Origin: Chitinophagales bacterium
GTDB lineage: Bacteria; Bacteroidota; Bacteroidia; Chitinophagales; CAIOSU01
Length of the DNA: 64,000 nucleotides
Direction of reading: 5' to 3'
Assembly: GCA_040877935.1 (NCBI GenBank)
Contig: JBBDNB010000044.1
Span: forward strand, 1 to 64,000
Shown here piece by piece: positions 1 through 64,000 of this stretch. Under the pieces are notes generated by a model, which worked only from the letters and a program-made list of their open reading frames with translations, ran no database searches and had not been told where the DNA came from. The translations under genes and the position numbers were made by a program. Numbering within the stretch: position 1 is the stretch's first letter; every line of letters begins with the position of its first letter.

Positions 1-240
1 ACTGTCTTTAAGACCAATGACGATCAATAGCCTTACTCTTTCTCCCTTTTTATTCCCTATAAAAATAATGAGATTGTAAACATAGGATGACGACCTTGAT
101 TGGGCTTAGGTTCTGAGTGCTTCGAAATCCGCTTCTTCGCCAAATTCCAAAACAGTAACGCCAAACAAAAAATAGCATATTGCACATCTTATTGAGCATT
201 TTTGAAAATAATTGATAAATACGTTGTGCATTTTGTATCT

Positions 241-345
241 CCAATAGCAAAAGCTTTTAGCCCGTTCTACTTACCCAAGTTTTAATAAGTACATAAAACT
301 TGAAAAGTCTTTATTTCTAAAATTTCTTTGAGGCTTAGTGGCTTT
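241..345 (+). repeat. Direct repeat, copy 1, left of HEPN cassette
   Basis: About 105 bp that recur at 1581-1684 in the same orientation with roughly seven differences and one single-base length change. The shared part begins near 'ATAGCA' and ends near 'CTTAGTGGCTTT'. The two copies bracket the two-gene cassette at 658-1567. A direct repeat of this size can come from insertion of a unit, or from homologous recombination at a dispersed intergenic repeat. Confidence 0.85.
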
Positions 346-612
346 ATTTCCAAGAAAAACTGTGTATTAATCTAAGTTGGCTTCGCTTGGCTATTACGAG
401 TGCGGTGTGTGAGCCCACTTGAAACAATTCTTTCGGGCGAACCATCCGTTGTGATGTTCACTTTAATGAACTATATTTACCATTCAAGGCGCATACGCAG
501 CATAGCAAATGCGGACTAAAGTGCTGAAGTGAAAGTAATTACACAAAATAAACCAACTGAAACCGGACAAGCAAGTGGCTTGAAATTTCACACTTGTCAT
601 AGCCGAGAACAG

Positions 613-641
613 TTGGGGACAATTGAAAAAACGTAATTTTG
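613..641 (+). promoter_or_regulatory. Bacteroidota-type promoter for HEPN cassette
   Basis: TTG at 613-615, an 18-nt spacer, then TAATTTTG at 634-641. This matches the Bacteroidota housekeeping consensus TTG-N17-23-TAnnTTTG. The first ATG of the cassette lies 17 nt downstream, so the leader would be very short. The promoter is inside the direct repeats, so the cassette would carry its own expression signal. Confidence 0.6.
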
Positions 642-657
642 CACAAATAACATTGAC

Positions 658-1086
658 ATGGAATTAGAAGAAAGAAAACCAGTAAATAAAGCACACGTAC
701 AAAGACGAGTTAGAGACTGGAAAAGAAGAGTTTCCAAACTGTACAAAGACATTCAGAACTGGTTGACTGACAAACCAGAATATACGCTGGTTACAGGACA
801 ACCTATGAGAATGTTTGAAGAACCCATGGAGCAATTTGTTGTTCAACCTCAGAACATTGACACGGCTGACCTTTTCAAAGACAAGCAACTACTTCTGACA
901 TTCAAACCGAAAGGACTTTGGGTAATAGGAGCAAATGGGCGCATTGATATAATTTCCCGTAAAGGCAACTATATTCTTATTGACTATTCCGAACAGTTTG
1001 AGAAACCCAAATGGCATATCTACACCACTCAAGATCGTAAAAACGGTAAGCCATTCAATAAGACGGAATTACTGAATATTCTCTAA
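658..1086 (+). CDS. Uncharacterised cassette protein, partner of HEPN-like protein
   Basis: A 142-residue protein that I do not recognise. The N-terminal 40 residues are strongly basic and probably helical, and the rest looks like a small beta-rich domain (alternating hydrophobic residues around 85-125). There is no signal peptide or membrane segment, so it should be cytoplasmic. It starts at the first ATG after a good promoter and ends 10 bp before the HEPN-like gene, so the two are probably co-transcribed. By position it could be a partner, antidote or sensor for the HEPN-like protein; that is inference only. The pair sits between two direct repeats, and its accessory character contrasts with the housekeeping genes that follow. 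Confidence 0.7.
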   Translation: MELEERKPVNKAHVQRRVRDWKRRVSKLYKDIQNWLTDKPEYTLVTGQPMRMFEEPMEQFVVQPQNIDTADLFKDKQLLLTFKPKGLWVIGANGRIDIISRKGNYILIDYSEQFEKPKWHIYTTQDRKNGKPFNKTELLNIL

Positions 1087-1096
1087 ATAAGTCGCC

Positions 1097-1567
1097 ATGA
1101 ACATTTTTGACGAGTTGTGGAGAATATATTCCGAAACGGACAATAGATATGCAACAATCGAGCATCAATCAAGAGCCAGAGGATTTAATAGGAAGGAACA
1201 AGAATATCAGAGAAGGAGAGAGTTAAATGACCAGGCATATTTTTTGTTTATGTTCAGCCGAATTGAAGACAGGATAAATGAACTTTCAAATGAACTTATT
1301 GAAAACCAACACAACAACCTTACAAATTGGTCATATAAACGTACTTGGGACATTTTGCATAAGCGAATGACCCAAAATCCGAACAGTATCTATTTCATGG
1401 ACAGAGTTGCATTGCTGACCGAAATGGGAAGAACCGATTACAACCTAATTGCTCTATATTATGATCAACGAAACAATATTGCTCATGGACGTACATTCAC
1501 AATACCAATCAACATCCCGACAGTTGTCACTCACATGAAACAATTGTACAATGACTTGAAAAAATAA
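1097..1567 (+). CDS. HEPN-like domain protein
   Basis: A 156-residue, mostly helical, cytoplasmic protein. Near its C-terminus, residues 125-130 read RNNIAH, which fits the R-x4-6-H signature of HEPN domains. That signature forms the RNase active site in many toxins, abortive-infection proteins and CRISPR effectors. The helix before it (MDRVALLTEMGRTDYNLIAL) and the position of the motif also suit a HEPN fold of the type often annotated as RiboL-PSP-HEPN or MAE_28990-like. Catalysis is not proven: some HEPN proteins are inactive scaffolds. The gene follows the unknown partner by 10 bp in one apparent operon inside flanking repeats. A toxin-antitoxin or phage-defence role is plausible by analogy. 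Confidence 0.6.
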   Translation: MNIFDELWRIYSETDNRYATIEHQSRARGFNRKEQEYQRRRELNDQAYFLFMFSRIEDRINELSNELIENQHNNLTNWSYKRTWDILHKRMTQNPNSIYFMDRVALLTEMGRTDYNLIALYYDQRNNIAHGRTFTIPINIPTVVTHMKQLYNDLKK

Positions 1568-1580
1568 ACGCCAGTGTCCC

Positions 1581-1684
1581 CCGATAGCACAAGCTTTCAG
1601 CTCGTTCTACTTACCCAAGTTTTAATAAGTACATAAAACTTGAAAGTCTTTATTTCTAAAATTTCTTTGAGACTTAGTGGCTTT
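1581..1684 (+). repeat. Direct repeat, copy 2, right of HEPN cassette
   Basis: Second copy of the ~105-bp repeat at 241-345, same orientation. It starts 14 bp after the HEPN-like stop codon and ends about 30 bp before the 3' end of yggS. Low-complexity 'aatttctttgagacttagtggctt' type sequence is familiar from Bacteroidota intergenic regions, so this may be one copy of a dispersed family rather than a target-site duplication. Confidence 0.85.
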
Positions 1685-1713
1685 GTGGCTATGAAAGACT
1701 TAATCCCAATAAT

Positions 1714-2391
1714 TTAAACCTTCTGATAATCCCTTTCCCCAAAAATCAGGCTGCCGATGCGCAGCATAGTGCTTCCTTCTTCCAGGGCTATTTCATAATC
1801 GCCCGACATGCCCATTGACAATTCATTAAAAGCATTGCTTTGGGCAAAATAGCCAGTTTTCAAATTGTCGAAATATTGTTTTAGCAACTGAAATTCCCTG
1901 CGGATTTTTTCCTTGTCATCAGTGAAAGTGGCCATTCCCATTAAGCCACATATTTCTATATTAGGGAAATTTTCAAGTGGGTGTAATGCAATAATATCAT
2001 TGAGCTCGGTCTTGTCCAGCCCAAATTTACTTTCCTCTTCAGCAATATGCATTTGCAGCAATACCGGTATTTTTCGTTCATTTTTTCTTCCCTGCTTATT
2101 GATCTCTTTAAGCAATTTCAAACTATCTACTCCATGGATTAGCGCAACAAATGGCGCGATATACTTTACCTTGTTGCGCTGAAGGTGGCCAATCATATGC
2201 CATTGAATGTCATCGGGCAGTTGCTCGACTTTATCGCAGAGTTCCTGCACTTTGTTTTCTCCAAAAACCCGCTGTCCTTCCTTGTAGAGCACATGGATAT
2301 CTTCCGCAGGTTTGGTTTTGGAAACTGCCACCAATTTCACTCCTTTTTCTTTTAACTTTGATTCGATTTCTTTGTATTTGCTTAAATTCAT
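1714..2391 (-). CDS. yggS: YggS/PLPBP family pyridoxal phosphate homeostasis protein
   Basis: A 225-residue member of the PLP-binding-protein family (E. coli YggS, human PLPBP), which buffers pyridoxal 5'-phosphate and affects amino-acid and B6 metabolism without a known enzymatic reaction. Visible hallmarks are the PLP lysine in VAVSKTKP (K25), the FGENKVQE segment near residue 45, WHMIGHLQRNK near 65-75, and the C-terminal phosphate-binding GSTMLRIGSLIFG. Length is typical and the start is ATG. It is transcribed divergently from the DUF4296 lipoprotein gene with only 17 bp between the start codons. Confidence 0.92.
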   Translation of the reverse strand: MNLSKYKEIESKLKEKGVKLVAVSKTKPAEDIHVLYKEGQRVFGENKVQELCDKVEQLPDDIQWHMIGHLQRNKVKYIAPFVALIHGVDSLKLLKEINKQGRKNERKIPVLLQMHIAEEESKFGLDKTELNDIIALHPLENFPNIEICGLMGMATFTDDKEKIRREFQLLKQYFDNLKTGYFAQSNAFNELSMGMSGDYEIALEEGSTMLRIGSLIFGERDYQKV

Positions 2392-2408
2392 AGTATCAAT
2401 ATTCTACA

Positions 2409-2786
2409 ATGCGGATAATGTTTGTCTTTTCAATTTGTTCATTTTTGCTGCTGTGCTGTGGCGCTCCTGAAAAGACAAAATTAAAGTCTTCCGTACCGAA
2501 AGAGAAAATGATTCCTATTTTAATGGAAATTCATTTACTGGAAGCCCGCGCAGAGGAATTTAAAACGCTGAATGATTCATTTATTACAGCCAAGAGCGCA
2601 GCATACGATTCAATTTTCAGCAAATACAATATCAGCAAAAGTGATTTTTTGAATACATTCGAAGCCTATGAAAAAAATCCCGAGGAAATGGATTTGTTGT
2701 ACGAAAAGATCATAGATTCATTCAGTGTACTAGAAGCCAATTTCAAGCAAGAATCTGATGAAACAGTGGAAAAGGCAAAAAATTAA
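2409..2786 (+). CDS. DUF4296 family lipoprotein
   Basis: A 125-residue protein with an N-terminal signal ending in a cysteine pair (C16/C17, context FLLLCCG), suggesting a lipoprotein. The following VPKEKMIPILMEIHLLEAR segment is the typical opening of DUF4296, a small Bacteroidota helical domain of unknown function. Further on there are predicted helices and a Lys-rich tail. It ends 30 bp before scoA. No function is known for the family. Confidence 0.75.
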   Translation: MRIMFVFSICSFLLLCCGAPEKTKLKSSVPKEKMIPILMEIHLLEARAEEFKTLNDSFITAKSAAYDSIFSKYNISKSDFLNTFEAYEKNPEEMDLLYEKIIDSFSVLEANFKQESDETVEKAKN

Positions 2787-2816
2787 TTTTCAATAAATTA
2801 GAGTAAAAGAATAATT

Positions 2817-3515
2817 ATGGCAATCAACAAAGTGGTGAAAGATGCAGCCGAAGGGTTGCAGGGCTTAGAAAGCGGCATGACTTTAATGCTGGGTGGTTTT
2901 GGACTTTGCGGCATACCAGAAAATTGCATTTCTGAAATGGTGCGGTTGGAAGTCAAAGACCTAACCTGTATTTCAAACAATGCAGGCGTAGATGATTTTG
3001 GTTTGGGGCTGCTTTTGCACAAGCGTCAGATCAAAAAAATGATTTCTTCCTATGTGGGGGAAAATGCAGAATTCGAACGGCAAATGCTCAGCGGTGAGCT
3101 CGATGTGGAATTGATACCACAGGGTACGCTGGCAGAAAGATGCAGAGCTGCCGGAGCTGGGATTCCCGCATTTTATACCCCGGCAGGCTATGGCACAGAA
3201 ATAGCAGAGGGAAAGGAAATCCGTAGGTTTGGCGAAAAAATGTATGTCATGGAAAGGGCTTTTGATGCTGATTTTGCTATGGTAAAAGCCTGGAAGGGCG
3301 ATACTGCAGGGAACCTGATTTTCAAAGCCACTGCGCGCAATTTTAATCCATTGATGGCCATGGCTGGAAAAATAACGGTTGCTGAAGTAGAAGAACTTGT
3401 TCCTGCCGGTGAATTAAACCCCAATGAAATTCATACCCCGGGCATATTCGTACAGCGTATTTTCCAGGGAAAAAACTATGAAAAACGCATTGAACAAAGA
3501 ACTGTCAGGAGTTAA
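2817..3515 (+). CDS. scoA: 3-oxoacid CoA-transferase subunit A
   Basis: The A subunit of a two-subunit succinyl-CoA:3-ketoacid (or acetate/butyrate-acetoacetate type) CoA-transferase, 232 residues, the normal length. It provides the CoA-binding half of the enzyme that moves CoA between succinyl-CoA and acetoacetate in the cytoplasm. Visible family features are GGFGLCGIPEN near residues 26-36, SNNAGVDDFGLG near 61, and the KATARNFNPLMA stretch. The start is ATG. The B subunit follows after a 59-bp gap filled with a short repeat-like sequence. The exact acyl acceptor cannot be told from sequence. Confidence 0.93.
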   Translation: MAINKVVKDAAEGLQGLESGMTLMLGGFGLCGIPENCISEMVRLEVKDLTCISNNAGVDDFGLGLLLHKRQIKKMISSYVGENAEFERQMLSGELDVELIPQGTLAERCRAAGAGIPAFYTPAGYGTEIAEGKEIRRFGEKMYVMERAFDADFAMVKAWKGDTAGNLIFKATARNFNPLMAMAGKITVAEVEELVPAGELNPNEIHTPGIFVQRIFQGKNYEKRIEQRTVRS

Positions 3516-3574
3516 TTAGGTGGTTTGAAAATCACCAAATTAAGCAATTATCAAATTTTCAAATCAAGTAAATC
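3516..3574 (+). repeat. Short degenerate repeat (family C) between scoA and scoB
   Basis: The whole 59-bp spacer reads as ~8-bp units such as AAATCACC, AAATTTTC and AAATCAAG. Its ends form an imperfect inverted repeat (GGTTTGAAAAT / ATTTTCAAATC). It begins directly after the scoA stop codon. It resembles the AATTTGAAAATTTGAT-type simple repeats seen in intergenic Bacteroidota DNA. The transcript would form a weak hairpin inside the scoAB operon. Confidence 0.5.
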
Positions 3575-4231
3575 ATGTTAGATAAAAACCAAATAGCACA
3601 AAGAATAGCCAAAGAATTGAAAGACGGATTTTATGTAAACCTGGGAATCGGTATTCCTACATTGGTGGCCAATTATATTCCCGATGAACTTGACGTGGAA
3701 TTTCAATCCGAAAATGGTTTGCTGGGAATGGGGCCATTCCCCACAGAAGCAGAAGTAGATGCCGACCTGATCAATGCAGGGAAACAAACCATTACCACCC
3801 GCCCCGGAGCAGCTTTTTTTGATTCCGCTACTTCTTTTGGAATGATTCGCGGGCAGCATGTGGATTTAACGGTATTGGGAGCAATGGAAGTAGCCGAAAA
3901 CGGGGATATTGCCAATTGGAAAATTCCGGGCAAAATGGTAAAGGGCATGGGTGGCGCAATGGATCTGGTAGCTTCCGCCAAAAACATTATTGTAGCTATG
4001 ATGCATACCAACAAAAAAGGAGAATCTAAACTACTGAGGCGCTGTACTCTGCCTTTGACCGGGGTGGCTTGTGTTACGCGCATTGTTACCAATTTGGCGG
4101 TGCTGGATGTTACTGATGATGGTTTTTTGCTGAAAGAAAGGGCTCCGGGAGTTTCTGTGGAAGAAATTAAAAATGCCACTGAAGGCAAATTGCGTATTGA
4201 AGGAGATGTTCCTGAAATGAAAATCGATTGA
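3575..4231 (+). CDS. scoB: 3-oxoacid CoA-transferase subunit B
   Basis: The B subunit (218 residues) of the CoA-transferase begun by scoA. It carries the catalytic glutamate that forms the glutamyl-CoA thioester: E46 in the [10 protein letters not shown] motif. Other family signatures are [13 protein letters not shown] near 22-34, the [16 protein letters not shown] segment, and [10 protein letters not shown]. Length and ATG start fit the family. The stop codon overlaps the TTG start of the next gene, which suggests that a small exported protein and an aminotransferase belong to the same operon. Confidence 0.94.
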
Positions 4232-4719
4232 TCTTGGGGAGTAAGGGGCTTTTAATTGCCCTTTTTCTGATGCATTGTTTTTTTGCAAAAGCAGATGAAT
4301 CAGGGGCGGTGGAATACAATGATTTTTTGATTTGCTGGCAGGATCATTTGGAAGAGGCTATTCTAATGCTGGGTGATGAGGTGGAAAAAGGAAATGAAGT
4401 GCGCGCCTACCAGGTTTTAGATTCTATCAGGGCATTGATTGTGGATGCTAAAATTAGCATTAAAGCCTACGAGCCTTATAACCTTGAATATGAATACCAG
4501 CAGGCTGCACTGGATTGGTGGAATTTTTACAAACAGGTTTTTATGCACGAATATCCTGAGATTTTGAAAATCAGCTTTCACAAAAATTTAAGGGAGAAAA
4601 ACCTTAAGCAACTCAGTGGTTATCTGAAAAATATACAAGTAGCCGAAAAATTCGCCAGTCACGAATTTAAAGTGGCACAAAAACGCTTTGCTTTGAAATA
4701 CGATCTTTACCTGGAATGA
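4228..4719 (+). CDS. Uncharacterised exported protein
   Basis: A 163-residue protein with an N-terminal signal peptide (hydrophobic [15 protein letters not shown], cleavage probably after AKA near residue 22). The mature part is helical, acidic and rich in aromatic residues. TTG at 4228 overlaps the scoB stop codon (TTGA) and gives a complete signal peptide; an ATG at 4270 would cut it short. The stop overlaps the next ATG (ATGA), so it is translationally coupled on both sides. I do not recognise the family. Confidence 0.7.
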
Positions 4720-5537
4720 AACAGTATTATTACAAAGGGAAAATTTACGAGCAGGAGAAGGCACTGCCTCTAATCCCTGCCAATCGCGCTTTTCTATACG
4801 GGGATGGTTTTTTTGAAACCATGAAATATGTGAACGGCACTATTTTCAATGAACATGCCCATATATCCCGAATTGAGCGCAGTAGTGTTTTGCTGGGAGA
4901 AGAGCTAGCAGCCCATTCGCTGCTGGAAGAAATAAAAAGATTGTTATCCAATGCATTTCCCGAAAAAGATTTTCGTTTGAGAATTACTTTTTTCAGAACA
5001 GGGGGAGGACGCTATAAACCCGACTCAGAAGCTGTATGGGATTGGCTGCTTAGTTTTGAAGCAATGGACAATAGTGCATTTACACTTAATGAAAAGGGGC
5101 TGCATATCGGGAAATATGATTTGCAGCAAAAAGCTACCGGCAAGCTTGCGAATATTAAAAGTACTTCGGCTCAGCTCTATGTGCAGGCCGCAAAATTTGC
5201 CCAAGAGCAGCAATGGGATGATGCCTTGATTTGCAATACCAAGGGGAATATTATAGAGGCAACGGCTTCCAATATTTTCGCCATTAAATCTGGTTATTTG
5301 TTTACCCCGGCTTTGTCAGAAGGCCCGGTGGCCGGAACCATGCGGGCAAAACTGTTGCAATTGGCATTTGAGCTCGGGCTCACTGCTGCATCAGGCCCTT
5401 TGGAGGAAGATAAACTATTAGATGCCAATGAAATTTTCCTCAGCAATGCTATTATGGGCATTCGCTGGGTGGAGCAATATAAAGGCAAAACATTTCAGTG
5501 CAAACACGCTCCGAAAGTACTGGAGCTATTAACCTGA
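4716..5537 (+). CDS. Class IV aminotransferase (IlvE/PabC-like)
   Basis: A 273-residue fold-type IV PLP enzyme, in the family of branched-chain aminotransferase, D-amino-acid aminotransferase and 4-amino-4-deoxychorismate lyase. Evidence: NRAFLYGDGFFETMKY near the start (substrate loop), the Schiff-base lysine K148 in ANIKSTSAQ, the PLP-contacting glutamate in GNIIEATASNIF, and the C-terminal ANEIFLSNAIMGIRWV. That last stretch resembles PabC-like members more than true IlvE. Substrate cannot be settled: folate precursor synthesis and amino-acid transamination are both possible. It overlaps the preceding gene by 4 bp. Confidence 0.85.
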   Translation: MKQYYYKGKIYEQEKALPLIPANRAFLYGDGFFETMKYVNGTIFNEHAHISRIERSSVLLGEELAAHSLLEEIKRLLSNAFPEKDFRLRITFFRTGGGRYKPDSEAVWDWLLSFEAMDNSAFTLNEKGLHIGKYDLQQKATGKLANIKSTSAQLYVQAAKFAQEQQWDDALICNTKGNIIEATASNIFAIKSGYLFTPALSEGPVAGTMRAKLLQLAFELGLTAASGPLEEDKLLDANEIFLSNAIMGIRWVEQYKGKTFQCKHAPKVLELLT

Positions 5538-5587
5538 ATTCGGAAATTATTTATTGCTCAGAAAGAAATCGGGTTCATAAATCAGCT

Positions 5588-6070
5588 TTATTTACCTGAT
5601 TTTATTTCGGAAACATCCACTTCTTCGGGCAGGAATTTAGAAGGATCTCCGCCATTGAGAATAATTTCACGCACTATGGTAGAACTGATATGCGACAGTT
5701 CAGGATCGCTGATAATACAAATGGTTTCCAGATCGGTATCCAGCGACTTGTTGAGCTGAGCAATGGTTTTTTCATAATCAAAATCGGCAGCTGTGCGAAT
5801 GCCGCGAATCAGGTATTTGGCATTGACTTTTTTGGCATAATAGGCCGTTAAACCCTGGAAGGTTTTGGCCTCAACATTGGGCTCATCTTTAAAAATTTTA
5901 TTGATCCACTCCAGGCGCTGTTCAAAGCTGAAAGAGTATTTTTTGGAAGTATTGTTGCCAATACCTATTATCACTTTGTCAAAAAGCGGCAAAGCGCGTT
6001 TTACAATGTTAACATGTCCTTTGGTAATGGGATCAAAAGATCCGGGAAAAACTGCTATTTTTTTGCTCAT
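5588..6070 (-). CDS. coaD: Phosphopantetheine adenylyltransferase
   Basis: CoaD, 160 residues, makes dephospho-CoA from 4'-phosphopantetheine and ATP, the fourth step of coenzyme A synthesis. Visible hallmarks: the nucleotidyltransferase opening FPGSFDPITKGH with the TxGH motif (H19), YLIRGIRTAADFDYE, and the ATP-binding ISSTIVRE near the C-terminus. Its ATG overlaps the rsmD stop codon by 4 bp, so it is the last gene of a DUF3822-rsmD-coaD operon, an order common in Bacteroidota. Confidence 0.96.
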   Translation of the reverse strand: MSKKIAVFPGSFDPITKGHVNIVKRALPLFDKVIIGIGNNTSKKYSFSFEQRLEWINKIFKDEPNVEAKTFQGLTAYYAKKVNAKYLIRGIRTAADFDYEKTIAQLNKSLDTDLETICIISDPELSHISSTIVREIILNGGDPSKFLPEEVDVSEIKSGK

Positions 6071-6618
6071 GTGGCTTCTTTTTGTTCCATCCTGAATATA
6101 CTAAAATTGGTTTTACTGTAGTTTCTGTGGTGAAAAAAATTGGGGTGATTTTCAAAATTATGTTCCGGACTGTGTTCCAGAATAAACCACCCTTCTTTTT
6201 TTAATAAGTTGTTGCTCAATATTTTATCCGGTATTTCCGCTAAATTACTTAAAGGGTAGGGAGGTCCCGCGAAAATTAGGTCGAACTGTTCTTTACAGGA
6301 ATTTATAAATCTAAAAACATCTGCTTTTACAGGTTTGATACAATCAATTCCGAATTTTTCAGCAGTATTTTCAATAAAGCGAATACATCCGTCAAAATTA
6401 TCTACAATGGTAATGTTTCGACAAGCCCTGGAATACATTTCATAACTTAAGTTGCCCGAGCCGCCAAATAGGTCAAGGTATTTCACTTCTGACAAATCCC
6501 AATTGCTTTCCAGGATATTGAAAAGGCCTTCTTTGGCAAAGTCGGTAGTTGGGCGTGTGGGCAATCCTTTTGGAGGAGTGAATTTCCGTCCTTTTAAACT
6601 TCCTGCTATGATGCGCAT
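6067..6618 (-). CDS. rsmD: 16S rRNA (guanine966-N2)-methyltransferase RsmD
   Basis: A 183-residue SAM-dependent methyltransferase that modifies G966 of 16S rRNA. Its N-terminus (MRIIAGSLKGRKF, RPTTDFAKEGLFNIL) and SAM-binding loop (DLFGGSGNLSYE) are clearly RsmD. The catalytic motif, usually DPPY or DPPF, here reads AGPPYP: the aspartate is replaced by glycine, encoded by a clear GGA. The rest of the motif is intact. It lies between coaD (4-bp overlap) and the DUF3822 gene (13-bp overlap). Function is probably kept, but the substitution deserves a check. Confidence 0.9.
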   Translation of the reverse strand: MRIIAGSLKGRKFTPPKGLPTRPTTDFAKEGLFNILESNWDLSEVKYLDLFGGSGNLSYEMYSRACRNITIVDNFDGCIRFIENTAEKFGIDCIKPVKADVFRFINSCKEQFDLIFAGPPYPLSNLAEIPDKILSNNLLKKEGWFILEHSPEHNFENHPNFFHHRNYSKTNFSIFRMEQKEAT

Positions 6619-7364
6619 AAATGCATGGCTTCTAAATAGATGAACGATGAATTAATTTTATCCCTGCTGATGCTGACCTGTTCCCGTGTGTGTGCAAATT
6701 GTTTTTTAAGCGCTGTTTTCAGCTCGTTAGAAGTGTTTTCTCCCAGAAGATGCAGGTGGCAGCTTTGTTTATCAATGCCCTGTTGTTCGGCAAGGGCAAG
6801 GCAGTAATACAATTGATCTGTTTCTGAATCGGTTTGAAAGGTATTGTAAAACAAGAGCCGGCCTTTTTTATAGAGGGCAATCATAAGCTCATTGGAATCT
6901 CCGGCAACCCACATACTAATGTCCTCGTTTTCAAAGCTTTTTTCGGCAATGTATTGCAAAAGGGCTTTGGGCCTGCAATGCCAGAATGCATTTTCGAATT
7001 TTTGCCTAAAGACTTGTGCTGTTTTTTTGGGAATGGCATAAACCAATTCTATAGCTGCAAAATTCAAGGATTCAAATGTGATAAATGAATTGCTGATATC
7101 ACTGTGATGCAAATCTAAATATAGGGGAGCCTCACTAGCTTCAAAAAGTATTTCCGGCACAAGGGAAAAACAAAGCGGTTGGAAAAGAATATGCAGCTCA
7201 ACGGTTTTTTTATTTACCAGCTCAGCAATTTTATTGAGCTGTTTGTCTCTTTCCTTTTGGTTTATTTCCCAGTTTTGCACCCCGGAATCAAGTGGTGCGT
7301 ATAAGTGCAACTCATTGTTGAGCAGCACTTCAAGATAATATTTTGATGGATTGACTTGCGCCAT
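6606..7364 (-). CDS. DUF3822 family protein
   Basis: About 252 residues from the ATG at 7364; a TTG at 7394 would add ten residues. The protein belongs to DUF3822, found almost only in Bacteroidota and usually just upstream of rsmD, as here. The repeated alternation of strands and helices, with a central MWVAGDSNELMIALYKKGRLLFYNTF, suggests an actin/ASKHA-like fold. It has no signal peptide. Molecular function is unknown. The 13-bp overlap with rsmD points to coupled expression. Confidence 0.8.
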   Translation of the reverse strand: MAQVNPSKYYLEVLLNNELHLYAPLDSGVQNWEINQKERDKQLNKIAELVNKKTVELHILFQPLCFSLVPEILFEASEAPLYLDLHHSDISNSFITFESLNFAAIELVYAIPKKTAQVFRQKFENAFWHCRPKALLQYIAEKSFENEDISMWVAGDSNELMIALYKKGRLLFYNTFQTDSETDQLYYCLALAEQQGIDKQSCHLHLLGENTSNELKTALKKQFAHTREQVSISRDKINSSFIYLEAMHLCAS

Positions 7365-7475
7365 AGTTGCGTGTTTAGCAGTATTAAACCCCAATTTGTC
7401 AATACAAGTGATTGGAATTGTTGTGTATGTATAAAGACATACAAATAGTTTGACTGCTTATGCTAAAACAAAGGC

Positions 7476-8042
7476 TTATTCCCAGTTGCCGGAATAAGTA
7501 GCCTGACTCATAGAACCAACGCGGTATTCAAAATCTGGATCAATGTAGTCTTTATTCAAGCCATTTAGCAATTTGCGTTCAGGAGCTCTGATCTCAAAAA
7601 CCTGAACATTTACTTTGTTCACTGTAATCTCACCGGCATTGATTGACATAATTTCTTTTCCCCCGGTATATGGTATGTATTTTAAAGAATCAACAACATA
7701 GTTGTCTTCAAAAACCCTGCTTTTCAGCGGAATATAGGTCGTATCGTAAATAACAGCTTGTGTCGTGTCATCAGGATTACCAATAATCTTTATTTGTGGG
7801 TAATCTGCATATTTAATGCTGTCGATCAGATTCTCCCATTTGTGCGCAAATCCACCTGTAAGGTCTTTATATGCTATTTGAGCTTCACGGGCGTCTTTTA
7901 GTCGCTGAATAAGTGCTTCTTCACGCACTTTTTTACTTCTCTCAAAAATAATGGGTTGCTGAATGATATAATACAGGTAATACGCCATACCAATGGCCGC
8001 AAGCGTCAAAAAGATATTGACAAATAATTTAGGTGATTTCAT
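7476..8042 (-). CDS. Single-pass membrane protein of unknown function
   Basis: A 188-residue protein with one N-terminal membrane helix (residues ~8-27, FVNIFLTLAAIGMAYYLYYI) followed by a polar, helix-prone segment with REAQIAYKDLTGGFAHKWE and a beta-rich C-terminal half. Topology suggests a membrane anchor with the bulk in the periplasm. The layout (short cytoplasmic stub, one helix, amphipathic continuation) resembles pseudopilin-like proteins, but no prepilin cleavage motif is seen. It is transcribed in the same direction as the DUF3822-rsmD-coaD operon, about 110 bp upstream. Confidence 0.65.
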   Translation of the reverse strand: MKSPKLFVNIFLTLAAIGMAYYLYYIIQQPIIFERSKKVREEALIQRLKDAREAQIAYKDLTGGFAHKWENLIDSIKYADYPQIKIIGNPDDTTQAVIYDTTYIPLKSRVFEDNYVVDSLKYIPYTGGKEIMSINAGEITVNKVNVQVFEIRAPERKLLNGLNKDYIDPDFEYRVGSMSQATYSGNWE

Positions 8043-8187
8043 GAATAACTTTTTATTATTTCAAATTTCGCGAACTGCACAAGCTCTAATTTTAAGTGTA
8101 CAATAATAATGTTTTTTATTGCTTTTGAGAAATAGCTTTGTACAAGAAATGTGCTGTTTTAATCTTAAATATGGATACTTTTGCGAC

Positions 8188-8643
8188 ATGTTGAAATCCA
8201 AAAACCCTAATTACGAGGCATATGTACGTCTTAAAATTGAGCGCAATAAATTTATGCAGCTTATCGGGTTTCAGATTGACGAAATACAGGAAGGTGAAGT
8301 TAATGGAACTATGCCAGTGAAAGAAATGCACGAACAGCAAAATGGTTTTGTACACGGAGGAATAATTTCCTCACTCAGTGATATGGCCTGTGGATTTGCA
8401 GCATATAGTCTTGTGGAAGAAGGCGTTCAGGTGTTTACTATAGAAATTAAAGTGAGTTATTTAAGGCCAGGAATCGGTCAGGAAATAAAAGCCAAAGGAT
8501 GGGTGCTCAAAGCAGGGAAACAGTTTATCAACTGCGAATCTGAATTGTATGCAGTGAATGACAGTGAAAGTAAATTGATTGCAAAAGCAAGCTCAACAAT
8601 GGCTGTGATTGACAGGGCTGTGAATGATAAATACGGGGACTGA
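8188..8643 (+). CDS. PaaI-like hotdog-fold thioesterase
   Basis: A ~151-residue hotdog-fold acyl-CoA thioesterase of the PaaI/YdiI kind. The ATG at 8188 is chosen because family proteins begin shortly before the first helix; longer upstream frames add an unlikely Cys-rich extension. Motif HGGIISSLSDMACGFAA (the HGG...D signature of the active site) and the IEIKVSYLRPG strand are visible. It acts on CoA thioesters in the cytoplasm; the acyl group is not predictable. The MATE transporter gene follows after 31 bp. Confidence 0.88.
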   Translation: MLKSKNPNYEAYVRLKIERNKFMQLIGFQIDEIQEGEVNGTMPVKEMHEQQNGFVHGGIISSLSDMACGFAAYSLVEEGVQVFTIEIKVSYLRPGIGQEIKAKGWVLKAGKQFINCESELYAVNDSESKLIAKASSTMAVIDRAVNDKYGD

Positions 8644-8674
8644 ACCACTATTGAAGGAAAGAGTTAATTAAACT

Positions 8675-10000
8675 GTGGAAGCAACATACAGAGACATCTG
8701 GAAACTGGCCTATCCAATAATTTTAGCCAGTATAGCACAAACTTTTATTTCTGTTAGTGATACTGCTTTTATGGGGCGTGTTGGGGAAGTGGAATTGGCG
8801 GCCATTGGTATGGTAAGTGTGTATTACCTCATTTTGTTTATGATTGGGTTTTCCTACACCAAAGGCACGCAAATTATGGTGGCGCGCAGGGTAGGAGAGA
8901 AAAAATTTAAATCGGCAGGTTTTATTTTTGATCACTCCATGTTCGCTGTATTGATTATTGCAGTTGCGCTATTTTTAATAATGCGTTTTGGCTCTACTTA
9001 CGCTATGGAATTACTGGTACAGGACATACACATTCAAAAAGCAGGTACTACCTATCTGGAAGCCCGCTCTTTTGGTTTGCTTTTTAGTTTTACCGGTTCT
9101 GTGTTTTTGGCCTTTTATATGGGTATTGGGCGCACTCCTTTTCTGCTTTTTAATATCCTGGTAATGTCTGCGCTGAATATTACGCTGAATTATCTGCTTA
9201 TTTTCGGGAAATTCGGTTTTCCGGAAATGGGGATATCAGGAGCTGCCTGGGCTTCTAATATTGCTGAAGCTGTGGCTTTGCTAATGTTTGCAGTGCATAC
9301 GGTAATGGCAAAGCTGAGCAAGAAATATCACTTGTTTAAAATGCGCAGGGTTTCGGTTCAGTTGATTAAAAATATTACACAGTTGGCTTTCCCTATAGTT
9401 TTGCAAACCATTATTAGTCTGTCGTCCTGGATGATATTTTTCACATTTGTTGAAAAAATGGGCGCACATGAAATGGCGGTTTCTTCTGTTGTGAAAAGTA
9501 TTTACATGGTTATAGGAATCCCTGCCTGGGGCTTGAGCACTACGGCCAATACTGTAATCAGTAATTTAATGGGCCAAAATCGTCAGGCAGAAGTAACGAG
9601 TGCTTTAAAGAAAATTATTTACATGAGCCTTCTATTTGCCTTGCTTCTGGCACTATTGTGCGGTTTTTTTCCTGAAATATGCCTTGCTTTTTATACCAAT
9701 AACCCAACAGTCATTGCCGCGGGCGTTCCAGTTTTGTATGTGTGTCTTGGAGCCCTTTTCGTGTATTCGGTTTCAACTGTTTTGTATCATGGTGTGATCA
9801 GTACCGGAAGCACCAGGGCTTCCTTATTTATAGAATTGATTACAGTAGTTATTTATTTGGGTTTTATTATTAGCATATTTAATATTGACGGTGTTTCGCT
9901 CCCTACTGTATGGATTTCTGAAATTTTTTATTGGTTTGTGTTGATGGTACTCACTTTTATTTACCTGAAAACAGGACATTGGAAAAATATTAAGATATAA
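8675..10000 (+). CDS. MATE family multidrug/cation efflux transporter
   Basis: A 441-residue inner-membrane protein with about 12 hydrophobic helices in two halves, typical for MATE antiporters that export cationic compounds against Na+ or H+. The N-terminus (LAYPIILASIAQTFISVSDTAFMGRVG) and the repeated start of the second half (LAFPIVLQTIISLSSWMIFF) are diagnostic. GTG at 8675 is the best start: there is no in-frame ATG before the first helix. The thioesterase gene lies just upstream. Substrate is unknown. Confidence 0.9.
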   Translation: MEATYRDIWKLAYPIILASIAQTFISVSDTAFMGRVGEVELAAIGMVSVYYLILFMIGFSYTKGTQIMVARRVGEKKFKSAGFIFDHSMFAVLIIAVALFLIMRFGSTYAMELLVQDIHIQKAGTTYLEARSFGLLFSFTGSVFLAFYMGIGRTPFLLFNILVMSALNITLNYLLIFGKFGFPEMGISGAAWASNIAEAVALLMFAVHTVMAKLSKKYHLFKMRRVSVQLIKNITQLAFPIVLQTIISLSSWMIFFTFVEKMGAHEMAVSSVVKSIYMVIGIPAWGLSTTANTVISNLMGQNRQAEVTSALKKIIYMSLLFALLLALLCGFFPEICLAFYTNNPTVIAAGVPVLYVCLGALFVYSVSTVLYHGVISTGSTRASLFIELITVVIYLGFIISIFNIDGVSLPTVWISEIFYWFVLMVLTFIYLKTGHWKNIKI

Positions 10001-10042
10001 TTCATCTCGTTTTTCTGTTTCTGTATTAAATCTCTTATTCCT

Positions 10043-10050
10043 TATATTTG
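10043..10050 (+). promoter_or_regulatory. Candidate -7 element for secreted protease
   Basis: TATATTTG fits the TAnnTTTG -7 consensus and lies 18 bp before the ATG of the M43 protease gene. No clear TTG is found at the usual upstream distance, so this is only a candidate. Confidence 0.35.
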
Positions 10051-10068
10051 CGCTCTTAAAGAAAAATT

Positions 10069-12570
10069 ATGAGAAATATATTATTATTGTTTTTATTTGT
10101 TTTTACAGTTGTTGTCACAAGTGCCCAGGATTTTCACAGATGTGGCTACGACTTGATGCTACAGCAATATGAAGCGCAATACCCCGGTTTTATACAGGCA
10201 AGGAATCAGACCTTTGATCAGGCAAAACAACTGGCTTTCTTACAATCAAATCACAAGTCAGGTTTTAGTCAGGATTCTGTGTTTAAAATTCCGGTAGTTG
10301 TACATATTCTATACAAAAATGCCAATGAAAATTTACATGATTCATTGATACACAATCAAATTGAAATGCTCAATTTGAGTTATAGAATGCGAAATTCCGA
10401 TACTTCTAATCTTAGACCTGAATTTGACACTCTAAAAGCAGATGTAGGATTAGAGTTTTTTCTGGCAAAAGAAGACCCGCTGGGAGATTCCACTAATGGA
10501 ATTATCAGGAAGAGTACTACAACACAAGGTTTTTTTGACATTGGTGGTGACCTGGATCTCATAAAACAATCCACTGAAGGTGGCTCCGATGCTTGGGATA
10601 CGGAGAGGTATCTTAATATCTGGGTGGGTGATTTAAGTTTGTTTGGTCAGCCTGGTGTTTTAGGATTTGCGTATCCACCTATTGGAGCTGCCAACTGGCC
10701 ACCTAATTCAAATGCCCCTTCTCCTGAATTTGATGGAGTAGTTATTCATTTTGAGGTTTTTGGTGTCAATAATCCATTTGCTGTAGGAGGTATATTATCT
10801 ATGGCAGATCAAGGTCGAACTGCTGTACATGAAGTAGGGCATTATCTCGGACTCAGACATATTTGGGGGGATGGAGGAAGTCCTTTTTTTCCCGGCCCAC
10901 CCGATTGTTCTGTTGATGATGGCATTGATGACACGCCTAATGCCGGAAACAATTCTCAACAAACGGGTTGTGATCCTAATAAAAATACTTGTGTAGATAC
11001 GCCTTATGATTATCCTGACCTTTGGGAAAACTATATGGACTATTCAGAAGAAAGTTGTCAGGTAATGTTTACAAATGATCAGGCAGCGGTGATGAGAAGT
11101 AATCTTATTAATTATAGAAATTCCTTGATCCAGGAAGGGAAAAGACAATGTCCAGTAATTTTAAACGAATTGACTGGAGAAGTGACAAGTGTTAAATGTT
11201 TTGGAGATGCCAATGGATCAATCATAACGACAGTTAAGTCCGGCCAGGCTCCTTATACATTTGATTGGAGTAATGGAGCGAATACTCAATCTGTTACAGG
11301 CTTATCTGCCGGTAATTATACGGTTACATTTACAGATGCGCTCGGCAGTGTTTTTGTTGATTCATTTGAAGTTTCAGCACCCTCTGAAATCACAGCTTCA
11401 TTAGATTCTCTAACTGATCCAAATTGTATCAATGGTACATTGGGAAGCATTGATATTAGTGTAGAAGGAGGAACATCGCCTTATACTTACTTGTGGGCAA
11501 ATGGCGAAATTACTCAGGATCTTGATAGCCTTATTTCAGGAACCTATACTGTAAAAATTAAAGACTCTGTTGATTGTGAAATTGTGGAATCTTATGTGCT
11601 TTCAGATACTGTAAATTTTTCTCATTCTTCTACAATTAGTGATGTGAGTTGTTATGGAAGTAGTGATGGTGCTGTTTCAATTGATGTAAGTGGTGGTATA
11701 ACGCCATACAATTTTGAATGGACCAATAACAGTATTGGCACTGATAGCATTTTTAATCTTGAAGGTGGTTTGTATGGTGTTACTGTTACTGATGACTCTG
11801 GGTGTGCTTATTTTGCAAGTTTCAATGTACGCGAGTTCGATTCTCTAAGGATTGAATCAATTAGCAAAGGAGTCAATTGTTATGGAAATTCAGATGGGTA
11901 TATTGATTTAATTTTGAATGGGGGAAAATCACCTTTTTCTTACCTGTGGAGCAGTGGTGACACAACACAAGATATTAATGCTTTGGATAAAGGCACTTAT
12001 TCTGTAACTGTAACTGATGACAATGGGTGTACAGATAGTTTAAGTGTATCAATTTTTGAACCTGATTCTATAAATTTAATTGACTCAGTTATTGATGTTT
12101 CTACTTATGGTATGAGCGATGGTGAAATTTCTATTGAGGTTAACGGTGGATCACCCCCATTGTCTTTTTTGTGGAATACAGGGGAAACATCTCCTGTGAT
12201 AACAAGTTTAGATACAGGCGCTTATGAAGTAACCGTAACTGATAAAAATGGCTGTTTTTACGCTTCTGCATATACAATTAATCAACCACCGGATTCATTG
12301 GGTATAGGGATTGATCAAAAAGATTTTTATAAGCAATTGGAAATATTCCCTAATCCTACGGAAGGGATTGTTAATCTTAGATTCCCGGCTCAGGAAAATA
12401 ATATGAAAGTTTCGGTGTTGAGTATAGAAGGCCGTTTGTTAATAGAAGATCAGATTAATCGAAAAGAAATGCAGTATCAGCTTGATTTAAGCAACTTTAA
12501 TAGCGGCATGTATTTTATCAGTATTCAAAATGATGATATTCAAACACATAAGCGGATTGTTTTGCGATAG
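10069..12570 (+). CDS. Secreted M43-type metalloprotease with SprB repeats and T9SS signal
   Basis: An 833-residue exported protein. Residues 1-19 are a signal peptide ending SAQ. The catalytic domain has the zinc motif HEVGHYLGLRH (H254, H258, H264; E255 catalytic) and a Met-turn-like NYMDYS, as in pappalysin/cytophagalysin (M43) proteases. From about residue 368 to 740 come five SprB-type repeats, each with a (C/T)xGxxDGxIxxxVxGG...YxxxW pattern. The last ~80 residues (LEIFPNPTEGIVNLRF...) form a type A T9SS sorting domain. The protein is therefore secreted through the outer membrane and attached to the cell surface or released. It is monocistronic, with a strong terminator after it. Confidence 0.92.
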   Translation: MRNILLLFLFVFTVVVTSAQDFHRCGYDLMLQQYEAQYPGFIQARNQTFDQAKQLAFLQSNHKSGFSQDSVFKIPVVVHILYKNANENLHDSLIHNQIEMLNLSYRMRNSDTSNLRPEFDTLKADVGLEFFLAKEDPLGDSTNGIIRKSTTTQGFFDIGGDLDLIKQSTEGGSDAWDTERYLNIWVGDLSLFGQPGVLGFAYPPIGAANWPPNSNAPSPEFDGVVIHFEVFGVNNPFAVGGILSMADQGRTAVHEVGHYLGLRHIWGDGGSPFFPGPPDCSVDDGIDDTPNAGNNSQQTGCDPNKNTCVDTPYDYPDLWENYMDYSEESCQVMFTNDQAAVMRSNLINYRNSLIQEGKRQCPVILNELTGEVTSVKCFGDANGSIITTVKSGQAPYTFDWSNGANTQSVTGLSAGNYTVTFTDALGSVFVDSFEVSAPSEITASLDSLTDPNCINGTLGSIDISVEGGTSPYTYLWANGEITQDLDSLISGTYTVKIKDSVDCEIVESYVLSDTVNFSHSSTISDVSCYGSSDGAVSIDVSGGITPYNFEWTNNSIGTDSIFNLEGGLYGVTVTDDSGCAYFASFNVREFDSLRIESISKGVNCYGNSDGYIDLILNGGKSPFSYLWSSGDTTQDINALDKGTYSVTVTDDNGCTDSLSVSIFEPDSINLIDSVIDVSTYGMSDGEISIEVNGGSPPLSFLWNTGETSPVITSLDTGAYEVTVTDKNGCFYASAYTINQPPDSLGIGIDQKDFYKQLEIFPNPTEGIVNLRFPAQENNMKVSVLSIEGRLLIEDQINRKEMQYQLDLSNFNSGMYFISIQNDDIQTHKRIVLR

Positions 12571-12591
12571 TCTTTTTTTAAAAGTATTTTT

Positions 12592-12624
12592 AAAGGAGAA
12601 CTTTTGTGAGGTTCTCCTTTTTTT
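12592..12624 (+). terminator. Rho-independent terminator after M43 protease
   Basis: Perfect 10-bp stem AAAGGAGAAC/GTTCTCCTTT (12592-12601 with 12611-12620), 9-nt loop, followed by a T-run. It lies about 20 bp after the stop codon. Confidence 0.9.
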
Positions 12625-12644
12625 AATGCAACAAAGTTTTAAGT

Positions 12645-13124
12645 ATGAGATATCTGTCTATTTTGTTTGTAAGCCTCTTTTGTTTTTGCAGTTCCCAGGC
12701 ACAAGAGGAGGCAGCTTACGATTTCGAAGTGCAAAAAAGTGACTCGGCATGGAAAGCTCAATTAACTGAATTGCAATATCATGTTACACGTGAAGGTGGA
12801 ACCGAAGAAGCTTTTACCGGCAAATACTGGGACAATAAAGAAGAAGGGCTTTATCATTGTATTTGTTGTGGACAGGTGCTTTTTGATTCCAAAACCAAGT
12901 TTAAATCGGGTACCGGCTGGCCGAGTTTTTTTATTCCCAAAAGCTATGATGCAATCCTTGAGGCAGAAGATAAATCCCTGGGCATGAGCAGAACAGAAGT
13001 TTTGTGCAGCAGATGTGGTGCACATCTTGGCCATGTGTTTGATGATGGCCCTTTACCTACCGGGATGCGCTATTGCATCAATTCTGCTGCTTTGGATTTT
13101 GAGGCTTCAACAGATGAAAAGTAA
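12645..13124 (+). CDS. msrB: Peptide-methionine (R)-S-oxide reductase, exported
   Basis: A 159-residue MsrB, which reduces methionine-R-sulfoxide in proteins. Unlike cytoplasmic MsrB it starts with a signal peptide ([14 protein letters not shown]), so it repairs periplasmic or exported proteins. The core shows the zinc cysteines C72/C75 and C121/C124, the GTGWPSF substrate loop, [12 protein letters not shown], and the catalytic C144 in RYCINSAAL. Length is normal for one MsrB domain plus leader; no MsrA domain is fused. It lies just past the protease terminator and is probably transcribed alone. Confidence 0.94.
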
Positions 13125-13169
13125 TGCCGTTTTAATTGCTTAATGTTGCTAAGGCATTTTTTAAAAGTA

Positions 13170-14123
13170 TCAGGCCTCCAATTTCCCCAAAGCCTCCGCA
13201 ACTTTATCTTCAATCACTTTTGAGTCAATATCTTCCGCTCGCTTGATGAATTTTCTACCCATAAGGGTTTCATAGAGTAGAATATAGCGCTCACTTACTT
13301 CTTCTACAAAAGCATCGGGCATATCCGGCATTTGTTGGCCTTCCAGTCCCTGAAAGCCGTTTTCAATCAGCCATTCTCGCACAAATTCTTTAGAGAGTTG
13401 TTTTTGGGCTTCTCCCTTGGCCTGTCTTTCTTCATAACCCTCTGCGTAGAAATAGCGCGAAGAATCGGGGGTGTGAATTTCATCCATAAGCGTGATCAGG
13501 CCTTTGTGATAACCAAATTCATATTTGGTATCCACCAAAATCAAACCTTTTTCAGCGGCCAGTTCCGTGCCTCTTTCAAATAAATCAAGGCTATAGCGTT
13601 CCAGTGTTTCATAATCTTTTTCGCTTACAATTCCCCGTTGTAGAATCTCCTCCCGGCTGATGTCCTCATCATGTCCTTCCTCGGCTTTAGTGGCAGGGGT
13701 AATAATGGGTTTTTCGAATTTATCGTGTTCTTTCAGTCCATCGGGGAGGGGCACTCCGCACAATACACGTTTGCCCGCTTTATATTCTCGCCAGGCATGT
13801 CCTGTAAGGTAGTTGCGCACCACCATTTCAAGTGGAATGGGTTCGCAAAGCTTGCCAATACTCACATTGGGATGAGGACTGCTGATCAGCCAATTGGGGC
13901 AGATGTCAATGCATTGTTTAAGATTTTTCGCTGCAATTTTATTCAGCACCTGCCCTTTGTATGGAATGGGCTTGGGCAGAATATGATCAAAAGCGGAAAT
14001 CCTGTCGCTGGCCACCATTACCAGGTATTTGTCATCAATGGTATAAACATCCCTTACTTTTCCGTGATAAACATTGCTTTGTCCCGGAAAACTATATTCG
14101 CTGTGCATAAGCGTATTTGCCAT
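13170..14123 (-). CDS. purC: SAICAR synthetase (PurC)
   Basis: Phosphoribosylaminoimidazole-succinocarboxamide synthase, 317 residues, joins CAIR and aspartate with ATP in purine synthesis. This is the longer PurC type: [30 protein letters not shown] near the start (ATP-binding strand and loop), [24 protein letters not shown] in the centre, and LVDTKYEFG with the metal-binding acidic residues. The C-terminal extension ([12 protein letters not shown] region) is as in other Bacteroidota. The gene begins 2 bp after the phoH stop codon, so the two are co-transcribed. Confidence 0.96.
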
Positions 14124-14124
14124 A

Positions 14125-15093
14125 TTATTTGTCTTTTGGGTTTTTTTCCTGTTCTTCTAAAATTTCATAGGCCTTGATAATTTCCTTCACCAGTTTATGG
14201 CGGATCACATCGCTTTGTTTCAGGTGAATGGTACCAATGCCTTCAATTTGTCCAAGTATTTCAGCTGCCTGTCGCAATCCCGATTTTTGATTTTTAGGCA
14301 AATCCACCTGGCTCATATCACCTGTAATAATGCATTTTGCAGATGGTCCAATTCGGGTCAAAAACATTTTCAGTTGTGCAGTAGTCGTATTTTGGGATTC
14401 ATCAAGGATGATAAAAGCATTGTCTAATGTACGACCGCGCATAAATGCCAGTGGAGCTACCTCTATCACATTGTTTTGCATGTAATAATTGAGCTTTTCA
14501 AGCGGAATCATATCGTGCAATGCATCGTAAAGTGGCCTCAGGTAAGGATCAATTTTTTCTTTCAGGTCTCCCGGTAAAAAACCAAGATTTTCTCCAGCTT
14601 CTACGGCCGGTCTTGTAAGGATAATTCTGCGTACAGATTTATTTTTCAAAGCTCTTACAGCAAGTGCCACAGCAGTATATGTTTTTCCCGTTCCGGCAGG
14701 TCCCAGCGCAAACAGCACATCATTTTCATCGGAAAGCGTTACCATTTTTCGCTGATTGGGTGTACGGGCTTTAACTACCAGTCCATTAGAGCCGTGAACG
14801 ATCACCTGACTGCTGTCATCAACGAGATCGCTTACGGTTCCTTCCTGCTCCATTATAGCTTCCACATTTTTATGGCTCAACTGACCATATTTTTCAGTCA
14901 TTTTTACCATTTGCTCAATTTTGTTTTTACACTGAGCTATGTTTTCAGCAGATCCCGAAAGTTTTATCTTATTGCCACGTGCTACTATTTTAAGCAGTGG
15001 AAAAGATTTTTTGATAAGGTTTAGCCGGGAATTATTTACTCCAAAGAGTTCTACCGGTTCTGTATCACCGATGCTAATGATTAATTCACTCAA
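14125..15093 (-). CDS. phoH: PhoH family ATPase
   Basis: A 322-residue cytoplasmic PhoH-like protein. The Walker A loop GPAGTGKT is at residues 131-138 and Walker B ([10 protein letters not shown]) near 225. The N-terminal part before the ATPase carries a KH-like RNA-binding segment ([14 protein letters not shown]), normal in this family. PhoH proteins are linked to RNA metabolism, often with YbeY; the reaction is not settled. The start is TTG at 15093, as no ATG precedes the conserved N-terminus. It is divergent from the SAM hydrolase gene and just upstream of purC. Confidence 0.92.
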
Positions 15094-15146
15094 AATTTTA
15101 TTGTATTTTTGAACTTCAAATTTACCTAAAAATTGTGTCCTCTCCT

Positions 15147-15923
15147 ATGCCCTTGATCACCTTGATCACAGATTTTGGAATAAAAGATTTTTATGTAGGA
15201 TCCCTCAAGGGGAATATCTATTCTGCGTGTGAAAATGCTTTGCTTGTTGATATCACTCACGAAATAGAAAGACACGGTTTGGTACAGGCAGCCTATGTTT
15301 TAAAATGTTGTTTTCCCGATTTCCCAAAAGGCAGTTTTCACCTCATGCTTATTGATACTGAAAAAGAAGAAGGCAGACCGGTTTTATTTAAGTACAATGC
15401 ACACTTTTTTCTCGGTATAGACAATGGTGTTTTTAATATTGCCATTGATGGAGCTGAGCCCGATTGGGTAGTGGAGCTGGAGCCTGAAAAACTTGGTTAT
15501 AGCTCTAAGAGCAATCTCAATAATTTTTTCGCGGATGTACTTGGTGCTCTGAGCAATGGTAAGAAACCTTTGGAACTGGGAACAAAGCGAAATAAACTGC
15601 TGTCCATCAATGCTGCTCGTCCTGCTTATGGTGATTGGGGCATTCGTGGAGAAGTGATCTATATCGACAATTATGAAAATGTTGTGCTGAATATAGACCG
15701 CGACTTTTTCGAAACGCAATGCAATTGCCGTCCTTTTCATATTGAATTTAAACATCTGGACCGTATTGAGCGCATTTGTGATAGTTACTCAGATGTTGAT
15801 CCCGGTGAATTGCTCGCTTTATTCAATGGATCGGAGCATTTGGAAATTGCTGTGAATCACGGTAAAGCAGCAAGTTTACTTGGGTTGAAATTGAAAACTA
15901 CCGTTCAAATAAATTTCAAATGA
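15147..15923 (+). CDS. SAM hydroxide adenosyltransferase (SAM hydrolase)
   Basis: About 258 residues from ATG 15147; a GTG at 15135 is the other option. Member of the fluorinase/chlorinase-related family (DUF62), most members of which hydrolyse S-adenosylmethionine to adenosine and methionine. Features: the N-terminal ITLITDFGIKDFYVGSLKG, VDITHEIERHG, the substrate loop GIDNGVFN, and the C-terminal domain with GEVIYIDNYENVVLNI. It lies first in an operon with a monooxygenase-like gene (4-bp overlap) and aroB. The family's physiological role is uncertain. Confidence 0.88.
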   Translation: MPLITLITDFGIKDFYVGSLKGNIYSACENALLVDITHEIERHGLVQAAYVLKCCFPDFPKGSFHLMLIDTEKEEGRPVLFKYNAHFFLGIDNGVFNIAIDGAEPDWVVELEPEKLGYSSKSNLNNFFADVLGALSNGKKPLELGTKRNKLLSINAARPAYGDWGIRGEVIYIDNYENVVLNIDRDFFETQCNCRPFHIEFKHLDRIERICDSYSDVDPGELLALFNGSEHLEIAVNHGKAASLLGLKLKTTVQINFK

Positions 15924-16216
15924 TCAGGCGGATTGTAAAAATGAGCTTTGTCCCGGAGGAAGTCGATGCGTTTATTGCTGTTTTTAAGAAAGTTAGCAAT
16001 AAGATTGAAAATTTCCCGGGCTGTAAAAAAGTAGAATTATTGATCAATAAGGATCAACCAAATATGCTTTTTACTATTTCGCTGTGGGAGAGTACAGAGG
16101 CTTTAAACAATTATCGACAATCAGAATTCTTTCGCAATACCTGGTCTAAAACCAAATTGCTGTTTGCCGATAAACCTGAAGCTTGGTCATTAGAATTAAC
16201 AGTGCAGTCTAAATAA
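15920..16216 (+). CDS. Antibiotic biosynthesis monooxygenase (ABM) domain protein
   Basis: A 98-residue dimeric alpha-beta barrel protein of the ABM/YgiN kind: RIVKMSFVPEEVDAFIAVFKKVSNKIENFPGCKKVELL followed by SLWESTEALNNYRQSEFF, the usual hydrophobic pattern. Members include quinol monooxygenases and heme-degrading enzymes, and many are uncharacterised; nothing here identifies a substrate. Its ATG overlaps the preceding stop codon (ATGA), and aroB starts 7 bp later. Confidence 0.8.
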   Translation: MIRRIVKMSFVPEEVDAFIAVFKKVSNKIENFPGCKKVELLINKDQPNMLFTISLWESTEALNNYRQSEFFRNTWSKTKLLFADKPEAWSLELTVQSK

Positions 16217-16223
16217 TCTAAAT

Positions 16224-17291
16224 ATGCTGAAGATCATAAATCCCGATTATCCGGTTTTGCTTCAGGAAAAAGAAGGAGAGGAGCAGCTACTTTGTTCATA
16301 TTTTGAAAAATACAGCTCCATTCACATTATCTGTGACAGCAATACCGAAAAATGTTGCCTTCCGCTTTTTAAAGCTGTATTAGCCGACTTTGATTACAAG
16401 CTGCATGTTTTCCCAGCTGGAGAACAAAACAAATCGGCTGTGACACTTCAGGATTTATACAAAGCACTTTTGAATTGTAAAGCAGACCGGAATGCGTTGC
16501 TAATCAATTTGGGTGGTGGTGTAGTTGGTGATTTGGGTGGATTTTTGGCAGCTACATATAAGCGCGGTATTGATTTTATACAAGTACCAACTTCATTGTT
16601 GGCAATGGTGGATGCTACAATTGGAGGTAAACTCGGGTATAATTTTAATGGAATAAAAAACAGTATAGGCTGTTTTGCCAATCCCCTGGCTGTTTGGATC
16701 AATCCCGTATTTTTAAAGACCCTGGACAAAGCAGAGCGCATTAGCGGATGGGCAGAAATGTTGAAACACGCATTAATAGCAGATAAATCACATTGGAAAG
16801 CACTTTGTGCATTTGATATACTGAAGGAGAAAATAATTCCCGTGGATTTTATTGCAAAATCATTAGAGATTAAATTAGAGATAGTAAAGGCAGATCCTTT
16901 TGAAAAAGGTTTGAGAAAAATATTGAACCTCGGACATACCATAGGGCATGCACTGGAATCTATTGCCCTGGAAAGAAAGACAGCTTTACCACATGGAGTT
17001 GCTGTAGCATTGGGAATATTGGCAGAATCTTATTGTGCAGTTAAAATGGAACTGCTTTCCGCTACTGATTTTGATGAACTGGAAAAGTATATTTGGCCCA
17101 TATATGGCAAGTATTTGCCCGATAAAATTGATTTACAGAATGTTTCACAATTTATAGAAAATGATAAAAAAAATACTTCAGGACAATTTAACTTTACCCT
17201 TTTAAGAAAAATTGGGGAGGCAAAGTACAATCAATCCTTGAATATTGAATATATTGAGGAACTTGTTAAATGGCTGAATAGTAAAGCATGA
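16224..17291 (+). CDS. aroB: 3-dehydroquinate synthase
   Basis: AroB, 355 residues, converts DAHP to 3-dehydroquinate in the shikimate pathway, using NAD and a divalent metal. Visible: the NAD-binding LGGGVVGDLGGFLAATYKRG near 93-112, VPTSLLAMVDATIGGK, and the metal-binding residues in EMLKHALIAD, LNLGHTIGHALE and LPHGVAVALG. Length is typical. It ends a three-gene run after the ABM gene, and aroA follows ~135 bp downstream, separated by two hairpin-forming inverted repeats. Confidence 0.95.
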   Translation: MLKIINPDYPVLLQEKEGEEQLLCSYFEKYSSIHIICDSNTEKCCLPLFKAVLADFDYKLHVFPAGEQNKSAVTLQDLYKALLNCKADRNALLINLGGGVVGDLGGFLAATYKRGIDFIQVPTSLLAMVDATIGGKLGYNFNGIKNSIGCFANPLAVWINPVFLKTLDKAERISGWAEMLKHALIADKSHWKALCAFDILKEKIIPVDFIAKSLEIKLEIVKADPFEKGLRKILNLGHTIGHALESIALERKTALPHGVAVALGILAESYCAVKMELLSATDFDELEKYIWPIYGKYLPDKIDLQNVSQFIENDKKNTSGQFNFTLLRKIGEAKYNQSLNIEYIEELVKWLNSKA

Positions 17292-17297
17292 AACGAG

Positions 17298-17353
17298 CAT
17301 GAATTTTTTTAATCAAAAACTTCATACATGAGGATGATTAAAATAAATTCATG
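17298..17353 (+). promoter_or_regulatory. Inverted repeat I in the aroB-aroA spacer
   Basis: CATGAATTTTTTTAATCA (17298-17315) faces TGATTAAAATAAATTCATG (17335-17353). The arms are complementary except for one extra base, with a ~19-nt loop. It begins 7 bp after the aroB stop codon. It is A+T-rich and lacks a following T-run, so it is not a standard terminator. Confidence 0.6.
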
Positions 17354-17370
17354 TGAGAGCGAAGCGGTTC

Positions 17371-17428
17371 CATCTGTGCAAAAATTTTTCTGCATTTTTG
17401 GAGCTTGCAGAAAAATTTTAAACAGATG
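17371..17428 (+). promoter_or_regulatory. Inverted repeat II covering the aroA start codon
   Basis: The perfect 14-bp arms AAAATTTTTCTGCA (17381-17394) and TGCAGAAAAATTTT (17406-17419) are extended by a second 7-bp stem, CATCTGT (17371-17377) with ACAGATG (17422-17428), across a small internal loop. The final ATG of the right arm is the aroA start codon, so the folded leader would hide it. This suggests translational control of aroA; no ligand-binding core typical of known riboswitches was recognised. Confidence 0.6.
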
Positions 17429-18655
17429 AAATTTAAAGTAAGCAAAGCAGATAAAAAACTCATAGGTGAAATAGATTTGGAAGGCTCCAAAAGTATTTCA
17501 AACCGTATTTTAATCATCCGTTCGCTTTGCCAGGATCCATTTACAATTAAACACATCTCCGAGTCGGATGATACCATCAGGCTATACGAGCTGATGAAAA
17601 GCAAAGATATCGTGTTGAATGCAGGCGAGGGTGGAACTACAATACGCTTTTTACTTGCTTTGCTCGCCACACATGATGGACAAAGCATTCTTACCGGCTC
17701 CGACTCATTATTAAAAAGACCTATTGCGCCCCTTGTAGATGCGCTCAATGAACTTGGAGCAGATATTCAATATCTGGGTTATAAAGGCTATCCGCCTTTG
17801 CTGGTTCAGGGTAAAAAATTTGAGTCGAACAGGGTGGAAATCGATGCAGGAATAAGCAGTCAGTTTATTTCTGCTTTATTACTGGTGGCTCCTGTATTGC
17901 CCAAGGGACTTGTGCTTAAGCTTAAAGGGAATGTTGTTTCCAGTCCTTATATTCGACTTACACTTGAAATTATGCGCTATTTTGGCATTCGTTGTGAATG
18001 GTCACAAAACTTGATTTCAATTCCGCATCAAGATTATTCTGCAAGGGATATACAGGTAGAATCAGATTGGTCGGCAGCTTCATATTATTATGAAATGGCT
18101 GCATTGGCAGATGAAGTTGACCTACAGTTAAACGGCCTTTACAAGCATACCGGGCAGGGGGATGCTGAAATCCACAAGATCATGCAAGGCTTTGGAGTAG
18201 TGACTACTTTCAATGAAAAAGGTGTTCGGCTGAGCAAAGGTGAAGCTACACAGAGTTTCTTTCGACATGATTTTAAAAACAGCCCTGATTTGGTACAGAC
18301 TATGCTCGCCACATGTGCAGGATTAAACATTCCGGCACAGATTACCGGAGTGGATACTTTAATGATTAAAGAAACCAATCGTATGAAAGCCATGCAGCGA
18401 GAATTGGATGATCTGGGTTTCTATATGAACGAGCATGATGGAAAATGGAATCTCGGTACAGCAGGGATTGATAAACTATCACCTGCTCATTTTTTTAATA
18501 CCTACAGCGATCATCGTATGGCCATGAGTTTAACTCCGCTCTGCTTAAGATATGGCACAATTACAGTTGACAATCCATATGTAGTCACCAAATCCTATCC
18601 CGGTTTTTGGGAAGACCTTATCAGCTTGGGCTTTGAAGTTGTAGAACAAGATTAA
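17426..18655 (+). CDS. aroA: 3-phosphoshikimate 1-carboxyvinyltransferase (EPSP synthase)
   Basis: AroA, ~409 residues from ATG 17426, joins PEP to shikimate-3-phosphate. A TTG at 17405 exists but lies in the hairpin arm. Family signs: GSKSISNRILIIRSL at the N-terminus (PEP/shikimate-binding Lys), DDTIRL, GGTTIRFLLALLA in place of the more usual NAGTAxRFL, RPIAPLVDALNELGA, GISSQFISALLL, and the C-terminal YSDHRMAMSLTPL and KSYPGFWEDL. The divergence in the TIRF loop is typical of several Bacteroidota AroA proteins, as far as I can recall. Confidence 0.93.
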   Translation: MKFKVSKADKKLIGEIDLEGSKSISNRILIIRSLCQDPFTIKHISESDDTIRLYELMKSKDIVLNAGEGGTTIRFLLALLATHDGQSILTGSDSLLKRPIAPLVDALNELGADIQYLGYKGYPPLLVQGKKFESNRVEIDAGISSQFISALLLVAPVLPKGLVLKLKGNVVSSPYIRLTLEIMRYFGIRCEWSQNLISIPHQDYSARDIQVESDWSAASYYYEMAALADEVDLQLNGLYKHTGQGDAEIHKIMQGFGVVTTFNEKGVRLSKGEATQSFFRHDFKNSPDLVQTMLATCAGLNIPAQITGVDTLMIKETNRMKAMQRELDDLGFYMNEHDGKWNLGTAGIDKLSPAHFFNTYSDHRMAMSLTPLCLRYGTITVDNPYVVTKSYPGFWEDLISLGFEVVEQD

Positions 18656-18665
18656 ACATAATGGA

Positions 18666-19409
18666 TTAGCGCATTGCATTTGCGAAATAAGACAATATCA
18701 CAGCTGTTGCATTTGCTGCATTTAGCGATTCAGCTTTGCCTTTTTTGGGAATAGTGATTTCGGTATCGCAGCTTTCTTTCAATGCGGCACTCAATCCTTT
18801 GGATTCATTGCCAATCAAAATCAAGACATTTTCCTGTGGCTTTACATTATACAAATTTTCTCCACTAACAGTAGCAGCATAAATTGGCACATGGGCATTT
18901 TCAATTAGTGTTTCGGCTTCCAGATAATAAACCGGTACATAAAAATTGGAACCCATGCAGGCTTGCAGCACTTTGGGATTGTATAAATCTGCACAATCTG
19001 GGGTGCAAAATACTGCACTTGCACCAAACCAATCGGCACAGCGAATAATGGTGCCTAAATTTCCGGGGTCTTGGATGTTTTCCAGCATGAGGTTTAAGCC
19101 GCTGAGTTTTTTACGCGGTTCAGCTTTTTCAATAGGGAGCAGTGCCAATACCTCATTGGCTGTTTTTAATTGACTGATACGATCCAGGTCCTTATCAGAT
19201 ACTATATTTACAACAGGACTGTATTTTGATAATAAATCCTCTTGTGCATTTACCCACATTGCTGTTGCAAATATTTCTATTTTCGGGGCGTTGAAGACCA
19301 CAGCTTGTTCAACAATTTTTGGACCTTCTATCAAATACTGTTGATGCAGTGTCCTATATTTTTTTCTTTGTAAAGATTGAATATGTTTAATTTGCGAACG
19401 TGATAGCAT
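18666..19409 (-). CDS. SpoU/TrmH family RNA 2'-O-methyltransferase
   Basis: A 247-residue SPOUT methyltransferase with an N-terminal substrate-binding domain (LSRSQIKHIQSLQRKKYR..YLIEGPKIV, residues 1-90) and the C-terminal knotted domain with the three SpoU motifs: NIQDPGNLGTIIRCADWFGA, LIGNESKGLS, and IPKKGKAESLNAANATAVILSYF. It methylates a ribose in rRNA or tRNA; the closest named relatives are RlmB and TsnR-type enzymes, but the target cannot be told. It is convergent with aroA and divergent from the BamA-like gene (10-bp gap). Confidence 0.9.
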   Translation of the reverse strand: MLSRSQIKHIQSLQRKKYRTLHQQYLIEGPKIVEQAVVFNAPKIEIFATAMWVNAQEDLLSKYSPVVNIVSDKDLDRISQLKTANEVLALLPIEKAEPRKKLSGLNLMLENIQDPGNLGTIIRCADWFGASAVFCTPDCADLYNPKVLQACMGSNFYVPVYYLEAETLIENAHVPIYAATVSGENLYNVKPQENVLILIGNESKGLSAALKESCDTEITIPKKGKAESLNAANATAVILSYFANAMR

Positions 19410-19419
19410 ATATATCGTT

Positions 19420-21750
19420 TTGAGGCACGGAATTTACATTTTTTTATTGATCTCTATTGCTTATCTAAACAGCGGGTGTTTCAATACGCGCTTCCTTGGA
19501 GAAGGTGAGCAGCTTTTTAAGGCCAACAATATTACGTTTATCGATGAGGAACCCGAGAACAAAAAGAGGAATTTTAAAAATGAATTGAAAGATATTTCGC
19601 AATTGCAGCCCAATAAAAAATTTATAGGGCTGGCTAAAACGCGTTTGTGGTTCTATAATGTGGCCGACAGGAGGCGCGAGAATAAATTCCGCTATTGGAT
19701 GAAAAATAAGATAGGAGAGGCTCCTGTTTTGTATGATGAGGTTTTTGCGCGAAAGTCTGCTATAATGATGAAAAACTACCTCATCAATAAAGGATTTTTC
19801 TATGCATCTGTGAATATTGAAAAGATAGACATTGGTCAACAAGAAAAACGTGTAGAACTTAATTTTTTAATTGATTTGAATGCACGTTATACAATCAAAG
19901 ATGTTGATTTTCCCGAGATAGACAAGCCTGTAGAAAAAATCTTGTACGACAACAAGGAAGCTACTCTTTTAAAAGAAGGAGATCCTTTTGATGTGGGTGT
20001 ACTCAAGGAGGAAAGGGAGCGCATTTCCAAAGACCTGAGAGACAGGGGCTATTATTTTTTCAATAAAGAGTACGTTTATTTTGATTTGGACAGCAATGAT
20101 GTCAGCAATGAAATAGATATCAGTGTAAGAGTGGAGCCTCCCGGTGATTCAGCCGAGCATGAACTTTATTATATTAACAACATCTATGTTTATACCGATT
20201 ACAACTCAGAGCAATTGCTCAGCAGAATTAATTTCGATACCACTCAAATAGGGCATTATTATTTTATTGCCGAATCCCATAAATACCGCCACAGGGTTTT
20301 GATCAACAATATTCATCAGAAACACGATGCTCTTTACAGCAGACAAAAAGCGCGATATACAGCCAATCAACTGACTGAATTGGGGGTTTTTAAGTTTGTA
20401 AATGTGTCTTATCAAAAAGTTGCTGATACGAGCAAAAATTATCTCAATTGCTTTATTCACCTTACGCCATCTAAAAAACAGGCTTTTTCAATAGATGCAG
20501 AAGCCAATAACAATACCGACTTTTTACTTGGTGTTGCAGCTTCGTTCAATTATGTCAATAAAAATATTTTCAAGGGAACTGAGCAGTTTAATTTTAATGT
20601 ATCCGGTGGTTTGGAATCAAATTTTGATGGTGGGTCGGCTTTTTTCAATACGGGGGAGTTGAATATAGAGGGCAGTTTGTTGTTCAATAAATTAATTGTG
20701 CCTTTTCGCCTTAACAACACCCCCTATAAACATACACCCAAGACCAGGTTGTCGCTGCGTTACAGCTTATTGAGAAGGATTAATTTTTACACCATTAATT
20801 CCATCAATTTATCCTACAGCTACGATTGGAAAGTGTCCAATACGAGAAGGCATTTGTTGACGCCAGTGGTCGCCAGTTTGATCAGGTTGAACCAAACCAC
20901 ACCTGAATTTCTGGAAGTACTTGCGCAAAGCCAAACATTGAGAAGCAGCTTTACAGAACAGTTTATTCTCGGTACAGAATACACCTTTTTCTATACCAAT
21001 CAACCTAAGTCAAAAAGAAACAGCTATATTTTTTACAGAGGTGGGATTGACCTGGCCGGGAATACATTGCATGGTATTGTTTCGCTGATCAATAAGAATA
21101 AGGATATTGAAAAACCCTATAAAATATTCAATGTCAATTATGCGCAGTATGCAATTTTTAATTCAGACATCAGAAACTACTGGGATTTTTCAAAACATGC
21201 TCGCCTGGTGAGCAGAGCTTTTGCAGGTGTTGGTATTCCATATTCCAATTCAACGGCCCTGCCATATACCAAGCAATTTACAGGAGGAGGTGCAAATGGT
21301 ATAAGAGCTTGGCGTGTGCGTACATTAGGCCCAGGTTCTTTTGATATAGAGGCCTCCGGTGTTGATGCAAGTAATAATTTTGCGCTAGATCAAACAGGAG
21401 ATATAAAACTGGAGGGCAATATTGAGCTGCGCTTTGATATTATTAAGTTTATTAAAGGGGCATTTTTTGTTGATGCGGGAAATATATGGTTGATTAGACC
21501 TGATGATTCCAGACCCGGTGCTGATTTTGAATTTGACCGTTTTTACAATGAGTTTGCTTTAGGCACAGGTGTGGGAGCTCGAATTGATCTTTCTTATTTT
21601 GTACTGCGTTTTGATGTGGCCATGCCATTGCGTGATCCTGCAAAAGTGAATACAGGCGACCCCTGGGTGATCAAAACATTTGAACCTTCGGAAAAAGAAT
21701 GGAGAAGGGATAATATTAAATTTAACCTGGCTATCGGTTATCCGTTTTAA
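19420..21750 (+). CDS. BamA/TamA family outer membrane protein, lipoprotein-type
   Basis: A 776-residue outer-membrane protein of the Omp85 superfamily. A lipoprotein signal (LLISIAYLNSGC, C19) is followed by POTRA-like repeats in residues ~30-350 and a C-terminal 16-strand barrel of about 400 residues, with FTGGGANGIRAWRVR as the conserved loop (the RGF/IRGW-type motif) and a terminal aromatic residue (AIGYPF). Such lipidated BamA-like proteins are common in Bacteroidota; they may help insert or translocate outer-membrane proteins. TTG at 19420 is the only start that gives the full signal. Confidence 0.88.
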   Translation: MRHGIYIFLLISIAYLNSGCFNTRFLGEGEQLFKANNITFIDEEPENKKRNFKNELKDISQLQPNKKFIGLAKTRLWFYNVADRRRENKFRYWMKNKIGEAPVLYDEVFARKSAIMMKNYLINKGFFYASVNIEKIDIGQQEKRVELNFLIDLNARYTIKDVDFPEIDKPVEKILYDNKEATLLKEGDPFDVGVLKEERERISKDLRDRGYYFFNKEYVYFDLDSNDVSNEIDISVRVEPPGDSAEHELYYINNIYVYTDYNSEQLLSRINFDTTQIGHYYFIAESHKYRHRVLINNIHQKHDALYSRQKARYTANQLTELGVFKFVNVSYQKVADTSKNYLNCFIHLTPSKKQAFSIDAEANNNTDFLLGVAASFNYVNKNIFKGTEQFNFNVSGGLESNFDGGSAFFNTGELNIEGSLLFNKLIVPFRLNNTPYKHTPKTRLSLRYSLLRRINFYTINSINLSYSYDWKVSNTRRHLLTPVVASLIRLNQTTPEFLEVLAQSQTLRSSFTEQFILGTEYTFFYTNQPKSKRNSYIFYRGGIDLAGNTLHGIVSLINKNKDIEKPYKIFNVNYAQYAIFNSDIRNYWDFSKHARLVSRAFAGVGIPYSNSTALPYTKQFTGGGANGIRAWRVRTLGPGSFDIEASGVDASNNFALDQTGDIKLEGNIELRFDIIKFIKGAFFVDAGNIWLIRPDDSRPGADFEFDRFYNEFALGTGVGARIDLSYFVLRFDVAMPLRDPAKVNTGDPWVIKTFEPSEKEWRRDNIKFNLAIGYPF

Positions 21751-21759
21751 ATTATTTGC

Positions 21760-22791
21760 TTAGCTATTGCTAATTGCCTTTCTCAATTCTTTCACAAATC
21801 CCGGCCCCCGATAAATGAATCCTGTGTATATCTGAACCAGTGAGGCACCGGCTTTTATTTTTGCAAGGGCATCTTCTCCGTTCATTATTCCACCGGCTGC
21901 AATAATTGGCACTTTGCCATTCGATTTTTCCGACAAATACCTTACAATTTCAGTGGATTTCTGCATCAATGGAGCTCCGCTCAATCCACCATTGCCAATA
22001 GCTTCCAATTGGTTTTTAGCGGTTTTCAAACCTGTCCTTTCTATTGTGGTATTGCTTACAATCAAACCATCAATTTTACTTTCACTGACTATTTCAAGTA
22101 TATCATCCAATTGAGGAAGGCTTAAATCCGGGGCGATTTTCAGCAGTATAGCTTTTCTTTTTTCCTTTTGCTTGTTTAGCAATTGCAATTGATTCAGAAT
22201 ATCGAGCAGTGGTTTTTTGCTTTGCAATTCGCGTAAGCCGGGAGTATTGGGAGAACTAACATTTACCGTGAAATAATCTACATAAGGAAAAAGTGCATCA
22301 AATGCCTTTTTGTAGTCCTCAACTGCTTCATCATTAGGGGTGATCTTGTTTTTCCCGATATTCCCGCCAATGATCCTATTTTTAGGACGCTTTTTCAATC
22401 GCTCAATTGCTGCTAAAACCCCGCCATTATTGAAGCCCATTCTGTTGATCAGCGCCTGGTCTTCAGGCAATCGAAAAAGTCTTGGCTTGGGGTTTCCCTC
22501 TTGCGGTAGTGGTGTAAGTGTGCCAATTTCCAAAAATCCAAAACCTAATGTGCTGAGTTCGTGTATATAGCGGGCATCTTTGTCGAAGCCGGCAGCGAGG
22601 CCAATTCGATTGGGAAAACGAATGCCAAATAGCTCTACAGATTCATCGGACTGATTTTTAGGGTTGAATATTTTTTTGAACAGGCCTTTCATCCCGGGAA
22701 TGCACAATATCAACCTGAGTATGTTCAGGGTAAAATAATGTGCTTTTTCAGCAGGCAGAAGAAAAAGAATATTGCGCAGTAGAGAATACAT
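21760..22791 (-). CDS. pyrD: Dihydroorotate dehydrogenase (quinone), class 2
   Basis: PyrD, ~343 residues from ATG 22791 (a TTG at 22809 gives six more). It oxidises dihydroorotate to orotate with FMN and passes electrons to quinone at the membrane. The N-terminal amphipathic helices ([24 protein letters not shown]) are the class 2 membrane domain. FMN and active-site segments: [25 protein letters not shown] (catalytic Ser), [15 protein letters not shown] and [13 protein letters not shown]. It runs in the same direction as menF, which ends 13 bp upstream of the TTG. Confidence 0.95.
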
Positions 22792-22821
22792 CAGTGATTT
22801 TGAGGCCAAAGTTACTTAATC

Positions 22822-23865
22822 CTACATTTTGTTGAAGAGCTGTAGTAAAGTTTGACTCTTATTAGTCGTCTCTTCCCATTCTTCAAGTAGTTTTGAGTCT
22901 TTCGTAATGCCACCTCCTACAAAAAATGCGACTTTATCTTCTTGCCAGCGCAAGCATCTAAGGTTTACAAATAAATGCACATTTTCAGCTTCCACCAGTC
23001 CCAAAAATCCGGTATAATATTGCCGATCGTGCTTTTCTATTTTCTCAATTGCATTTAAGGCTGCCGTTTTTGGTAATCCACTGATTGCAGGTGTTGGGTG
23101 TATATCTGCTATGAAATCCTTGAGTTTTGAAAAATCTCCGCTTTCCAATTCTTGCTCAAACCGGGTTATCAAATGCCAAACAGATCCCGTAAATAGGTTC
23201 TCCACTTTGGATTCTTTTAACTCACCGCTAAAATGTGATTTCAGCACATTGCGAATGTATTTTGTGACGATAGTTTGTTCCTCTATTTCCTTGGTCCTCC
23301 ATTTTGGTGGATGCTCTTCTTTGGGTCGGGTGCCGGCAAGCGACATGCTGTTTAATTGATTGCCTTTAATTTCCAAAAGCGTTTCAGGAGTAGCTCCTAT
23401 CCACAATCCACACGTAGGATGATAGCACAAATAATTAAAGCTTTGCGGATATTTTCTGCAAATTGATTTAAAATAGGCAATTGGATTTATGTCTAAATCC
23501 TTAATTGAAAAGTGAATAATCCGCGATAAAATTACTTTTTGAAGTAGGTCGGTATTCAAAAGCTTTTGTGCTGCTTCAAATTGAATTTTGTAATCCTTGA
23601 AATTGGTTTCATTGGGAAAAGACAATGCACTTTCAAAAATACTTTTAGCAGAATCAATATTTATTTTGTGTAAATCTTCAAAAACCAAGTTTGGTAAATG
23701 GGAATTGTTAAATGCTGCAAAAACAAATTTCTTAGTGGATTCAGAGGGCATGAACAAGTTGGAGCTGTTCTGGCTTACTTTTTTCGAGGTATAAAACTGA
23801 AATTCAGTTGAATTAAAAGGGGAGTATGCAATTATGCCTTCTGAATTGGAAAAGTTTGAGTTCAA
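22822..23865 (-). CDS. menF: Isochorismate synthase
   Basis: A 347-residue chorismate-binding enzyme converting chorismate to isochorismate, the entry to menaquinone synthesis (or, less likely here, siderophores). Key family segments: GLWIGATPETLLEIKG, NSMSLAGTRP, the DIHPTPAISGLPK loop, and YYTGFLGLVE before the C-terminus. At 347 residues it lacks the longer N-terminal domain of some MenF proteins. The start is probably TTG 23865. No menD or other men gene adjoins it; pyrD lies downstream on the same strand. Confidence 0.9.
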   Translation of the reverse strand: MNSNFSNSEGIIAYSPFNSTEFQFYTSKKVSQNSSNLFMPSESTKKFVFAAFNNSHLPNLVFEDLHKINIDSAKSIFESALSFPNETNFKDYKIQFEAAQKLLNTDLLQKVILSRIIHFSIKDLDINPIAYFKSICRKYPQSFNYLCYHPTCGLWIGATPETLLEIKGNQLNSMSLAGTRPKEEHPPKWRTKEIEEQTIVTKYIRNVLKSHFSGELKESKVENLFTGSVWHLITRFEQELESGDFSKLKDFIADIHPTPAISGLPKTAALNAIEKIEKHDRQYYTGFLGLVEAENVHLFVNLRCLRWQEDKVAFFVGGGITKDSKLLEEWEETTNKSQTLLQLFNKM

Positions 23866-24057
23866 TTTTAAATCTTTAAGACTAATTTTAATGAAAATAA
23901 TAGATTAGCTGCGCAATTGTTATACAAATATAAATGATGGGAAAAGAAATATACCTTGAGATCAGAACCTTTTCAAACTCGGAGTTGGTTTGTATATTTG
24001 ATTAACAACCTAAAGTTTTAATTTCCCTGTTTTTGAAAACATATAAATCAAAAGCTC

Positions 24058-24285
24058 TTGACTACCCGAACATATAGAATTTTATTGCAGGAAGAGCCTG
24101 AAGGTGGATATACTGTTACTGTACCAGCTTTGCCTGGCTGCATTACCTACGGTAAAAATCTGGAGCATGCGATGGAGATGGCAAAAGAAGCCATAGAAGG
24201 ATATATTGAATTGCTGGAGATAGAAAACGAATCCGTCCCCGATGATAGTAAAACCCTGGAGTATTCTTTAACCTTGGCTTCATAG
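24058..24285 (+). CDS. hicB: HicB family antitoxin, orphan
   Basis: A 75-residue HicB-like protein: YRILLQEEPEGGYTVTVPALPGCITYGKNLEHAMEMAKEAIEGYIE is the complete partial RNase H-like fold with the PALPGC motif. In a working HicAB system it binds and inhibits the HicA mRNA interferase. No DNA-binding C-terminal domain is present. The start is TTG. Immediately downstream, with no gap, lies a decayed hicA, so this antitoxin appears to have lost its toxin. Other loci in the genome could still use it. Confidence 0.85.
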   Translation: MTTRTYRILLQEEPEGGYTVTVPALPGCITYGKNLEHAMEMAKEAIEGYIELLEIENESVPDDSKTLEYSLTLAS

Positions 24286-24417
24286 ATGACAGCTATAACT
24301 ATTATAAATATTTATTATCTAAAAATCACTGTAGATACAATGCACAGCAAAGACCTTCCCAAGGGTACATTAAATAGCATTCTTAAACAGGCAGGAATTG
24401 ATAAAAATGAATTGTAG
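24286..24417 (+). pseudogene. hicA remnant (C-terminal part only)
   Basis: A 43-codon frame directly after hicB. Its last ~27 codons read HSKDLPKGTLNSILKQAGI and then DKNEL, which is the typical C-terminus of HicA in Bacteroidota. The first 15 codons (ITIINIYYLKITVD) do not match the double-stranded-RNA-binding-like HicA fold, and the region that carries the catalytic histidine (GSHH-type) is gone. This looks like an internal deletion that fused a short leader to the toxin tail. It should not be toxic. Confidence 0.75.
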
Positions 24418-24484
24418 TTGTACAGATTACCTGATTCTCCTCATTTTGAGAAAATGTAAATTTGAACAACACTTAAATTGATAT

Positions 24485-25114
24485 ATGAGCAAGGAAATAT
24501 ACCTGATTCGACACGGGCAAACAGATTACAACAAGAAAAGAATCATTCAGGGCAGGGGAGTGGATTCCGATATCAATGCAATGGGAAGAAAACAGGCGCA
24601 GGCATTTTACGATGCATTCCGGAACACACCATTTGACCGTGTTTTTTCATCTACACTAAAGCGTACCCAACAAACATTAGAGCCCTTTAAAACTTTGTAT
24701 CCCGCCCATCATGCACATGAGGGGTTGGATGAACTCCATTGGGGAATGCACGAAGGCAAAGTAGCGACAAAGGATATGCATCAGGAGTATTTGTCCATAA
24801 TTGAAAGTTGGAAAAAAGGCGAGCTCAGCCGGAGCATGCCAGGTGGGGAAAGTCCCCTGGATTTGAAAACCCGGCAGGAAAAATTTATTAAAGAAGCACT
24901 GAGTGATTTTGAAGGGAAAATGCTGATCTGTTCCCATGGCCGGGCAATAAGATCATTGCTTTGCAACCTTACCAATTGTGAATTGTCAAAAATGGATGAT
25001 TTTCCGCACGATAATGTGGCTTTGTACAAACTGACCTACTCAAATGGTTTTTATGACATTGATTTGTTCAATTACAAGAAGCATCTTTTACACTTATACC
25101 CTGATGAATTATAA
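24485..25114 (+). CDS. Histidine phosphatase family protein
   Basis: A 209-residue phosphoglycerate-mutase-like phosphatase. The catalytic LIRHGQTDYNKKR motif is near the N-terminus (phosphohistidine H9 or so), with the second histidine in ICSHGRAIRSLL near 155-160 and the acid in DELHWGMHEGK. Such proteins dephosphorylate small metabolites (for example alpha-ribazole phosphate, fructose bisphosphate or adenosylcobalamin precursors); no cobalamin gene is nearby, so the substrate is open. The start is ATG. It is convergent with the T9SS protein gene, with 5 bp between the stops. Confidence 0.88.
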   Translation: MSKEIYLIRHGQTDYNKKRIIQGRGVDSDINAMGRKQAQAFYDAFRNTPFDRVFSSTLKRTQQTLEPFKTLYPAHHAHEGLDELHWGMHEGKVATKDMHQEYLSIIESWKKGELSRSMPGGESPLDLKTRQEKFIKEALSDFEGKMLICSHGRAIRSLLCNLTNCELSKMDDFPHDNVALYKLTYSNGFYDIDLFNYKKHLLHLYPDEL

Positions 25115-25119
25115 GCAAA

Positions 25120-26505
25120 TCAGCGAAGTAGTATGAGTTTTTTGTGAAGGAGTATTCCTTTTTCTCCCCTAAGTTGAATCTGGTAAATGCCGTTAGCTGC
25201 GAATTTCGGTATTTGATAAGCTGAAGTTTGCGCCTGATTCCAAGCTGCAATAATTCTGCCCTGCAAATCAATTAAGCGTATTTTTTGTAGTTGGAAATTT
25301 TCCTGAATGTCCAGGTAAAATATTCCTGTAGAAGGATTGGGATAGAGCCCGATATTGAAGTCATTATTTTGCTCAAAAACATTATTGTGAAGAGGTGGGC
25401 GAGAAGTATAAGTAGTATCAAAGCGCAGCACTTTTATTTGGGGCAGGTAATCAGCTTCTCCTGCCAATAAAAAAGAACCGGAATCGGCTTCGTGAAAAGT
25501 CCGCAACAGTCCACCGAAATTCTTTTCCCAAAGCAGACGTCCACTGCTGTCGATTTTGCTGAATGTACTGCTGCAATTGAAATTTATGCGTTTGTTTGCC
25601 AATACTAAAAGGTAGTCGTCAAGGCTGTTTTCAATATGGAAATATCGTGAACCACACCTTGCGCCCAGATTTATGTTTTCAAAAGATTGACCTGCAATAT
25701 CCGTGATGAACAAGCGCAGACTATCATCATAAGCCAGAATATATAATTGATCTTTTCTTCTAGCAATACTGTATCCGTTCAGGTCTTTACCGGGAGTAGA
25801 AATACCCCTGAACCATTCGAATTGACCGGAAAGATTGAACTGTGCATAATAGGCACTTCTGTTCAGGCTGCTGCTGTCTTTAAAACCAGCAACATAAATT
25901 TTGTTGTTTGAAATTTTAATATCGTAAAACTGCAATTCACCTCCCGGAGCCGTATAAGTTTTACTCCACTGCAATTCGCCACTGCTGTTGAGTTTAAAAA
26001 TATAGCTCTGATAAGTCGGTTGATTGCAATTTACTGTACCATAAGTGCCACAGACATAAATATTTTCTTCTGAATCTTCTGCTACATCGTAAACCGCATT
26101 GCTACAATCGGGCAGGTAAGATTTAAAAGTCCAAAGCCATTGGCCCCCTTGATCAAAACGGTGAATATATACGCTGTCATAGACCAGGCCTGCACTTTCT
26201 CCCCCATAAATAAGTATGTCGCCATTTTTCAATTCTTTTCCATAGCCCGAGTAATTATTGTATTCAAGTGATAGGGAATCGCCATTTTCATCCAGAAAAA
26301 CCCAACTGCCTTCTCGTTGATTACTGCCATTGGGGCACAATTCAACACTGTTGCACAAATATCCATTACCAAAGGGGATCAGACTGTATCCTTCTTCATA
26401 GCAATCGGCTGTGCCCAATGTGTCTGAGAATATTATTTCAGCATATGAATAACAATGAAAAATCAATAGCAGCAATATTACTGCAGCAGAGTAGAACTGA
26501 TTCAT
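25120..26505 (-). CDS. Secreted T9SS cargo protein with propeller-like repeats
   Basis: A 461-residue exported protein: N-terminal signal (AAVILLLLIFHCYSYA), then repeated WSKTYTAPGGELQFYDIKI / W..F-G / D..G-like units spaced 40-60 residues apart, as in beta-propeller proteins that report 'event' values, and a C-terminal type A T9SS sorting domain (IGLYPNPSTGIFYLDIQEN, later GIYQIQL). It is expected on the cell surface or outside. No catalytic motif was found. Role unknown; binding or adhesion is possible. Confidence 0.82.
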   Translation of the reverse strand: MNQFYSAAVILLLLIFHCYSYAEIIFSDTLGTADCYEEGYSLIPFGNGYLCNSVELCPNGSNQREGSWVFLDENGDSLSLEYNNYSGYGKELKNGDILIYGGESAGLVYDSVYIHRFDQGGQWLWTFKSYLPDCSNAVYDVAEDSEENIYVCGTYGTVNCNQPTYQSYIFKLNSSGELQWSKTYTAPGGELQFYDIKISNNKIYVAGFKDSSSLNRSAYYAQFNLSGQFEWFRGISTPGKDLNGYSIARRKDQLYILAYDDSLRLFITDIAGQSFENINLGARCGSRYFHIENSLDDYLLVLANKRINFNCSSTFSKIDSSGRLLWEKNFGGLLRTFHEADSGSFLLAGEADYLPQIKVLRFDTTYTSRPPLHNNVFEQNNDFNIGLYPNPSTGIFYLDIQENFQLQKIRLIDLQGRIIAAWNQAQTSAYQIPKFAANGIYQIQLRGEKGILLHKKLILLR

Positions 26506-26702
26506 AGCTATAAAAATGGGAATAATTTATGGCTTTTAAAACCCGAAATTTACTTTGACATTGATTGTATGAATTTATAAGAAATAGTAGGTTGAATATT
26601 TGAATTCAGCTTATTTCAAAAATTGACAGACTTAATATTAAAATGATATTGATCGATTTACTATCTTAGTTCTGATTTTCAAAAACACTCAAATTAAAAC
26701 GA

Positions 26703-27404
26703 ATGAAATTTACTACTACCTTACTTTTCTCTTTTATTTTACTTTTTGCTTCCTGCGACCAGACTGCACAACAAATAAACACACAAAAATCCATTTATCG
26801 CTCAGCTATGGACAATGGAGATTTGCTTACAGCTATTAATGCTGTATATTATTTGAATGAATATGAGCCCGAAAATGCCTGGAAAGATACTTTGATTGGT
26901 CTTTATTTTGGCAGAGGGGCATATGTTCAAACGGTCTTGCTTGGTGAAAAACTGATGGAAGGCAGAGAAAAAGACACTACACTTATGGAGTATATGGCTT
27001 TTTCAAAAGAAGCACTTGGAATGCATGAAGAGTCTTTGAAAGCCTATGAAAAACTCTATGATCAAACTAAAAAGTTGAATTACCTTTATCAAATTGCATC
27101 GCTACAATTTAATTTAAGGAGATACAATGAATGTGTTAGCAGTTTAAATAAAATAACTCAAGATCCGGAAGCCGAAGAAACAAAAGTCAATATTCGCTAT
27201 GGAAGAGGAGAAACACAAGAAGTCCCTGTAATGGCTGCTGTTTTTAATATCAACGGTGTATTGGCTATGCAACAACAAGATTTTAAATCAGCGGAAGCCT
27301 CTTTTCAAAAAGCATTGGAAATTTTTCCTGATTTTGCTTTGGCAAAGGGAAATATTCAGGCTATGGCACAGCAACAAGAACAATCAGCATTAAACGGAGA
27401 ATAA
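26703..27404 (+). CDS. TPR repeat lipoprotein
   Basis: A 233-residue lipoprotein with signal FSFILLFASC (C19). The mature part is all helical with tetratricopeptide-like repeats, clearest in ESLKAYEKLYDQTKKLNYLYQIASLQFNLRRY and, near the end, NINGVLAMQQQDFKSAEASFQKALEIFPDFALAKGN. TPR lipoproteins act as scaffolds at the periplasmic side of a membrane. It precedes a CBS-domain gene by 26 bp; the two are probably co-transcribed and end at a shared terminator. Confidence 0.8.
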   Translation: MKFTTTLLFSFILLFASCDQTAQQINTQKSIYRSAMDNGDLLTAINAVYYLNEYEPENAWKDTLIGLYFGRGAYVQTVLLGEKLMEGREKDTTLMEYMAFSKEALGMHEESLKAYEKLYDQTKKLNYLYQIASLQFNLRRYNECVSSLNKITQDPEAEETKVNIRYGRGETQEVPVMAAVFNINGVLAMQQQDFKSAEASFQKALEIFPDFALAKGNIQAMAQQQEQSALNGE

Positions 27405-27430
27405 TTTTTTAATTTTTAAAACCAATTATA

Positions 27431-27907
27431 ATGTACATAGAGGAAAATACCAAGGTGCATCAATTGATGGCCAAACGAGTAACTGTAGCCAAACCCGATA
27501 ATAAATTTTCTGAAGCACTGGAATTGTTTCAGACCTACAAATTGCGTCACTTACCAATAGTAGATGACAATGATGTCTTACTCGGTATTGTCAGTTCAAA
27601 CGATCTTTCTAAAAAGTTTGCTGAAGTAGCCATGCAAAAGGATGTGTTTACAAATGCTGATTTGAATAAAAATCTGAAGTTAGAGGATATAATGACTAGA
27701 AATGTAGTGACCATGCATCCGGATGATTTAATAAAAGACATGACCAAAATTCTGGATGAAAATAATATCAGCAGTGTACTTGTGACTGATGATGACAACA
27801 AAGTTGTTGGAATTGTTACCGATAAGGATTTGGTTCACTTTCTGAACCTCATCTTTAATCATATGGACAAACTTAGCAGGGGCTCTTTTGGAAGAGCGCA
27901 AGGTTAA
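27431..27907 (+). CDS. Tandem CBS-domain protein
   Basis: A 158-residue cytoplasmic protein made of two CBS motifs: residues ~12-65 (LMAKRVTVAKPDNKFSEALELFQTYKLRHLPIVDDNDVLLGIVSSNDL) and ~83-143 (DIMTRNVVTMHPDDLIKDMTKILDENNISSVLVTDDDNKVVGIVTDKDLV). A CBS pair (Bateman module) binds adenine nucleotides and often regulates a partner. No catalytic domain is attached. It follows the TPR lipoprotein and is followed by a strong terminator. Confidence 0.9.
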   Translation: MYIEENTKVHQLMAKRVTVAKPDNKFSEALELFQTYKLRHLPIVDDNDVLLGIVSSNDLSKKFAEVAMQKDVFTNADLNKNLKLEDIMTRNVVTMHPDDLIKDMTKILDENNISSVLVTDDDNKVVGIVTDKDLVHFLNLIFNHMDKLSRGSFGRAQG

Positions 27908-27930
27908 TACAGAACTTGCAAACAAATAGA

Positions 27931-27968
27931 AAACCGGTATTGAATGAATCAAATACCGGTTTTTTTTA
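27931..27968 (+). terminator. Rho-independent terminator after CBS gene
   Basis: Stem AAACCGGTATT (27931-27941) with AATACCGGTTT (27952-27962), an 11-bp perfect match with a 10-nt loop, followed by TTTTTATT. Confidence 0.9.
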
Positions 27969-28001
27969 TTGAGAAACCATGAAAATACATGCCTCAATTT
28001 T

Positions 28002-29492
28002 TTATTTCTCCCACAAATAATCCGAGTCCTTAATTTTTTTGCTTTTGTTCCAGAATTCAAAAGTGAAGCCCGGCCAAATAGAGGTGTTTTTGCCACTGCT
28101 GGTCATATACCAACTCATACAACCGCTGTTCCATATGGTGCTTTGCAGTTTGGTCTGGATATTTTCATTGAATTTTTGCTGTACCTCAGCTTTTACTTCC
28201 ATAGCCTTCACTTTTTTCCTGCGCGCTTTTTTAATGGCATCCATAATATAATTGACCTGCGCCTCAATCATAAACACCATGGAATTGTGACCAAGCCCTG
28301 TATTGGGGCCAATGATAAAATACAGGTTTGGAAATCCGTTTACGGTAGTGCCCATATATGCTTCAGGGCCATCTTGCCAGTATTTACCCAGCTCCAATCC
28401 ATTTTTACCAAACACTTTGAAATATTTGGGATATTCAGAAGCCATAAAACCGGTGCAATAAACAATGGCATCTACATCAATGGACTCATTTTTATCAGTT
28501 TTTAAACCATTTTCATAAATGGAAGCAATGGAATCTGTTATCACTTCTACATTGTCGCGTGTCAATGCAGGGTAGTAGTCATTGGAAAGCAATACCCTTT
28601 TGCAACCAAAGCTGTATTTGGGCTCCAGCTTTTTGCGCAGTTCCGGGTCTTTCACTTGCTTGCGCATATTTCTTATGGCAAATTTTTCCAGGAATTTTAT
28701 CAGGCGAGGTTTATAGACCATTGCAATAGCTGTCAATTCATTAATACCATAGATTACATTGCGGTATAAGCGCTGGATAAAAGGCATTTTTCTAAATAAA
28801 ACTTGCTCCAAAAGAAGCATTTCCCTATCGTGCTTGGGCATGATCCAGGCAGGAGTTCGCTGAAAGAGGTGAAGTTGTTTGGCCATTGGGGCAATTGCTG
28901 GAACAATCTGTATGGCACTGGCCCCCGTGCCGACTACGGCCACCTTTTTATCTTTTAAATCTACATCATGATTCCAGGATGAGGAATGAAAAGCTGCGCC
29001 CTTAAAACTTTCCTTTCCGGGTATGTCGGGTGTAACAGCCCTGTTCAACGGCCCCATTCCATTGATCCAAAAACGGCACTCCACTGGACTCTGGTTAGCA
29101 ATATCAACCAGCCAGATACCACTTTCTTCCTCGTATTTGCCGCCCATAACAGCGGCATTGAAGCGAATGTGTTTCAAGAGGTCGTATTTTTTTATACAGT
29201 GCTTCAGGTATTCAAATATTTCTTGTTGACCGGAAAACATGCGCTTCCATTTTGGGTTCAGTTCAAATGAAAAGGAGTAGAGGTGTGAAGAAACATCACA
29301 GGCGGCTCCGGGGTAGGTATTGTCGCGCCAGGTACCGCCAATTTCATCGGCTTTTTCCAGGATTACAAAATCCGTGATGCCCGCTTCGCGCAATTTAATA
29401 CCCATGCAAATACCGGCAAATCCACTGCCAATAATGGCTATTTCAAATTTACGGGCGGAATTCTTGTCTTTATTTTGATTTGTTTCTTGCAA
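28002..29492 (-). CDS. Flavin-containing (Baeyer-Villiger type) monooxygenase
   Basis: A 496-residue FAD- and NADPH-dependent monooxygenase. It has the FAD Rossmann motif IGSGFAGICMG (21-31), the Baeyer-Villiger fingerprint FKGAAFHSSSW (163-173, pattern FxGxxxHxxxW), and a second, NADPH, Rossmann motif VAVVGTGASAIQ near 186. These enzymes insert oxygen into ketones or oxidise soft nucleophiles. The start is TTG at 29492. The hydroxylase gene upstream in the same direction may act in the same pathway, perhaps on sterol-like or hopanoid-like compounds; this is inference. Confidence 0.88.
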   Translation of the reverse strand: MQETNQNKDKNSARKFEIAIIGSGFAGICMGIKLREAGITDFVILEKADEIGGTWRDNTYPGAACDVSSHLYSFSFELNPKWKRMFSGQQEIFEYLKHCIKKYDLLKHIRFNAAVMGGKYEEESGIWLVDIANQSPVECRFWINGMGPLNRAVTPDIPGKESFKGAAFHSSSWNHDVDLKDKKVAVVGTGASAIQIVPAIAPMAKQLHLFQRTPAWIMPKHDREMLLLEQVLFRKMPFIQRLYRNVIYGINELTAIAMVYKPRLIKFLEKFAIRNMRKQVKDPELRKKLEPKYSFGCKRVLLSNDYYPALTRDNVEVITDSIASIYENGLKTDKNESIDVDAIVYCTGFMASEYPKYFKVFGKNGLELGKYWQDGPEAYMGTTVNGFPNLYFIIGPNTGLGHNSMVFMIEAQVNYIMDAIKKARRKKVKAMEVKAEVQQKFNENIQTKLQSTIWNSGCMSWYMTSSGKNTSIWPGFTFEFWNKSKKIKDSDYLWEK

Positions 29493-29540
29493 TGTTTTGA
29501 TTTAAAATTTTAGTATAAAAATTAGTTCTTTACCAGTACC

Positions 29541-30335
29541 TTAAATATTTTTCAATTCAGGTTCCAATCCTTTTTCCATTCTTCTTTCCTGGATTTTGTC
29601 ATATGCTTTTTCATAACCTGGCACTTCAGTGTTCATCCACTTGTCCCACCAGCGGAAGTACAGTCCAAAATTGCCGTTGAACTTGCTGTGGTGCAGATTG
29701 TGATAGGTAGAAGTAGCCATCCATTTAAATATTGTGGTTTTTCTGAACCAGAGTGGTGCAATTTCATAACCGAGATGTCCGTAAACATTGATCACAAAAG
29801 CAATTACAGTAAAGGATAAGAGTGCATATTCGTGCATTGGGATACAAAAAGCCAGTACCCAGATAATGCCGCTCTGAATTACACCTTCCAGACCGCTGAA
29901 AGTATAAGAAGCCCAGGGACTTGGGTTTATAGAAAGGTGGTGGGTGAGGTGAAAGCGCTTGTACACCTTCTTTCCATGCATCCACCGGTGGGTCCAATAA
30001 AAATAGGTATCGTGGATGACCAATGCCAGGGCTACGCTTAATATTAGATAGAGCCATCCAAATTCATTTGCTTCAGAATATACCTGTGTGTATTGTCTTA
30101 CAGGGCTTGCCAGCAACAGGGCTCCACTTATTCCAAAGATCACCATGGTAGAAATGGAGTCTTTTACTTCACGGATAAAATCTTTTTTAGTGGCTGATTT
30201 ACTTTGGATTTTTTCTTTTGTAAAGCGGTCTTTCATTAAAAGATAAAATGGAATGAACGCCAAGCCCGCAATGGTAAAATAGCGAAGGCTGTTGAAAAAT
30301 GTTGCTCCCAGCCAACTTTGAATAAATGTTTCCAT
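29541..30335 (-). CDS. Sterol desaturase / fatty acid hydroxylase family protein
   Basis: A 264-residue membrane di-iron enzyme. Several hydrophobic helices surround the histidine clusters HDTYFYWTHRWMH, HLTHH and YHNLHH, which hold the two irons in the fatty-acid-hydroxylase superfamily (C-5 sterol desaturase, carotene hydroxylase, alkylglycerol monooxygenase). Exact substrate is not determinable. The 48-bp gap to the monooxygenase gene suggests an operon. A divergent 214-bp region with no recognised feature lies upstream. Confidence 0.87.
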   Translation of the reverse strand: METFIQSWLGATFFNSLRYFTIAGLAFIPFYLLMKDRFTKEKIQSKSATKKDFIREVKDSISTMVIFGISGALLLASPVRQYTQVYSEANEFGWLYLILSVALALVIHDTYFYWTHRWMHGKKVYKRFHLTHHLSINPSPWASYTFSGLEGVIQSGIIWVLAFCIPMHEYALLSFTVIAFVINVYGHLGYEIAPLWFRKTTIFKWMATSTYHNLHHSKFNGNFGLYFRWWDKWMNTEVPGYEKAYDKIQERRMEKGLEPELKNI

Positions 30336-30552
30336 GATTATTAATTGGTTTACGCCAAAAATAAGACTTGTAACAGCAGCAGACGTTTACATTTGTTAAT
30401 TAATTTAATGAATATAGCATTGTGCATCTTTCCAAGAATAATATTTCTGTTTTATGGCATTCTGAGCAATAAATAATTTCCGAGCTCAGATTAATAACAA
30501 TTAACACAATACATAGTACCTTTTTCTCTGTAAAATACTTATATTCGAATTG

Positions 30553-30969
30553 ATGCAGAAAGTCATTTCCATATTTTTTACTCTACTGTTGTTGCTCAGC
30601 AACATAAGCCTTACAATGGCCACGCACTATTGCGCAGGTTTTGTGGTGAAATCTCAGCTCATGCTGGGCAAAGGTGATTTGGATTGCGGCATGCACAAAG
30701 TAAAAGAGGAATGCCCATTTCATTCGGATACTAAAGAACGCATCAATAAAGTACCTTGCTGCGAAAATGAATACCTCACGGTAGAGCTAAAAGAGGATTT
30801 TAACCAAACGATTCAGAAGCTCAATTTTGATATTGATTTTGTGCAGGCTTTTGCCCAAAGTAAGAGTGAAAAATATTTCCCGGAATTAATCTTTCCACAA
30901 TACGGTAATTACTACCCGCCCCCACTGGACAAAGACATACAGGTGCTTTTCCAGACCTTCTTAATTTGA
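30553..30969 (+). CDS. HYC_CC_PP family exported protein
   Basis: About 138 residues from ATG 30553. A signal peptide (IFFTLLLLLSNISLTMA) precedes the marks that name the family: HYCAG near residue 27, a CC pair (VPCCENE near 72), and a C-terminal YYPPP motif. The cysteines and His suggest metal binding. In Bacteroidota this protein commonly heads copper or heavy-metal efflux clusters, as here, just before cusA. The stop codon TGA is part of the first unit of a repeat array. Confidence 0.75.
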   Translation: MQKVISIFFTLLLLLSNISLTMATHYCAGFVVKSQLMLGKGDLDCGMHKVKEECPFHSDTKERINKVPCCENEYLTVELKEDFNQTIQKLNFDIDFVQAFAQSKSEKYFPELIFPQYGNYYPPPLDKDIQVLFQTFLI

Positions 30970-31060
30970 TTTTGCTGATTTTTTAATTTGCTAATGTGCT
31001 GTTCATACAAGTTTTGAACATCGGCACATCAAGTCATTAATTCATCAGCAAATCTGAATT
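30964..31060. repeat. 8-bp degenerate repeat (family B), inverted pair without gene
   Basis: Left part 30964-31002 runs TGATTTTGC, TGATTTTT, TAATTTGC, TAATGTGC. The right part (31024-31058), read on the other strand, runs AGATTTGC, TGATGAAT, TAATGACT, TGATGTGC. Both match the family B units at 39273-39375 and face each other around a short centre with GTTCA/TGAAC. The array fills the spacer between HYC_CC_PP and cusA and supplies the stop codon of the former. Confidence 0.75.
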
Positions 31061-34000
31061 ATGCTCAATAAAATCATAAAATATTTTCTGGATAATAAGC
31101 TGGTAACATCGCTTATTTTGCTGGGCTTTATTGCCTGGGGAATTGTTACTGCACCTTTTGGCTGGCAGCTTGGGGCATTGCCCTCCGATCCTGTTCCTGT
31201 GGATGCCATCCCTGATATTGGCGAAAACCAGCAAATCGTATTTACCGAGTGGCAGGGACGATCGCCACAGGATATAGAAGATCAGATTTCTTATCCGCTT
31301 ACCACCTATTTGCTGGGGATACCGGGGGTGAAATCCATTCGCAGTTCGTCCATTTTTGGATTTTCCAGCATCTACATCATTTTTAAGGAAGATATTGAAT
31401 TTTACTGGTCGCGTTCGCGAATTCTAGAAAAACTCAATTCATTGCCGAAAGACATCCTGCCCGATGGGGTGCAACCTACATTGGGACCTGATGCAACTGC
31501 GCTTGGTCAGATTTATTGGTACACCATTGAAGGACGCGACAAAGATGGAAATCCTACGGGCGGATGGGATTTACACGAAATACGCACAGTTCAGGATTTT
31601 TACGTAAAATATGGGCTCAATGCTACGGATGGGGTTTCTGAAGTGGCATCTATCGGTGGTTTTGTAAAGGAATACCAAATTGATGTAAATCCCGATGCAC
31701 TGAAATCCTATAATATTCCGCTGCACAAAGTGATGCAGGCCGTTCAAAAATCCAATAGGGATGTGGGCGCCAAAACCATAGAGATCAATCAGGCTGAATA
31801 TTTGGTGCGCGGACTGGGTTACATCAAAAAATTAGAAGACATTGAAAAAGCAGTGGTAGATGTGCAGGACAATGTCCCCATTCGCATAAAAGATGTCGCG
31901 AAAGTGAGTTTGGGTCCCGCTACCCGCAGAGGTGCCCTTGATAAAGGAGGAGCCGAAGTAGTTGGGGGAGTGGTCGTTGCCCGCTATGGAGCCAATCCGC
32001 TGGAAGTCATCAATAATGTGAAAGACAAGATCGAGGAAATCTCGCCCGGATTGCCCAAAAAGACACTTGCCAATGGTACGGAAAGCCAGTTGACCATTGT
32101 GCCTTTCTACGATCGATCCGGCCTGATTTATGAAACTTTGGGAACACTAGAGGAAGCATTGTCCCTGCAAATTTTGATTGTCATTTTGGTGGTAATTGTA
32201 ATGGTCTATAATTTACGCGCCTCACTGCTCATTTCCACACTTTTGCCTTTGGCCATTTTGATGGTCTTTATCGCCATGCGCTATTTTGGTGTAGATGCCA
32301 ATATTGTGGCCTTATCGGGTATTGCTATTGCCATTGGTACTATGGTGGATTTGGGGGTAATTCTTTCGGAGAATATTTTGAAGAAGTTAAATGAAATAGA
32401 TGGAGATACAGTTGAAATAAATGGAAATAATGTTGAAAAAAGTGGAAATATATCAGATGAAATAGATGGAAATACTGTTGAAATAGATGGGGAATCCAAG
32501 ACATCCTATTACCAAAAAATTAAAGTAGCGGTTTATGAAGGTTCTGCTGAGGTGAGTTCTGCTATACTCACTGCCGTATCTACCACTATTGTGAGTTTTA
32601 TTCCGGTATTTACGCTTCAGGCAGCCGAAGGAAAGCTTTTTGGCCCGCTGGCTTATACCAAAACATTTGCATTGATAGCGGCTCTTATCGTAGCACTTTT
32701 TATTATGCCCATGTTGGCGCACTGGTTTTTTGGACTTAGAATCAATCACAATAAAATCAAAAACGGATTGAATATTGCGCTCCTGCCTCTGGGTATTCTT
32801 TGCCTTGTTTTCGGGCAAATTTGGGCTGGGGTAATTCTTTTGGCTTTTGGCCTTGTGGGGTTGTTGAAATGGTTTTTGTTTGAAAAGCTAGAAGTTGGAA
32901 ATGAGAAGTTAGAAGATAGAAAAGAGAAGTTAGAAGATAGAAGTTGGAAGTTAGAGGCTAAAAATTGGGGCTATTGGCTATTGGAAAATGCTGAGATATT
33001 TATTGTTGCATTTGCTGTTTTATGGTTATTGGCTAAATATTGGTTGCCGCTTGGTGCCGGTAAAAGTCTAATGCTCAATGCTGTTTTCGTCTCGCTTTTG
33101 GTTGGACTGATTTTAGGGTCATTCATCTTGCTGGAATATTTCTACAAAAGCATTTTAAAATGGTGCCTAAATCACAAAATTCTATTCCTTTCCTTGCCTT
33201 CCTTTTTGATTCTTTTGGGCGCGGTAATTTGGTTGGGGTTCAATACAATATTCGGTTTTGTAGCCAAGGGCACAGATAAATTGGGCTGGGAGATCAGTCA
33301 GACAAAAACATGGTCTGCACTTGCGCATACATTTCCGGGAATGGGAAAGGAATTTATGCCATCGCTCAGCGAGGGAAGTTTTTTGCTAATGCCTACTTCT
33401 ATGCCACATTCGGGTATGGAGTACAACCTGAAAGTACTGGGGCAGATGGATATGCTGCTCAACAGTATCCCTGAAGTGGAAATGGTAGTTGGTAAACTCG
33501 GCAGGGTGGAGTCCGCACTCGATCCTGCGCCAATTTCTATGTATGAAAACATCATCAATTACAAACCGGAGTATATAGTCGGTGAAGATGGAAGGAGGGA
33601 AAGGTTTGAAATCAATGAGCATGGAGATTTTGTGTTGAACGATGTTTGGATAAAGAGAGAAAATGTAGAAATAAGTGGAAATAAGGCGGATGAAAAGGGA
33701 AGTAAAGTTGAAATAAGTAGAAATAAGGTGGATGAAAAAGGGGATAAGGTTGAGGTAGATGGTAATAAAACAGAAATAAATAGAAATAAGGTAGAAACAA
33801 ATGGAGCAGAGGTGTTTTTTGATGCCGATGCTTATGTATTTGTAAACAAAGAAGGTGAGGAGTTTTCGGGGAAAGTTCAAGACAAATTATTTCAATCTAT
33901 TTCCAATTCCTTCCATTTATTTCTATTAAAAAATAACAATGGCAATTTCTTCCGAAACTGGCGTCCTCACATCAAATCGCCCGATGATATTTGGGAGGAA

Positions 34001-35263
34001 ATCGTGAAAGTGACCAAAATTCCAGGAGTTACTTCTGCACCAAAACTGCAGCCCATTGAAACGCGAATTGTCATGCTGCAAACAGGTATGCGCGCACCTA
34101 TGGGAATCAAAGTCTATGGCCCTGATCTCAAAACCATTGAGGATTTCGGTATGCGCCTGGAAGGAATTCTCAAGGAAGTGGCTTCCGTAAAATCAGAAGC
34201 GGTTTTTGCAGATAGAATAGTAGGAAAACCCTATTTGCACATCAATATCAATAGAGATGAAATTGCCCGCTACGGGTTGAATATTGAGGATGTGCAACAG
34301 ACCATAGAAACAGCCATTGGCGGAATGAAAATCACCTCTACGGTAGAAGGAAGGGAGCGTTTTCCGGTCAGGGTACGCTATCCCCGTGAATTGCGCAGTA
34401 GTCCCGAAGCCATAGGAAACATATTGATGGCAAGTTCCAATGGAGAACAAGTTCCGCTTAAACAATTGGTGGATATTGAATACGAGCGCGGTCCACAGGC
34501 CATCAAAAGTGAAGAGACTTTTTTGGTGGGCTATGTGCTGTTCGACAAACGGGATGGCTTTTCCGAAGTAGGGGTGGTAAATGATGCACAAAAAGCCATT
34601 CAGGAAAAAATTGATGCTGGAGAACTGGATGTGCCAAAAGGAGTCAGGTATAAATTTTCTGGCAGCTACGAAAATCAGGTGAGGGCGGAAAAACGCCTGT
34701 CTATAATTATTCCGGTGGTTTTGGCCATTGTGTTCCTCATTCTCTATTTCCAGTTCAGCTCGGTTACAACCTCCCTAATGGTATATGCTGGCATTGCTAT
34801 GGCTTTTAGCGGAGGTTTTATGATGCTTTGGCTTTACGGTCAAAACTGGTTTGTAGATTTTTCCGTTTTCGGAGCCAATCTGCGAGACCTGTTCCAAATG
34901 CAGACGGTCAATTTGAGTGTGGCAGTCTGGGTTGGATTTATCGCCTTGTTTGGCCTTGCTACGGATGACGGGGTCTTGATGGCCACTTATTTGGATCAGA
35001 GTTTTAAAAGAAACAAAACCGATAACATAAAAGGAATAAGGTCTGCGGTGATCGAGGCCGGACAAAAGAGAATCAAACCGGCTGTGATGACTTCGGCTAC
35101 TACCATTATTGCTTTATTGCCCATTCTCACTTCAACAGGTCGTGGTGCTGATATTATGGTGCCCATGGCCATTCCTGCTTTTGGGGGGATGATCTTTGCC
35201 GCCATTACTTATTTTGTCGTGCCCGTGCTGTATTGTTGGAGGGAGGAGGTTAAAATGAAATAG
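31061..35263 (+). CDS. cusA: CusA/CzcA family heavy-metal efflux RND transporter with repeat inserts
   Basis: A 1400-residue inner-membrane RND pump of the copper/silver (HME) type, exporting metal through a CusB adaptor and outer-membrane channel. Visible: N-terminal helix and VDAIPDIGENQQIVFTEW, SIRSSSIFGFSSIYIIF, RGALDKGG, central helices with VALSGIAIAIGTMVDLGVI, and the second half (GIKVYGPDLKTIEDFG, VPKGVRYKFSGSYENQ, ATDDGVLMATYL). It is much longer than the ~1050-residue norm. There are extra helices around 570-720 and three repeat-coded hydrophilic inserts at residues ~444-478, ~609-637 and ~868-917. The inserts keep the frame because their periods are multiples of three. The stop codon lies in the next array. 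Confidence 0.9.
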   Translation: MLNKIIKYFLDNKLVTSLILLGFIAWGIVTAPFGWQLGALPSDPVPVDAIPDIGENQQIVFTEWQGRSPQDIEDQISYPLTTYLLGIPGVKSIRSSSIFGFSSIYIIFKEDIEFYWSRSRILEKLNSLPKDILPDGVQPTLGPDATALGQIYWYTIEGRDKDGNPTGGWDLHEIRTVQDFYVKYGLNATDGVSEVASIGGFVKEYQIDVNPDALKSYNIPLHKVMQAVQKSNRDVGAKTIEINQAEYLVRGLGYIKKLEDIEKAVVDVQDNVPIRIKDVAKVSLGPATRRGALDKGGAEVVGGVVVARYGANPLEVINNVKDKIEEISPGLPKKTLANGTESQLTIVPFYDRSGLIYETLGTLEEALSLQILIVILVVIVMVYNLRASLLISTLLPLAILMVFIAMRYFGVDANIVALSGIAIAIGTMVDLGVILSENILKKLNEIDGDTVEINGNNVEKSGNISDEIDGNTVEIDGESKTSYYQKIKVAVYEGSAEVSSAILTAVSTTIVSFIPVFTLQAAEGKLFGPLAYTKTFALIAALIVALFIMPMLAHWFFGLRINHNKIKNGLNIALLPLGILCLVFGQIWAGVILLAFGLVGLLKWFLFEKLEVGNEKLEDRKEKLEDRSWKLEAKNWGYWLLENAEIFIVAFAVLWLLAKYWLPLGAGKSLMLNAVFVSLLVGLILGSFILLEYFYKSILKWCLNHKILFLSLPSFLILLGAVIWLGFNTIFGFVAKGTDKLGWEISQTKTWSALAHTFPGMGKEFMPSLSEGSFLLMPTSMPHSGMEYNLKVLGQMDMLLNSIPEVEMVVGKLGRVESALDPAPISMYENIINYKPEYIVGEDGRRERFEINEHGDFVLNDVWIKRENVEISGNKADEKGSKVEISRNKVDEKGDKVEVDGNKTEINRNKVETNGAEVFFDADAYVFVNKEGEEFSGKVQDKLFQSISNSFHLFLLKNNNGNFFRNWRPHIKSPDDIWEEIVKVTKIPGVTSAPKLQPIETRIVMLQTGMRAPMGIKVYGPDLKTIEDFGMRLEGILKEVASVKSEAVFADRIVGKPYLHININRDEIARYGLNIEDVQQTIETAIGGMKITSTVEGRERFPVRVRYPRELRSSPEAIGNILMASSNGEQVPLKQLVDIEYERGPQAIKSEETFLVGYVLFDKRDGFSEVGVVNDAQKAIQEKIDAGELDVPKGVRYKFSGSYENQVRAEKRLSIIIPVVLAIVFLILYFQFSSVTTSLMVYAGIAMAFSGGFMMLWLYGQNWFVDFSVFGANLRDLFQMQTVNLSVAVWVGFIALFGLATDDGVLMATYLDQSFKRNKTDNIKGIRSAVIEAGQKRIKPAVMTSATTIIALLPILTSTGRGADIMVPMAIPAFGGMIFAAITYFVVPVLYCWREEVKMK
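32391..32496 (+). repeat. Family A repeat array inside cusA (insert a)
   Basis: Units such as TGGAGATACAG, TTGAAATAAA, TGGAAATAATG alternate 11 and 10 bp, giving 21-bp dimers and one 24-bp unit. Read in the cusA frame this is a heptapeptide repeat (EIDGDTV, EINGNNV, EKSGNIS, ...). It sits between two transmembrane segments of the pump. No inverted partner was seen next to it. Confidence 0.8.
32887..32970 (+). repeat. 7-bp repeat array (family D) inside cusA (insert b)
   Basis: Twelve 7-bp units of GTTAGAA type (GCTAGAA, GTTGGAA, ATGAGAA, GTTAGAA, GATAGAA ...) form four 21-bp blocks. In frame they encode KLEVGNE, KLEDRKE, KLEDRSW, KLEAKNW, a charged heptad stretch that could be helical. The following DNA (GGCTATTGGCTATTGG) continues a 7-bp rhythm for a short way. 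Confidence 0.8.
33664..33810 (+). repeat. Family A repeat array inside cusA (insert c), forward
   Basis: About 14 units of 10 or 11 bp (TGGAAATAAGG, TAGAAATAAG, TTGAAATAAG and variants), mean near 10.5 bp. In frame they encode seven heptapeptides: VEISGNK, ADEKGSK, VEISRNK, VDEKGDK, VEVDGNK, TEINRNK, VETNGAE. The segment is in a periplasmic part of the pump. An inverted copy of the same family follows at 33889-33928. Confidence 0.85.
33889..33928 (-). repeat. Family A repeat inside cusA, inverted copy
   Basis: Read on the reverse strand: TAGAAATAAA, TGGAAGGAAT, TGGAAATAGA, TTGAAAT. It faces the forward array at 33664-33810 across 78 bp. In the cusA frame it encodes a Phe/Ser-rich stretch (FQSISNSFHLFLL) with no heptad pattern. 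Confidence 0.75.
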
Positions 35264-35495
35264 GTAGAAGTAAATGGAAATATGTGGAGGTATTGTTGAA
35301 ATAGATTGAAATATGATGGAAATAGGTGGGAGGATGGTTGAAATAAATGGAGATAATTGGAAATATGATGGAAATAAGTGGAAGTATGGTTGAAATAGGT
35401 AGAAGTATATGGAAATATGTGGAGGTGTTGTTGAAATAGAAGGAAATATGGTGGGGATAAATGGAGATATGATTGAAATAAGTAGGAAAATAGAG
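35254..35495 (+). repeat. Family A repeat array between cusA and four-helix-bundle gene
   Basis: About 22 units of 10 or 11 bp, mostly TGGAAATAxG, TTGAAATAGA and TGGAGATAxx, with a mean period of about 10.5 bp. The first unit (TGAAATAGG) contains the cusA stop codon. No open frame of use runs through it. It is the left arm of a module whose right arm is the inverted copy at 35937-35983. Confidence 0.9.
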
Positions 35496-35548
35496 AGATT
35501 ATTGTTAATTAAATATGATTATTCTTAAACCATCAAAATTTATTTAAA

Positions 35549-35932
35549 ATGAAACAGTCAAATTACATTACGCTAAAGGATTTAGAAGTTTATCAGTTGA
35601 GCAGAAAGCTTTCTGCACTTGCATGGGAAATATATTCAAAGCTGAATTACGAGCAGAAGAAAATTATTGGAGATCAATTTATCAGGTCGGCAGATTCAGT
35701 AGGAGCTAATATTGCAGAAGGCTATGCCCGCTACCATTACCTCGAAAAAGTCCGCTTTTATCACTTTTCCAGAGGTTCGCTTTCTGAAGCAGTACAACAC
35801 TGGGCAGAGCTGATGCTGGAAAGGGCTATTATCAATCAAAGTGCATTTGATTCGATCAGTGAAATTCACAAACCATTAGAAGTAAAGCTCAATAATTTCA
35901 TTGCAGCTACTCTAAAAAACAAAAAGAGATGA
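35549..35932 (+). CDS. Four-helix-bundle protein (23S rRNA IVS family), copy 1
   Basis: A 127-residue all-helical protein of the TIGR02436 / S23 family, named for open frames in 23S rRNA intervening sequences. Diagnostic: LEVYQLSRKLSALAWEIY in helix 1 and the SVGANIAEGYAR signature (GANI at 52-55). Structural relatives include Avd, the accessory protein of diversity-generating retroelements; no reverse transcriptase is seen here. Biochemical role is unknown. The gene lies between cusA and cusC, preceded by a long family A array; its stop overlaps the cusC start (ATGA). The right arm of the array lies in the first codons of cusC. Confidence 0.9.
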   Translation: MKQSNYITLKDLEVYQLSRKLSALAWEIYSKLNYEQKKIIGDQFIRSADSVGANIAEGYARYHYLEKVRFYHFSRGSLSEAVQHWAELMLERAIINQSAFDSISEIHKPLEVKLNNFIAATLKNKKR

Positions 35933-37200
35933 GAACCATTTATTTCCTTTCAATTTATTTCAATCTATTTCTATGTATCTCCCTGTTCCTTTCAATACAA
36001 GCGAGTGCTCAGTCCATAGAAGATTACCAACAAACAGCAGCCGAACAAAACCCAGGTCTGCAAGCCAAGTACAAGGAATATGAAGCGGCTTTGGAGAAAA
36101 TTCCACAGGTCAATTCCCTGGCGGATCCGGTATTTTCCTTTGGCTATTTTATATCTCCGGTAGAAACAAGGGTCGGCCCGCAACGGGCAAGGTTTTCACT
36201 CTCACAGATGTTTCCCTGGTTCGGTACCTTAAAAGCCCAGGGCGATGCAGCAACACTAATGGCAGAAGCCAAATTCCAGTCTTTCATTGATGTGCGCAAC
36301 AAACTTTTTTACAGGGTAGCAGCAGCCTATTATCCGCTATATGAACTTCAGCATTGGCAGCAAATTGAGCAGGAAAATATTGAGATACTGGAATCTTATA
36401 AAAGTGTTGCCACTAAAAAATTTGAAAATGGAAAAGCGGCTATGGCGGATGTTTTGCGGGTAGATATTATGTTGAATGATGCCATTACCAATCTTAAAAT
36501 TTTAAAAGACAAAGAACAGCCACTTCGGGTAAGCTTCAACAAGTTGCTCAATAGAAATGAAAATGACAGTATCAGTATTGTCGATTCAATTGATTACAAA
36601 GAATTTTCGGCTGAATATTACAATGATTCATTGTTTGAAAATCATCCTTTGCTCAGCGAACTTGATTTGAAAATAAAAGCGGCTGAGGCCGGAGAATTGG
36701 CAGCCAAAAAGAAAGGATTGCCACAAATAGGACTGGGGCTTGATTATGTTATAATTGGCGAACGAACGGATCTCTCAGGGGCAGCAGCCTCTGATTTAAA
36801 TGACAATGGCAAGGATGCCTTTATGCCAATGTTGAGCGTAGGGATTCCCATTTACCGTTCAAAATATAAGGCCGCTGTAAAGGAAAACCGCTTGATGCAG
36901 GAAAGCTACGCCCTGCAAAAACAGGAACAGGAAAATGCACTGAAAAGCAATATTGAAATGCAGTGGTTTGAACTTCGGCAACAGCTCGATTTACTCAAGC
37001 TTTACGAACAACAAATTCAAAGTTCCCGGCAAACATTAAACTTGCTCTATTCGGCATACAGCAACGATAACAGTGATTTTGAGGAAGTGTTGCGCATGCA
37101 GCAGCAATTGCTCAAATACCGCAAAATGAAAGCCACAGCTTTGGCACAATACAATATTGGATTGGCCAAATTCAATTATTTAACTGCTAAAACAAATTAA
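35929..37200 (+). CDS. cusC: TolC family outer membrane channel of metal efflux system
   Basis: A 423-residue TolC-like protein, the outer-membrane duct for the CusA pump. After a signal peptide ending QASAQ it has the usual long helices and two-fold repeat: YQQTAAEQNPGLQAKYKEYEAALEKIPQVNSLADPVFSFGYF, FSLSQMFPWFGTLKAQGDAA and, in the second half, LSVGIPIYRSKYKAAVKEN. Notable: the signal peptide (TIYFLSIYFNLFLCISLF) is encoded by an inverted family A repeat, so its hydrophobic core appears to have come from the array. The gene begins inside the four-helix-bundle stop codon. Confidence 0.88.
   Translation: MRTIYFLSIYFNLFLCISLFLSIQASAQSIEDYQQTAAEQNPGLQAKYKEYEAALEKIPQVNSLADPVFSFGYFISPVETRVGPQRARFSLSQMFPWFGTLKAQGDAATLMAEAKFQSFIDVRNKLFYRVAAAYYPLYELQHWQQIEQENIEILESYKSVATKKFENGKAAMADVLRVDIMLNDAITNLKILKDKEQPLRVSFNKLLNRNENDSISIVDSIDYKEFSAEYYNDSLFENHPLLSELDLKIKAAEAGELAAKKKGLPQIGLGLDYVIIGERTDLSGAAASDLNDNGKDAFMPMLSVGIPIYRSKYKAAVKENRLMQESYALQKQEQENALKSNIEMQWFELRQQLDLLKLYEQQIQSSRQTLNLLYSAYSNDNSDFEEVLRMQQQLLKYRKMKATALAQYNIGLAKFNYLTAKTN
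35937..35983 (-). repeat. Family A repeat, inverted copy in cusC signal peptide
   Basis: On the reverse strand: GGAGATACA, TAGAAATAGA, TTGAAATAAA, TTGAAAGGAAA, TAAATGG, 9-11 bp apart. Same family as 35254-35495 but opposite orientation, so the two arms enclose the four-helix-bundle gene. Confidence 0.85.
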
Positions 37201-37203
37201 ATT

Positions 37204-39282
37204 ATGGATAATCAACATCATAATCACAAAGACCACGATAAAGACCACAGTCATCATGAACATGATGGCGAAGAATCATCAAACCATCAGCACAACAATA
37301 AATCATCACATCAGCATGATCACCACGATCACCACGACCATCATGCGCACATGATCGAGGATTTTAAAAAGCGCTTTTGGGTTTCGCTTCTCATTACGCT
37401 GCCCATTGTGGTTTTGGCGCCTATGATACAGGAATTGCTCGGCTATGAACTGCGCTTTCAGGGCGATCGCTATGTGCAATTTGCTTTATCCACCATCGTG
37501 TTTTTCTATGGGGGCTGGCCTTTTCTGAAAGGACTGGTAGATGAAATAAAGGACAAAGCCCCGGGCATGATGACCTTGATTGCCCTGGCCATTTCGGTGG
37601 CTTATTTCTACAGTTCTGCGGTGGTTTTTGGCGTGGAAGGAAAAATATTCTTTTGGGAATTGGTCAGCTTGATCGACATTATGTTGCTCGGCCATTGGAT
37701 AGAAATGAAATCGGTAATGGGCGCTTCCAATGCTTTGCAGGAATTGGCAAAATTGATGCCTTCTGAAGCACACCGGATTACTGAAAGTGGGGATTCCGAG
37801 ACTGTGAAAATATCGGAATTGAAATCCGGAGATATGATTTTGGTAAAACCCGGAGAAAAAGTCCCTGCCGATGGCGAAATCAAAGAAGGGGAAAGTCACC
37901 TCAACGAGTCGATGCTGACGGGCGAATCCAAGCCCGTGGCCAAAAAGGCCGGGGATGAAGTGATCGGTGGTTCTATCAATGACAAAGGCTCCCTGAAAAT
38001 TGAGGTAAAACACACAGAAGAAGACTCCTACCTCTCCAAAGTAATCGGCATGGTGGAAGAGGCGCAGGGCACAAAATCCAAAACACAGAATTTGGCCAAT
38101 AAAGCAGCAGGGTGGTTGTTCTACCTGGCTTTGGGAGCTGGCATCATTACTTTGGGCGTATGGCTTTTTATGGGAAAGGAATTTGAATATGCCCTGGAGC
38201 GCATGGTTACCGTAATGATTATTTCCTGTCCGCACGCTTTGGGTTTGGCTGTTCCATTGGTGGTTGCCATTTCTACGGCTGTTGCGGCTAAAAAAGGTCT
38301 GTTGATCCGCAACCGCACTGCATTTGAAAATTCCCGCAAGATCACGACCATGATATTTGACAAAACAGGGACTTTGACCAAAGGTGAATTTGGTGTAACC
38401 CGCTTTGAATCAACTGATCAGGATATTTCCAATGAGGAACTTTTAAAAATAGCAGCTGCGATGGAAAGCAATTCCGAGCATCCCATTGCAGGTGGAATTA
38501 TGCGGAAAGTTCAGGAAATGGACTTGAAATACGAGGAAGCCAAAAATTTCCAGAACATCACAGGACAAGGGATTCAGGCAGAATTAAACGGCAAGAAAGT
38601 AAGTATTGTCAGCCCGGGCTACCTCAGGGAAAATGAAATTGAGTTGCCCGAAGGCGATTTTAAGGATGAATCGGAAACCGTGGTTTTTGTTTTGCGGGAA
38701 AATAAGCTGATTGGATTTATTGCACTGGCAGATGAAATCAGGGAAGATGCTTTTGAGTCAGTGGCCACATTAAAAGAGCGGGGCATTAAAGTAATTATGG
38801 CCACCGGAGACAATGAAACCGTTGCAAAAGCTGTGAGCAAAACACTGGAACTGGACGATTACTATGCAGAAGTTTTGCCCGAAGACAAACAAAAGATCAT
38901 TAAGGATTTACAGGAAAAGGGTGAGTTTGTTGCCATGACCGGAGATGGCGTAAATGATGCGCCTGCATTGGCCCAGGCCAATGTTGGCATTGCAGTGGGT
39001 TCTGGAACGGATGTAGCAGCGGAAACGGCAGATATAGTGCTGGTCAATAGCAATCCAAAGGACATTGCCTCATTGATACTTTTCGGGGCAGCGACTTACC
39101 GCAAGATGATGCAGAATCTCTGGTGGGCTGCGGGATACAATATTGTGGCTGTGCCAATGGCCGCGGGAATTCTGGCTCCCGTGGGAATAATTTTAAGTCC
39201 GGCAGTTGGTGCGGTTTTGATGAGTTTAAGTACCGTAATTGTGGCGGTGAATGCGCAATTGCTCAAAAAACAAATGAATTGA
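37204..39282 (+). CDS. copB: CopB-type heavy-metal P-type ATPase
   Basis: A 692-residue P1B ATPase that exports copper or related ions from the cytoplasm. The N-terminus is rich in histidine (residues 1-50) instead of having CxxC metal-binding domains. The membrane motif is CPH (C342-P343-H344), as in CopB-type (1B-3) pumps. Other marks: LTGES, phosphorylation D386 in [11 protein letters not shown] locus SEHPIAGG, and [14 protein letters not shown]. Eight membrane helices are expected. It follows cusC by 3 bp. Its stop codon (TGA) is part of a family B repeat array. Confidence 0.93.
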
Positions 39283-39375
39283 TGTAGTTGATGTGCTGAT
39301 GAATTGATATGCTGATGTGCTGATGGATTGATGATTTGATGTGCTGATTTGCTAATGAATTGATATGTTGAATAA
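39273..39375 (+). repeat. Family B 8-bp repeat array between copB and second four-helix-bundle gene
   Basis: Units of 8 bp starting TGAT or TAAT: TGATGTAG, TGATGTGC, TGATGAAT, TGATATGC, TGATGTGC, TGATGGAT, TGATGATT, TGATGTGC, TGATTTGC, TAATGAAT, TGATATGT; one spacing is 9. The first unit gives the copB stop codon. Left arm of a module whose right arm is at 39843-39921. Confidence 0.9.
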
Positions 39376-39389
39376 ATATTTATTTTTTA

Positions 39390-39767
39390 ATGATTAAAAA
39401 TAGAATGATGGAAAAAAGAAATGAAATATTGGAATTGAGCTTTGATTTTGCGCTCAATGTTATTGAATATTCTGAGAAACTTGAAGCACAAAAAAAGTAC
39501 GTGATTGCTCGGCAGTTGCTTAAATCAGGAACCTCAATTGGTGCGAATATCAGAGAAGCCCAAAGTTGTGAGAGCAAACTTGACTTTATTCATAAACTAA
39601 AGATATCTGCTAAAGAAGCCGAGGAAACAGAATATTGGTTGCTTCTATGCAAAAAATCTAAATCGTATCCCGACCCAAGCCCTCAACTTGAATCTGAGTT
39701 GCTTTCCATTCAAAAGCTATTAAGCAAAATCATTTTTACAACAAGATCAAATATTAAAAGACCATGA
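39390..39767 (+). CDS. Four-helix-bundle protein (23S rRNA IVS family), copy 2
   Basis: A 125-residue helical protein of the same TIGR02436-like family as the gene at 35549 but from a different branch: here ALNVIEYSEKLEAQKKYVIARQLLKSGTSIGANIREAQSCES, with GANI at 51-54. Similarity between the two outside the GANI region is low, so they are not a recent duplication. An ATG at 39408 (MEKRN) is a possible later start. The stop overlaps the cusB start (ATGA). It is enclosed by two family B arrays in opposite orientation. Molecular function is unknown. Confidence 0.9.
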   Translation: MIKNRMMEKRNEILELSFDFALNVIEYSEKLEAQKKYVIARQLLKSGTSIGANIREAQSCESKLDFIHKLKISAKEAEETEYWLLLCKKSKSYPDPSPQLESELLSIQKLLSKIIFTTRSNIKRP

Positions 39768-41359
39768 AAAGAATACTTGAAAATAAATATCTGCTGTTCG
39801 GGATTGCTTTTATTTTGGGTGCTACAGCGGTTTGGTTCTTAAAACCAGATAAGCAACCAACCAGTAAATCAACCGATCAGCAAATCAGCACCTCAGATAA
39901 TCAGCAAACCAGCACATCAAAAACCTGGACTTGTTCCATGCACCCTCAGGTACGCAAAGATGAGCCCGGGGACTGCCCAATTTGCGGTATGGAGTTGATT
40001 CCATTGAACAGTGAAGAAGGGCTCGACCCAAAAGCTGTGAAAATGTCTGCCAATGCAATGAAACTAGCGAATGTCAGTACGGCAATAGTGGGAGGCTCAG
40101 GCAGTGAAAGCGCCATTCAACTGAGCGGTAAAGTAGAAAAAGACGAGCGTTTGGTTTATTCCCAATCCTCGCATATTCCCGGCAGAATTGAGCAACTATT
40201 GTTGAATTTCACAGGCGAATATGTCAAAAAGGGACAAACAATCGCCTATATCTATTCCCCGGAATTGGTCACCGCACAGGAAGAATTGTTTGAAGCGCAA
40301 AAATTCAAAGCATCTCAGCCGCAATTGTTCCACTCTGCCAAAGAAAAACTCAAAAACTGGAAACTCTCTGAAAGTGAGGTAGAGCAAATTTTGGAAGCAG
40401 GAAAACCCAAAGAGACTTTTGCAGTGAAAGCAGATGTATCTGGCTATGTGACCCAAAAAATGCTGCAAAAAGGCGATTATGTCCAAAAGGGCGAAAGTAT
40501 TTTTGAAATTGCAGACCTCTCAAGGGTTTGGGTGTTTTTTGACATCTATGAATCAGATATAAACCTGATCAACAAAGGGGATTCAGTTGAGTTTAGGGTT
40601 AAATCTTTGCCGGGAGAAAAATTCAATGGAAAAATTACTTACATCGATCCGGTGATCAATCCCAAAACCCGTGTGGCAAAAGCTCGCGTAGAAGTTGCCA
40701 ATAATAAGCTAAAACTCAAACCCGAGATGTTTGCTTCGGGAATCGTAAAATCGGATTTTGCCCAAAAGTCCAATTCTATAGCAGTGCCCAAATCCGCTGT
40801 GATGTGGACAGGAAAGCGCTCTGTAGTGTATGTTAAGGATTCTACGGAGCAGGGCATTTATTTTAAAATGCGGGAAGTTGTTTTGGGATCTGAAATGGGC
40901 GAGGAGTATATCATTGAAAGCGGTTTGGAAAAAGGGGAGGAAATTGCGGTGCACGGCACATTCAGCATTGATGCGGCTGCGCAATTGGCAGGTAAACCGA
41001 GTATGATGAATCCGAAAGGTGGTGCTGAAAGGAAAGGCCACGATCACGGAAAGCAAGCGACTGACCCCGCATCAGATAAAAGCCAAAATCACCTGAAATT
41101 CCGAGTATCAGGCAATTGCAGTATGTGCAAGGATAGGATAGAAGGAGCAGTAAAGGATGAATCTGGAATTTTCAGTGCCAACTGGAATATGGACACGAAA
41201 ATGATGCATGTGGAATACAATCCCGAAAAAATATCAGAGATGGAAATTCACCGGAAAATAGCGGCAGTGGGGCACAGTACTGAAAAAGTAAAAGCGGAGG
41301 AATCGGTTTATGAAGATTTGCCCGGCTGTTGTCAATATCCGCAAAATGATAATAAATGA
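39764..41359 (+). CDS. cusB: CusB-type periplasmic adaptor with metal-binding domains
   Basis: A 531-residue membrane-fusion protein linking the CusA pump to the outer membrane. Order: N-terminal anchor helix (~8-26), repetitive Thr/Ser/Gln linker (27-53), heavy-metal-binding domain (WTCSMHPQVRKDEPGDCPICGMEL, ~55-80), barrel-sandwich and hairpin domains (IEQLLLNFTGEYVKKGQTIAYIYSPEL), and a C-terminal HMA domain with GNCSMCKDRIEGA (~450). Having both an N-terminal and a C-terminal metal site is notable. The linker is encoded by an inverted family B array, giving octapeptide repeats (STDQQIST, SDNQQTST). It overlaps the preceding gene by 4 bp. Confidence 0.92.
   Translation: MKRILENKYLLFGIAFILGATAVWFLKPDKQPTSKSTDQQISTSDNQQTSTSKTWTCSMHPQVRKDEPGDCPICGMELIPLNSEEGLDPKAVKMSANAMKLANVSTAIVGGSGSESAIQLSGKVEKDERLVYSQSSHIPGRIEQLLLNFTGEYVKKGQTIAYIYSPELVTAQEELFEAQKFKASQPQLFHSAKEKLKNWKLSESEVEQILEAGKPKETFAVKADVSGYVTQKMLQKGDYVQKGESIFEIADLSRVWVFFDIYESDINLINKGDSVEFRVKSLPGEKFNGKITYIDPVINPKTRVAKARVEVANNKLKLKPEMFASGIVKSDFAQKSNSIAVPKSAVMWTGKRSVVYVKDSTEQGIYFKMREVVLGSEMGEEYIIESGLEKGEEIAVHGTFSIDAAAQLAGKPSMMNPKGGAERKGHDHGKQATDPASDKSQNHLKFRVSGNCSMCKDRIEGAVKDESGIFSANWNMDTKMMHVEYNPEKISEMEIHRKIAAVGHSTEKVKAEESVYEDLPGCCQYPQNDNK
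39843..39921 (-). repeat. Family B repeat, inverted copy in cusB linker
   Basis: Read on the reverse strand it runs TGATGTGC, TGGTTTGC, TGATTATC, TGAGGTGC, TGATTTGC, TGATCGGT, TGATTTAC, TGGTTGGT, TGCTTATC, TGGTTTTA, an unbroken 8-bp rhythm. It is opposite in orientation to 39273-39375, so the second four-helix-bundle gene lies between facing arms. Confidence 0.85.
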
Positions 41360-41390
41360 TTAATTTTATTGAAAATTCTAAACCATAGAA

Positions 41391-41606
41391 ATGAAAACAA
41401 AAGCAATCCTCAGTCTGATAATTTTCTTATTTGTAGGAATGCATTTCAGCGCATGTAGCAATTCAGGCAAGGAAAACAATACTACTCAACAAACAGTAGA
41501 AGGTGACAAATGGATGTGCCCCATGAAATGTGAGGGAGATTTACTTCATGATAATCCCGGAAATTGTGCTATTTGTGGCATGGAGTTGAAGAAGGTTGAG
41601 GAATAG
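41391..41606 (+). CDS. Small heavy-metal-binding lipoprotein
   Basis: A 71-residue lipoprotein: signal IIFLFVGMHFSAC (C22), then a metal-binding motif WMCPMKCEGDLLHDNPGNCAICGMELKKV, the same HMBD type as in CusB. It probably sequesters copper or silver at the periplasmic side and hands it to CusB. It closes the efflux island, 31 bp after cusB. Confidence 0.85.
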   Translation: MKTKAILSLIIFLFVGMHFSACSNSGKENNTTQQTVEGDKWMCPMKCEGDLLHDNPGNCAICGMELKKVEE

Positions 41607-41619
41607 TGTCAAATTGTAA

Positions 41620-42798
41620 TTATTTTTCTACAAGTTCTTTGACCTTGTTTTTTTCAGGCCAATAGTTCTGGATAATGTCTGCAAGCTGCTTGTTGATGTA
41701 TTCCCTGCTGATACCAAATTCACCGGTATCGTATTTGTGCTTTGATTTGTAGTTTTTGCTCTTTTGACATTCCTTTTCAAGTGTAAGCCAAAAGGTTGGA
41801 GTACCTGAAAAACCAAAGTGTTCATAGATATTGCGAATGCTTTTTTCAGGGCTTTTCACCAGGTCCTTGTAGCGCAGCACATAAATCCTGTTTTGCTTTA
41901 TGTTATTTTTCTCGTTAAAAAAATAGCGGTAATAGGCAATGGCCAAATCTGCAAAATCCTGAAATTCCTGTGCCCCTGCCTTGATTTCAGGACTGTGTTG
42001 TTTCCAGGGGCCGGCAAACATGCTCAGCAGTGAGGGCACAGCTTTTACCGGGTGTCGCAATGGATAGATGATCTCTGCATCGGGAAAACAATCAAGAATG
42101 AAATGCAGGCGCCCGGTAGAAAACACATTTTTAACCAACAGCTTTCTGTCGGGATTGGTAGCATAGTGTATGCGCTTTAAACTACTGATATAAAAGTCCT
42201 TGAACCTGGCTTTTTCTTTTTCCGGGGCACGATCAAAAAAATGCAGGAATTCAAATTCACGAATCCAGGGTGAAAGCAGAAAAACTGCCGGGGAAAGCCC
42301 CGCATAAACAAAAAGCGTTTCATCTTCCTCGCTGCGTTTGAAACCCATTGGGTGGATGTTTTTCCAACCCCCAAACACCATGTTTTCAATTTTGTCCAAA
42401 ACCCTTTGAAAGGGGCGGCCAATTTTATTGTCAACGGCTGCCAAAGCACTGATGGCCTTAATGTAAGTTACACAGGGGAAAATGGTGTGGTACAAGAGCG
42501 TGCTGCTGTATTTGTTTTTGTCCATGCTGAGCAGGCGATGTAGTAGGGTAGTGCCACTGCGCGGATTACTGATGATAAAAAGGGGCGCTTTAATTTCATT
42601 ATCCCGGTAAGCGGGAAAAAGGATTTTGTCCAACAGGCGCCCAATACTTAGGATCAGCATCAACAGCAAATGCAGGGATAAAAAGAATAAAGTGAAAGCA
42701 AGCCTCCTGAAAGAAAAATGCCGGACTATATTGCAATAAATTATTTTTCCTATAGTCTTGCTTTGGAGATAGAAAATTTCCGATAGTGAAAACTGCAT
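41620..42798 (-). CDS. Sulfotransferase family protein
   Basis: A 392-residue protein with a hydrophobic N-terminal helix (LFFLSLHLLLMLILSIG, ~38-54) and a PAPS-type P-loop SNPRSGTTLLHRLLS (77-91). A second motif for the 3'-phosphate (YPLRHPVKAVPSLLS near 260) is present. It would transfer sulfate from PAPS to a lipid or sugar acceptor near the membrane. Acceptor unknown. It is convergent with the metal island, and the 14-bp gap to the lipoprotein gene leaves no terminator. Confidence 0.82.
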   Translation of the reverse strand: MQFSLSEIFYLQSKTIGKIIYCNIVRHFSFRRLAFTLFFLSLHLLLMLILSIGRLLDKILFPAYRDNEIKAPLFIISNPRSGTTLLHRLLSMDKNKYSSTLLYHTIFPCVTYIKAISALAAVDNKIGRPFQRVLDKIENMVFGGWKNIHPMGFKRSEEDETLFVYAGLSPAVFLLSPWIREFEFLHFFDRAPEKEKARFKDFYISSLKRIHYATNPDRKLLVKNVFSTGRLHFILDCFPDAEIIYPLRHPVKAVPSLLSMFAGPWKQHSPEIKAGAQEFQDFADLAIAYYRYFFNEKNNIKQNRIYVLRYKDLVKSPEKSIRNIYEHFGFSGTPTFWLTLEKECQKSKNYKSKHKYDTGEFGISREYINKQLADIIQNYWPEKNKVKELVEK

Positions 42799-42983
42799 GT
42801 TGAAATTTCTACCAAAGAAAGTATGCTGTAACTATAGAAGCGCATAAGTATGCTGCATTAAAGACCGAATAATTCAATTGGCTGTTCGAATAAAACAAAA
42901 AATGGGTTTTGGAGTGGGTTATCCAGCATATCCAGACCTTCAAGTAGAAAACTTGAGTACTTTTCAGAATATTGCTCTAAGTA

Positions 42984-43025
42984 TAAAAAAACCCTGAGAA
43001 TCAATTGACTCCAGGGCTTTTATTT
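42984..43025 (-). terminator. Probable terminator, minus strand
   Basis: CCCTG (42992-42996) pairs with CAGGG (43012-43016) and the loop includes TCAATTGA. On the minus strand the stem is followed by TTTTTTT. It ends the run of minus-strand genes from 44424 to 43097. Confidence 0.6.
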
Positions 43026-43096
43026 AGGGTTTCGACTATCCAGTGAATGTAGTGTGGCGTTTTTATTTTTTTAAAAACGCCTTATTTCCAAAAGCA

Positions 43097-43291
43097 TTAC
43101 GCTTCATCTTTTGTTGTGCGCACCAGGCCAATACCGGAAATGAAAAATATGAAACCGAGTGACCCGTATATAATAGGAGCTTTGATTCCCTGTAGTCCGT
43201 TAGTGGAATTGGCAAACAGAATGGCAGCGAATATCAAGCCGCCTATTCCCAGAACAGTAAGGACTGCTCCAAAGATTCTTTTGAGATTCAT
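43097..43291 (-). CDS. Small two-helix membrane protein
   Basis: A 64-residue protein with two membrane helices (IFGAVLTVLGIGGLIFAAILFA and IYGSLGFIFFISGIGLV). Such proteins occur near stress genes in Bacteroidota but have no known role. The start is ATG at 43291 and the next gene upstream on the strand ends 9 bp away, so it belongs to the CsbD-to-43097 run. Confidence 0.72.
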   Translation of the reverse strand: MNLKRIFGAVLTVLGIGGLIFAAILFANSTNGLQGIKAPIIYGSLGFIFFISGIGLVRTTKDEA

Positions 43292-43300
43292 GTTGTTTGT

Positions 43301-43900
43301 TTAGAATTTAAACGCAAACCCTATATTGGCTAAACTTTGTCCAAAGCCTACTTCTGCAGTTACTCCTACATTAGGCTTAAAGTAATAGCGAATACCGGCA
43401 TGAAGTCCACCGAATGCAAGAGGGGCAATACGCCTGGTTTCTACCTCATTTATTTTGTTTCTGTAAAATGTAATGGCTATGCCACTTCCCGCACTTACTC
43501 CACCATAGATATCCAATTTGTCGGCATGTAGGTTTTTACTGGATTTATCGGCTATCAGTTGATAAAAGTGAAAATTGGAGAGAATGCCGAAAGGAATGTT
43601 TACTTCCCCTCTGTAATGATTTGACCATCTGCTTCTTCCACCAACACCTGTTGAAAATCCGAGCCCTACATATTTGTGAATACCAAATTCCATCTGCAAA
43701 TTGAACTGCCCGGTCAGTGGTTTGTAACTTCGGTGATTGCCTCTAAAATCTTCGTGATAGTAATTGTCAAAGTGGTAAAACTGAGAAGCGCCAACGCCAA
43801 TTGTTAAAACCTTTGAGTTTCTTTCCCAAGCCTGAGCTTCTACCGGAGTAGAAGTCAGTGCTAAAATGGAAGTTATTAAAATTAATAAAATATATTTCAT
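43301..43900 (-). CDS. Outer membrane beta-barrel protein
   Basis: A 199-residue exported protein: signal peptide ending VEAQA, then alternating aromatic/polar strands (VLTIGVGASQFYHFDNYY, LGFSTGVGGRSRWSN, FHFYQLIADKSS, GGVSAGSGIAITFYRN, GVTAEVGFGQSLANIGFAFKF) and a C-terminal Phe. It looks like an 8-stranded porin-like barrel. The function is unknown; it sits in the same transcript as the coiled-coil lipoprotein. Confidence 0.78.
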   Translation of the reverse strand: MKYILLILITSILALTSTPVEAQAWERNSKVLTIGVGASQFYHFDNYYHEDFRGNHRSYKPLTGQFNLQMEFGIHKYVGLGFSTGVGGRSRWSNHYRGEVNIPFGILSNFHFYQLIADKSSKNLHADKLDIYGGVSAGSGIAITFYRNKINEVETRRIAPLAFGGLHAGIRYYFKPNVGVTAEVGFGQSLANIGFAFKF

Positions 43901-43956
43901 TTGTTGTTTTTTTTAAGTATTATTTAATATGATAACAGCTTCTACTATTTTTAACC

Positions 43957-44424
43957 TCAATTCGTATTCTTAACTGTAAGATCATTTAATGCTTGTGTAA
44001 GTTGATCCATATCGTGGTTAAATTCATGTTTGAAAGTTTCCCAATCACTCTGTGATTTCTCGTAGGCAAATATTTTAGATTTTAGATTTTTGTTTTGCTC
44101 TTCAAGCGCATCAATTTTATTTGCATAAAGCTTATCCATGGTATTCCCTGATGTTTTCATCCTGTCTCTCAATTGAGCAATAAGAGCATCATTTTGCTTG
44201 ATTTTTGCTTCTGCCTCCAATTTGAAAACTTTCCACTCTTTTGCATCCTGTTTTCTTTGTGCTTCAGCCTTTGCCTCTTGCTGTGCTTCGTTTAATTCTT
44301 CTTTTGCATCTTTTACTTCATCCTGTGCATCTTTCATTTTTGTTTCTGAAGATTCACAACCGGTGAAGATCATTCCAGCCATTAGCGTTGAAGCCATAGC
44401 GAATTTTAAAATTGTATTTTTCAT
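43957..44424 (-). CDS. Coiled-coil lipoprotein
   Basis: A 155-residue lipoprotein: signal ending GMIFTGC (C23), then a long Lys/Glu/Ala heptad region (DAQDEVKDAKEELNEAQQEAKAEAQRKQ) and further helices. The hydrophilic coil suggests a spacer or stress protein in the periplasm. It is between the CsbD gene and the barrel protein gene on one strand. No family assigned. Confidence 0.75.
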   Translation of the reverse strand: MKNTILKFAMASTLMAGMIFTGCESSETKMKDAQDEVKDAKEELNEAQQEAKAEAQRKQDAKEWKVFKLEAEAKIKQNDALIAQLRDRMKTSGNTMDKLYANKIDALEEQNKNLKSKIFAYEKSQSDWETFKHEFNHDMDQLTQALNDLTVKNTN

Positions 44425-44536
44425 TTTGTTTGGTTTTATGTCCTCAATTAAATGAGGCGGTTTTATTTAAATTGTTTTTATATTAATAAAGGGATGCCAC
44501 AAGGCAACACCCCTTTTTCTGTAGATTGGATAGACT

Positions 44537-44716
44537 TTAGGAGATAATTTTGTGCAATTCTTCTTTAGTCTTGCCTAATTTTTTTTGAAGTTTTGAGAGC
44601 ATTTCATCTCTTTTTCCTTCTGCGAACATTAGATCATCATCAGTAAGCGTTGCAAATTGTTTTTTGAGTTTTGCTTTCTGCTCATTCCAGTTGCCTTTTA
44701 ATTCGGTAGTGTTCAT
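44537..44716 (-). CDS. CsbD family stress protein
   Basis: About 59 residues from the ATG at 44716 (the frame is open further upstream, but the family begins MNTTELKGNWNEQKAKLKKQF). CsbD-like proteins are induced by general stress in many bacteria; their structure is small and helical and their function is not known. A TTACANNATT pair lies ~70 bp upstream (44784-44821), and a weak hairpin follows the stop. Confidence 0.85.
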   Translation of the reverse strand: MNTTELKGNWNEQKAKLKKQFATLTDDDLMFAEGKRDEMLSKLQKKLGKTKEELHKIIS

Positions 44717-44783
44717 AATATATTGATTTAGCTGTGAAAGAATTTTCACACAACAAAGATGAGCCATTCATAGAGCTAAACTG

Positions 44784-44821
44784 TTACACAATTTAAGCTA
44801 AGACTTACAATATTCACACAT
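44784..44821 (-). promoter_or_regulatory. AraC-type operator 1 (upstream of CsbD gene)
   Basis: TTACACAATT at 44784 and TTACAATATT at 44805, the second followed by CACACAT. Start-to-start spacing is exactly 21 bp. On the minus strand it precedes the CsbD start by ~70 bp, and CATCTTTG, near the -7 consensus, lies ~22 bp downstream. Confidence 0.75.
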
Positions 44822-44838
44822 TTCAGCTTGAGCATTCT

Positions 44839-45399
44839 TTATCGAATCATGGACATTTTTAAGGTATCCTCTTTTTCGCTGTATATAAACTTGCAATGTT
44901 TAAAGTGGGGAGCTTTTAACTTTGGTTTGAAATTGTTTGAAAATCCGTAAGGCTCTTTTGGAACACCAAGAAAATTTTTGTCGCATTCCCCATTCTTGTC
45001 CACATCCTGATAATGAGCTATTGCATATTCCCCATAATTAAGATCTGCTATTTGCACAATGAGCGTTTCCCCATTTGAAGTGAATTTATAGCCCTTGTGC
45101 CGATCGGTCTTGCTTAGGAATTCATGCTGTTCCTGATAAAAAACTATGTTCACTGGCGACTTGGTGGTGTCGAGATTTGTTATAATAAGGATTAGAGGCT
45201 TGTGTTTCTTTGTCCTTGAGGTGGTGTCGGGTTCTTCTGCTACAGTTGTTGTGTCGGTTTTGATGGTGACGGTGTCCAAGCATATGTCAACTGATTCAGT
45301 GGAGTCTTTGGGTTCGGGTGATTTACATCCGTTGATAGAAAGCACATAGAGCGTGATTAAGATTGCAATTGCAGCAATGATTTTTTGATAGGCTTTCAT
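44839..45399 (-). CDS. DUF2141 domain lipoprotein
   Basis: A 186-residue lipoprotein (signal to LSINGC, C25) with an acidic Thr-rich spacer (~30-65) and a DUF2141 domain: PVNIVFYQEQHEF, LNYGEYAIAHYQDVDKNGECDKNFLGVPKEPYGFSNN. The DVDKNGECDKN loop looks like a calcium-binding site. DUF2141 proteins are exported beta-sandwich proteins of unknown function. Its 5' end is ~290 bp from the CHRD gene. Confidence 0.8.
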   Translation of the reverse strand: MKAYQKIIAAIAILITLYVLSINGCKSPEPKDSTESVDICLDTVTIKTDTTTVAEEPDTTSRTKKHKPLILIITNLDTTKSPVNIVFYQEQHEFLSKTDRHKGYKFTSNGETLIVQIADLNYGEYAIAHYQDVDKNGECDKNFLGVPKEPYGFSNNFKPKLKAPHFKHCKFIYSEKEDTLKMSMIR

Positions 45400-45539
45400 A
45401 GAGGTCTATTTAATGACCTTTAATAATATTCTCATTTATCTCCTTTTTCTCTCAAATACATTTCATTTCTGTAAATATCGGTTTAAATCCCATTATCATA
45501 CCAAATTTAAGACCATTACAAGCCCCTTATATACACTTC

Positions 45540-45605
45540 CTAGTATAGTCGCTGGGCGTTGCCCTTGCTGTATAACTTAAGTCGGGCGGGCACTCATCCG
45601 CTAAT
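45540..45605. repeat. GC-rich intergenic island, possible dispersed repeat
   Basis: GTCGCTGGGCGTTGCCC followed by GTCGGGCGGGCACTCATCC stand out from the A+T-rich surroundings. I recall similar sequence from intergenic regions in other Bacteroidota, but cannot verify it here. It contains no gene. Confidence 0.3.
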
Positions 45606-45613
45606 TATTAGAA

Positions 45614-45655
45614 ATAAAAAAGCGCCCCAAATTAGAATGGGACGCTCTTTTTTAT
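45614..45655 (-). terminator. Bidirectional terminator after CHRD gene
   Basis: AGCG-C-CCCA (45621-45629) pairs with TGGG-A-CGCT (45638-45646), flanked by A5/T6 runs on both sides, so it would work on either strand. It lies ~40 bp past the CHRD stop codon. Confidence 0.75.
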
Positions 45656-45691
45656 TTTAGAAACTTCTTTCCAAAAGACTTTTGTATTAAT

Positions 45692-46525
45692 CTACAAAGC
45701 GCCTATATTTCCTTGGCAAAGGATGTAGTTTGGATTTGCAGAAGATTCAATGATATTTAAATAACCATCATATTCCATCCAGTTATCATAAGTGATTAGC
45801 GTACCATTGGAAAGTTTGGTTACATTGGTAAAACCTTTTCCTGAATCACCATTCACATCATTTAATTCGGCAACAACAGGTCCTCCGCCCACGGTATTGA
45901 CATCACCTAAGTGAATTTGAGTTGGATGAGATCCTCCGGCTAATGTTCCATCTAGGGTAATAGTTACAAGTGTATTGTTGTTGTTCCGCTTTTCGAAAAG
46001 TGCTGTACCCGATACACCAGAGCTATCTTTTTCTGTCAAATTATAGGTTTTGCTGGCACCAGTAAGCGCATTGCCTCCAATGTCTCCTTGTGAAACGATT
46101 ACACCTAAGTTGGATGCGCTTTGGTGCACATTTATATATCCATTAAATGCGATAAGCTCATCATAAGTAATGGGCGTATTATCGTCCAGGTGTGTTACTG
46201 AGGTAGTACTTTCCCCGTTGCCGTCAACAGAACTTAGCGTTACTGCTATACCGCCCGTTTCTACTGCAGAGTTAAAATGAATGTGTGCAGGATGGTTGCC
46301 ATCACTTACGCCATTCAGCTCAATTTCAATGGTAGTAGAATTGGCTCTTTCAATAAAAGTTACTTTACCCGATACTCCTAGCACATCTTTCACCTTCATG
46401 TCATATGAGACCTGGCGCATTGGTTTATCTTCTACTTCATCATCTTTCTTGCAACCACTTGCAAGCACTAAAAATAGCAGCGCAAAAATTGAGAAGGCTG
46501 CGAAAAAATTCTTTCTAATAGTCAT
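45692..46525 (-). CDS. CHRD domain lipoprotein
   Basis: A 277-residue lipoprotein: signal ALLFLVLASGC (C25), then two CHRD-like domains (residues ~40-150 and 155-275). Each contains a VSYDMKVKDVLGVSGKVTF- or YNLTEKDSSGVSGTALFEK-type opening, HPAHIHFN or HPTQIHLG with conserved histidines, and an ITYDELIAFNGYINVHQS or ITYDNWMEYDGYLNIIES ending. The CHRD fold appears in secreted bacterial and animal proteins of unclear role. A TTACANNATT pair precedes it, shared with the divergent AsmA-like gene. Confidence 0.85.
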   Translation of the reverse strand: MTIRKNFFAAFSIFALLFLVLASGCKKDDEVEDKPMRQVSYDMKVKDVLGVSGKVTFIERANSTTIEIELNGVSDGNHPAHIHFNSAVETGGIAVTLSSVDGNGESTTSVTHLDDNTPITYDELIAFNGYINVHQSASNLGVIVSQGDIGGNALTGASKTYNLTEKDSSGVSGTALFEKRNNNNTLVTITLDGTLAGGSHPTQIHLGDVNTVGGGPVVAELNDVNGDSGKGFTNVTKLSNGTLITYDNWMEYDGYLNIIESSANPNYILCQGNIGAL

Positions 46526-46589
46526 TTTGTTTTGTTTTAGATTTTATAAAATTAATAGCGCAAGATGTATAGACTTCTTACCAATGCGC

Positions 46590-46627
46590 TTACACAATTA
46601 TGGAAAAGAGTTACATGATTCACATAT
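46590..46627 (-). promoter_or_regulatory. AraC-type operator 2 (upstream of CHRD gene)
   Basis: TTACACAATT (46590) and TTACATGATT (46611), 21 bp apart, the second followed by CACATAT. It faces the CHRD gene, whose ATG is 65 bp away. Confidence 0.75.
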
Positions 46628-46638
46628 CTAATGGCAAA

Positions 46639-46676
46639 AAGTGTGAATGATGTAATGTTTTGAAATAATGATGTAA
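46639..46676 (+). promoter_or_regulatory. AraC-type operator 3 (upstream of AsmA-like gene)
   Basis: Reverse-strand reading gives TTACATCATT twice, 21 bp apart (complement TGTAA at 46651-46655 and 46672-46676), followed by CACAC. It points toward the plus-strand gene at 46726. Operators 2 and 3 lie back to back in the 200-bp divergent region. Confidence 0.75.
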
Positions 46677-46725
46677 TATATACCGATTAAAAATGAAGCA
46701 ACTTCGCCTTATTCTAATTTTAATC

Positions 46726-48312
46726 ATGAATAAAAAAACATTTTTTACAGTAATAGTCGTCTTGATTGCACTTACTGCATTAACAAAACTTTTAAGTACA
46801 GTCTTTCTGGAGCCCTGGGTCGGAAATAAAATGGAGGCAATGGTTAATGAAGGGAATGAGGATTTTACCATCGAAATTGACAAAGTGCATATTTCAATGA
46901 TAAGAAGGGAAATTCAATTTAGTGGCATTCACATCGAGTCAAAGGGCATACATCAGGCCAATACGGGTTTTAGCGGATCAATAGCCTCCATAAAATGCAC
47001 GGGAATCAAATTGCTTAAAGCTATATTCAATAATGATATCGACATTCGGGAAATTACTATTACCAATGCCAATATAAAAGGGACGATGCCCTTTTCAGGA
47101 GGAGCAAAGAAGCCCATGCTTTCGCCTGCGAACATCCGGCTTGGCAAATTGCAGTTTGTTCAATTAAATCTGGCTATAAATAATACTGCAAGCGCACAAG
47201 CGTATGCCGTGAAAAAAGGAGATGTGACATTCCATGATTTGCAAATTGAAAAAAAGGATGCCATTTCCACCAGCATTATTCAGGAATTTGATTTTGAAGC
47301 CGATGAAATCCTTTTTGTCTCCGCTGATAGCATGTACACCTATAAAAGCAGTGGCCTAAAATATTCCCATACTTCCGGCACCATGAGCGCAGATAGTTTT
47401 TTCATACAGCCCAATTACGAAAATTACGATTTCACATCGCGCTACAAGTATGAAACCGACAGGATTGAAGCTAGCTTTAGCAGTATTTCGGTTCACGATT
47501 TTTCTGCCATGCATTATTTAAAAAGCAAAAGCCTGATGAGCTCCTTTATCGAAATCGGACAAATGGAAATAAATGTTTTTCGGGATAAGCAAAAACCATT
47601 CAAGCATGTGAACAAAACTGCATTCCAGGATTTGATTTACAATTATCCGGGCGATCTCCATATTGATTCAATAGAACTAATAAACGGAAACCTCATTTAT
47701 ACCGAACATGCCGAAAAGGCAAACAAGCCTGGCAGCATCAGCTTCAATAATATCCAAGCTAAAATTCTTAAAGTAACAAACGACAAGATTTACAAAACAA
47801 AAAAAGACTTTTTAGTCATCAGCGGCCAGGCCCTGTTGATGGGAAAAGGCAAAATGACTATTTTATTGAAAGGAGAAATATACGACCCTGAGAATACATT
47901 TTTATTGAGTGGAACACTTTCCGATATGCAAGTAAAGGCGTTGAATCCCATGCTGGAGAAAAATGCTTTTGTATATGTCAATTCCGGGAAAGTAGATGCA
48001 ATGAATTTTAGCTTAATCGCAAATAATACTCAAGCAAGGGGTAAGATGACTATGCTCTATCATGCATTGGATCTCACAGTTAAAAACAAACAGACAGATG
48101 ACACCACAGCTTTAAAAGAGCAGATCATATCATTTTTAGCTAATAAAAAAGTGATAGACGCTAATCCGGTTTCAGGAAAGGAAGCAAGAGCAGGTACAAT
48201 AGTATATATTAGAGATCCCGAAAAATCCCTTTTTAATTACTGCTTCAAGGCTATTTGGTCTGGAATGAAATCCAGTCTTACCAAAAGCTCTAAGGACAAA
48301 AAGAACACCTAA
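46726..48312 (+). CDS. AsmA-like membrane-anchored protein
   Basis: About 528 residues with one N-terminal helix (FFTVIVVLIALTALTKLL) and a long beta-rich region with the spacing of AsmA/DUF748 proteins (FTIEIDKVHISMIRREIQFSGIHIESKGI, IASIKCTGIKLLKAIFNNDIDIREITITNANI). These are thought to help move lipids or assemble the outer membrane. ATG 46726 is preferred to ATG 46693 because the regulatory element ends at 46676, leaving only 16 bp for a promoter with the earlier start. Confidence 0.72.
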   Translation: MNKKTFFTVIVVLIALTALTKLLSTVFLEPWVGNKMEAMVNEGNEDFTIEIDKVHISMIRREIQFSGIHIESKGIHQANTGFSGSIASIKCTGIKLLKAIFNNDIDIREITITNANIKGTMPFSGGAKKPMLSPANIRLGKLQFVQLNLAINNTASAQAYAVKKGDVTFHDLQIEKKDAISTSIIQEFDFEADEILFVSADSMYTYKSSGLKYSHTSGTMSADSFFIQPNYENYDFTSRYKYETDRIEASFSSISVHDFSAMHYLKSKSLMSSFIEIGQMEINVFRDKQKPFKHVNKTAFQDLIYNYPGDLHIDSIELINGNLIYTEHAEKANKPGSISFNNIQAKILKVTNDKIYKTKKDFLVISGQALLMGKGKMTILLKGEIYDPENTFLLSGTLSDMQVKALNPMLEKNAFVYVNSGKVDAMNFSLIANNTQARGKMTMLYHALDLTVKNKQTDDTTALKEQIISFLANKKVIDANPVSGKEARAGTIVYIRDPEKSLFNYCFKAIWSGMKSSLTKSSKDKKNT

Positions 48313-48723
48313 GTGATTCTTTCTATTCTTATTTATTTCAGCATAATATGAGAAGGAGCATGAGAAATTAGCTTTAGGGGCTTGTCTGCTTCATAAAGAG
48401 CAGAGCGGATTAGCGATAAGCTTCTTTCAACAGAAATCAAACATCTTCACTTTCCCGGTGAAAAAAATACATTCGATAATACTTGCAAATGGAATTGCTT
48501 TGCAAAAAATAGTTATTCTCTGGTTTGCAGAAGTCGCACAGCAGAAAAATCATGTCCCCTTTGCGGATGAATGTGAAACGCAGGTAAAACAACTCAAAGA
48601 AAACATTTCCTAACATGCCTGGGATGGGAAATGGTTTAAACGCGCTTGATTTTTAATACACCAACGTCTGGAAAGATTTTGTTGGGCGGGAAGGGCATTC
48701 AAATTTTTATCGTCCTGCAATGA
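48313..48723. other. Intergenic region without a clear gene
   Basis: This 411-bp stretch lies between the convergent AsmA-like and OmpA genes. It has short open frames, for example one reading CKWNCFAK..KSCPLCG, and another ending in NFYRPAMI, but no frame is long or conserved-looking enough. It may hold remnants of a decayed gene. Confidence 0.4.
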
Positions 48724-50667
48724 TTATTCGGACAACACTTTTACCTCAGCCTTGCGATGCAATTCACTTTTTCCTTCCACTGCCTTTTCATCTCCAAAAA
48801 ATCTAAGGAGAATGCGGGCGGCAGGGATATTATTTTTTTCAAGCACATTTTTAACCGCCAATGCTCTTTTCTCTGAAAGCATCTTATTATAATCCGATTC
48901 GCCCCACCTATCTGCAAATCCCGTTACCAAAATCTTTGCTGTGTCAGATTGGGCAAGAAGTGATTGCGCAAATTCAGAGAGTTGCTTCCGGTAAGGTTCT
49001 TCTACAACATAAGAGTTTTTCTCAAAAAACACATTGACCGGTGCTAGCTCAAGTGTTTCTTTTTCTACTTCAACACGAGCAGTATCACGAATGATTTTTA
49101 CAGGGGTTTTTTGTTGCAAAGAATCTCTTTCCGGTTCAAGCTGCTGTTTGCTTGTTTCCGGTTCTGCTATATAAATCGTGTTCGTTTTTTCCTGAACATC
49201 TTTTTCTGTAATCACCTGCTTTTCAATAACGGTATCAGTTTTCGATTCTACAGATGCTGGGGTTTGAACAGTATCGGACTTTTTTTCTACCTGCACTTCT
49301 TTATAGGGCGTTTCATCCTGAATTTGTTTCATTTTCACCTTTGCTGAATCATCAATCATCATTTCAGCTTCTTCAAAAATCAGCGCAGAGGTATCCGGTT
49401 CGCTTTTGTCTTTTTGAGGAATCTGCAACTCAATCGTATCCACTTTTAATTTCGGTATAAGCTTCATCGAATCTTTCGGTAATTTCATGGGCGTGATGAC
49501 AGTATCAATCACCGTATGAATGACAGGTTGTTCTTTCAGAGAATCCTTTGCTGAAATGATTTTTCCAATTTCAATCACCGAGTCTTTACTTGTCAGCCTT
49601 ATGTGTTTTGACAATGAATCAATGCGCAAATTCAATGATTTGATTTCATCCTGTAGTTTTTTTATTTCATGAACCGGTTGAGATTTTGAAGCATCGGGAT
49701 AAGCGTTCCTTGATGGAGCGCGTGATTCCCGAAACAATTTAGGGTCCATCTGAAAATCCAATGACTCGTTTTCATTCACCAAAATGGAAATAATCGTATC
49801 ATTCAAGAGGATGCGAACGCCTTTTTCTTTTGGCAGCACAGTTTCATGAACATCTATCTCCTCCAGTATATAAATAGTATCTTTTTTAATTCTTGCCGCA
49901 GTGTCCGCAATTTCTTTTTTGACAATATCTGTTTTCTTCAAACTATCGACTGATGGTTGAATTTTTTCTTCTTCACTCTCTGGTTTTTCGAGCGGTATCA
50001 TTGCCCAACCTTTTTCCCCGGTATAAAAAGCAGGCGCTTTGTATTTTGCTTTTCTCATTCCGAAATTGAAGTGGGCTGAAAGGGTAATGAGGTAATAAAA
50101 ATCATTCAGGTTATTCGTGCCAGAAACATTCGCGTCTAATTTGTCCGTGAAAGTGTAACGCATATCGCCCCGTAAGTCGAGGTTAAATCGGTCGGACAAT
50201 CGCGCTTTCAGCCCAGCACCCGCGGGAATAAATCCTGTGCGCACCTCTTCGGTTGTGACAGCTTCAATATTATACCATCCAAAACCGCCACCGGCAAAAA
50301 GATAGGGCGAAAAAAGCGAGCGGGCGTGAAGTAGCTTTCCATTATCAAATTGATACACTAATCTGAGTGAAACGCTTTTAGCATCTGTTTCGAAATCGGG
50401 TTGCACCGCATCAATATCAGAAGCGGGAATGGAGAATTTTCCATGATCAGCCATTACGTTAATGCCGAATGATGGCGTGAAGTTGTATTGCAGGTCAACG
50501 CCATAGGGCAGGAAGACAGGCTTGGAAGTGAAGGGAACGATTGTTTTATCGCCAATATAATTCATGTAACCGAGATGGATGCCTAACCTCCATTTATACA
50601 AATCCTGTTGCGCATGAAGCGCAGACGAAAAAAGAAGAATGAAAATGAATGTAGTAAAATGCTTCAT
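48724..50667 (-). CDS. OmpA family outer membrane protein with barrel and linker
   Basis: About 647 residues from ATG 50667, with signal peptide FIFILLFSSALHAQ. Residues ~20-220 form an 8-stranded barrel (LGIHLGYMNYIG, LVYQFDNGKLLHARSLFSPYLFAGGGFGWYN, LITLSAHFNFG). Next is a long charged, Lys/Asp/Thr-rich linker (~230-530). The last ~110 residues are an OmpA-like peptidoglycan-binding domain (NVFFEKNSYVVEEPYRKQL, VTGFADRWGESDYNKMLSEKRA). It anchors the outer membrane to the cell wall. It follows the unknown 384-residue gene by 2 bp. Confidence 0.87.
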   Translation of the reverse strand: MKHFTTFIFILLFSSALHAQQDLYKWRLGIHLGYMNYIGDKTIVPFTSKPVFLPYGVDLQYNFTPSFGINVMADHGKFSIPASDIDAVQPDFETDAKSVSLRLVYQFDNGKLLHARSLFSPYLFAGGGFGWYNIEAVTTEEVRTGFIPAGAGLKARLSDRFNLDLRGDMRYTFTDKLDANVSGTNNLNDFYYLITLSAHFNFGMRKAKYKAPAFYTGEKGWAMIPLEKPESEEEKIQPSVDSLKKTDIVKKEIADTAARIKKDTIYILEEIDVHETVLPKEKGVRILLNDTIISILVNENESLDFQMDPKLFRESRAPSRNAYPDASKSQPVHEIKKLQDEIKSLNLRIDSLSKHIRLTSKDSVIEIGKIISAKDSLKEQPVIHTVIDTVITPMKLPKDSMKLIPKLKVDTIELQIPQKDKSEPDTSALIFEEAEMMIDDSAKVKMKQIQDETPYKEVQVEKKSDTVQTPASVESKTDTVIEKQVITEKDVQEKTNTIYIAEPETSKQQLEPERDSLQQKTPVKIIRDTARVEVEKETLELAPVNVFFEKNSYVVEEPYRKQLSEFAQSLLAQSDTAKILVTGFADRWGESDYNKMLSEKRALAVKNVLEKNNIPAARILLRFFGDEKAVEGKSELHRKAEVKVLSE

Positions 50668-50669
50668 AA

Positions 50670-51824
50670 TTAAAATCCCAGCCAAAGGTTCAACTCTATA
50701 GCAATACCGATATAAGGTCTGATATATACTTTTCCAAAATCAACTAATTTGTTACTGTCTGTACTTTGCAACACGACCGCACCTGCATTTAAGCGGACTA
50801 CTTTCAAAGTCTTTATGCCTAAACCGAGATAATATGGTCGTTTGACCAAGGGGCCGGTAGCGCCCTTTCCGTCTCCGAAATCAAAATCCTGAATAAACAC
50901 ACCGGTTGAAATTGCCAGACGGTTGAGCCCCGTGCGTGAACTTCCGCGACCAAGCGGGAATGATAGTCCGAGCATTACTCCCGAACCATAGGTGAAATTG
51001 TCAACCCCTCCGTCATTATAGGCACCACCGTATCCCGCGTTAATAGCGAAGGTATATTTTTCATGCTCTGTGGGATAATCAATAATGGTTTTATTGTCGG
51101 TGATAATCATCAGGTAATCATCAATAAATTGCGTGATTTCCCTGGCTACAAGCAGTTTTACGCCCTCAATTTGTTTTCTTGCGTACGCCATGCGCGTAGC
51201 AGCTTTATTCATATCGCCTTCACCGTCATGCAGCGCGCGGCTCAGGTTTATATTTTCCAATTGCTGCAACTGACTGAGAATAATATCAGAGAAACCATTG
51301 AACCGAAAATTGTTTTTGTTATCGTAAAAAGATAATGAGGTCTCTACGATTTGGTCCATGTCCTTGATGAGTAGTTTGGGATTTTTCAGTAGCGTGATGC
51401 TTCTTTTTTTTACCTGAACGGATTGTTCTAGATATTGAAAAAGCACTTCTTCCAGCATGGCGTGAAGACTTTGACTCTGAGCATCAGATGCTGGTTGAAA
51501 ATAATTGATGACGAAGGTGTATTCCGAACTCCCATTCAGTTTGTAATTGATGGGCAGCGTAAAAGTGTTTTGCAGATTGTTGTTCGGTCTTTTCCAGAGG
51601 GCGGTGTGAAGCGGGGCTTTATCCGTGTTCGAGGTTCTGTAAATTTTTAACTGCACCATCTGAACATCAGAGGACACCTCGCCATTGAGCATTAGATAAT
51701 CTTGTGCCGGCAGCGGTTGACCTTCATTGAAATAGGATCTTTCATAATTAAAATTGACGGTTTTATACTGAGCATGCGCTAAGAAGGAAGAACACAAGGC
51801 GAATAAAAGAATGATGTTTTTCAT
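50670..51824 (-). CDS. Exported protein of unknown function, barrel-like C-terminus
   Basis: A 384-residue protein with a signal peptide (LLFALCSSFLAHAQ). The N-terminal part has beta strands (MVQLKIYRTSN, YTFVINYFQPASD), the middle is helical (HAMLEEVLFQYLEQSVQ, ARKQIEGVKLLVAREITQFIDDY), and the last ~120 residues alternate as a small outer-membrane barrel (NAGYGGAYNDGG, GVMLGLSFPLG, YLGLGIKTLKVV, YIRPYIGIAIELNLWLGF). It lies in one strand run with the OmpA gene (2-bp gap) and the LapA gene, so it may be an outer-membrane partner. Confidence 0.7.
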   Translation of the reverse strand: MKNIILLFALCSSFLAHAQYKTVNFNYERSYFNEGQPLPAQDYLMLNGEVSSDVQMVQLKIYRTSNTDKAPLHTALWKRPNNNLQNTFTLPINYKLNGSSEYTFVINYFQPASDAQSQSLHAMLEEVLFQYLEQSVQVKKRSITLLKNPKLLIKDMDQIVETSLSFYDNKNNFRFNGFSDIILSQLQQLENINLSRALHDGEGDMNKAATRMAYARKQIEGVKLLVAREITQFIDDYLMIITDNKTIIDYPTEHEKYTFAINAGYGGAYNDGGVDNFTYGSGVMLGLSFPLGRGSSRTGLNRLAISTGVFIQDFDFGDGKGATGPLVKRPYYLGLGIKTLKVVRLNAGAVVLQSTDSNKLVDFGKVYIRPYIGIAIELNLWLGF

Positions 51825-51908
51825 TATATAATTATAGTTTTATTGATGCTGAAACTTAATGAGATGTTGTTCATCCATTTAAAGCTTGCATCATTGCTTT
51901 GATAAAGT

Positions 51909-52232
51909 TTATTTTCTGATTTCTGCTCTTGCTTCTAGTTGTTTTATTTTTGCAGCCTGTTCGGAATTTTTCGTTCTCAATGCAGCACTCTCTTTTTTGT
52001 ATTTACTTTCACTGTTTCTTCCGCTGAAATAAGCGGGCATGGTCAACGCCAGCGCGGCAATTACTCCCAAAAGCATAGTGATGATTATTAAAAGCGCGAG
52101 GGGTGTTTCCACCTGCCATAAGAAAAAGACAACTTCTATATCAGAAGAATTTTGTAAGGTAAAAACCACCGCAATGACTGCGATGACTAGCCAAACAACA
52201 AGCATTAGGGGATAATTTCTATTATTACTCAT
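51909..52232 (-). CDS. LapA domain-containing membrane protein
   Basis: A 107-residue protein with two membrane helices (LMLVVWLVIAVIAVVFTLQNS, LALLIIITMLLGVIAALALTMPAY) and a cytoplasmic coiled-coil tail, the typical LapA/DUF1049 layout (hydrophobic FTLQN motif). In E. coli LapA works with LapB in LPS assembly; the role here is inferred. It is between the small hydrophilic gene and the 384-residue gene. Confidence 0.82.
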   Translation of the reverse strand: MSNNRNYPLMLVVWLVIAVIAVVFTLQNSSDIEVVFFLWQVETPLALLIIITMLLGVIAALALTMPAYFSGRNSESKYKKESAALRTKNSEQAAKIKQLEARAEIRK

Positions 52233-52326
52233 ATGTTAATACTTAATTATTTTTATGCACATAGACTTAAACAAGTTACCTTGGCTGGTGTCCTCACCGA
52301 ATAGCAAATTAGCTTGCAAAAAACAT

Positions 52327-52527
52327 TCAGCAGAATCTTCTTTTCATGTTTTCATTTAACCTGAATTGCGGTCTTCTTTGAATATTTGATTTTAATTCAA
52401 ATTCTTCCGGTTTCTCTAATTGCTCTTTTAATTTTTCCTTAGTAGAAATAGGATCAATTTGTATTACTTGCTTTTTTGACTTGCTATCAGATTGCTGATT
52501 GCGAAGGTCTGTTTGGTTTTTGTTCAT
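52327..52527 (-). CDS. Small hydrophilic stress-region protein
   Basis: A 66-residue, highly charged protein without a signal (NKNQTDLRNQQSDSKSKKQVIQIDPIS..EQLEKPEEFELKSN). Not recognised; probably disordered. It is the first gene after an AraC-type operator (52583-52620), 56 bp away, which supports it being a real, regulated gene. Confidence 0.6.
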   Translation of the reverse strand: MNKNQTDLRNQQSDSKSKKQVIQIDPISTKEKLKEQLEKPEEFELKSNIQRRPQFRLNENMKRRFC

Positions 52528-52582
52528 TTTTTTAGTTAAAATGATGGTTAAACAAAAATGCGTATAATGTTAAAGAAAAGCG

Positions 52583-52620
52583 TTACAGGATTTTTACAAA
52601 ATGTTACATGATTCACACAT
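52583..52620 (-). promoter_or_regulatory. AraC-type operator 4 (upstream of 52527 gene)
   Basis: TTACAGGATT (52583) and TTACATGATT (52604), 21 bp apart, followed by CACACAT. It is 56 bp from the start codon at 52527. Confidence 0.75.
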
Positions 52621-52666
52621 AGCCAAAAAGATAAATAGTCTGTTTTTCTCCCAATAGATTCTGGCA

Positions 52667-53746
52667 TTAAGACCTACCCAATTTTTTCAGGTAGCGATAA
52701 TGTGAGCGAAGGGCGTCAGAAAAATTTTCATGATAATGGTAAGGCACATGATATTGAGATGCCGTGCGCTGCAATATCTTGCTGATTGCGGGATAATGAA
52801 TACTACAGACTCGTGGAAACAAATGATGTTCCACCTGGAAATTCAAGCCGCCTACATACCAGGTGATAAAACGATTATTCATTGCAAAATTATTGGTGGT
52901 GCGCATTTGGTGAATCGCCCACGATGCTTCTATCCCACCTCTTCCATCATGCTTTAATTGGTCGGTTTCTTCTACGGCATGCGCCAATTGAAAGATGACC
53001 CCCATAATAATTCCTGACACTAAGTGTATAGTAAGAAAACCGATGAGAAATTGCCACCAGGTAATGTCCATCACAAGTAAGGGAATCAAAATCATATAGG
53101 TATAATAAAAAACTTTAAAAAGCGTCAACTCAATGATTTCAGAAACAGGATGCTTCTTGTTTTTGTACGGACCGATATTTTTCTGCGAGAGCTTTTTGTA
53201 GTCTTTAAAGAATACCCAGAAAAAAGTAGCAAATGAATATGCTATGAATGCCAGCACATGCTGATAACGATGAATGCGCTTATACAATTTATGTTTGGAT
53301 AAACGAATAAATGGTGCGATCTCCAAATCTTCATCATATTCGTGGATGTTGGTATAAGTATGATGCGCCAGATTATGGGTGATGCTCCACACATAGCGGC
53401 TTCCTCCGATAAGGTTCATCGTGAGCGCTAAAAAATAATTGACTTTGCTATTGGAAGAGTAGGCTCCGTGTATGCTGTCATGCGCTACGCAAAATCCCAG
53501 TCCGGCTATTCCCGCTCCCATCACGATGCAAAGAAAAAACATCGCCCACATAGGCAGAAAATCGGCTATAATCAGTCCGTAGGCGCCATACGTTATAATG
53601 AAAATCAAAATCGTTTTAATAATCATTTGCGTGTTGGCATGTGGCGATAGTCTGCGCGCGGCAAAATAGTTATTCACCTTGGATTTTAATTCAGAATAAA
53701 ATCGGTCGTTTTTTGATTGCTGAAATGTGATTTTTGCTAAAGTCAA
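52667..53746 (-). CDS. Front-end fatty acid desaturase (acyl-lipid/acyl-CoA)
   Basis: A 359-residue membrane di-iron desaturase with the three histidine boxes: HDSIHG (box 1), HNLAHHTY (box 2) and QVEHHLFP (box 3, with Gln instead of His first, typical of Delta-5/6-like desaturases). Helices occur at ~45-95 and ~170-240. It should introduce a double bond near the carboxyl end of membrane fatty acids, which fits cold or envelope stress. The start is TTG 53746. The genes around it are regulated by the AraC-type element. Confidence 0.9.
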   Translation of the reverse strand: MTLAKITFQQSKNDRFYSELKSKVNNYFAARRLSPHANTQMIIKTILIFIITYGAYGLIIADFLPMWAMFFLCIVMGAGIAGLGFCVAHDSIHGAYSSNSKVNYFLALTMNLIGGSRYVWSITHNLAHHTYTNIHEYDEDLEIAPFIRLSKHKLYKRIHRYQHVLAFIAYSFATFFWVFFKDYKKLSQKNIGPYKNKKHPVSEIIELTLFKVFYYTYMILIPLLVMDITWWQFLIGFLTIHLVSGIIMGVIFQLAHAVEETDQLKHDGRGGIEASWAIHQMRTTNNFAMNNRFITWYVGGLNFQVEHHLFPRVCSIHYPAISKILQRTASQYHVPYHYHENFSDALRSHYRYLKKLGRS

Positions 53747-53795
53747 AAGTGAAATAGAATTTATGATAAAAGGATATTCAGAATATAATATTTCA

Positions 53796-54104
53796 TTAAC
53801 AGTGGGATGAATTTTTTCCGATTAAGTACATCGGCTTTTCAGATTGAAGCACAAAGCTTTTCAGATGTTTTATGAATGCTTCGGGATTCTCCATGTTGGC
53901 GATAAGACCGATATGATCCATAATGTTGAACGTGGTAAAATACGGAATTTTCTCGTGTATCAAAACATCTATTGCAAGGTGATTGATTTTATCTTCTTTT
54001 CCCAGCATAATTTTACCTGTAAATATTGGATGCCCTTTCCCTTTGCTGATCTCATCGCTCAGGGGATATACTATCTTGCTTAATCGGGGATCGGATTTTT
54101 CCAT
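53796..54104 (-). CDS. Small uncharacterised protein, paralogue of 54378 gene
   Basis: A 102-residue cytoplasmic protein of unknown family. Its first 20 residues (EKSDPRLSKIVYPLSDEISKG) resemble the start of the neighbouring gene (MKKPDTQLSNIVKKLSDEI), and the DNA upstream of both is also similar, indicating a tandem duplication. The remainder (IDVLIHEKIPYFTTFNIMDHIGLIANM) differs. No motif identifies a role. Confidence 0.6.
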   Translation of the reverse strand: MEKSDPRLSKIVYPLSDEISKGKGHPIFTGKIMLGKEDKINHLAIDVLIHEKIPYFTTFNIMDHIGLIANMENPEAFIKHLKSFVLQSEKPMYLIGKNSSHC

Positions 54105-54147
54105 GTTATGGATTTTGATTGACGGGTTTCATTCTTTCCTGCCCATT

Positions 54148-54378
54148 TTATTTGTTTGAATGATCATTTTTAAGAACAACCTGCTTTGTACTCCGGCAAT
54201 CTGAACCGTTTATCATTGTGTATTTTATACCACTTTTTTCCGATGCCTTACATAGGTCTTCCAGGATTTTGTAAACTTGAAATTTACCTATGCTATGGAA
54301 AAGATTGGGATAACGTTCCCTAATTTCATCGCTCAGTTTTTTTACAATGTTGCTTAATTGAGTGTCGGGTTTTTTCAT
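54148..54378 (-). CDS. Small uncharacterised protein in AraC-type regulon
   Basis: About 76 residues from the ATG at 54378, chosen because it matches the start of its neighbour; an ATG two codons upstream and a TTG at 54402 are alternatives. Contains NIVKKLSDEIRERYPNLF and CKASEKSGIKYTMINGSDC. Unknown family. A TTACANNATT pair lies ~100 bp upstream (54481-54518). Confidence 0.58.
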   Translation of the reverse strand: MKKPDTQLSNIVKKLSDEIRERYPNLFHSIGKFQVYKILEDLCKASEKSGIKYTMINGSDCRSTKQVVLKNDHSNK

Positions 54379-54480
54379 GACCATACAGATTTTGATTGAC
54401 AAATTCAGTCTTTCGTACCCATTTTAAATTGCTTAGATGATTCTTACATATAAAAGTGGGTCGGATAAATGAGAAAAGCG

Positions 54481-54518
54481 TTACAAAATTTTTAGAAAAT
54501 CTTACATAATTCACACTT
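54481..54518 (-). promoter_or_regulatory. AraC-type operator 5
   Basis: TTACAAAATT (54481) and TTACATAATT (54502), 21 bp apart, followed by CACACTT. It faces the gene at 54378 (about 100 bp) and possibly the run down to the desaturase. Confidence 0.72.
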
Positions 54519-54567
54519 TTTGGGGCAAGAATGCCGCCTGTCTGAGAGGGAAAGAATACCTTTATTC

Positions 54568-55287
54568 TTAATCTCTCATAGACAGATTAATCAACTCCAG
54601 GTTGTCAGGACTTACATGCACCAGCCCATAGCGGTTGCGGAATCGGTCGCCTTTGGTACCTTCCTTTAGTTCTTCTGCAGAAAGGCGTTCCGCAAGCGGT
54701 ACAAAATCATTGGTGTGCGCATAGCAAGGGTTTTCCAATGTGGGATAAACTTTATTATAATTGTTTAAAACCATACTGACATTTGCGGTGATGAAATCCA
54801 CCGGCAGCTTATCTTTCCGGGTATTAATCTTTATTAGAATAGCCTGAACAGGGTCAGTGGCGACTGCAATGTGATCAAACCCTAATTTCAGCGCGAGTGC
54901 GTATCCATAAAAAAGATTTTCTGTACTGTGCTCTGCCCTCGATTCCACAAAAATGTGCTTGGCTGGAATCCCCAGGCTTTGGGCATATTGCGCCATGATC
55001 TCCGATTCCACATAGGGCGTGTGTACTGCGGCTCCTGAAAAAATCACATTTTCGGTAATGCCGTTCTTTATAAGGTGATAAGCCCAAAACACTCGCAGCC
55101 GCATCACAAAGTTGATTTCCTGCTCGCTTTCCGTGTAAGGGAACCCCGGCACGATTACCACATCATAAGGTGCTGTGCGTTGCGCTTTGTTGTATTGAGC
55201 CTGTGGGAACAACACGCATCCAGAAAGAAGCGTAGCCAACGCTATCAGCAGTAGGATTGTGGGAAAGGTATTTTCTGTGGTTTTCAT
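54568..55287 (-). CDS. YdcF family (DUF218) lipoprotein
   Basis: A 239-residue lipoprotein (signal to TLLSGC, C24) with the DUF218/ElyC-SanA-YdcF fold: PYDVVIVPGFPYTE, NGITENVIFSGAAVHTPYVESEIMAQYAQSLGIPAKHIFVESRAEHSTENLFYGYAL. Homologues affect cell-wall or envelope stability; the reaction is unknown. It begins ~130 bp after an AraC-type operator. The protein lacks the second membrane helix of some relatives and uses lipid anchoring instead. Confidence 0.84.
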   Translation of the reverse strand: MKTTENTFPTILLLIALATLLSGCVLFPQAQYNKAQRTAPYDVVIVPGFPYTESEQEINFVMRLRVFWAYHLIKNGITENVIFSGAAVHTPYVESEIMAQYAQSLGIPAKHIFVESRAEHSTENLFYGYALALKLGFDHIAVATDPVQAILIKINTRKDKLPVDFITANVSMVLNNYNKVYPTLENPCYAHTNDFVPLAERLSAEELKEGTKGDRFRNRYGLVHVSPDNLELINLSMRD

Positions 55288-55416
55288 TTTTACTGTTTTG
55301 CCTACAGGTGCTTAGTATATAACAAAACCTGTGTCCGGAAGTTTTGCAGGGAGAACAACATGCGCAAAAGTGTATTGAAATTTGATTAAAATTCGGAAAG
55401 TATGTGAAGGAAATTG

Positions 55417-55454
55417 TTACAAAATTTTAGGAAATACTTACATGATTCACACAT
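55417..55454 (-). promoter_or_regulatory. AraC-type operator 6 (upstream of YdcF gene)
   Basis: TTACAAAATT (55417) and TTACATGATT (55438), 21 bp apart, followed by CACACAT. The start codon at 55287 is 130 bp away. Confidence 0.75.
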
Positions 55455-55505
55455 TGCAATAACATTATGGAATGATTGAAGTAAATTCACAATTACGCCT
55501 AGCAC

Positions 55506-55551
55506 AATTCCTCAGTAGCCTCAAGGCATGCCTTGAGGCTACTGAGGAATT
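55506..55551. repeat. 46-bp perfect palindrome
   Basis: AATTCCTCAGTAGCCTCAAG at 55506 is followed by GC, then by its exact reverse complement; the centre is GGCATGCC. All 23 base pairs match. It would form a stable cruciform or, in RNA, a strong hairpin. The right half then continues as the tandem repeat. Confidence 0.9.
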
Positions 55552-55630
55552 ATCTTGTGGCTACTGAGGAATTATCTTGTGGCTACTGAGGAATTATCTT
55601 GTGGCTACTGTGGAATTATCTTGTGGCTAC
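55539..55630 (+). repeat. 22-bp tandem repeat
   Basis: Four copies of CTACTGAGGAATTATCTTGT plus GG, starting at 55539, 55561, 55583 and 55605; the fourth has one change (CTACTGTGG), and a partial fifth follows. The unit contains the palindrome's outer sequence (CTACTGAGGAATT), so the two structures share an origin. Confidence 0.9.
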
Positions 55631-55827
55631 ATTGGCTAGTTCAACAGACCTGAAATTTAAATTAGGATAAAATAATTTCTTCTGAACGACCAATTTTCAC
55701 AAGGCTTTTCATGGGGCATGAAAGACATTCTGCCAAAAAATGGTTGAAGTTGAACCCTGATTTAATAAAGCAAATGAGATTCTTGATGCATTAGTATTCA
55801 TCCTTAATTTTTACTATATTAATAGAA

Positions 55828-56316
55828 ATGAAAAATTCAAATAAATCCCCTCAAAATCCCCTAAATATCCTTCTTGCAGATGATGATTTGGACGATTGCT
55901 TTCTATTTACAGAAGCACTGGAGGAATTGCAGGTAGATGTCCAGCTTAAAATGGTCCACGATGGCGAACAATTGATGCAGTGGCTCACTGATAAAGCCAA
56001 TAAACTTCCGGATATTCTTTTTCTCGACATCAATATGCCGCGCAAAAATGGATTGGACTGTTTATCGGAAATAAAAAACAACGAGCTTCTCCAAAATTTA
56101 TCGGTAGTTATTTTTTCCACCTCCTCTGATAATGATATGGTAGTACAGGTCTATAAAGATGCCGCGCATTATTATATCCACAAACCCCCTAAATTCTCAC
56201 AGCTCAAAAATATAATACAAAATGTGCTTAGCCTTCTGGGGCAGGAAAATAGCCCCCTTCCCTTAAAGGAAAAGTTTATCCTTACGGGAATTACAGAAAA
56301 TCCCAAATTGAAATGA
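55828..56316 (+). CDS. Single-domain response regulator (Rcp1-like)
   Basis: A 162-residue receiver-only protein. The acidic pocket is DDDLDDC (18-24), the phosphorylated aspartate is D67 (FLDINMPRKNG), the Ser/Thr switch is in IFSTSS and the lysine in YIHKPP. No output domain. It precedes the CheB-CheR-kinase fusion with a 4-bp overlap (ATGA) and is probably its phosphorylation partner. A C-terminal tail of ~25 residues extends past the receiver fold. Confidence 0.92.
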   Translation: MKNSNKSPQNPLNILLADDDLDDCFLFTEALEELQVDVQLKMVHDGEQLMQWLTDKANKLPDILFLDINMPRKNGLDCLSEIKNNELLQNLSVVIFSTSSDNDMVVQVYKDAAHYYIHKPPKFSQLKNIIQNVLSLLGQENSPLPLKEKFILTGITENPKLK

Positions 56317-59300
56317 AACCAACAGCCGATCCAAAAAAAAGCAGAAAAAAATCAACTAAATCTGCCAATTTATTTCCAGTAATAGGTATTGGCGCCTCCG
56401 CAGGCGGCTTGGATGCCTTTAAAAAACTGATCAAAACCATTCCCGAAGATTCAGGTATGGCATTCGTGCTGGTTCAGCATCTTGATCCGCACCACGAAAG
56501 CATGTTGCCAGAAATTTTGCAAAAAGAAACAAGTGTGCCTGTTGTAGAAATTACGGATGACATTAAAGTGGAGCCGAACCATATTTACGTGATTCCCAGC
56601 AATAAAATGATGGTGGCAAGGGATAGCGTTTTATTGCTCACTAAGCGTCCTGAAAAAAGCATAACCGATCGCACCCTGCCCATAGACTTATTTTTCACTT
56701 CCTTGGCAGAGGTGCATCAAAGCCATGCGATAGGGGTGGTGTTATCGGGCACTGGCAGCGATGGCACACTGGGGCTGAAAATGATAAAAGATCACGGTGG
56801 CATTACCATTGCGCAGGAAGAAGCCTCCGCTGCTTACAACGGAATGCCCCACAGCGCAGTGCAGGCAAATGTGGTTGACTTCATTCTTACACCAGAAAAA
56901 ATTCCGCAAAAATTAATAGAGCTTTGCTCCAATATGGATAAAAGTGATGAGGATCTGCAAAACCTCTTGCAGCCCGAGGAGGAGGTTTTTAAAAAAATTC
57001 TCGCGCTGCTATCCATTCGCAAGGGAGTCGATTTTACTTATTATAAACAGACAACAGTGCGCAGAAGGATATTGCGCAGGATGGCCTTGAGTAAAATCGA
57101 TAAGCTAGCCACTTACCTTAAAAAAATAAGGGAAAATACTGCGGAGCAAAATATTTTATACCAGGATCTTTTAATTCCGGTAACAGCTTTTTTTCGCGAC
57201 ACAGATACCTTTGACTATTTATGTGAAAATGTTTTTCCGCGCATTGTAGAAAACAAAGCGCCTGGCGAAACCATACGGGTGTGGGTAGCGGGATGCAGCA
57301 CAGGAGAAGAGGCCTATTCCATTGCCATGTGTTTTAGGGAAATATTGGACGACAATAGAAGAGTGCAAATTTTTGCCAGCGACTTAAGCGAACCTGCCAT
57401 TGCAAAAGCGCGCTCTGGTATTTATACTAAAAAAGAGGTGGAAGCCTTAATGCCAAAACGCTTGCAGAAATTTTTCAAGAAACACAATGGCAATTATCTG
57501 GTGAATAAAAACGTGCGGGATATGTGCGTGTTTGCCATTCACAATTTATTAAAAGACCCACCATTCGGCAAAATGGATTTTATCAGTTGTCGCAATGTGC
57601 TTATTTATATGGATCCCTATTTGCAAAAAAAGGCATTGACCACCTTTCATTATGCCTTAAATCCGAGGGCAATATTGCTGCTCGGTAAAACAGAAAGTAT
57701 CACTGGAGTGCCTGAACTATTTGCTGTAGTTGAAAAAAAAGACAAATTATTTTCACGCAAAGATGGGCCCGGAAAATACATGCACGTGGCCAGTCAGCGA
57801 AGCGAACAAAGTCTTAGTCCTATTGAAGCCCCGACAGGAAACGAAACTTCACGAACCGATTTTCAAAAAACGGCAGATGATATTATACTCCGCAATTATA
57901 GCCCTGCCGGTGTGGTGATCAACGAAACTGCGGACATCGTGCATTTCAGGGGCAAAACAGGACGCTTTTTAGAGCAGTCGCCCGGCAAGCCAAGCCACAA
58001 CTTATTAAAAATGGCAAAAAGCGGATTGTCTTTTGAATTGCGCAGTATTTTGCACAATGTAAAAAAACAAAATGCCCCTGTTTCAAAAGAAAATATCACC
58101 TTGACAACAGAAGATGGCACACATAAAATCGCTATAGAGGCACTTCCGCTCCCCAATATGATAGAGCCGCATTATATGATTCTCTTTCACGATTCTAAAT
58201 CGCATAGCGACCATCAGTCAGGTTCTAGAAATAGCATCGATAAAACGGCCCCCAGTAAATCAAAAAGCAACAGCAAAGATCAATATATCCAGCAATTAGA
58301 ACAGGAATTGGAGCAAAAGCGCGAAGATATGCACAGCATTATCGAAGATCAAGAAGCAGCCAACGAAGTGCTACAAACTGCAAATGAAGAATTGCTGAGC
58401 AGTAGTGAAGAATTGCAAAGCCTGAACGAAGAATTAGAAACCGGAAAAGAAGAACTGCAAAGTACGAATGAAGAGTTGATAGTGGTAAATCAGGAAATAT
58501 TCAGTTTGAACGAACACGTGACAGAGGCGCGGGATTATGCCGAGGCTATTTTAGCCAATATTCGCGAACCTTTGCTGGTGCTAGATGAAAACTTGATGGT
58601 AAAAACAGCGAACAATGCTTTTTATAAAACATTCCGTGTAAACGAAGCGGAAACGGAAGGTCTTTTGATTTATGATATAGGCGATAAACAATGGAATATC
58701 CCTGCTTTGCGCACATTACTTGAAAAGATCCTTCCTGAAAAATCAAAGATTATCCATTTTGAGGTTACGCATACATTTTCAAACATAGGAAAAAGGGTAT
58801 TGCTATTGAATGCATGGGAAGTAGTCAATAAGAATAACAAGGAAAAATTAATTCTGCTATCGATTGAAGACAATACAGTGCGCTCTAAAATACTAGGGAA
58901 AATTGAAGAAAGCGAAAAACGATTTAGGCAGATGGCCGAGCTGATGCCCCAAAAAATATGGACTGCGGATGCAGCGGGAAATCTGAATTATCTCAATAGC
59001 TGTTGGTTTGAATATACCGGTCTTACATTTAATCAATTAAAGGGCTGGGGATGGGAAAAAGCCGTTCATCCAGATGATTGGCCCAAAACCAAAGATGTCT
59101 GGCTGCGCTCCCTTTCCACAGGAGATAATTTTGAAGTGGAACACCGCTTTTTGAATACGGCAGGAATCTATAAGTGGCATTTAACGCGCGGATTGGCACA
59201 GAAAGATGGGCAAGGAAAAATAACAATGTGGATTGGTACAGATACCGAAATTCAAGGACAGCAGGAGCTAAAACAAGAATTGGAAAGGCAAGTTGTTGAC

Positions 59301-60077
59301 AGAACCCAAGAAGTATTGGAAGCAAATGAAACACTAGAAGAAAAAATTCAGGAGCTTGAAGGAGTGAATTCCGAGCTTGAATCCTTTGCTTACGTTTCCA
59401 GCCACGATTTGCAAGAGCCACTGCGCAAAATACAAACCTTTGCAGACCGTATTCTTGAAAAAGAAAACAAGAACCTATCTCCTAAGGGCAAGGATTATTT
59501 CCAACGGATGCAGTCTGCCGCCAATCGCATGCAGGTGCTCATTAAAGATATACTGACTTTTTCCAGGGTAAAAACTACGGAAGGGGATTTTGAAATTACA
59601 GACCTGAAAACTATTATTGAGGATGTGAAAATAGAACTCAAAGTAGAAATAGACGAAAAGCAGGTAAATATTGAAGCCGATGAATTGGGAATGGCTAAAA
59701 TCATCCCTTTCCAGTTCCGGCAGCTTATGCAAAACCTGATCAGCAACTCCATTAAGTTTTCAAAACCTGGACAGCGGCCACACATCGTAATCAAGAGCAG
59801 TATTGTAAAAGGCGATACTGTGAAAAACACCATGCTATTGCCTGAATTAAATTATTGCCACATTTCTTTTTCAGACAATGGTATTGGTTTTGCTCCCAAA
59901 TTTAAGGACAAGATATTTGAGGTATTTCAAAAATTGCACAGCAGAGACGAATATCCGGGCACTGGCATTGGCTTGTCGATTGTGAAAAAGATTGTGTCTT
60001 ATCACGATGGCGCAATTACTGCTAAAAGCACCTTGAATGAAGGGGCTACTTTTGATATTTATATTCCTGAAGACTAA
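56313..60077 (+). CDS. CheB-CheR-PAS-histidine kinase fusion protein
   Basis: A 1254-residue cytoplasmic signalling protein. Order: CheB methylesterase (~20-215; triad S29 in GIGASAGG, H56 in QHLDPHHE, D150 in GTGSDGT), CheR methyltransferase (~235-480; FFRDTDTF, SAM loop GCSTGEEAYS from 327), coiled coil (~653-740), PAS (~741-860), a second PAS (~870-995, NYLNSCWFEYTGL), and a histidine kinase (phospho-acceptor H1031 in SSHDLQEP, N-box NLISNSIKF, G-box DNGIGFAP and GTGIGLS). No membrane segment. It overlaps one response regulator and is followed 12 bp later by another. There is no classical receptor, CheA or CheW gene around it, so the CheB/CheR part may not serve chemotaxis. Confidence 0.93.
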   Translation: MKPTADPKKSRKKSTKSANLFPVIGIGASAGGLDAFKKLIKTIPEDSGMAFVLVQHLDPHHESMLPEILQKETSVPVVEITDDIKVEPNHIYVIPSNKMMVARDSVLLLTKRPEKSITDRTLPIDLFFTSLAEVHQSHAIGVVLSGTGSDGTLGLKMIKDHGGITIAQEEASAAYNGMPHSAVQANVVDFILTPEKIPQKLIELCSNMDKSDEDLQNLLQPEEEVFKKILALLSIRKGVDFTYYKQTTVRRRILRRMALSKIDKLATYLKKIRENTAEQNILYQDLLIPVTAFFRDTDTFDYLCENVFPRIVENKAPGETIRVWVAGCSTGEEAYSIAMCFREILDDNRRVQIFASDLSEPAIAKARSGIYTKKEVEALMPKRLQKFFKKHNGNYLVNKNVRDMCVFAIHNLLKDPPFGKMDFISCRNVLIYMDPYLQKKALTTFHYALNPRAILLLGKTESITGVPELFAVVEKKDKLFSRKDGPGKYMHVASQRSEQSLSPIEAPTGNETSRTDFQKTADDIILRNYSPAGVVINETADIVHFRGKTGRFLEQSPGKPSHNLLKMAKSGLSFELRSILHNVKKQNAPVSKENITLTTEDGTHKIAIEALPLPNMIEPHYMILFHDSKSHSDHQSGSRNSIDKTAPSKSKSNSKDQYIQQLEQELEQKREDMHSIIEDQEAANEVLQTANEELLSSSEELQSLNEELETGKEELQSTNEELIVVNQEIFSLNEHVTEARDYAEAILANIREPLLVLDENLMVKTANNAFYKTFRVNEAETEGLLIYDIGDKQWNIPALRTLLEKILPEKSKIIHFEVTHTFSNIGKRVLLLNAWEVVNKNNKEKLILLSIEDNTVRSKILGKIEESEKRFRQMAELMPQKIWTADAAGNLNYLNSCWFEYTGLTFNQLKGWGWEKAVHPDDWPKTKDVWLRSLSTGDNFEVEHRFLNTAGIYKWHLTRGLAQKDGQGKITMWIGTDTEIQGQQELKQELERQVVDRTQEVLEANETLEEKIQELEGVNSELESFAYVSSHDLQEPLRKIQTFADRILEKENKNLSPKGKDYFQRMQSAANRMQVLIKDILTFSRVKTTEGDFEITDLKTIIEDVKIELKVEIDEKQVNIEADELGMAKIIPFQFRQLMQNLISNSIKFSKPGQRPHIVIKSSIVKGDTVKNTMLLPELNYCHISFSDNGIGFAPKFKDKIFEVFQKLHSRDEYPGTGIGLSIVKKIVSYHDGAITAKSTLNEGATFDIYIPED

Positions 60078-60089
60078 ATAATTATTTAT

Positions 60090-60536
60090 ATGGAAACCAA
60101 AGCAATTAACATACTACTTGCCGATGATGATGATGGCGATCGCCTTCTTTTTAAGGAAGCTATTGGTGAATTGAAAATAAAATCAGTTGTTCATACGGTG
60201 AATGATGGAAATCAATTGATGGACTATCTTAAAAAAGGTGGTAACCCTTTGCCCCAACTTATTTTTTTGGATTTGAACATGCCGCAAAAAAACGGTTTGG
60301 AATGTTTGGTAGAAATTAGAAGCGACAAAAAGTTAAAGGATATAGCCATTGCCATTTTTTCTACCTCAGCTTCTGAAAAGGATATTGATGCTACATTTAT
60401 AAACGGTGCAAATGTTTATATCCAAAAACCCAATAGCTTTATTGTGCTCAAGGAAGTATTGTCCAAAGCAATTTCAACTGCACACCTCTATCAGCATCCA
60501 CCTTTTAATAAAGATAATTTTTTACTGAGGGTTTGA
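60090..60536 (+). CDS. Single-domain response regulator 2
   Basis: A 148-residue receiver-only protein similar to the one at 55828 but clearly diverged. Acidic cluster DDDDGD (12-17), phosphorylation site D61 (FLDLNMPQKNG), STSASE and YIQKPN. It starts 12 bp after the kinase fusion gene, so the kinase is bracketed by two receivers on one transcript. The two may form alternate outputs of the kinase. Confidence 0.92.
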   Translation: METKAINILLADDDDGDRLLFKEAIGELKIKSVVHTVNDGNQLMDYLKKGGNPLPQLIFLDLNMPQKNGLECLVEIRSDKKLKDIAIAIFSTSASEKDIDATFINGANVYIQKPNSFIVLKEVLSKAISTAHLYQHPPFNKDNFLLRV

Positions 60537-60591
60537 TTTGAAATGCATTAGGAAATTCCTGCTTGCAGCAAGCAAGTATTCCCGCTTGAAA

Positions 60592-61161
60592 TCACACCAT
60601 TTTTAAGTTTTCAAGCGCTTGTCGTCTTTTCTTTTTGATTTGCTTGAAGTAGCTGGGCGTTAATCCTGTTATTTTCTTGAATTGATTGGACAGATGTGCC
60701 ACGCTGCTGTAATCCAGTTTGTAGGATATTTCAGTAAGGTTGAGCTCATCGTACAAGAGCAGCTCTTTTACTTTTTCAATTTTATGGGCAATGAAGAATT
60801 GCACAATGGTGATGCCCGTAGTTTCAGAAAAAATATTGGCAAGATAAGTATAGTCGTGCTCTAGTTTTTGGCTGAGATAAATGGAATGTTTGATCTTTGG
60901 CATTTGCGGCTCATTGTGTACCATTTCTACAATGACATTTTTTATTCTCTCTATCAACATGGCTTTTTTATCGTCCATCAGCTCAAGCCCTGATTCAAGC
61001 AATTCGATTTTCAATTGATTGCGCTGCTCAGGAGTAATGTCTTCGATAATTTCCACATCTCCCAGTTCAACTGTTACATAGTGCAGCCCCATTTTCTCAA
61101 GTTTCTCTTTCACCATCATCTTGCAGCGAAGGGAAACCATGTATTTGACATATAATTTCAT
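60592..61161 (-). CDS. AraC family transcriptional regulator with HMA-like N-terminus
   Basis: A 189-residue regulator with a C-terminal AraC-type double helix-turn-helix (~95-185): TTGITIVQFFIAHKIEKVKELLLYDELNLTEISYKLDYSSVAHLSNQFKKITGLTPSYF. The N-terminal ~75 residues resemble a ferredoxin-like heavy-metal-associated domain common in this Bacteroidota group (usually starting MVCxRC). Here the motif reads MVSLRC, so one metal-binding cysteine has been lost. It is the only AraC protein in the window and has its own type of operator just upstream (61189-61226). It probably controls the seven TTACANNATT pairs listed here. Confidence 0.85.
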   Translation of the reverse strand: MKLYVKYMVSLRCKMMVKEKLEKMGLHYVTVELGDVEIIEDITPEQRNQLKIELLESGLELMDDKKAMLIERIKNVIVEMVHNEPQMPKIKHSIYLSQKLEHDYTYLANIFSETTGITIVQFFIAHKIEKVKELLLYDELNLTEISYKLDYSSVAHLSNQFKKITGLTPSYFKQIKKKRRQALENLKMV

Positions 61162-61188
61162 GTCTCTAAGTTAATCATTTTTGAAGGG

Positions 61189-61226
61189 ATGTGTGAATGA
61201 TGTAATTCTTTCCCTGAATTGTGTAA
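61189..61226 (+). promoter_or_regulatory. AraC-type operator 7 (between regulator and lmo0937-like gene)
   Basis: Reverse-strand half-sites TTACACAATT (complement ends at 61226) and TTACATCATT followed by CACACAT (complement 61189-61205), 21 bp apart. It points to the plus-strand gene at 61297, 71 bp away, and CATCTTTA lies ~22 bp downstream where a -7 element would be. It might also affect the divergent AraC gene. Confidence 0.78.
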
Positions 61227-61296
61227 GGATTTAGCCCCATAGTAGCCCCATCTTTACATCATCAAATTTTCATTCCTCATAAAAAAATAAAAGACC

Positions 61297-61452
61297 ATGG
61301 GAAATCTACTTTACATCATTGCCGTAATTCTAATAATAGGCTGGGCACTCGGGTTCTTCGCTTTTAATACCGGGGGGATCATTCACATATTGCTAGTGAT
61401 TGCACTCATAGCTATAATACTTAGGGTAATCAGTGGCCGCAGAGTGCTGTAA
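61297..61452 (+). CDS. Lmo0937-like small membrane protein
   Basis: A 51-residue protein with two hydrophobic segments: LLYIIAVILIIGWALGFFAF and IIHILLVIALIAIILRVISG. This matches the Lmo0937 family, small membrane proteins that occur with CsbD and other stress genes; function unknown. ATG at 61297 and stop at 61450. It is the nearest gene downstream of operator 7. Confidence 0.82.
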   Translation: MGNLLYIIAVILIIGWALGFFAFNTGGIIHILLVIALIAIILRVISGRRVL

Positions 61453-61511
61453 TATTTCAATTATCAATCAAATAAATTTAACTCAAAACATAACAAAAAA
61501 ACTTTAACAAA

Positions 61512-61703
61512 ATGAAAAAATTATTTATTACCTCTACATTGGCATTTTTAATTGTAATGGGCTTTAGCTCTTGCAGAAAATGTGTGGTCTGCAACAAAGA
61601 TTCCGAGCCTGAAGTTAGGCTTTGTGAAGGAGATTACAACAGCAATACTGAATATGGAGCTACTGTAGATTTCTACGAAGCGAGAGGTTTCGATTGTAGA
61701 TAA
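61512..61703 (+). CDS. Small Cys-rich lipoprotein
   Basis: A 63-residue protein with a lipoprotein signal (LAFLIVMGFSSC, C21). The mature 43 residues contain five more cysteines (CRKCVVCNKD, RLCEGDY, FDCR), which could form disulfides or bind metal. No family known. It follows the Lmo0937-like gene by 59 bp and ends at a hairpin terminator. Confidence 0.65.
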   Translation: MKKLFITSTLAFLIVMGFSSCRKCVVCNKDSEPEVRLCEGDYNSNTEYGATVDFYEARGFDCR

Positions 61704-61709
61704 ATTAGC

Positions 61710-61742
61710 AACCGGAGTCATTCGTGGCTCCGGTTTGTTTTT
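61710..61742 (+). terminator. Rho-independent terminator
   Basis: AACCGGAG (61710-61717) pairs with CTCCGGTT (61728-61735), 10-nt loop, then a T-rich run. It ends the small lipoprotein gene. Confidence 0.85.
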
Positions 61743-61780
61743 TTAACTTTTTAATTTTTAAAAATTTAAACCAAACTATT

Positions 61781-62671
61781 ATGAAAACAATATTATTTAC
61801 AGCAGCACTGTCTGCTTTTTCAATTTTCACTTTTGCGCAAGAACCAATTAACGTAACAGTGGCCCATCAATCTGTAACCAGAGATGCCCAAAATTCATAT
61901 ACCGTAGATATTCCCCAAGCTAATTTGAAAGATGTGGAAAAAGAGTGGACGAAATACCTCTCCAAGAAAAGTAAAGGAAGAGCGAGTGAATCGAATGGTG
62001 AATACATCCAAAACAATGCAGTCGATAAAAATATTTCCAATAAACCTTTTGATGTTCAAAGCAAATTGTTTGGAACATCTGACGGGGTTCGCCTCACAGC
62101 TTGGTTTACTCAGCGAAATAGACCTTTGCAAAGTTCAGAGCGGGGAAATGGACAGCAATTGGCCGTTCAAAAATATATTCGTGATTTTGCTGTGCCGCAA
62201 TATAGAGAAGCTGTAAAAGCTGAATTGGAAACCGAGCAGGACAAACTGGAGGAAATGGAAAAGCAACTAAGCGAAATGATTAAAAACGAGGAAGCTTCAT
62301 TGAAAGCAATTGCTGAAAATGAGCGCTCCAATGAACGGGCTAAGGAATCTATTGCAACCACCAAAAGCGATATAAAAAGCTCATCCAAAAAAATAGAGGA
62401 TCAAAAGGAAATGGTGGAGTACACTGCCTCCGATCCCAATGCCACAAAGGGAGCAAAGAAAACGCTTGACAATTTAGAAGACGATAAGAAGGACTTGCAA
62501 AAGAGCAATGAAAAAGAAGCCAAGGATTTGGTGAAGAGCAAAACAGAAATTCGTGAAGCAGAAAGAAATACTTCCAATATGCAAGATGCACAGGCGGTTC
62601 AAAGAGCCAATATTGAAGTTCAAAAAAAGAAAATACAGGACATCAAAATCAAATTGAGCAAAATCGCATAG
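61781..62671 (+). CDS. Exported coiled-coil protein
   Basis: About 296 residues from ATG 61781; the preceding frame is intergenic T-rich DNA read as protein. Signal peptide FTAALSAFSIFTFAQ, a ~110-residue N-terminal domain (INVTVAHQSVTRDAQNSYTVDIP), and a long Lys/Glu coiled coil (~145-290: EAVKAELETEQDKLEEMEKQL and more) to the end. It would be periplasmic or surface-attached. Its family is not recognised. A terminator follows. Confidence 0.78.
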   Translation: MKTILFTAALSAFSIFTFAQEPINVTVAHQSVTRDAQNSYTVDIPQANLKDVEKEWTKYLSKKSKGRASESNGEYIQNNAVDKNISNKPFDVQSKLFGTSDGVRLTAWFTQRNRPLQSSERGNGQQLAVQKYIRDFAVPQYREAVKAELETEQDKLEEMEKQLSEMIKNEEASLKAIAENERSNERAKESIATTKSDIKSSSKKIEDQKEMVEYTASDPNATKGAKKTLDNLEDDKKDLQKSNEKEAKDLVKSKTEIREAERNTSNMQDAQAVQRANIEVQKKKIQDIKIKLSKIA

Positions 62672-62712
62672 GTTTTAAACAAGCAAGAAACAACATTTTA
62701 TTTTTTTACTTG

Positions 62713-62743
62713 AATTCGGGATTATTCATCCCGAATTTTTTGT
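62713..62743 (+). terminator. Rho-independent terminator after coiled-coil gene
   Basis: AATTCGGGAT (62713-62722) pairs with ATCCCGAATT (62728-62737), 5-nt loop, then TTTT. A 10-bp perfect stem about 40 bp past the stop codon. Confidence 0.88.
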
Positions 62744-62870
62744 TTCAGTTGCTGCTGATTCCGTGTTGAGATGCAACGAACTGATAATTAGAGTCTGTCC
62801 ATAATGTCTGATTTCTTCGTTAGGCTTGTTCTGAAAACAGTCATTTACAATAAAATACAGCTAAAATTGG

Positions 62871-63593
62871 TCAAAGCTTACCCGTCAGCCCTTTCCACTT
62901 TAATTCCAATACGCCAAACATGGCTTCTTTAAAAATATGTGTTGACATTTTAGAGGTGCCGCGAATTCTGTCAACAAAGGTGATGGGTACTTCAGCAATA
63001 CCAAATCCCAGTTTCCAAGCCTTGTATTTCATTTCTATTTGAAAAGCGTAGCCGATAAACTTAATGCTATCCAGGTTTATGGTTTCTAAAACTTCTTTTT
63101 TGTAGCATACAAAACCCGCAGTAGCGTCCCGGCAGGGTATCCAGGTGATAAACTGTACATACAAATTGGCAAAATAGGAGAGCATGATCCGGCTCATTGG
63201 CCAGTCTTTAACTTTTCCTCCGCTTGTATATCTCGATCCTACAGCTATATCGGCTCCGTTTTCGCAAGCAGCCACCAATTCTATAAGCTTTTCAGGGGGA
63301 TGGGAAAAATCAGCATCCATCTCTAAGATATAGTCGTAATTGTTTTTAATGCCCCATTTAAACCCGTGAATATAGGCTGTTCCCAATCCGAGCTTTCCCT
63401 GGCGGCTTTCCAAAAATAAGCGATTGGGGTATTGCTCCATCAATTCTTTGATCAGGCCGGCTGTGCCATCGGGTGAATTGTCATCGACAATAAGCAAGTG
63501 AAAATCATCCGACTGTTGGAAAACACTCTCTACCATTCGAGCTATATTTTCCTTTTCGTTATAAGTAGGAATTATAATTAGGATGCGTTTCAA
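62871..63593 (-). CDS. Dolichol-phosphate-mannose-synthase-like glycosyltransferase
   Basis: A 240-residue GT2 enzyme of the polyprenol-monophosphomannose/glucose synthase group. Motifs: IIIPTYNEKENI at the N-terminus, LLIVDDNSPDGT, the metal-binding EMDADFSHPPE, GSRYTSGGKVKDW and DRIRGTSKMS near the C-terminus. There is no C-terminal membrane domain, as in DPM1. It would load a sugar onto a polyprenyl phosphate for cell-surface glycans. The start is TTG 63593. Confidence 0.9.
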   Translation of the reverse strand: MKRILIIIPTYNEKENIARMVESVFQQSDDFHLLIVDDNSPDGTAGLIKELMEQYPNRLFLESRQGKLGLGTAYIHGFKWGIKNNYDYILEMDADFSHPPEKLIELVAACENGADIAVGSRYTSGGKVKDWPMSRIMLSYFANLYVQFITWIPCRDATAGFVCYKKEVLETINLDSIKFIGYAFQIEMKYKAWKLGFGIAEVPITFVDRIRGTSKMSTHIFKEAMFGVLELKWKGLTGKL

Positions 63594-63701
63594 TGAATTA
63601 TTTTTAATAGAGGGTTAAAAATACTAAGCAGAACAACAATAATTTATTTTCCAAGCTTAATAAATGTGAATTTAAAAAATCTAAATTAGATACTTTGATA
63701 A

Positions 63702-64000
63702 TTAAGACAGGGAAACGGTTGCTTTTAGCTTTTTCATATCTAATCCATCAAAAGTTCCTGAACTCATCATTAAAAGTACACTTTTATTCGCCTTATGATT
63801 GCTTAAAAATTCCAGAAGCTCCGCATTATTGTGCACAATATGGAGTGTTTTTTGATTGAAATAATTGCGCAGATCATCATCGCTAATAGGAGGAAGGTTT
63901 TTGTGTTCTAAAACTTCAGGGTTAAGCAAAACCGCTGCATGGTCTGCTTTTTCCATGCAGTTTTTATATTGGTCAATAAAGCCTTTGTTCAGACTGCTGA
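63702..64000 (-). CDS. mpl: UDP-N-acetylmuramate-tripeptide ligase Mpl, C-terminal part
   Basis: The frame is open to the window edge (LNKGFIDQYKNCMEKADHAAVLL...), so only ~99 C-terminal residues are visible. Stretches HKNLPPISDDDLRNYF and LLMMSSGTFDGLDM match the end of Mpl (UDP-N-acetylmuramate:L-alanyl-gamma-D-glutamyl-meso-diaminopimelate ligase), which recycles cell-wall tripeptide. The rest, with ATP-binding and central domains, lies outside. The ATG at 63956 is internal, not a true start. Confidence 0.75.
   Translation of the reverse strand, partial: SSLNKGFIDQYKNCMEKADHAAVLLNPEVLEHKNLPPISDDDLRNYFNQKTLHIVHNNAELLEFLSNHKANKSVLLMMSSGTFDGLDMKKLKATVSLS

Follow-up and report, generated by a model that had tools for sequence, protein, structure and literature searches.

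The closest described relatives of the arrangement reported here are the AraC/XylS class II activators (AraC, MarA and SoxS), which share with it a double-HTH domain of the same fold and a direct-repeat site beside the promoter; class II activation is known for all three. AraC carries a sugar-binding cupin at its front, whereas the front of the protein described below is ferredoxin-like, and, unlike with the AraC/XylS activators, a single protein here seems to control a large number of unlinked stress-type operons through two tandem half-sites held in one fixed place. To our knowledge, how stress is coordinated in Bacteroidota, in which sigma-S and sigma-B are lacking, is largely unexplained. 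The sigma-S and sigma-B stress regulons overlap with the present gene set in their types of target (CsbD-like, lmo0937 family, Usp and ferritin/Dps-like). Unlike in those regulons, the promoters here keep a sigma-A −7 box, the consensus of which is TAnnTTTG in a flavobacterium according to PMC9723704, and specificity would lie in the activator site.

The window analysed here is a stretch of 64,000 nucleotides from a Chitinophagales bacterium. Seven direct-repeat sites within it, together with four elsewhere in the same genome, are probably the operators of a single regulon, which an AraC-family protein would activate and which may centre on a stress response of the cell envelope. The preliminary description had listed the seven pairs, and all are present where it placed them: the half-sites read TTACANNATT in 14 of 14 cases, the offset is 21 bp in 7/7, and the distal half, said to be followed by CAC(A/C), is followed by CACA at each of the seven.

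At the left end of the series is operator 1 (44784-44819, minus strand), which would serve a csbD-led gene row running from 44716 down to about 43097; the csbD-like gene itself spans 44537-44716 on the minus strand, with its start corrected as explained below. Operators 2 (46590-46625, minus) and 3 (46641-46676, plus) lie back to back within 46590-46676, about 25 bp apart, between divergent genes: the CHRD-domain gene (45692-46525), a candidate target of operator 2, and a long AsmA-like ORF whose start is probably 46726, a candidate target of its divergent partner. The AsmA label is that of the preliminary description, and Pfam gave no match above cut-off for the ORF. Operator 4 (52583-52618, minus) would serve the small ORF 52327-52527 and the minus-strand genes behind it, which comprise a LapA-domain gene (51909-52232) and, on the same strand, outer-membrane genes (48724-51824) in a putative operon. 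Similarly placed is operator 5 (54481-54516, minus), ahead of the small ORF 54148-54402, followed in a presumed minus-strand operon by ORF 53796-54104 and a fatty acid desaturase gene (52667-53746); the first of these ORFs has neither a Pfam nor an NCBIfam match, and the second has none in the NCBIfam scan. Operator 6 (55417-55452, minus) precedes a DUF218 (YdcF/ElyC-like) gene (54568-55287). Inserted between araC and the gene for a DUF5670/lmo0937-family membrane protein (61297-61452, plus) is operator 7 (61191-61226, plus), which points to the DUF5670 gene and lies about 30 bp from the araC start. An RNA-element reading of the region was dropped, an Rfam scan of 43000-63000 at the gathering threshold having returned 0 matches.

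Within the window the pattern, allowing up to three mismatches, gives 13 matches against a shuffle mean of 2.87, and 0/100 shuffles reach 13. A search of the complete assembly (4,028,069 bases, 4.03 Mb, in 63 contigs), which had been proposed with the original claim, recovers 11 perfect copies of the 21-bp direct repeat, 7 of them inside the window, and the four extra ones also lie upstream of genes. Relaxing the search to two mismatches raises the count to 33, and the reversed pattern then scores 9, so chance accounts for part of the two-mismatch matches. The extended form TTACANNATT-N5-AAA-N3-TTACATNATTCACAC, which includes CACAC, was allowed up to three mismatches and recovered the same 11 sites, its reversed control giving 0. 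Because the remaining four sites are on other contigs (C8, C38, C39 and C43), the regulon is concentrated in the window yet not confined to it.

The candidate regulator is encoded by araC (60592-61161, minus strand), a 189-aa protein of AraC type whose front domain is ferredoxin-like. Its C-terminal AraC double HTH is recognized by Pfam (HTH_18, 57 bits with a cut-off of 33.6; HTH_AraC, 38.4 bits with a cut-off of 26.6), and the structure model (pLDDT 89) matches the AraT C-terminal domain (Foldseek, 9e-6), MarA (2e-4 and 4e-4) and AraC (6e-4), model and Foldseek together pointing to an AraC-type DNA-binding fold. The hallmarks of AraC/XylS sites, tandem asymmetric direct sites at the promoter with the regulator gene linked, are also found, as a matter of arrangement and linkage. 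Searched with its own sequence at E 1e-3, the protein is the sole match within the window, and the genome holds no second close copy, the one further match having E 2e-4 and 23% identity. Pfam detects no LytTR DNA-binding domain in the candidate protein.

Around homologues of araC the same element recurs. We examined the best 80 of 364 homologue loci (63-76% identical), one of which belongs to candidate division KSB1 and the rest to Bacteroidota and their relatives. Their flanks (1.34 Mb) contain 18, 28 and 26 core matches at 0, 1 and 2 mismatches, against 0, 0 and 3 for the reversed pattern, and a core match with at most one mismatch occurs in 22/80 loci. A weight matrix for which the tested locus was left out of the training set detects 135 sites in 61/80 loci above 16 bits (reversed matrix, 0) and 154 sites in 70/80 loci above 12 bits (reversed, 1), the hold-out being imperfect because some loci are near-copies (for example, L063/L065 and L088/L092); at these thresholds 19/80 and 10/80 loci are site-free. 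The preliminary description would have been contradicted by a motif scattered at random. What was found is placement ahead of genes: the four sites outside the window precede genes, and 134/135 homologue-locus sites fall outside ORFs of at least 100 aa, compared with 27% of random positions. An ORF of at least 100 aa starts within 300 nt downstream of 87/135 sites (random, 12.6%), and 14/135 have a divergent ORF on the opposite side (random, 15%).

The operator precedes araC itself in 12/80 loci. In many homologue loci (L059, L063, L064, L069, L071 and further ones, at 10553) it sits in the last araC codons or just past them and points to the next gene, and at least two araC copies of the family, often in tandem, are present in 13/80 loci (L068, L074, L077, L109, L120, L125 and others). 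The operator has two forms, GTGAAT and GTGATW, whose distribution tracks the AraC tree (12 changes, compared with 23.1 when shuffled; 0/500 shuffles as low). Operator base 9 (A or T) shows a strong raw association with AraC residues 35, 67, 120, 174, 180 and 182, which comes down to only 2 independent pairs, so no individual residue could be linked to the operator form.

Read in the direction of the gene, the operator is AATGTGTGAATNATGTAAC-TTWTT-N5-AATTRTGTAAC, a 39-nt element containing two direct-repeat half-sites 21 bp apart, with a conserved GTGTG block 10 bp past the distal half. Downstream of it is a −7 box, AnnTTT(G/A), which begins 23 nt past the element in 43 and 22 nt past it in 4 of 55 sites (the 11 of this genome and those near homologues that differ from the core at no more than one position, chosen without regard to the box). 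These 47/55 sites therefore provide no promoter box departing from the housekeeping one, as an alternative sigma factor would call for. In the window, read by eye, A-N-N-T-T-T-(G/A) starts exactly 23 nt beyond the proximal half at five of the seven sites, and the other two have a degenerate box at the same offset (ATCTTGC at CHRD and AACTTCG at AsmA). The −7-like box noted in the preliminary description is thus present, and more regular than claimed. No −33 TTG was found in 46/47 box-bearing sites when looked for at 17-23 nt spacing upstream of the box; this lack, together with the fixed spacing of the −7 box, is consistent with promoters that depend on an activator. The proximal half-site occupies the −33 place, suggesting class II activation, and the predicted promoter layout resembles that of a class II activator promoter. 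Because the first ATGs of the CsbD and AsmA ORFs (44767 and 46693) precede the −7 box, the starts are probably the next in-frame ATGs, 44716 and 46726; with these corrected starts the distance from site edge to ATG is 49-129 nt, close to the 50-130 bp originally reported.

Of 395 genomes from the phylum, 32 contain the pattern with at most one mismatch and 1 contains the reversed pattern. A homologue of the AraC protein is found in 169/395 genomes at E 1e-30 and in 38 at E 1e-60 (hand count), and the one-mismatch pattern is present in 14/38 genomes with such a close homologue versus 18/357 others (Fisher 7e-8). A sequence-only operator profile, built from 50 sites including those of the genome described here, matches in 79/395 genomes at E 0.01. 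At E 1e-4 it matches in 24, comprising 16/38 with a close homologue, this genome among them, versus 8/357 others (Fisher 8e-13); the remaining 22/38 close-homologue genomes have zero matches at that threshold. Among the eight without a close homologue, five have a weaker one (E 1e-30) and the others are G017, G022 and G198. With the present genome excluded, 15/97 profile sites (E ≤1e-3) are within 1 kb, and 39/97 within 20 kb, of an AraC-family gene among the matches listed, against 0.09 and 1.5 expected for an assumed genome size of 4 Mb. Throughout the phylum the predicted operator accompanies this AraC family, in many cases immediately next to the gene, and the sequence-based link between candidate regulator and operator is strong.

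The genes that follow the operators belong recurrently to stress and envelope families. Outside the window, one site of the own genome precedes an ice-binding-like gene (PF11999, 4e-61) adjoining groEL (by eye); the C38 site (L195:10198-10236) lies between genes for a short-chain dehydrogenase, to which it points, and a Cu-type ATPase (by eye); and the last two precede a second ice-binding-like and a second csbD-like gene (both by eye). Taking as the target of each homologue-locus site the longest ORF with a start at most 300 nt downstream gave one for 133/135 sites, and these 133 ORFs, clustered by similarity with seven window genes, form 58 groups, 42 of them singletons. The largest holds 13 surface proteins (ice-binding-like, Ig-like or a related repeat type), followed by araC itself (12), CsbD (11, one from the window), cupin-like proteins (11), small secreted proteins (8), coiled-coil lipoproteins (7), OmpA-type proteins (7) and barrels (6), with DUF5670 (3, one from the window), SPFH, YtxH and AI-2E types among the small groups. 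Pfam, run on 99/133 targets, reports Cupin_2 (9), OMP_b-brl (8), Ice_binding (6) and OmpA (6). G132 and G074 have ferritin/Dps-like genes behind operators, and G022 has a Usp gene there. By name these are stress and envelope families, which suggests a stress role. For the envelope and stress functions assigned to the window in the preliminary description, the desaturase, LapA-domain and outer-membrane genes are indeed found behind operators, and the stress signal rests on family names. Upstream of the regulon, at 39764-41606, inspection by eye picked out a protein resembling an efflux adaptor, which has metal-motif stretches at its two ends, together with a small lipoprotein carrying a similar motif; no tie to the operators was seen.

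The front domain of the candidate regulator is predicted to be ferredoxin-like (model pLDDT 90). Structure comparison places GolB (Z 8.2) and Atx1 (Z 8.1) among its best matches, and kinship with HMA domains is suggested, not settled, because these copper chaperones tie with ACT-type domains (8.2 and 8.0). Foldseek gives a best E of 0.05 for this domain, comparison with the sequences of solved structures nothing below E 0.8, and Pfam at E up to 0.1 only HTH families in the protein, with no match to the HMA family. The HMA metal motif CxxC is missing from the window protein (MVSLRC): Cys13 is present in 97/97 close homologues, and the first HMA cysteine is Ser in 92/97, as it is in the window protein; both cysteines are found in 5/97 close homologues and in 9/13 distant ones. 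Sharing the architecture of the window protein are copper-type HMA-AraC homologues of Bacteroidota (32-46% identity in the rows inspected). These keep the CxxC and have copper genes as neighbours, as seen by eye for the distant homologues inspected in G003, G017 and G022, whereas in the window protein the first cysteine is gone and the neighbours are kinase, receiver and DUF5670 genes. A weaker operator-like site in G003 (L168:6547-6585, 20.6 bits) precedes a P-type ATPase gene near a copper-type AraC homologue, as if the copper-type branch used a related site.

Between operator 6 and araC, all on the plus strand, are a stand-alone receiver protein (55828-56316), a CheB-CheR-PAS histidine kinase hybrid (56313-60077) and a second stand-alone receiver (60090-60536), the last convergent with araC. 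By association, the kinase is a possible sensor and the first receiver a possible part of its path. A histidine kinase with a receiver-only protein lies behind araC on the same strand within 4.5 kb in 11/80 homologue loci (65/80 have that much flank), and in 8/80 a CheB/CheR gene is found no more than 9 kb from araC, as in the window. Pfam shows no DNA-binding domain in the receiver proteins beside araC. We propose a path from kinase to receiver to AraC.

In the mechanism that these features suggest, two monomers of the 60592-61161 protein would bind as a tandem pair along a single face of the DNA and contact RNA polymerase at the place of the missing −33 element, switching the target genes on by class II activation. 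Less certain are the signal and the outcome. The HMA-like front domain may take a redox or metal signal directly via Cys13, or the signal may arrive through the kinase and receiver proteins often encoded beside araC; the outcome may be a general stress response with the envelope at its centre.

An AraC-type regulon is the best-supported reading, the operators following the AraC family across the phylum and the protein having a clear AraC DNA-binding domain. That a different DNA-binding protein occupies the operators, with AraC merely a neighbour, we regard as quite unlikely. LytTR-type proteins would be candidates, since their sites are direct repeats about 21-22 bp apart, and operators without a close AraC homologue do occur. 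G017 and G022, of one genus, have seven profile matches each (E 0.01), partly upstream of Usp, OmpA-type and barrel genes (L205, L184, L169, L170 and L209), no close homologue, a copper-type one (33-34% identity, away from the sites) and AraC proteins that differ in architecture; G198, whose two strong sites both lie near contig ends, has no full-length homologue, its sole match being HTH-level at E 4.5e-5. Against such a binder stand the tracking of sites with homologue presence over the 395 genomes, the far-above-expectation proximity to AraC-family genes of sites chosen regardless of gene, the position of the GTGTG block, which suits a double-HTH monomer, and the receivers devoid of a Pfam DNA-binding domain. 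Unlikely, too, is a regulon that responds to copper or another metal, with the protein a metal sensor like its copper-type homologues. The resemblance of the front domain to copper chaperones, the retained CxxC and copper-gene surroundings of distant homologues, and the Cu-type ATPase gene next to the C38 site would favour it; the replacement of the first HMA cysteine by Ser in the window protein and nearly all close homologues argues against it, as do the recurring CsbD, cupin, ice-binding-like and outer-membrane targets, which are not metal genes.

The direction of control bears on a further alternative, in which the AraC protein represses from these operators. A repressor could also work from the −33 place that the proximal half covers, but the fixed −7 distance and the missing TTG at 46 of the 47 boxed promoters make this very unlikely. 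Least probable of all, to the point of being negligible, is an origin of the sites as chance matches or repeats in AT-rich intergenic DNA. The motif is AT-rich, and lone one-mismatch matches in some of the 395 genomes may be chance; a chance or repeat origin of the set is nevertheless ruled out by the shuffles, the reversed controls (0 versus 11) and the fixed promoter geometry, together with the intergenic placement.

The putative AraC-type circuit recurs across the phylum with a nearly fixed promoter architecture and is larger than the preliminary description saw. No description of it was found in the open-licence literature, which is weak evidence of absence because subscription papers lay outside the scope; the circuit may be an undescribed stress response. 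A broader possibility, which we advance tentatively and consider doubtful, is a phylum-wide Bacteroidota general stress response placed under an activator and not an alternative sigma factor, in which a degenerate domain of metal-chaperone type, formerly a copper sensor, docks the stand-alone receivers encoded next to araC and a PAS kinase thereby controls a receiver-less AraC protein. If true, a metal-sensor family would have given rise to a stress regulator. What the analysis yields is an operator of defined sequence, candidates for the master regulator and for the sensor, and a target list open to testing in tractable species, and the operator motif would predict the regulon in further genomes.
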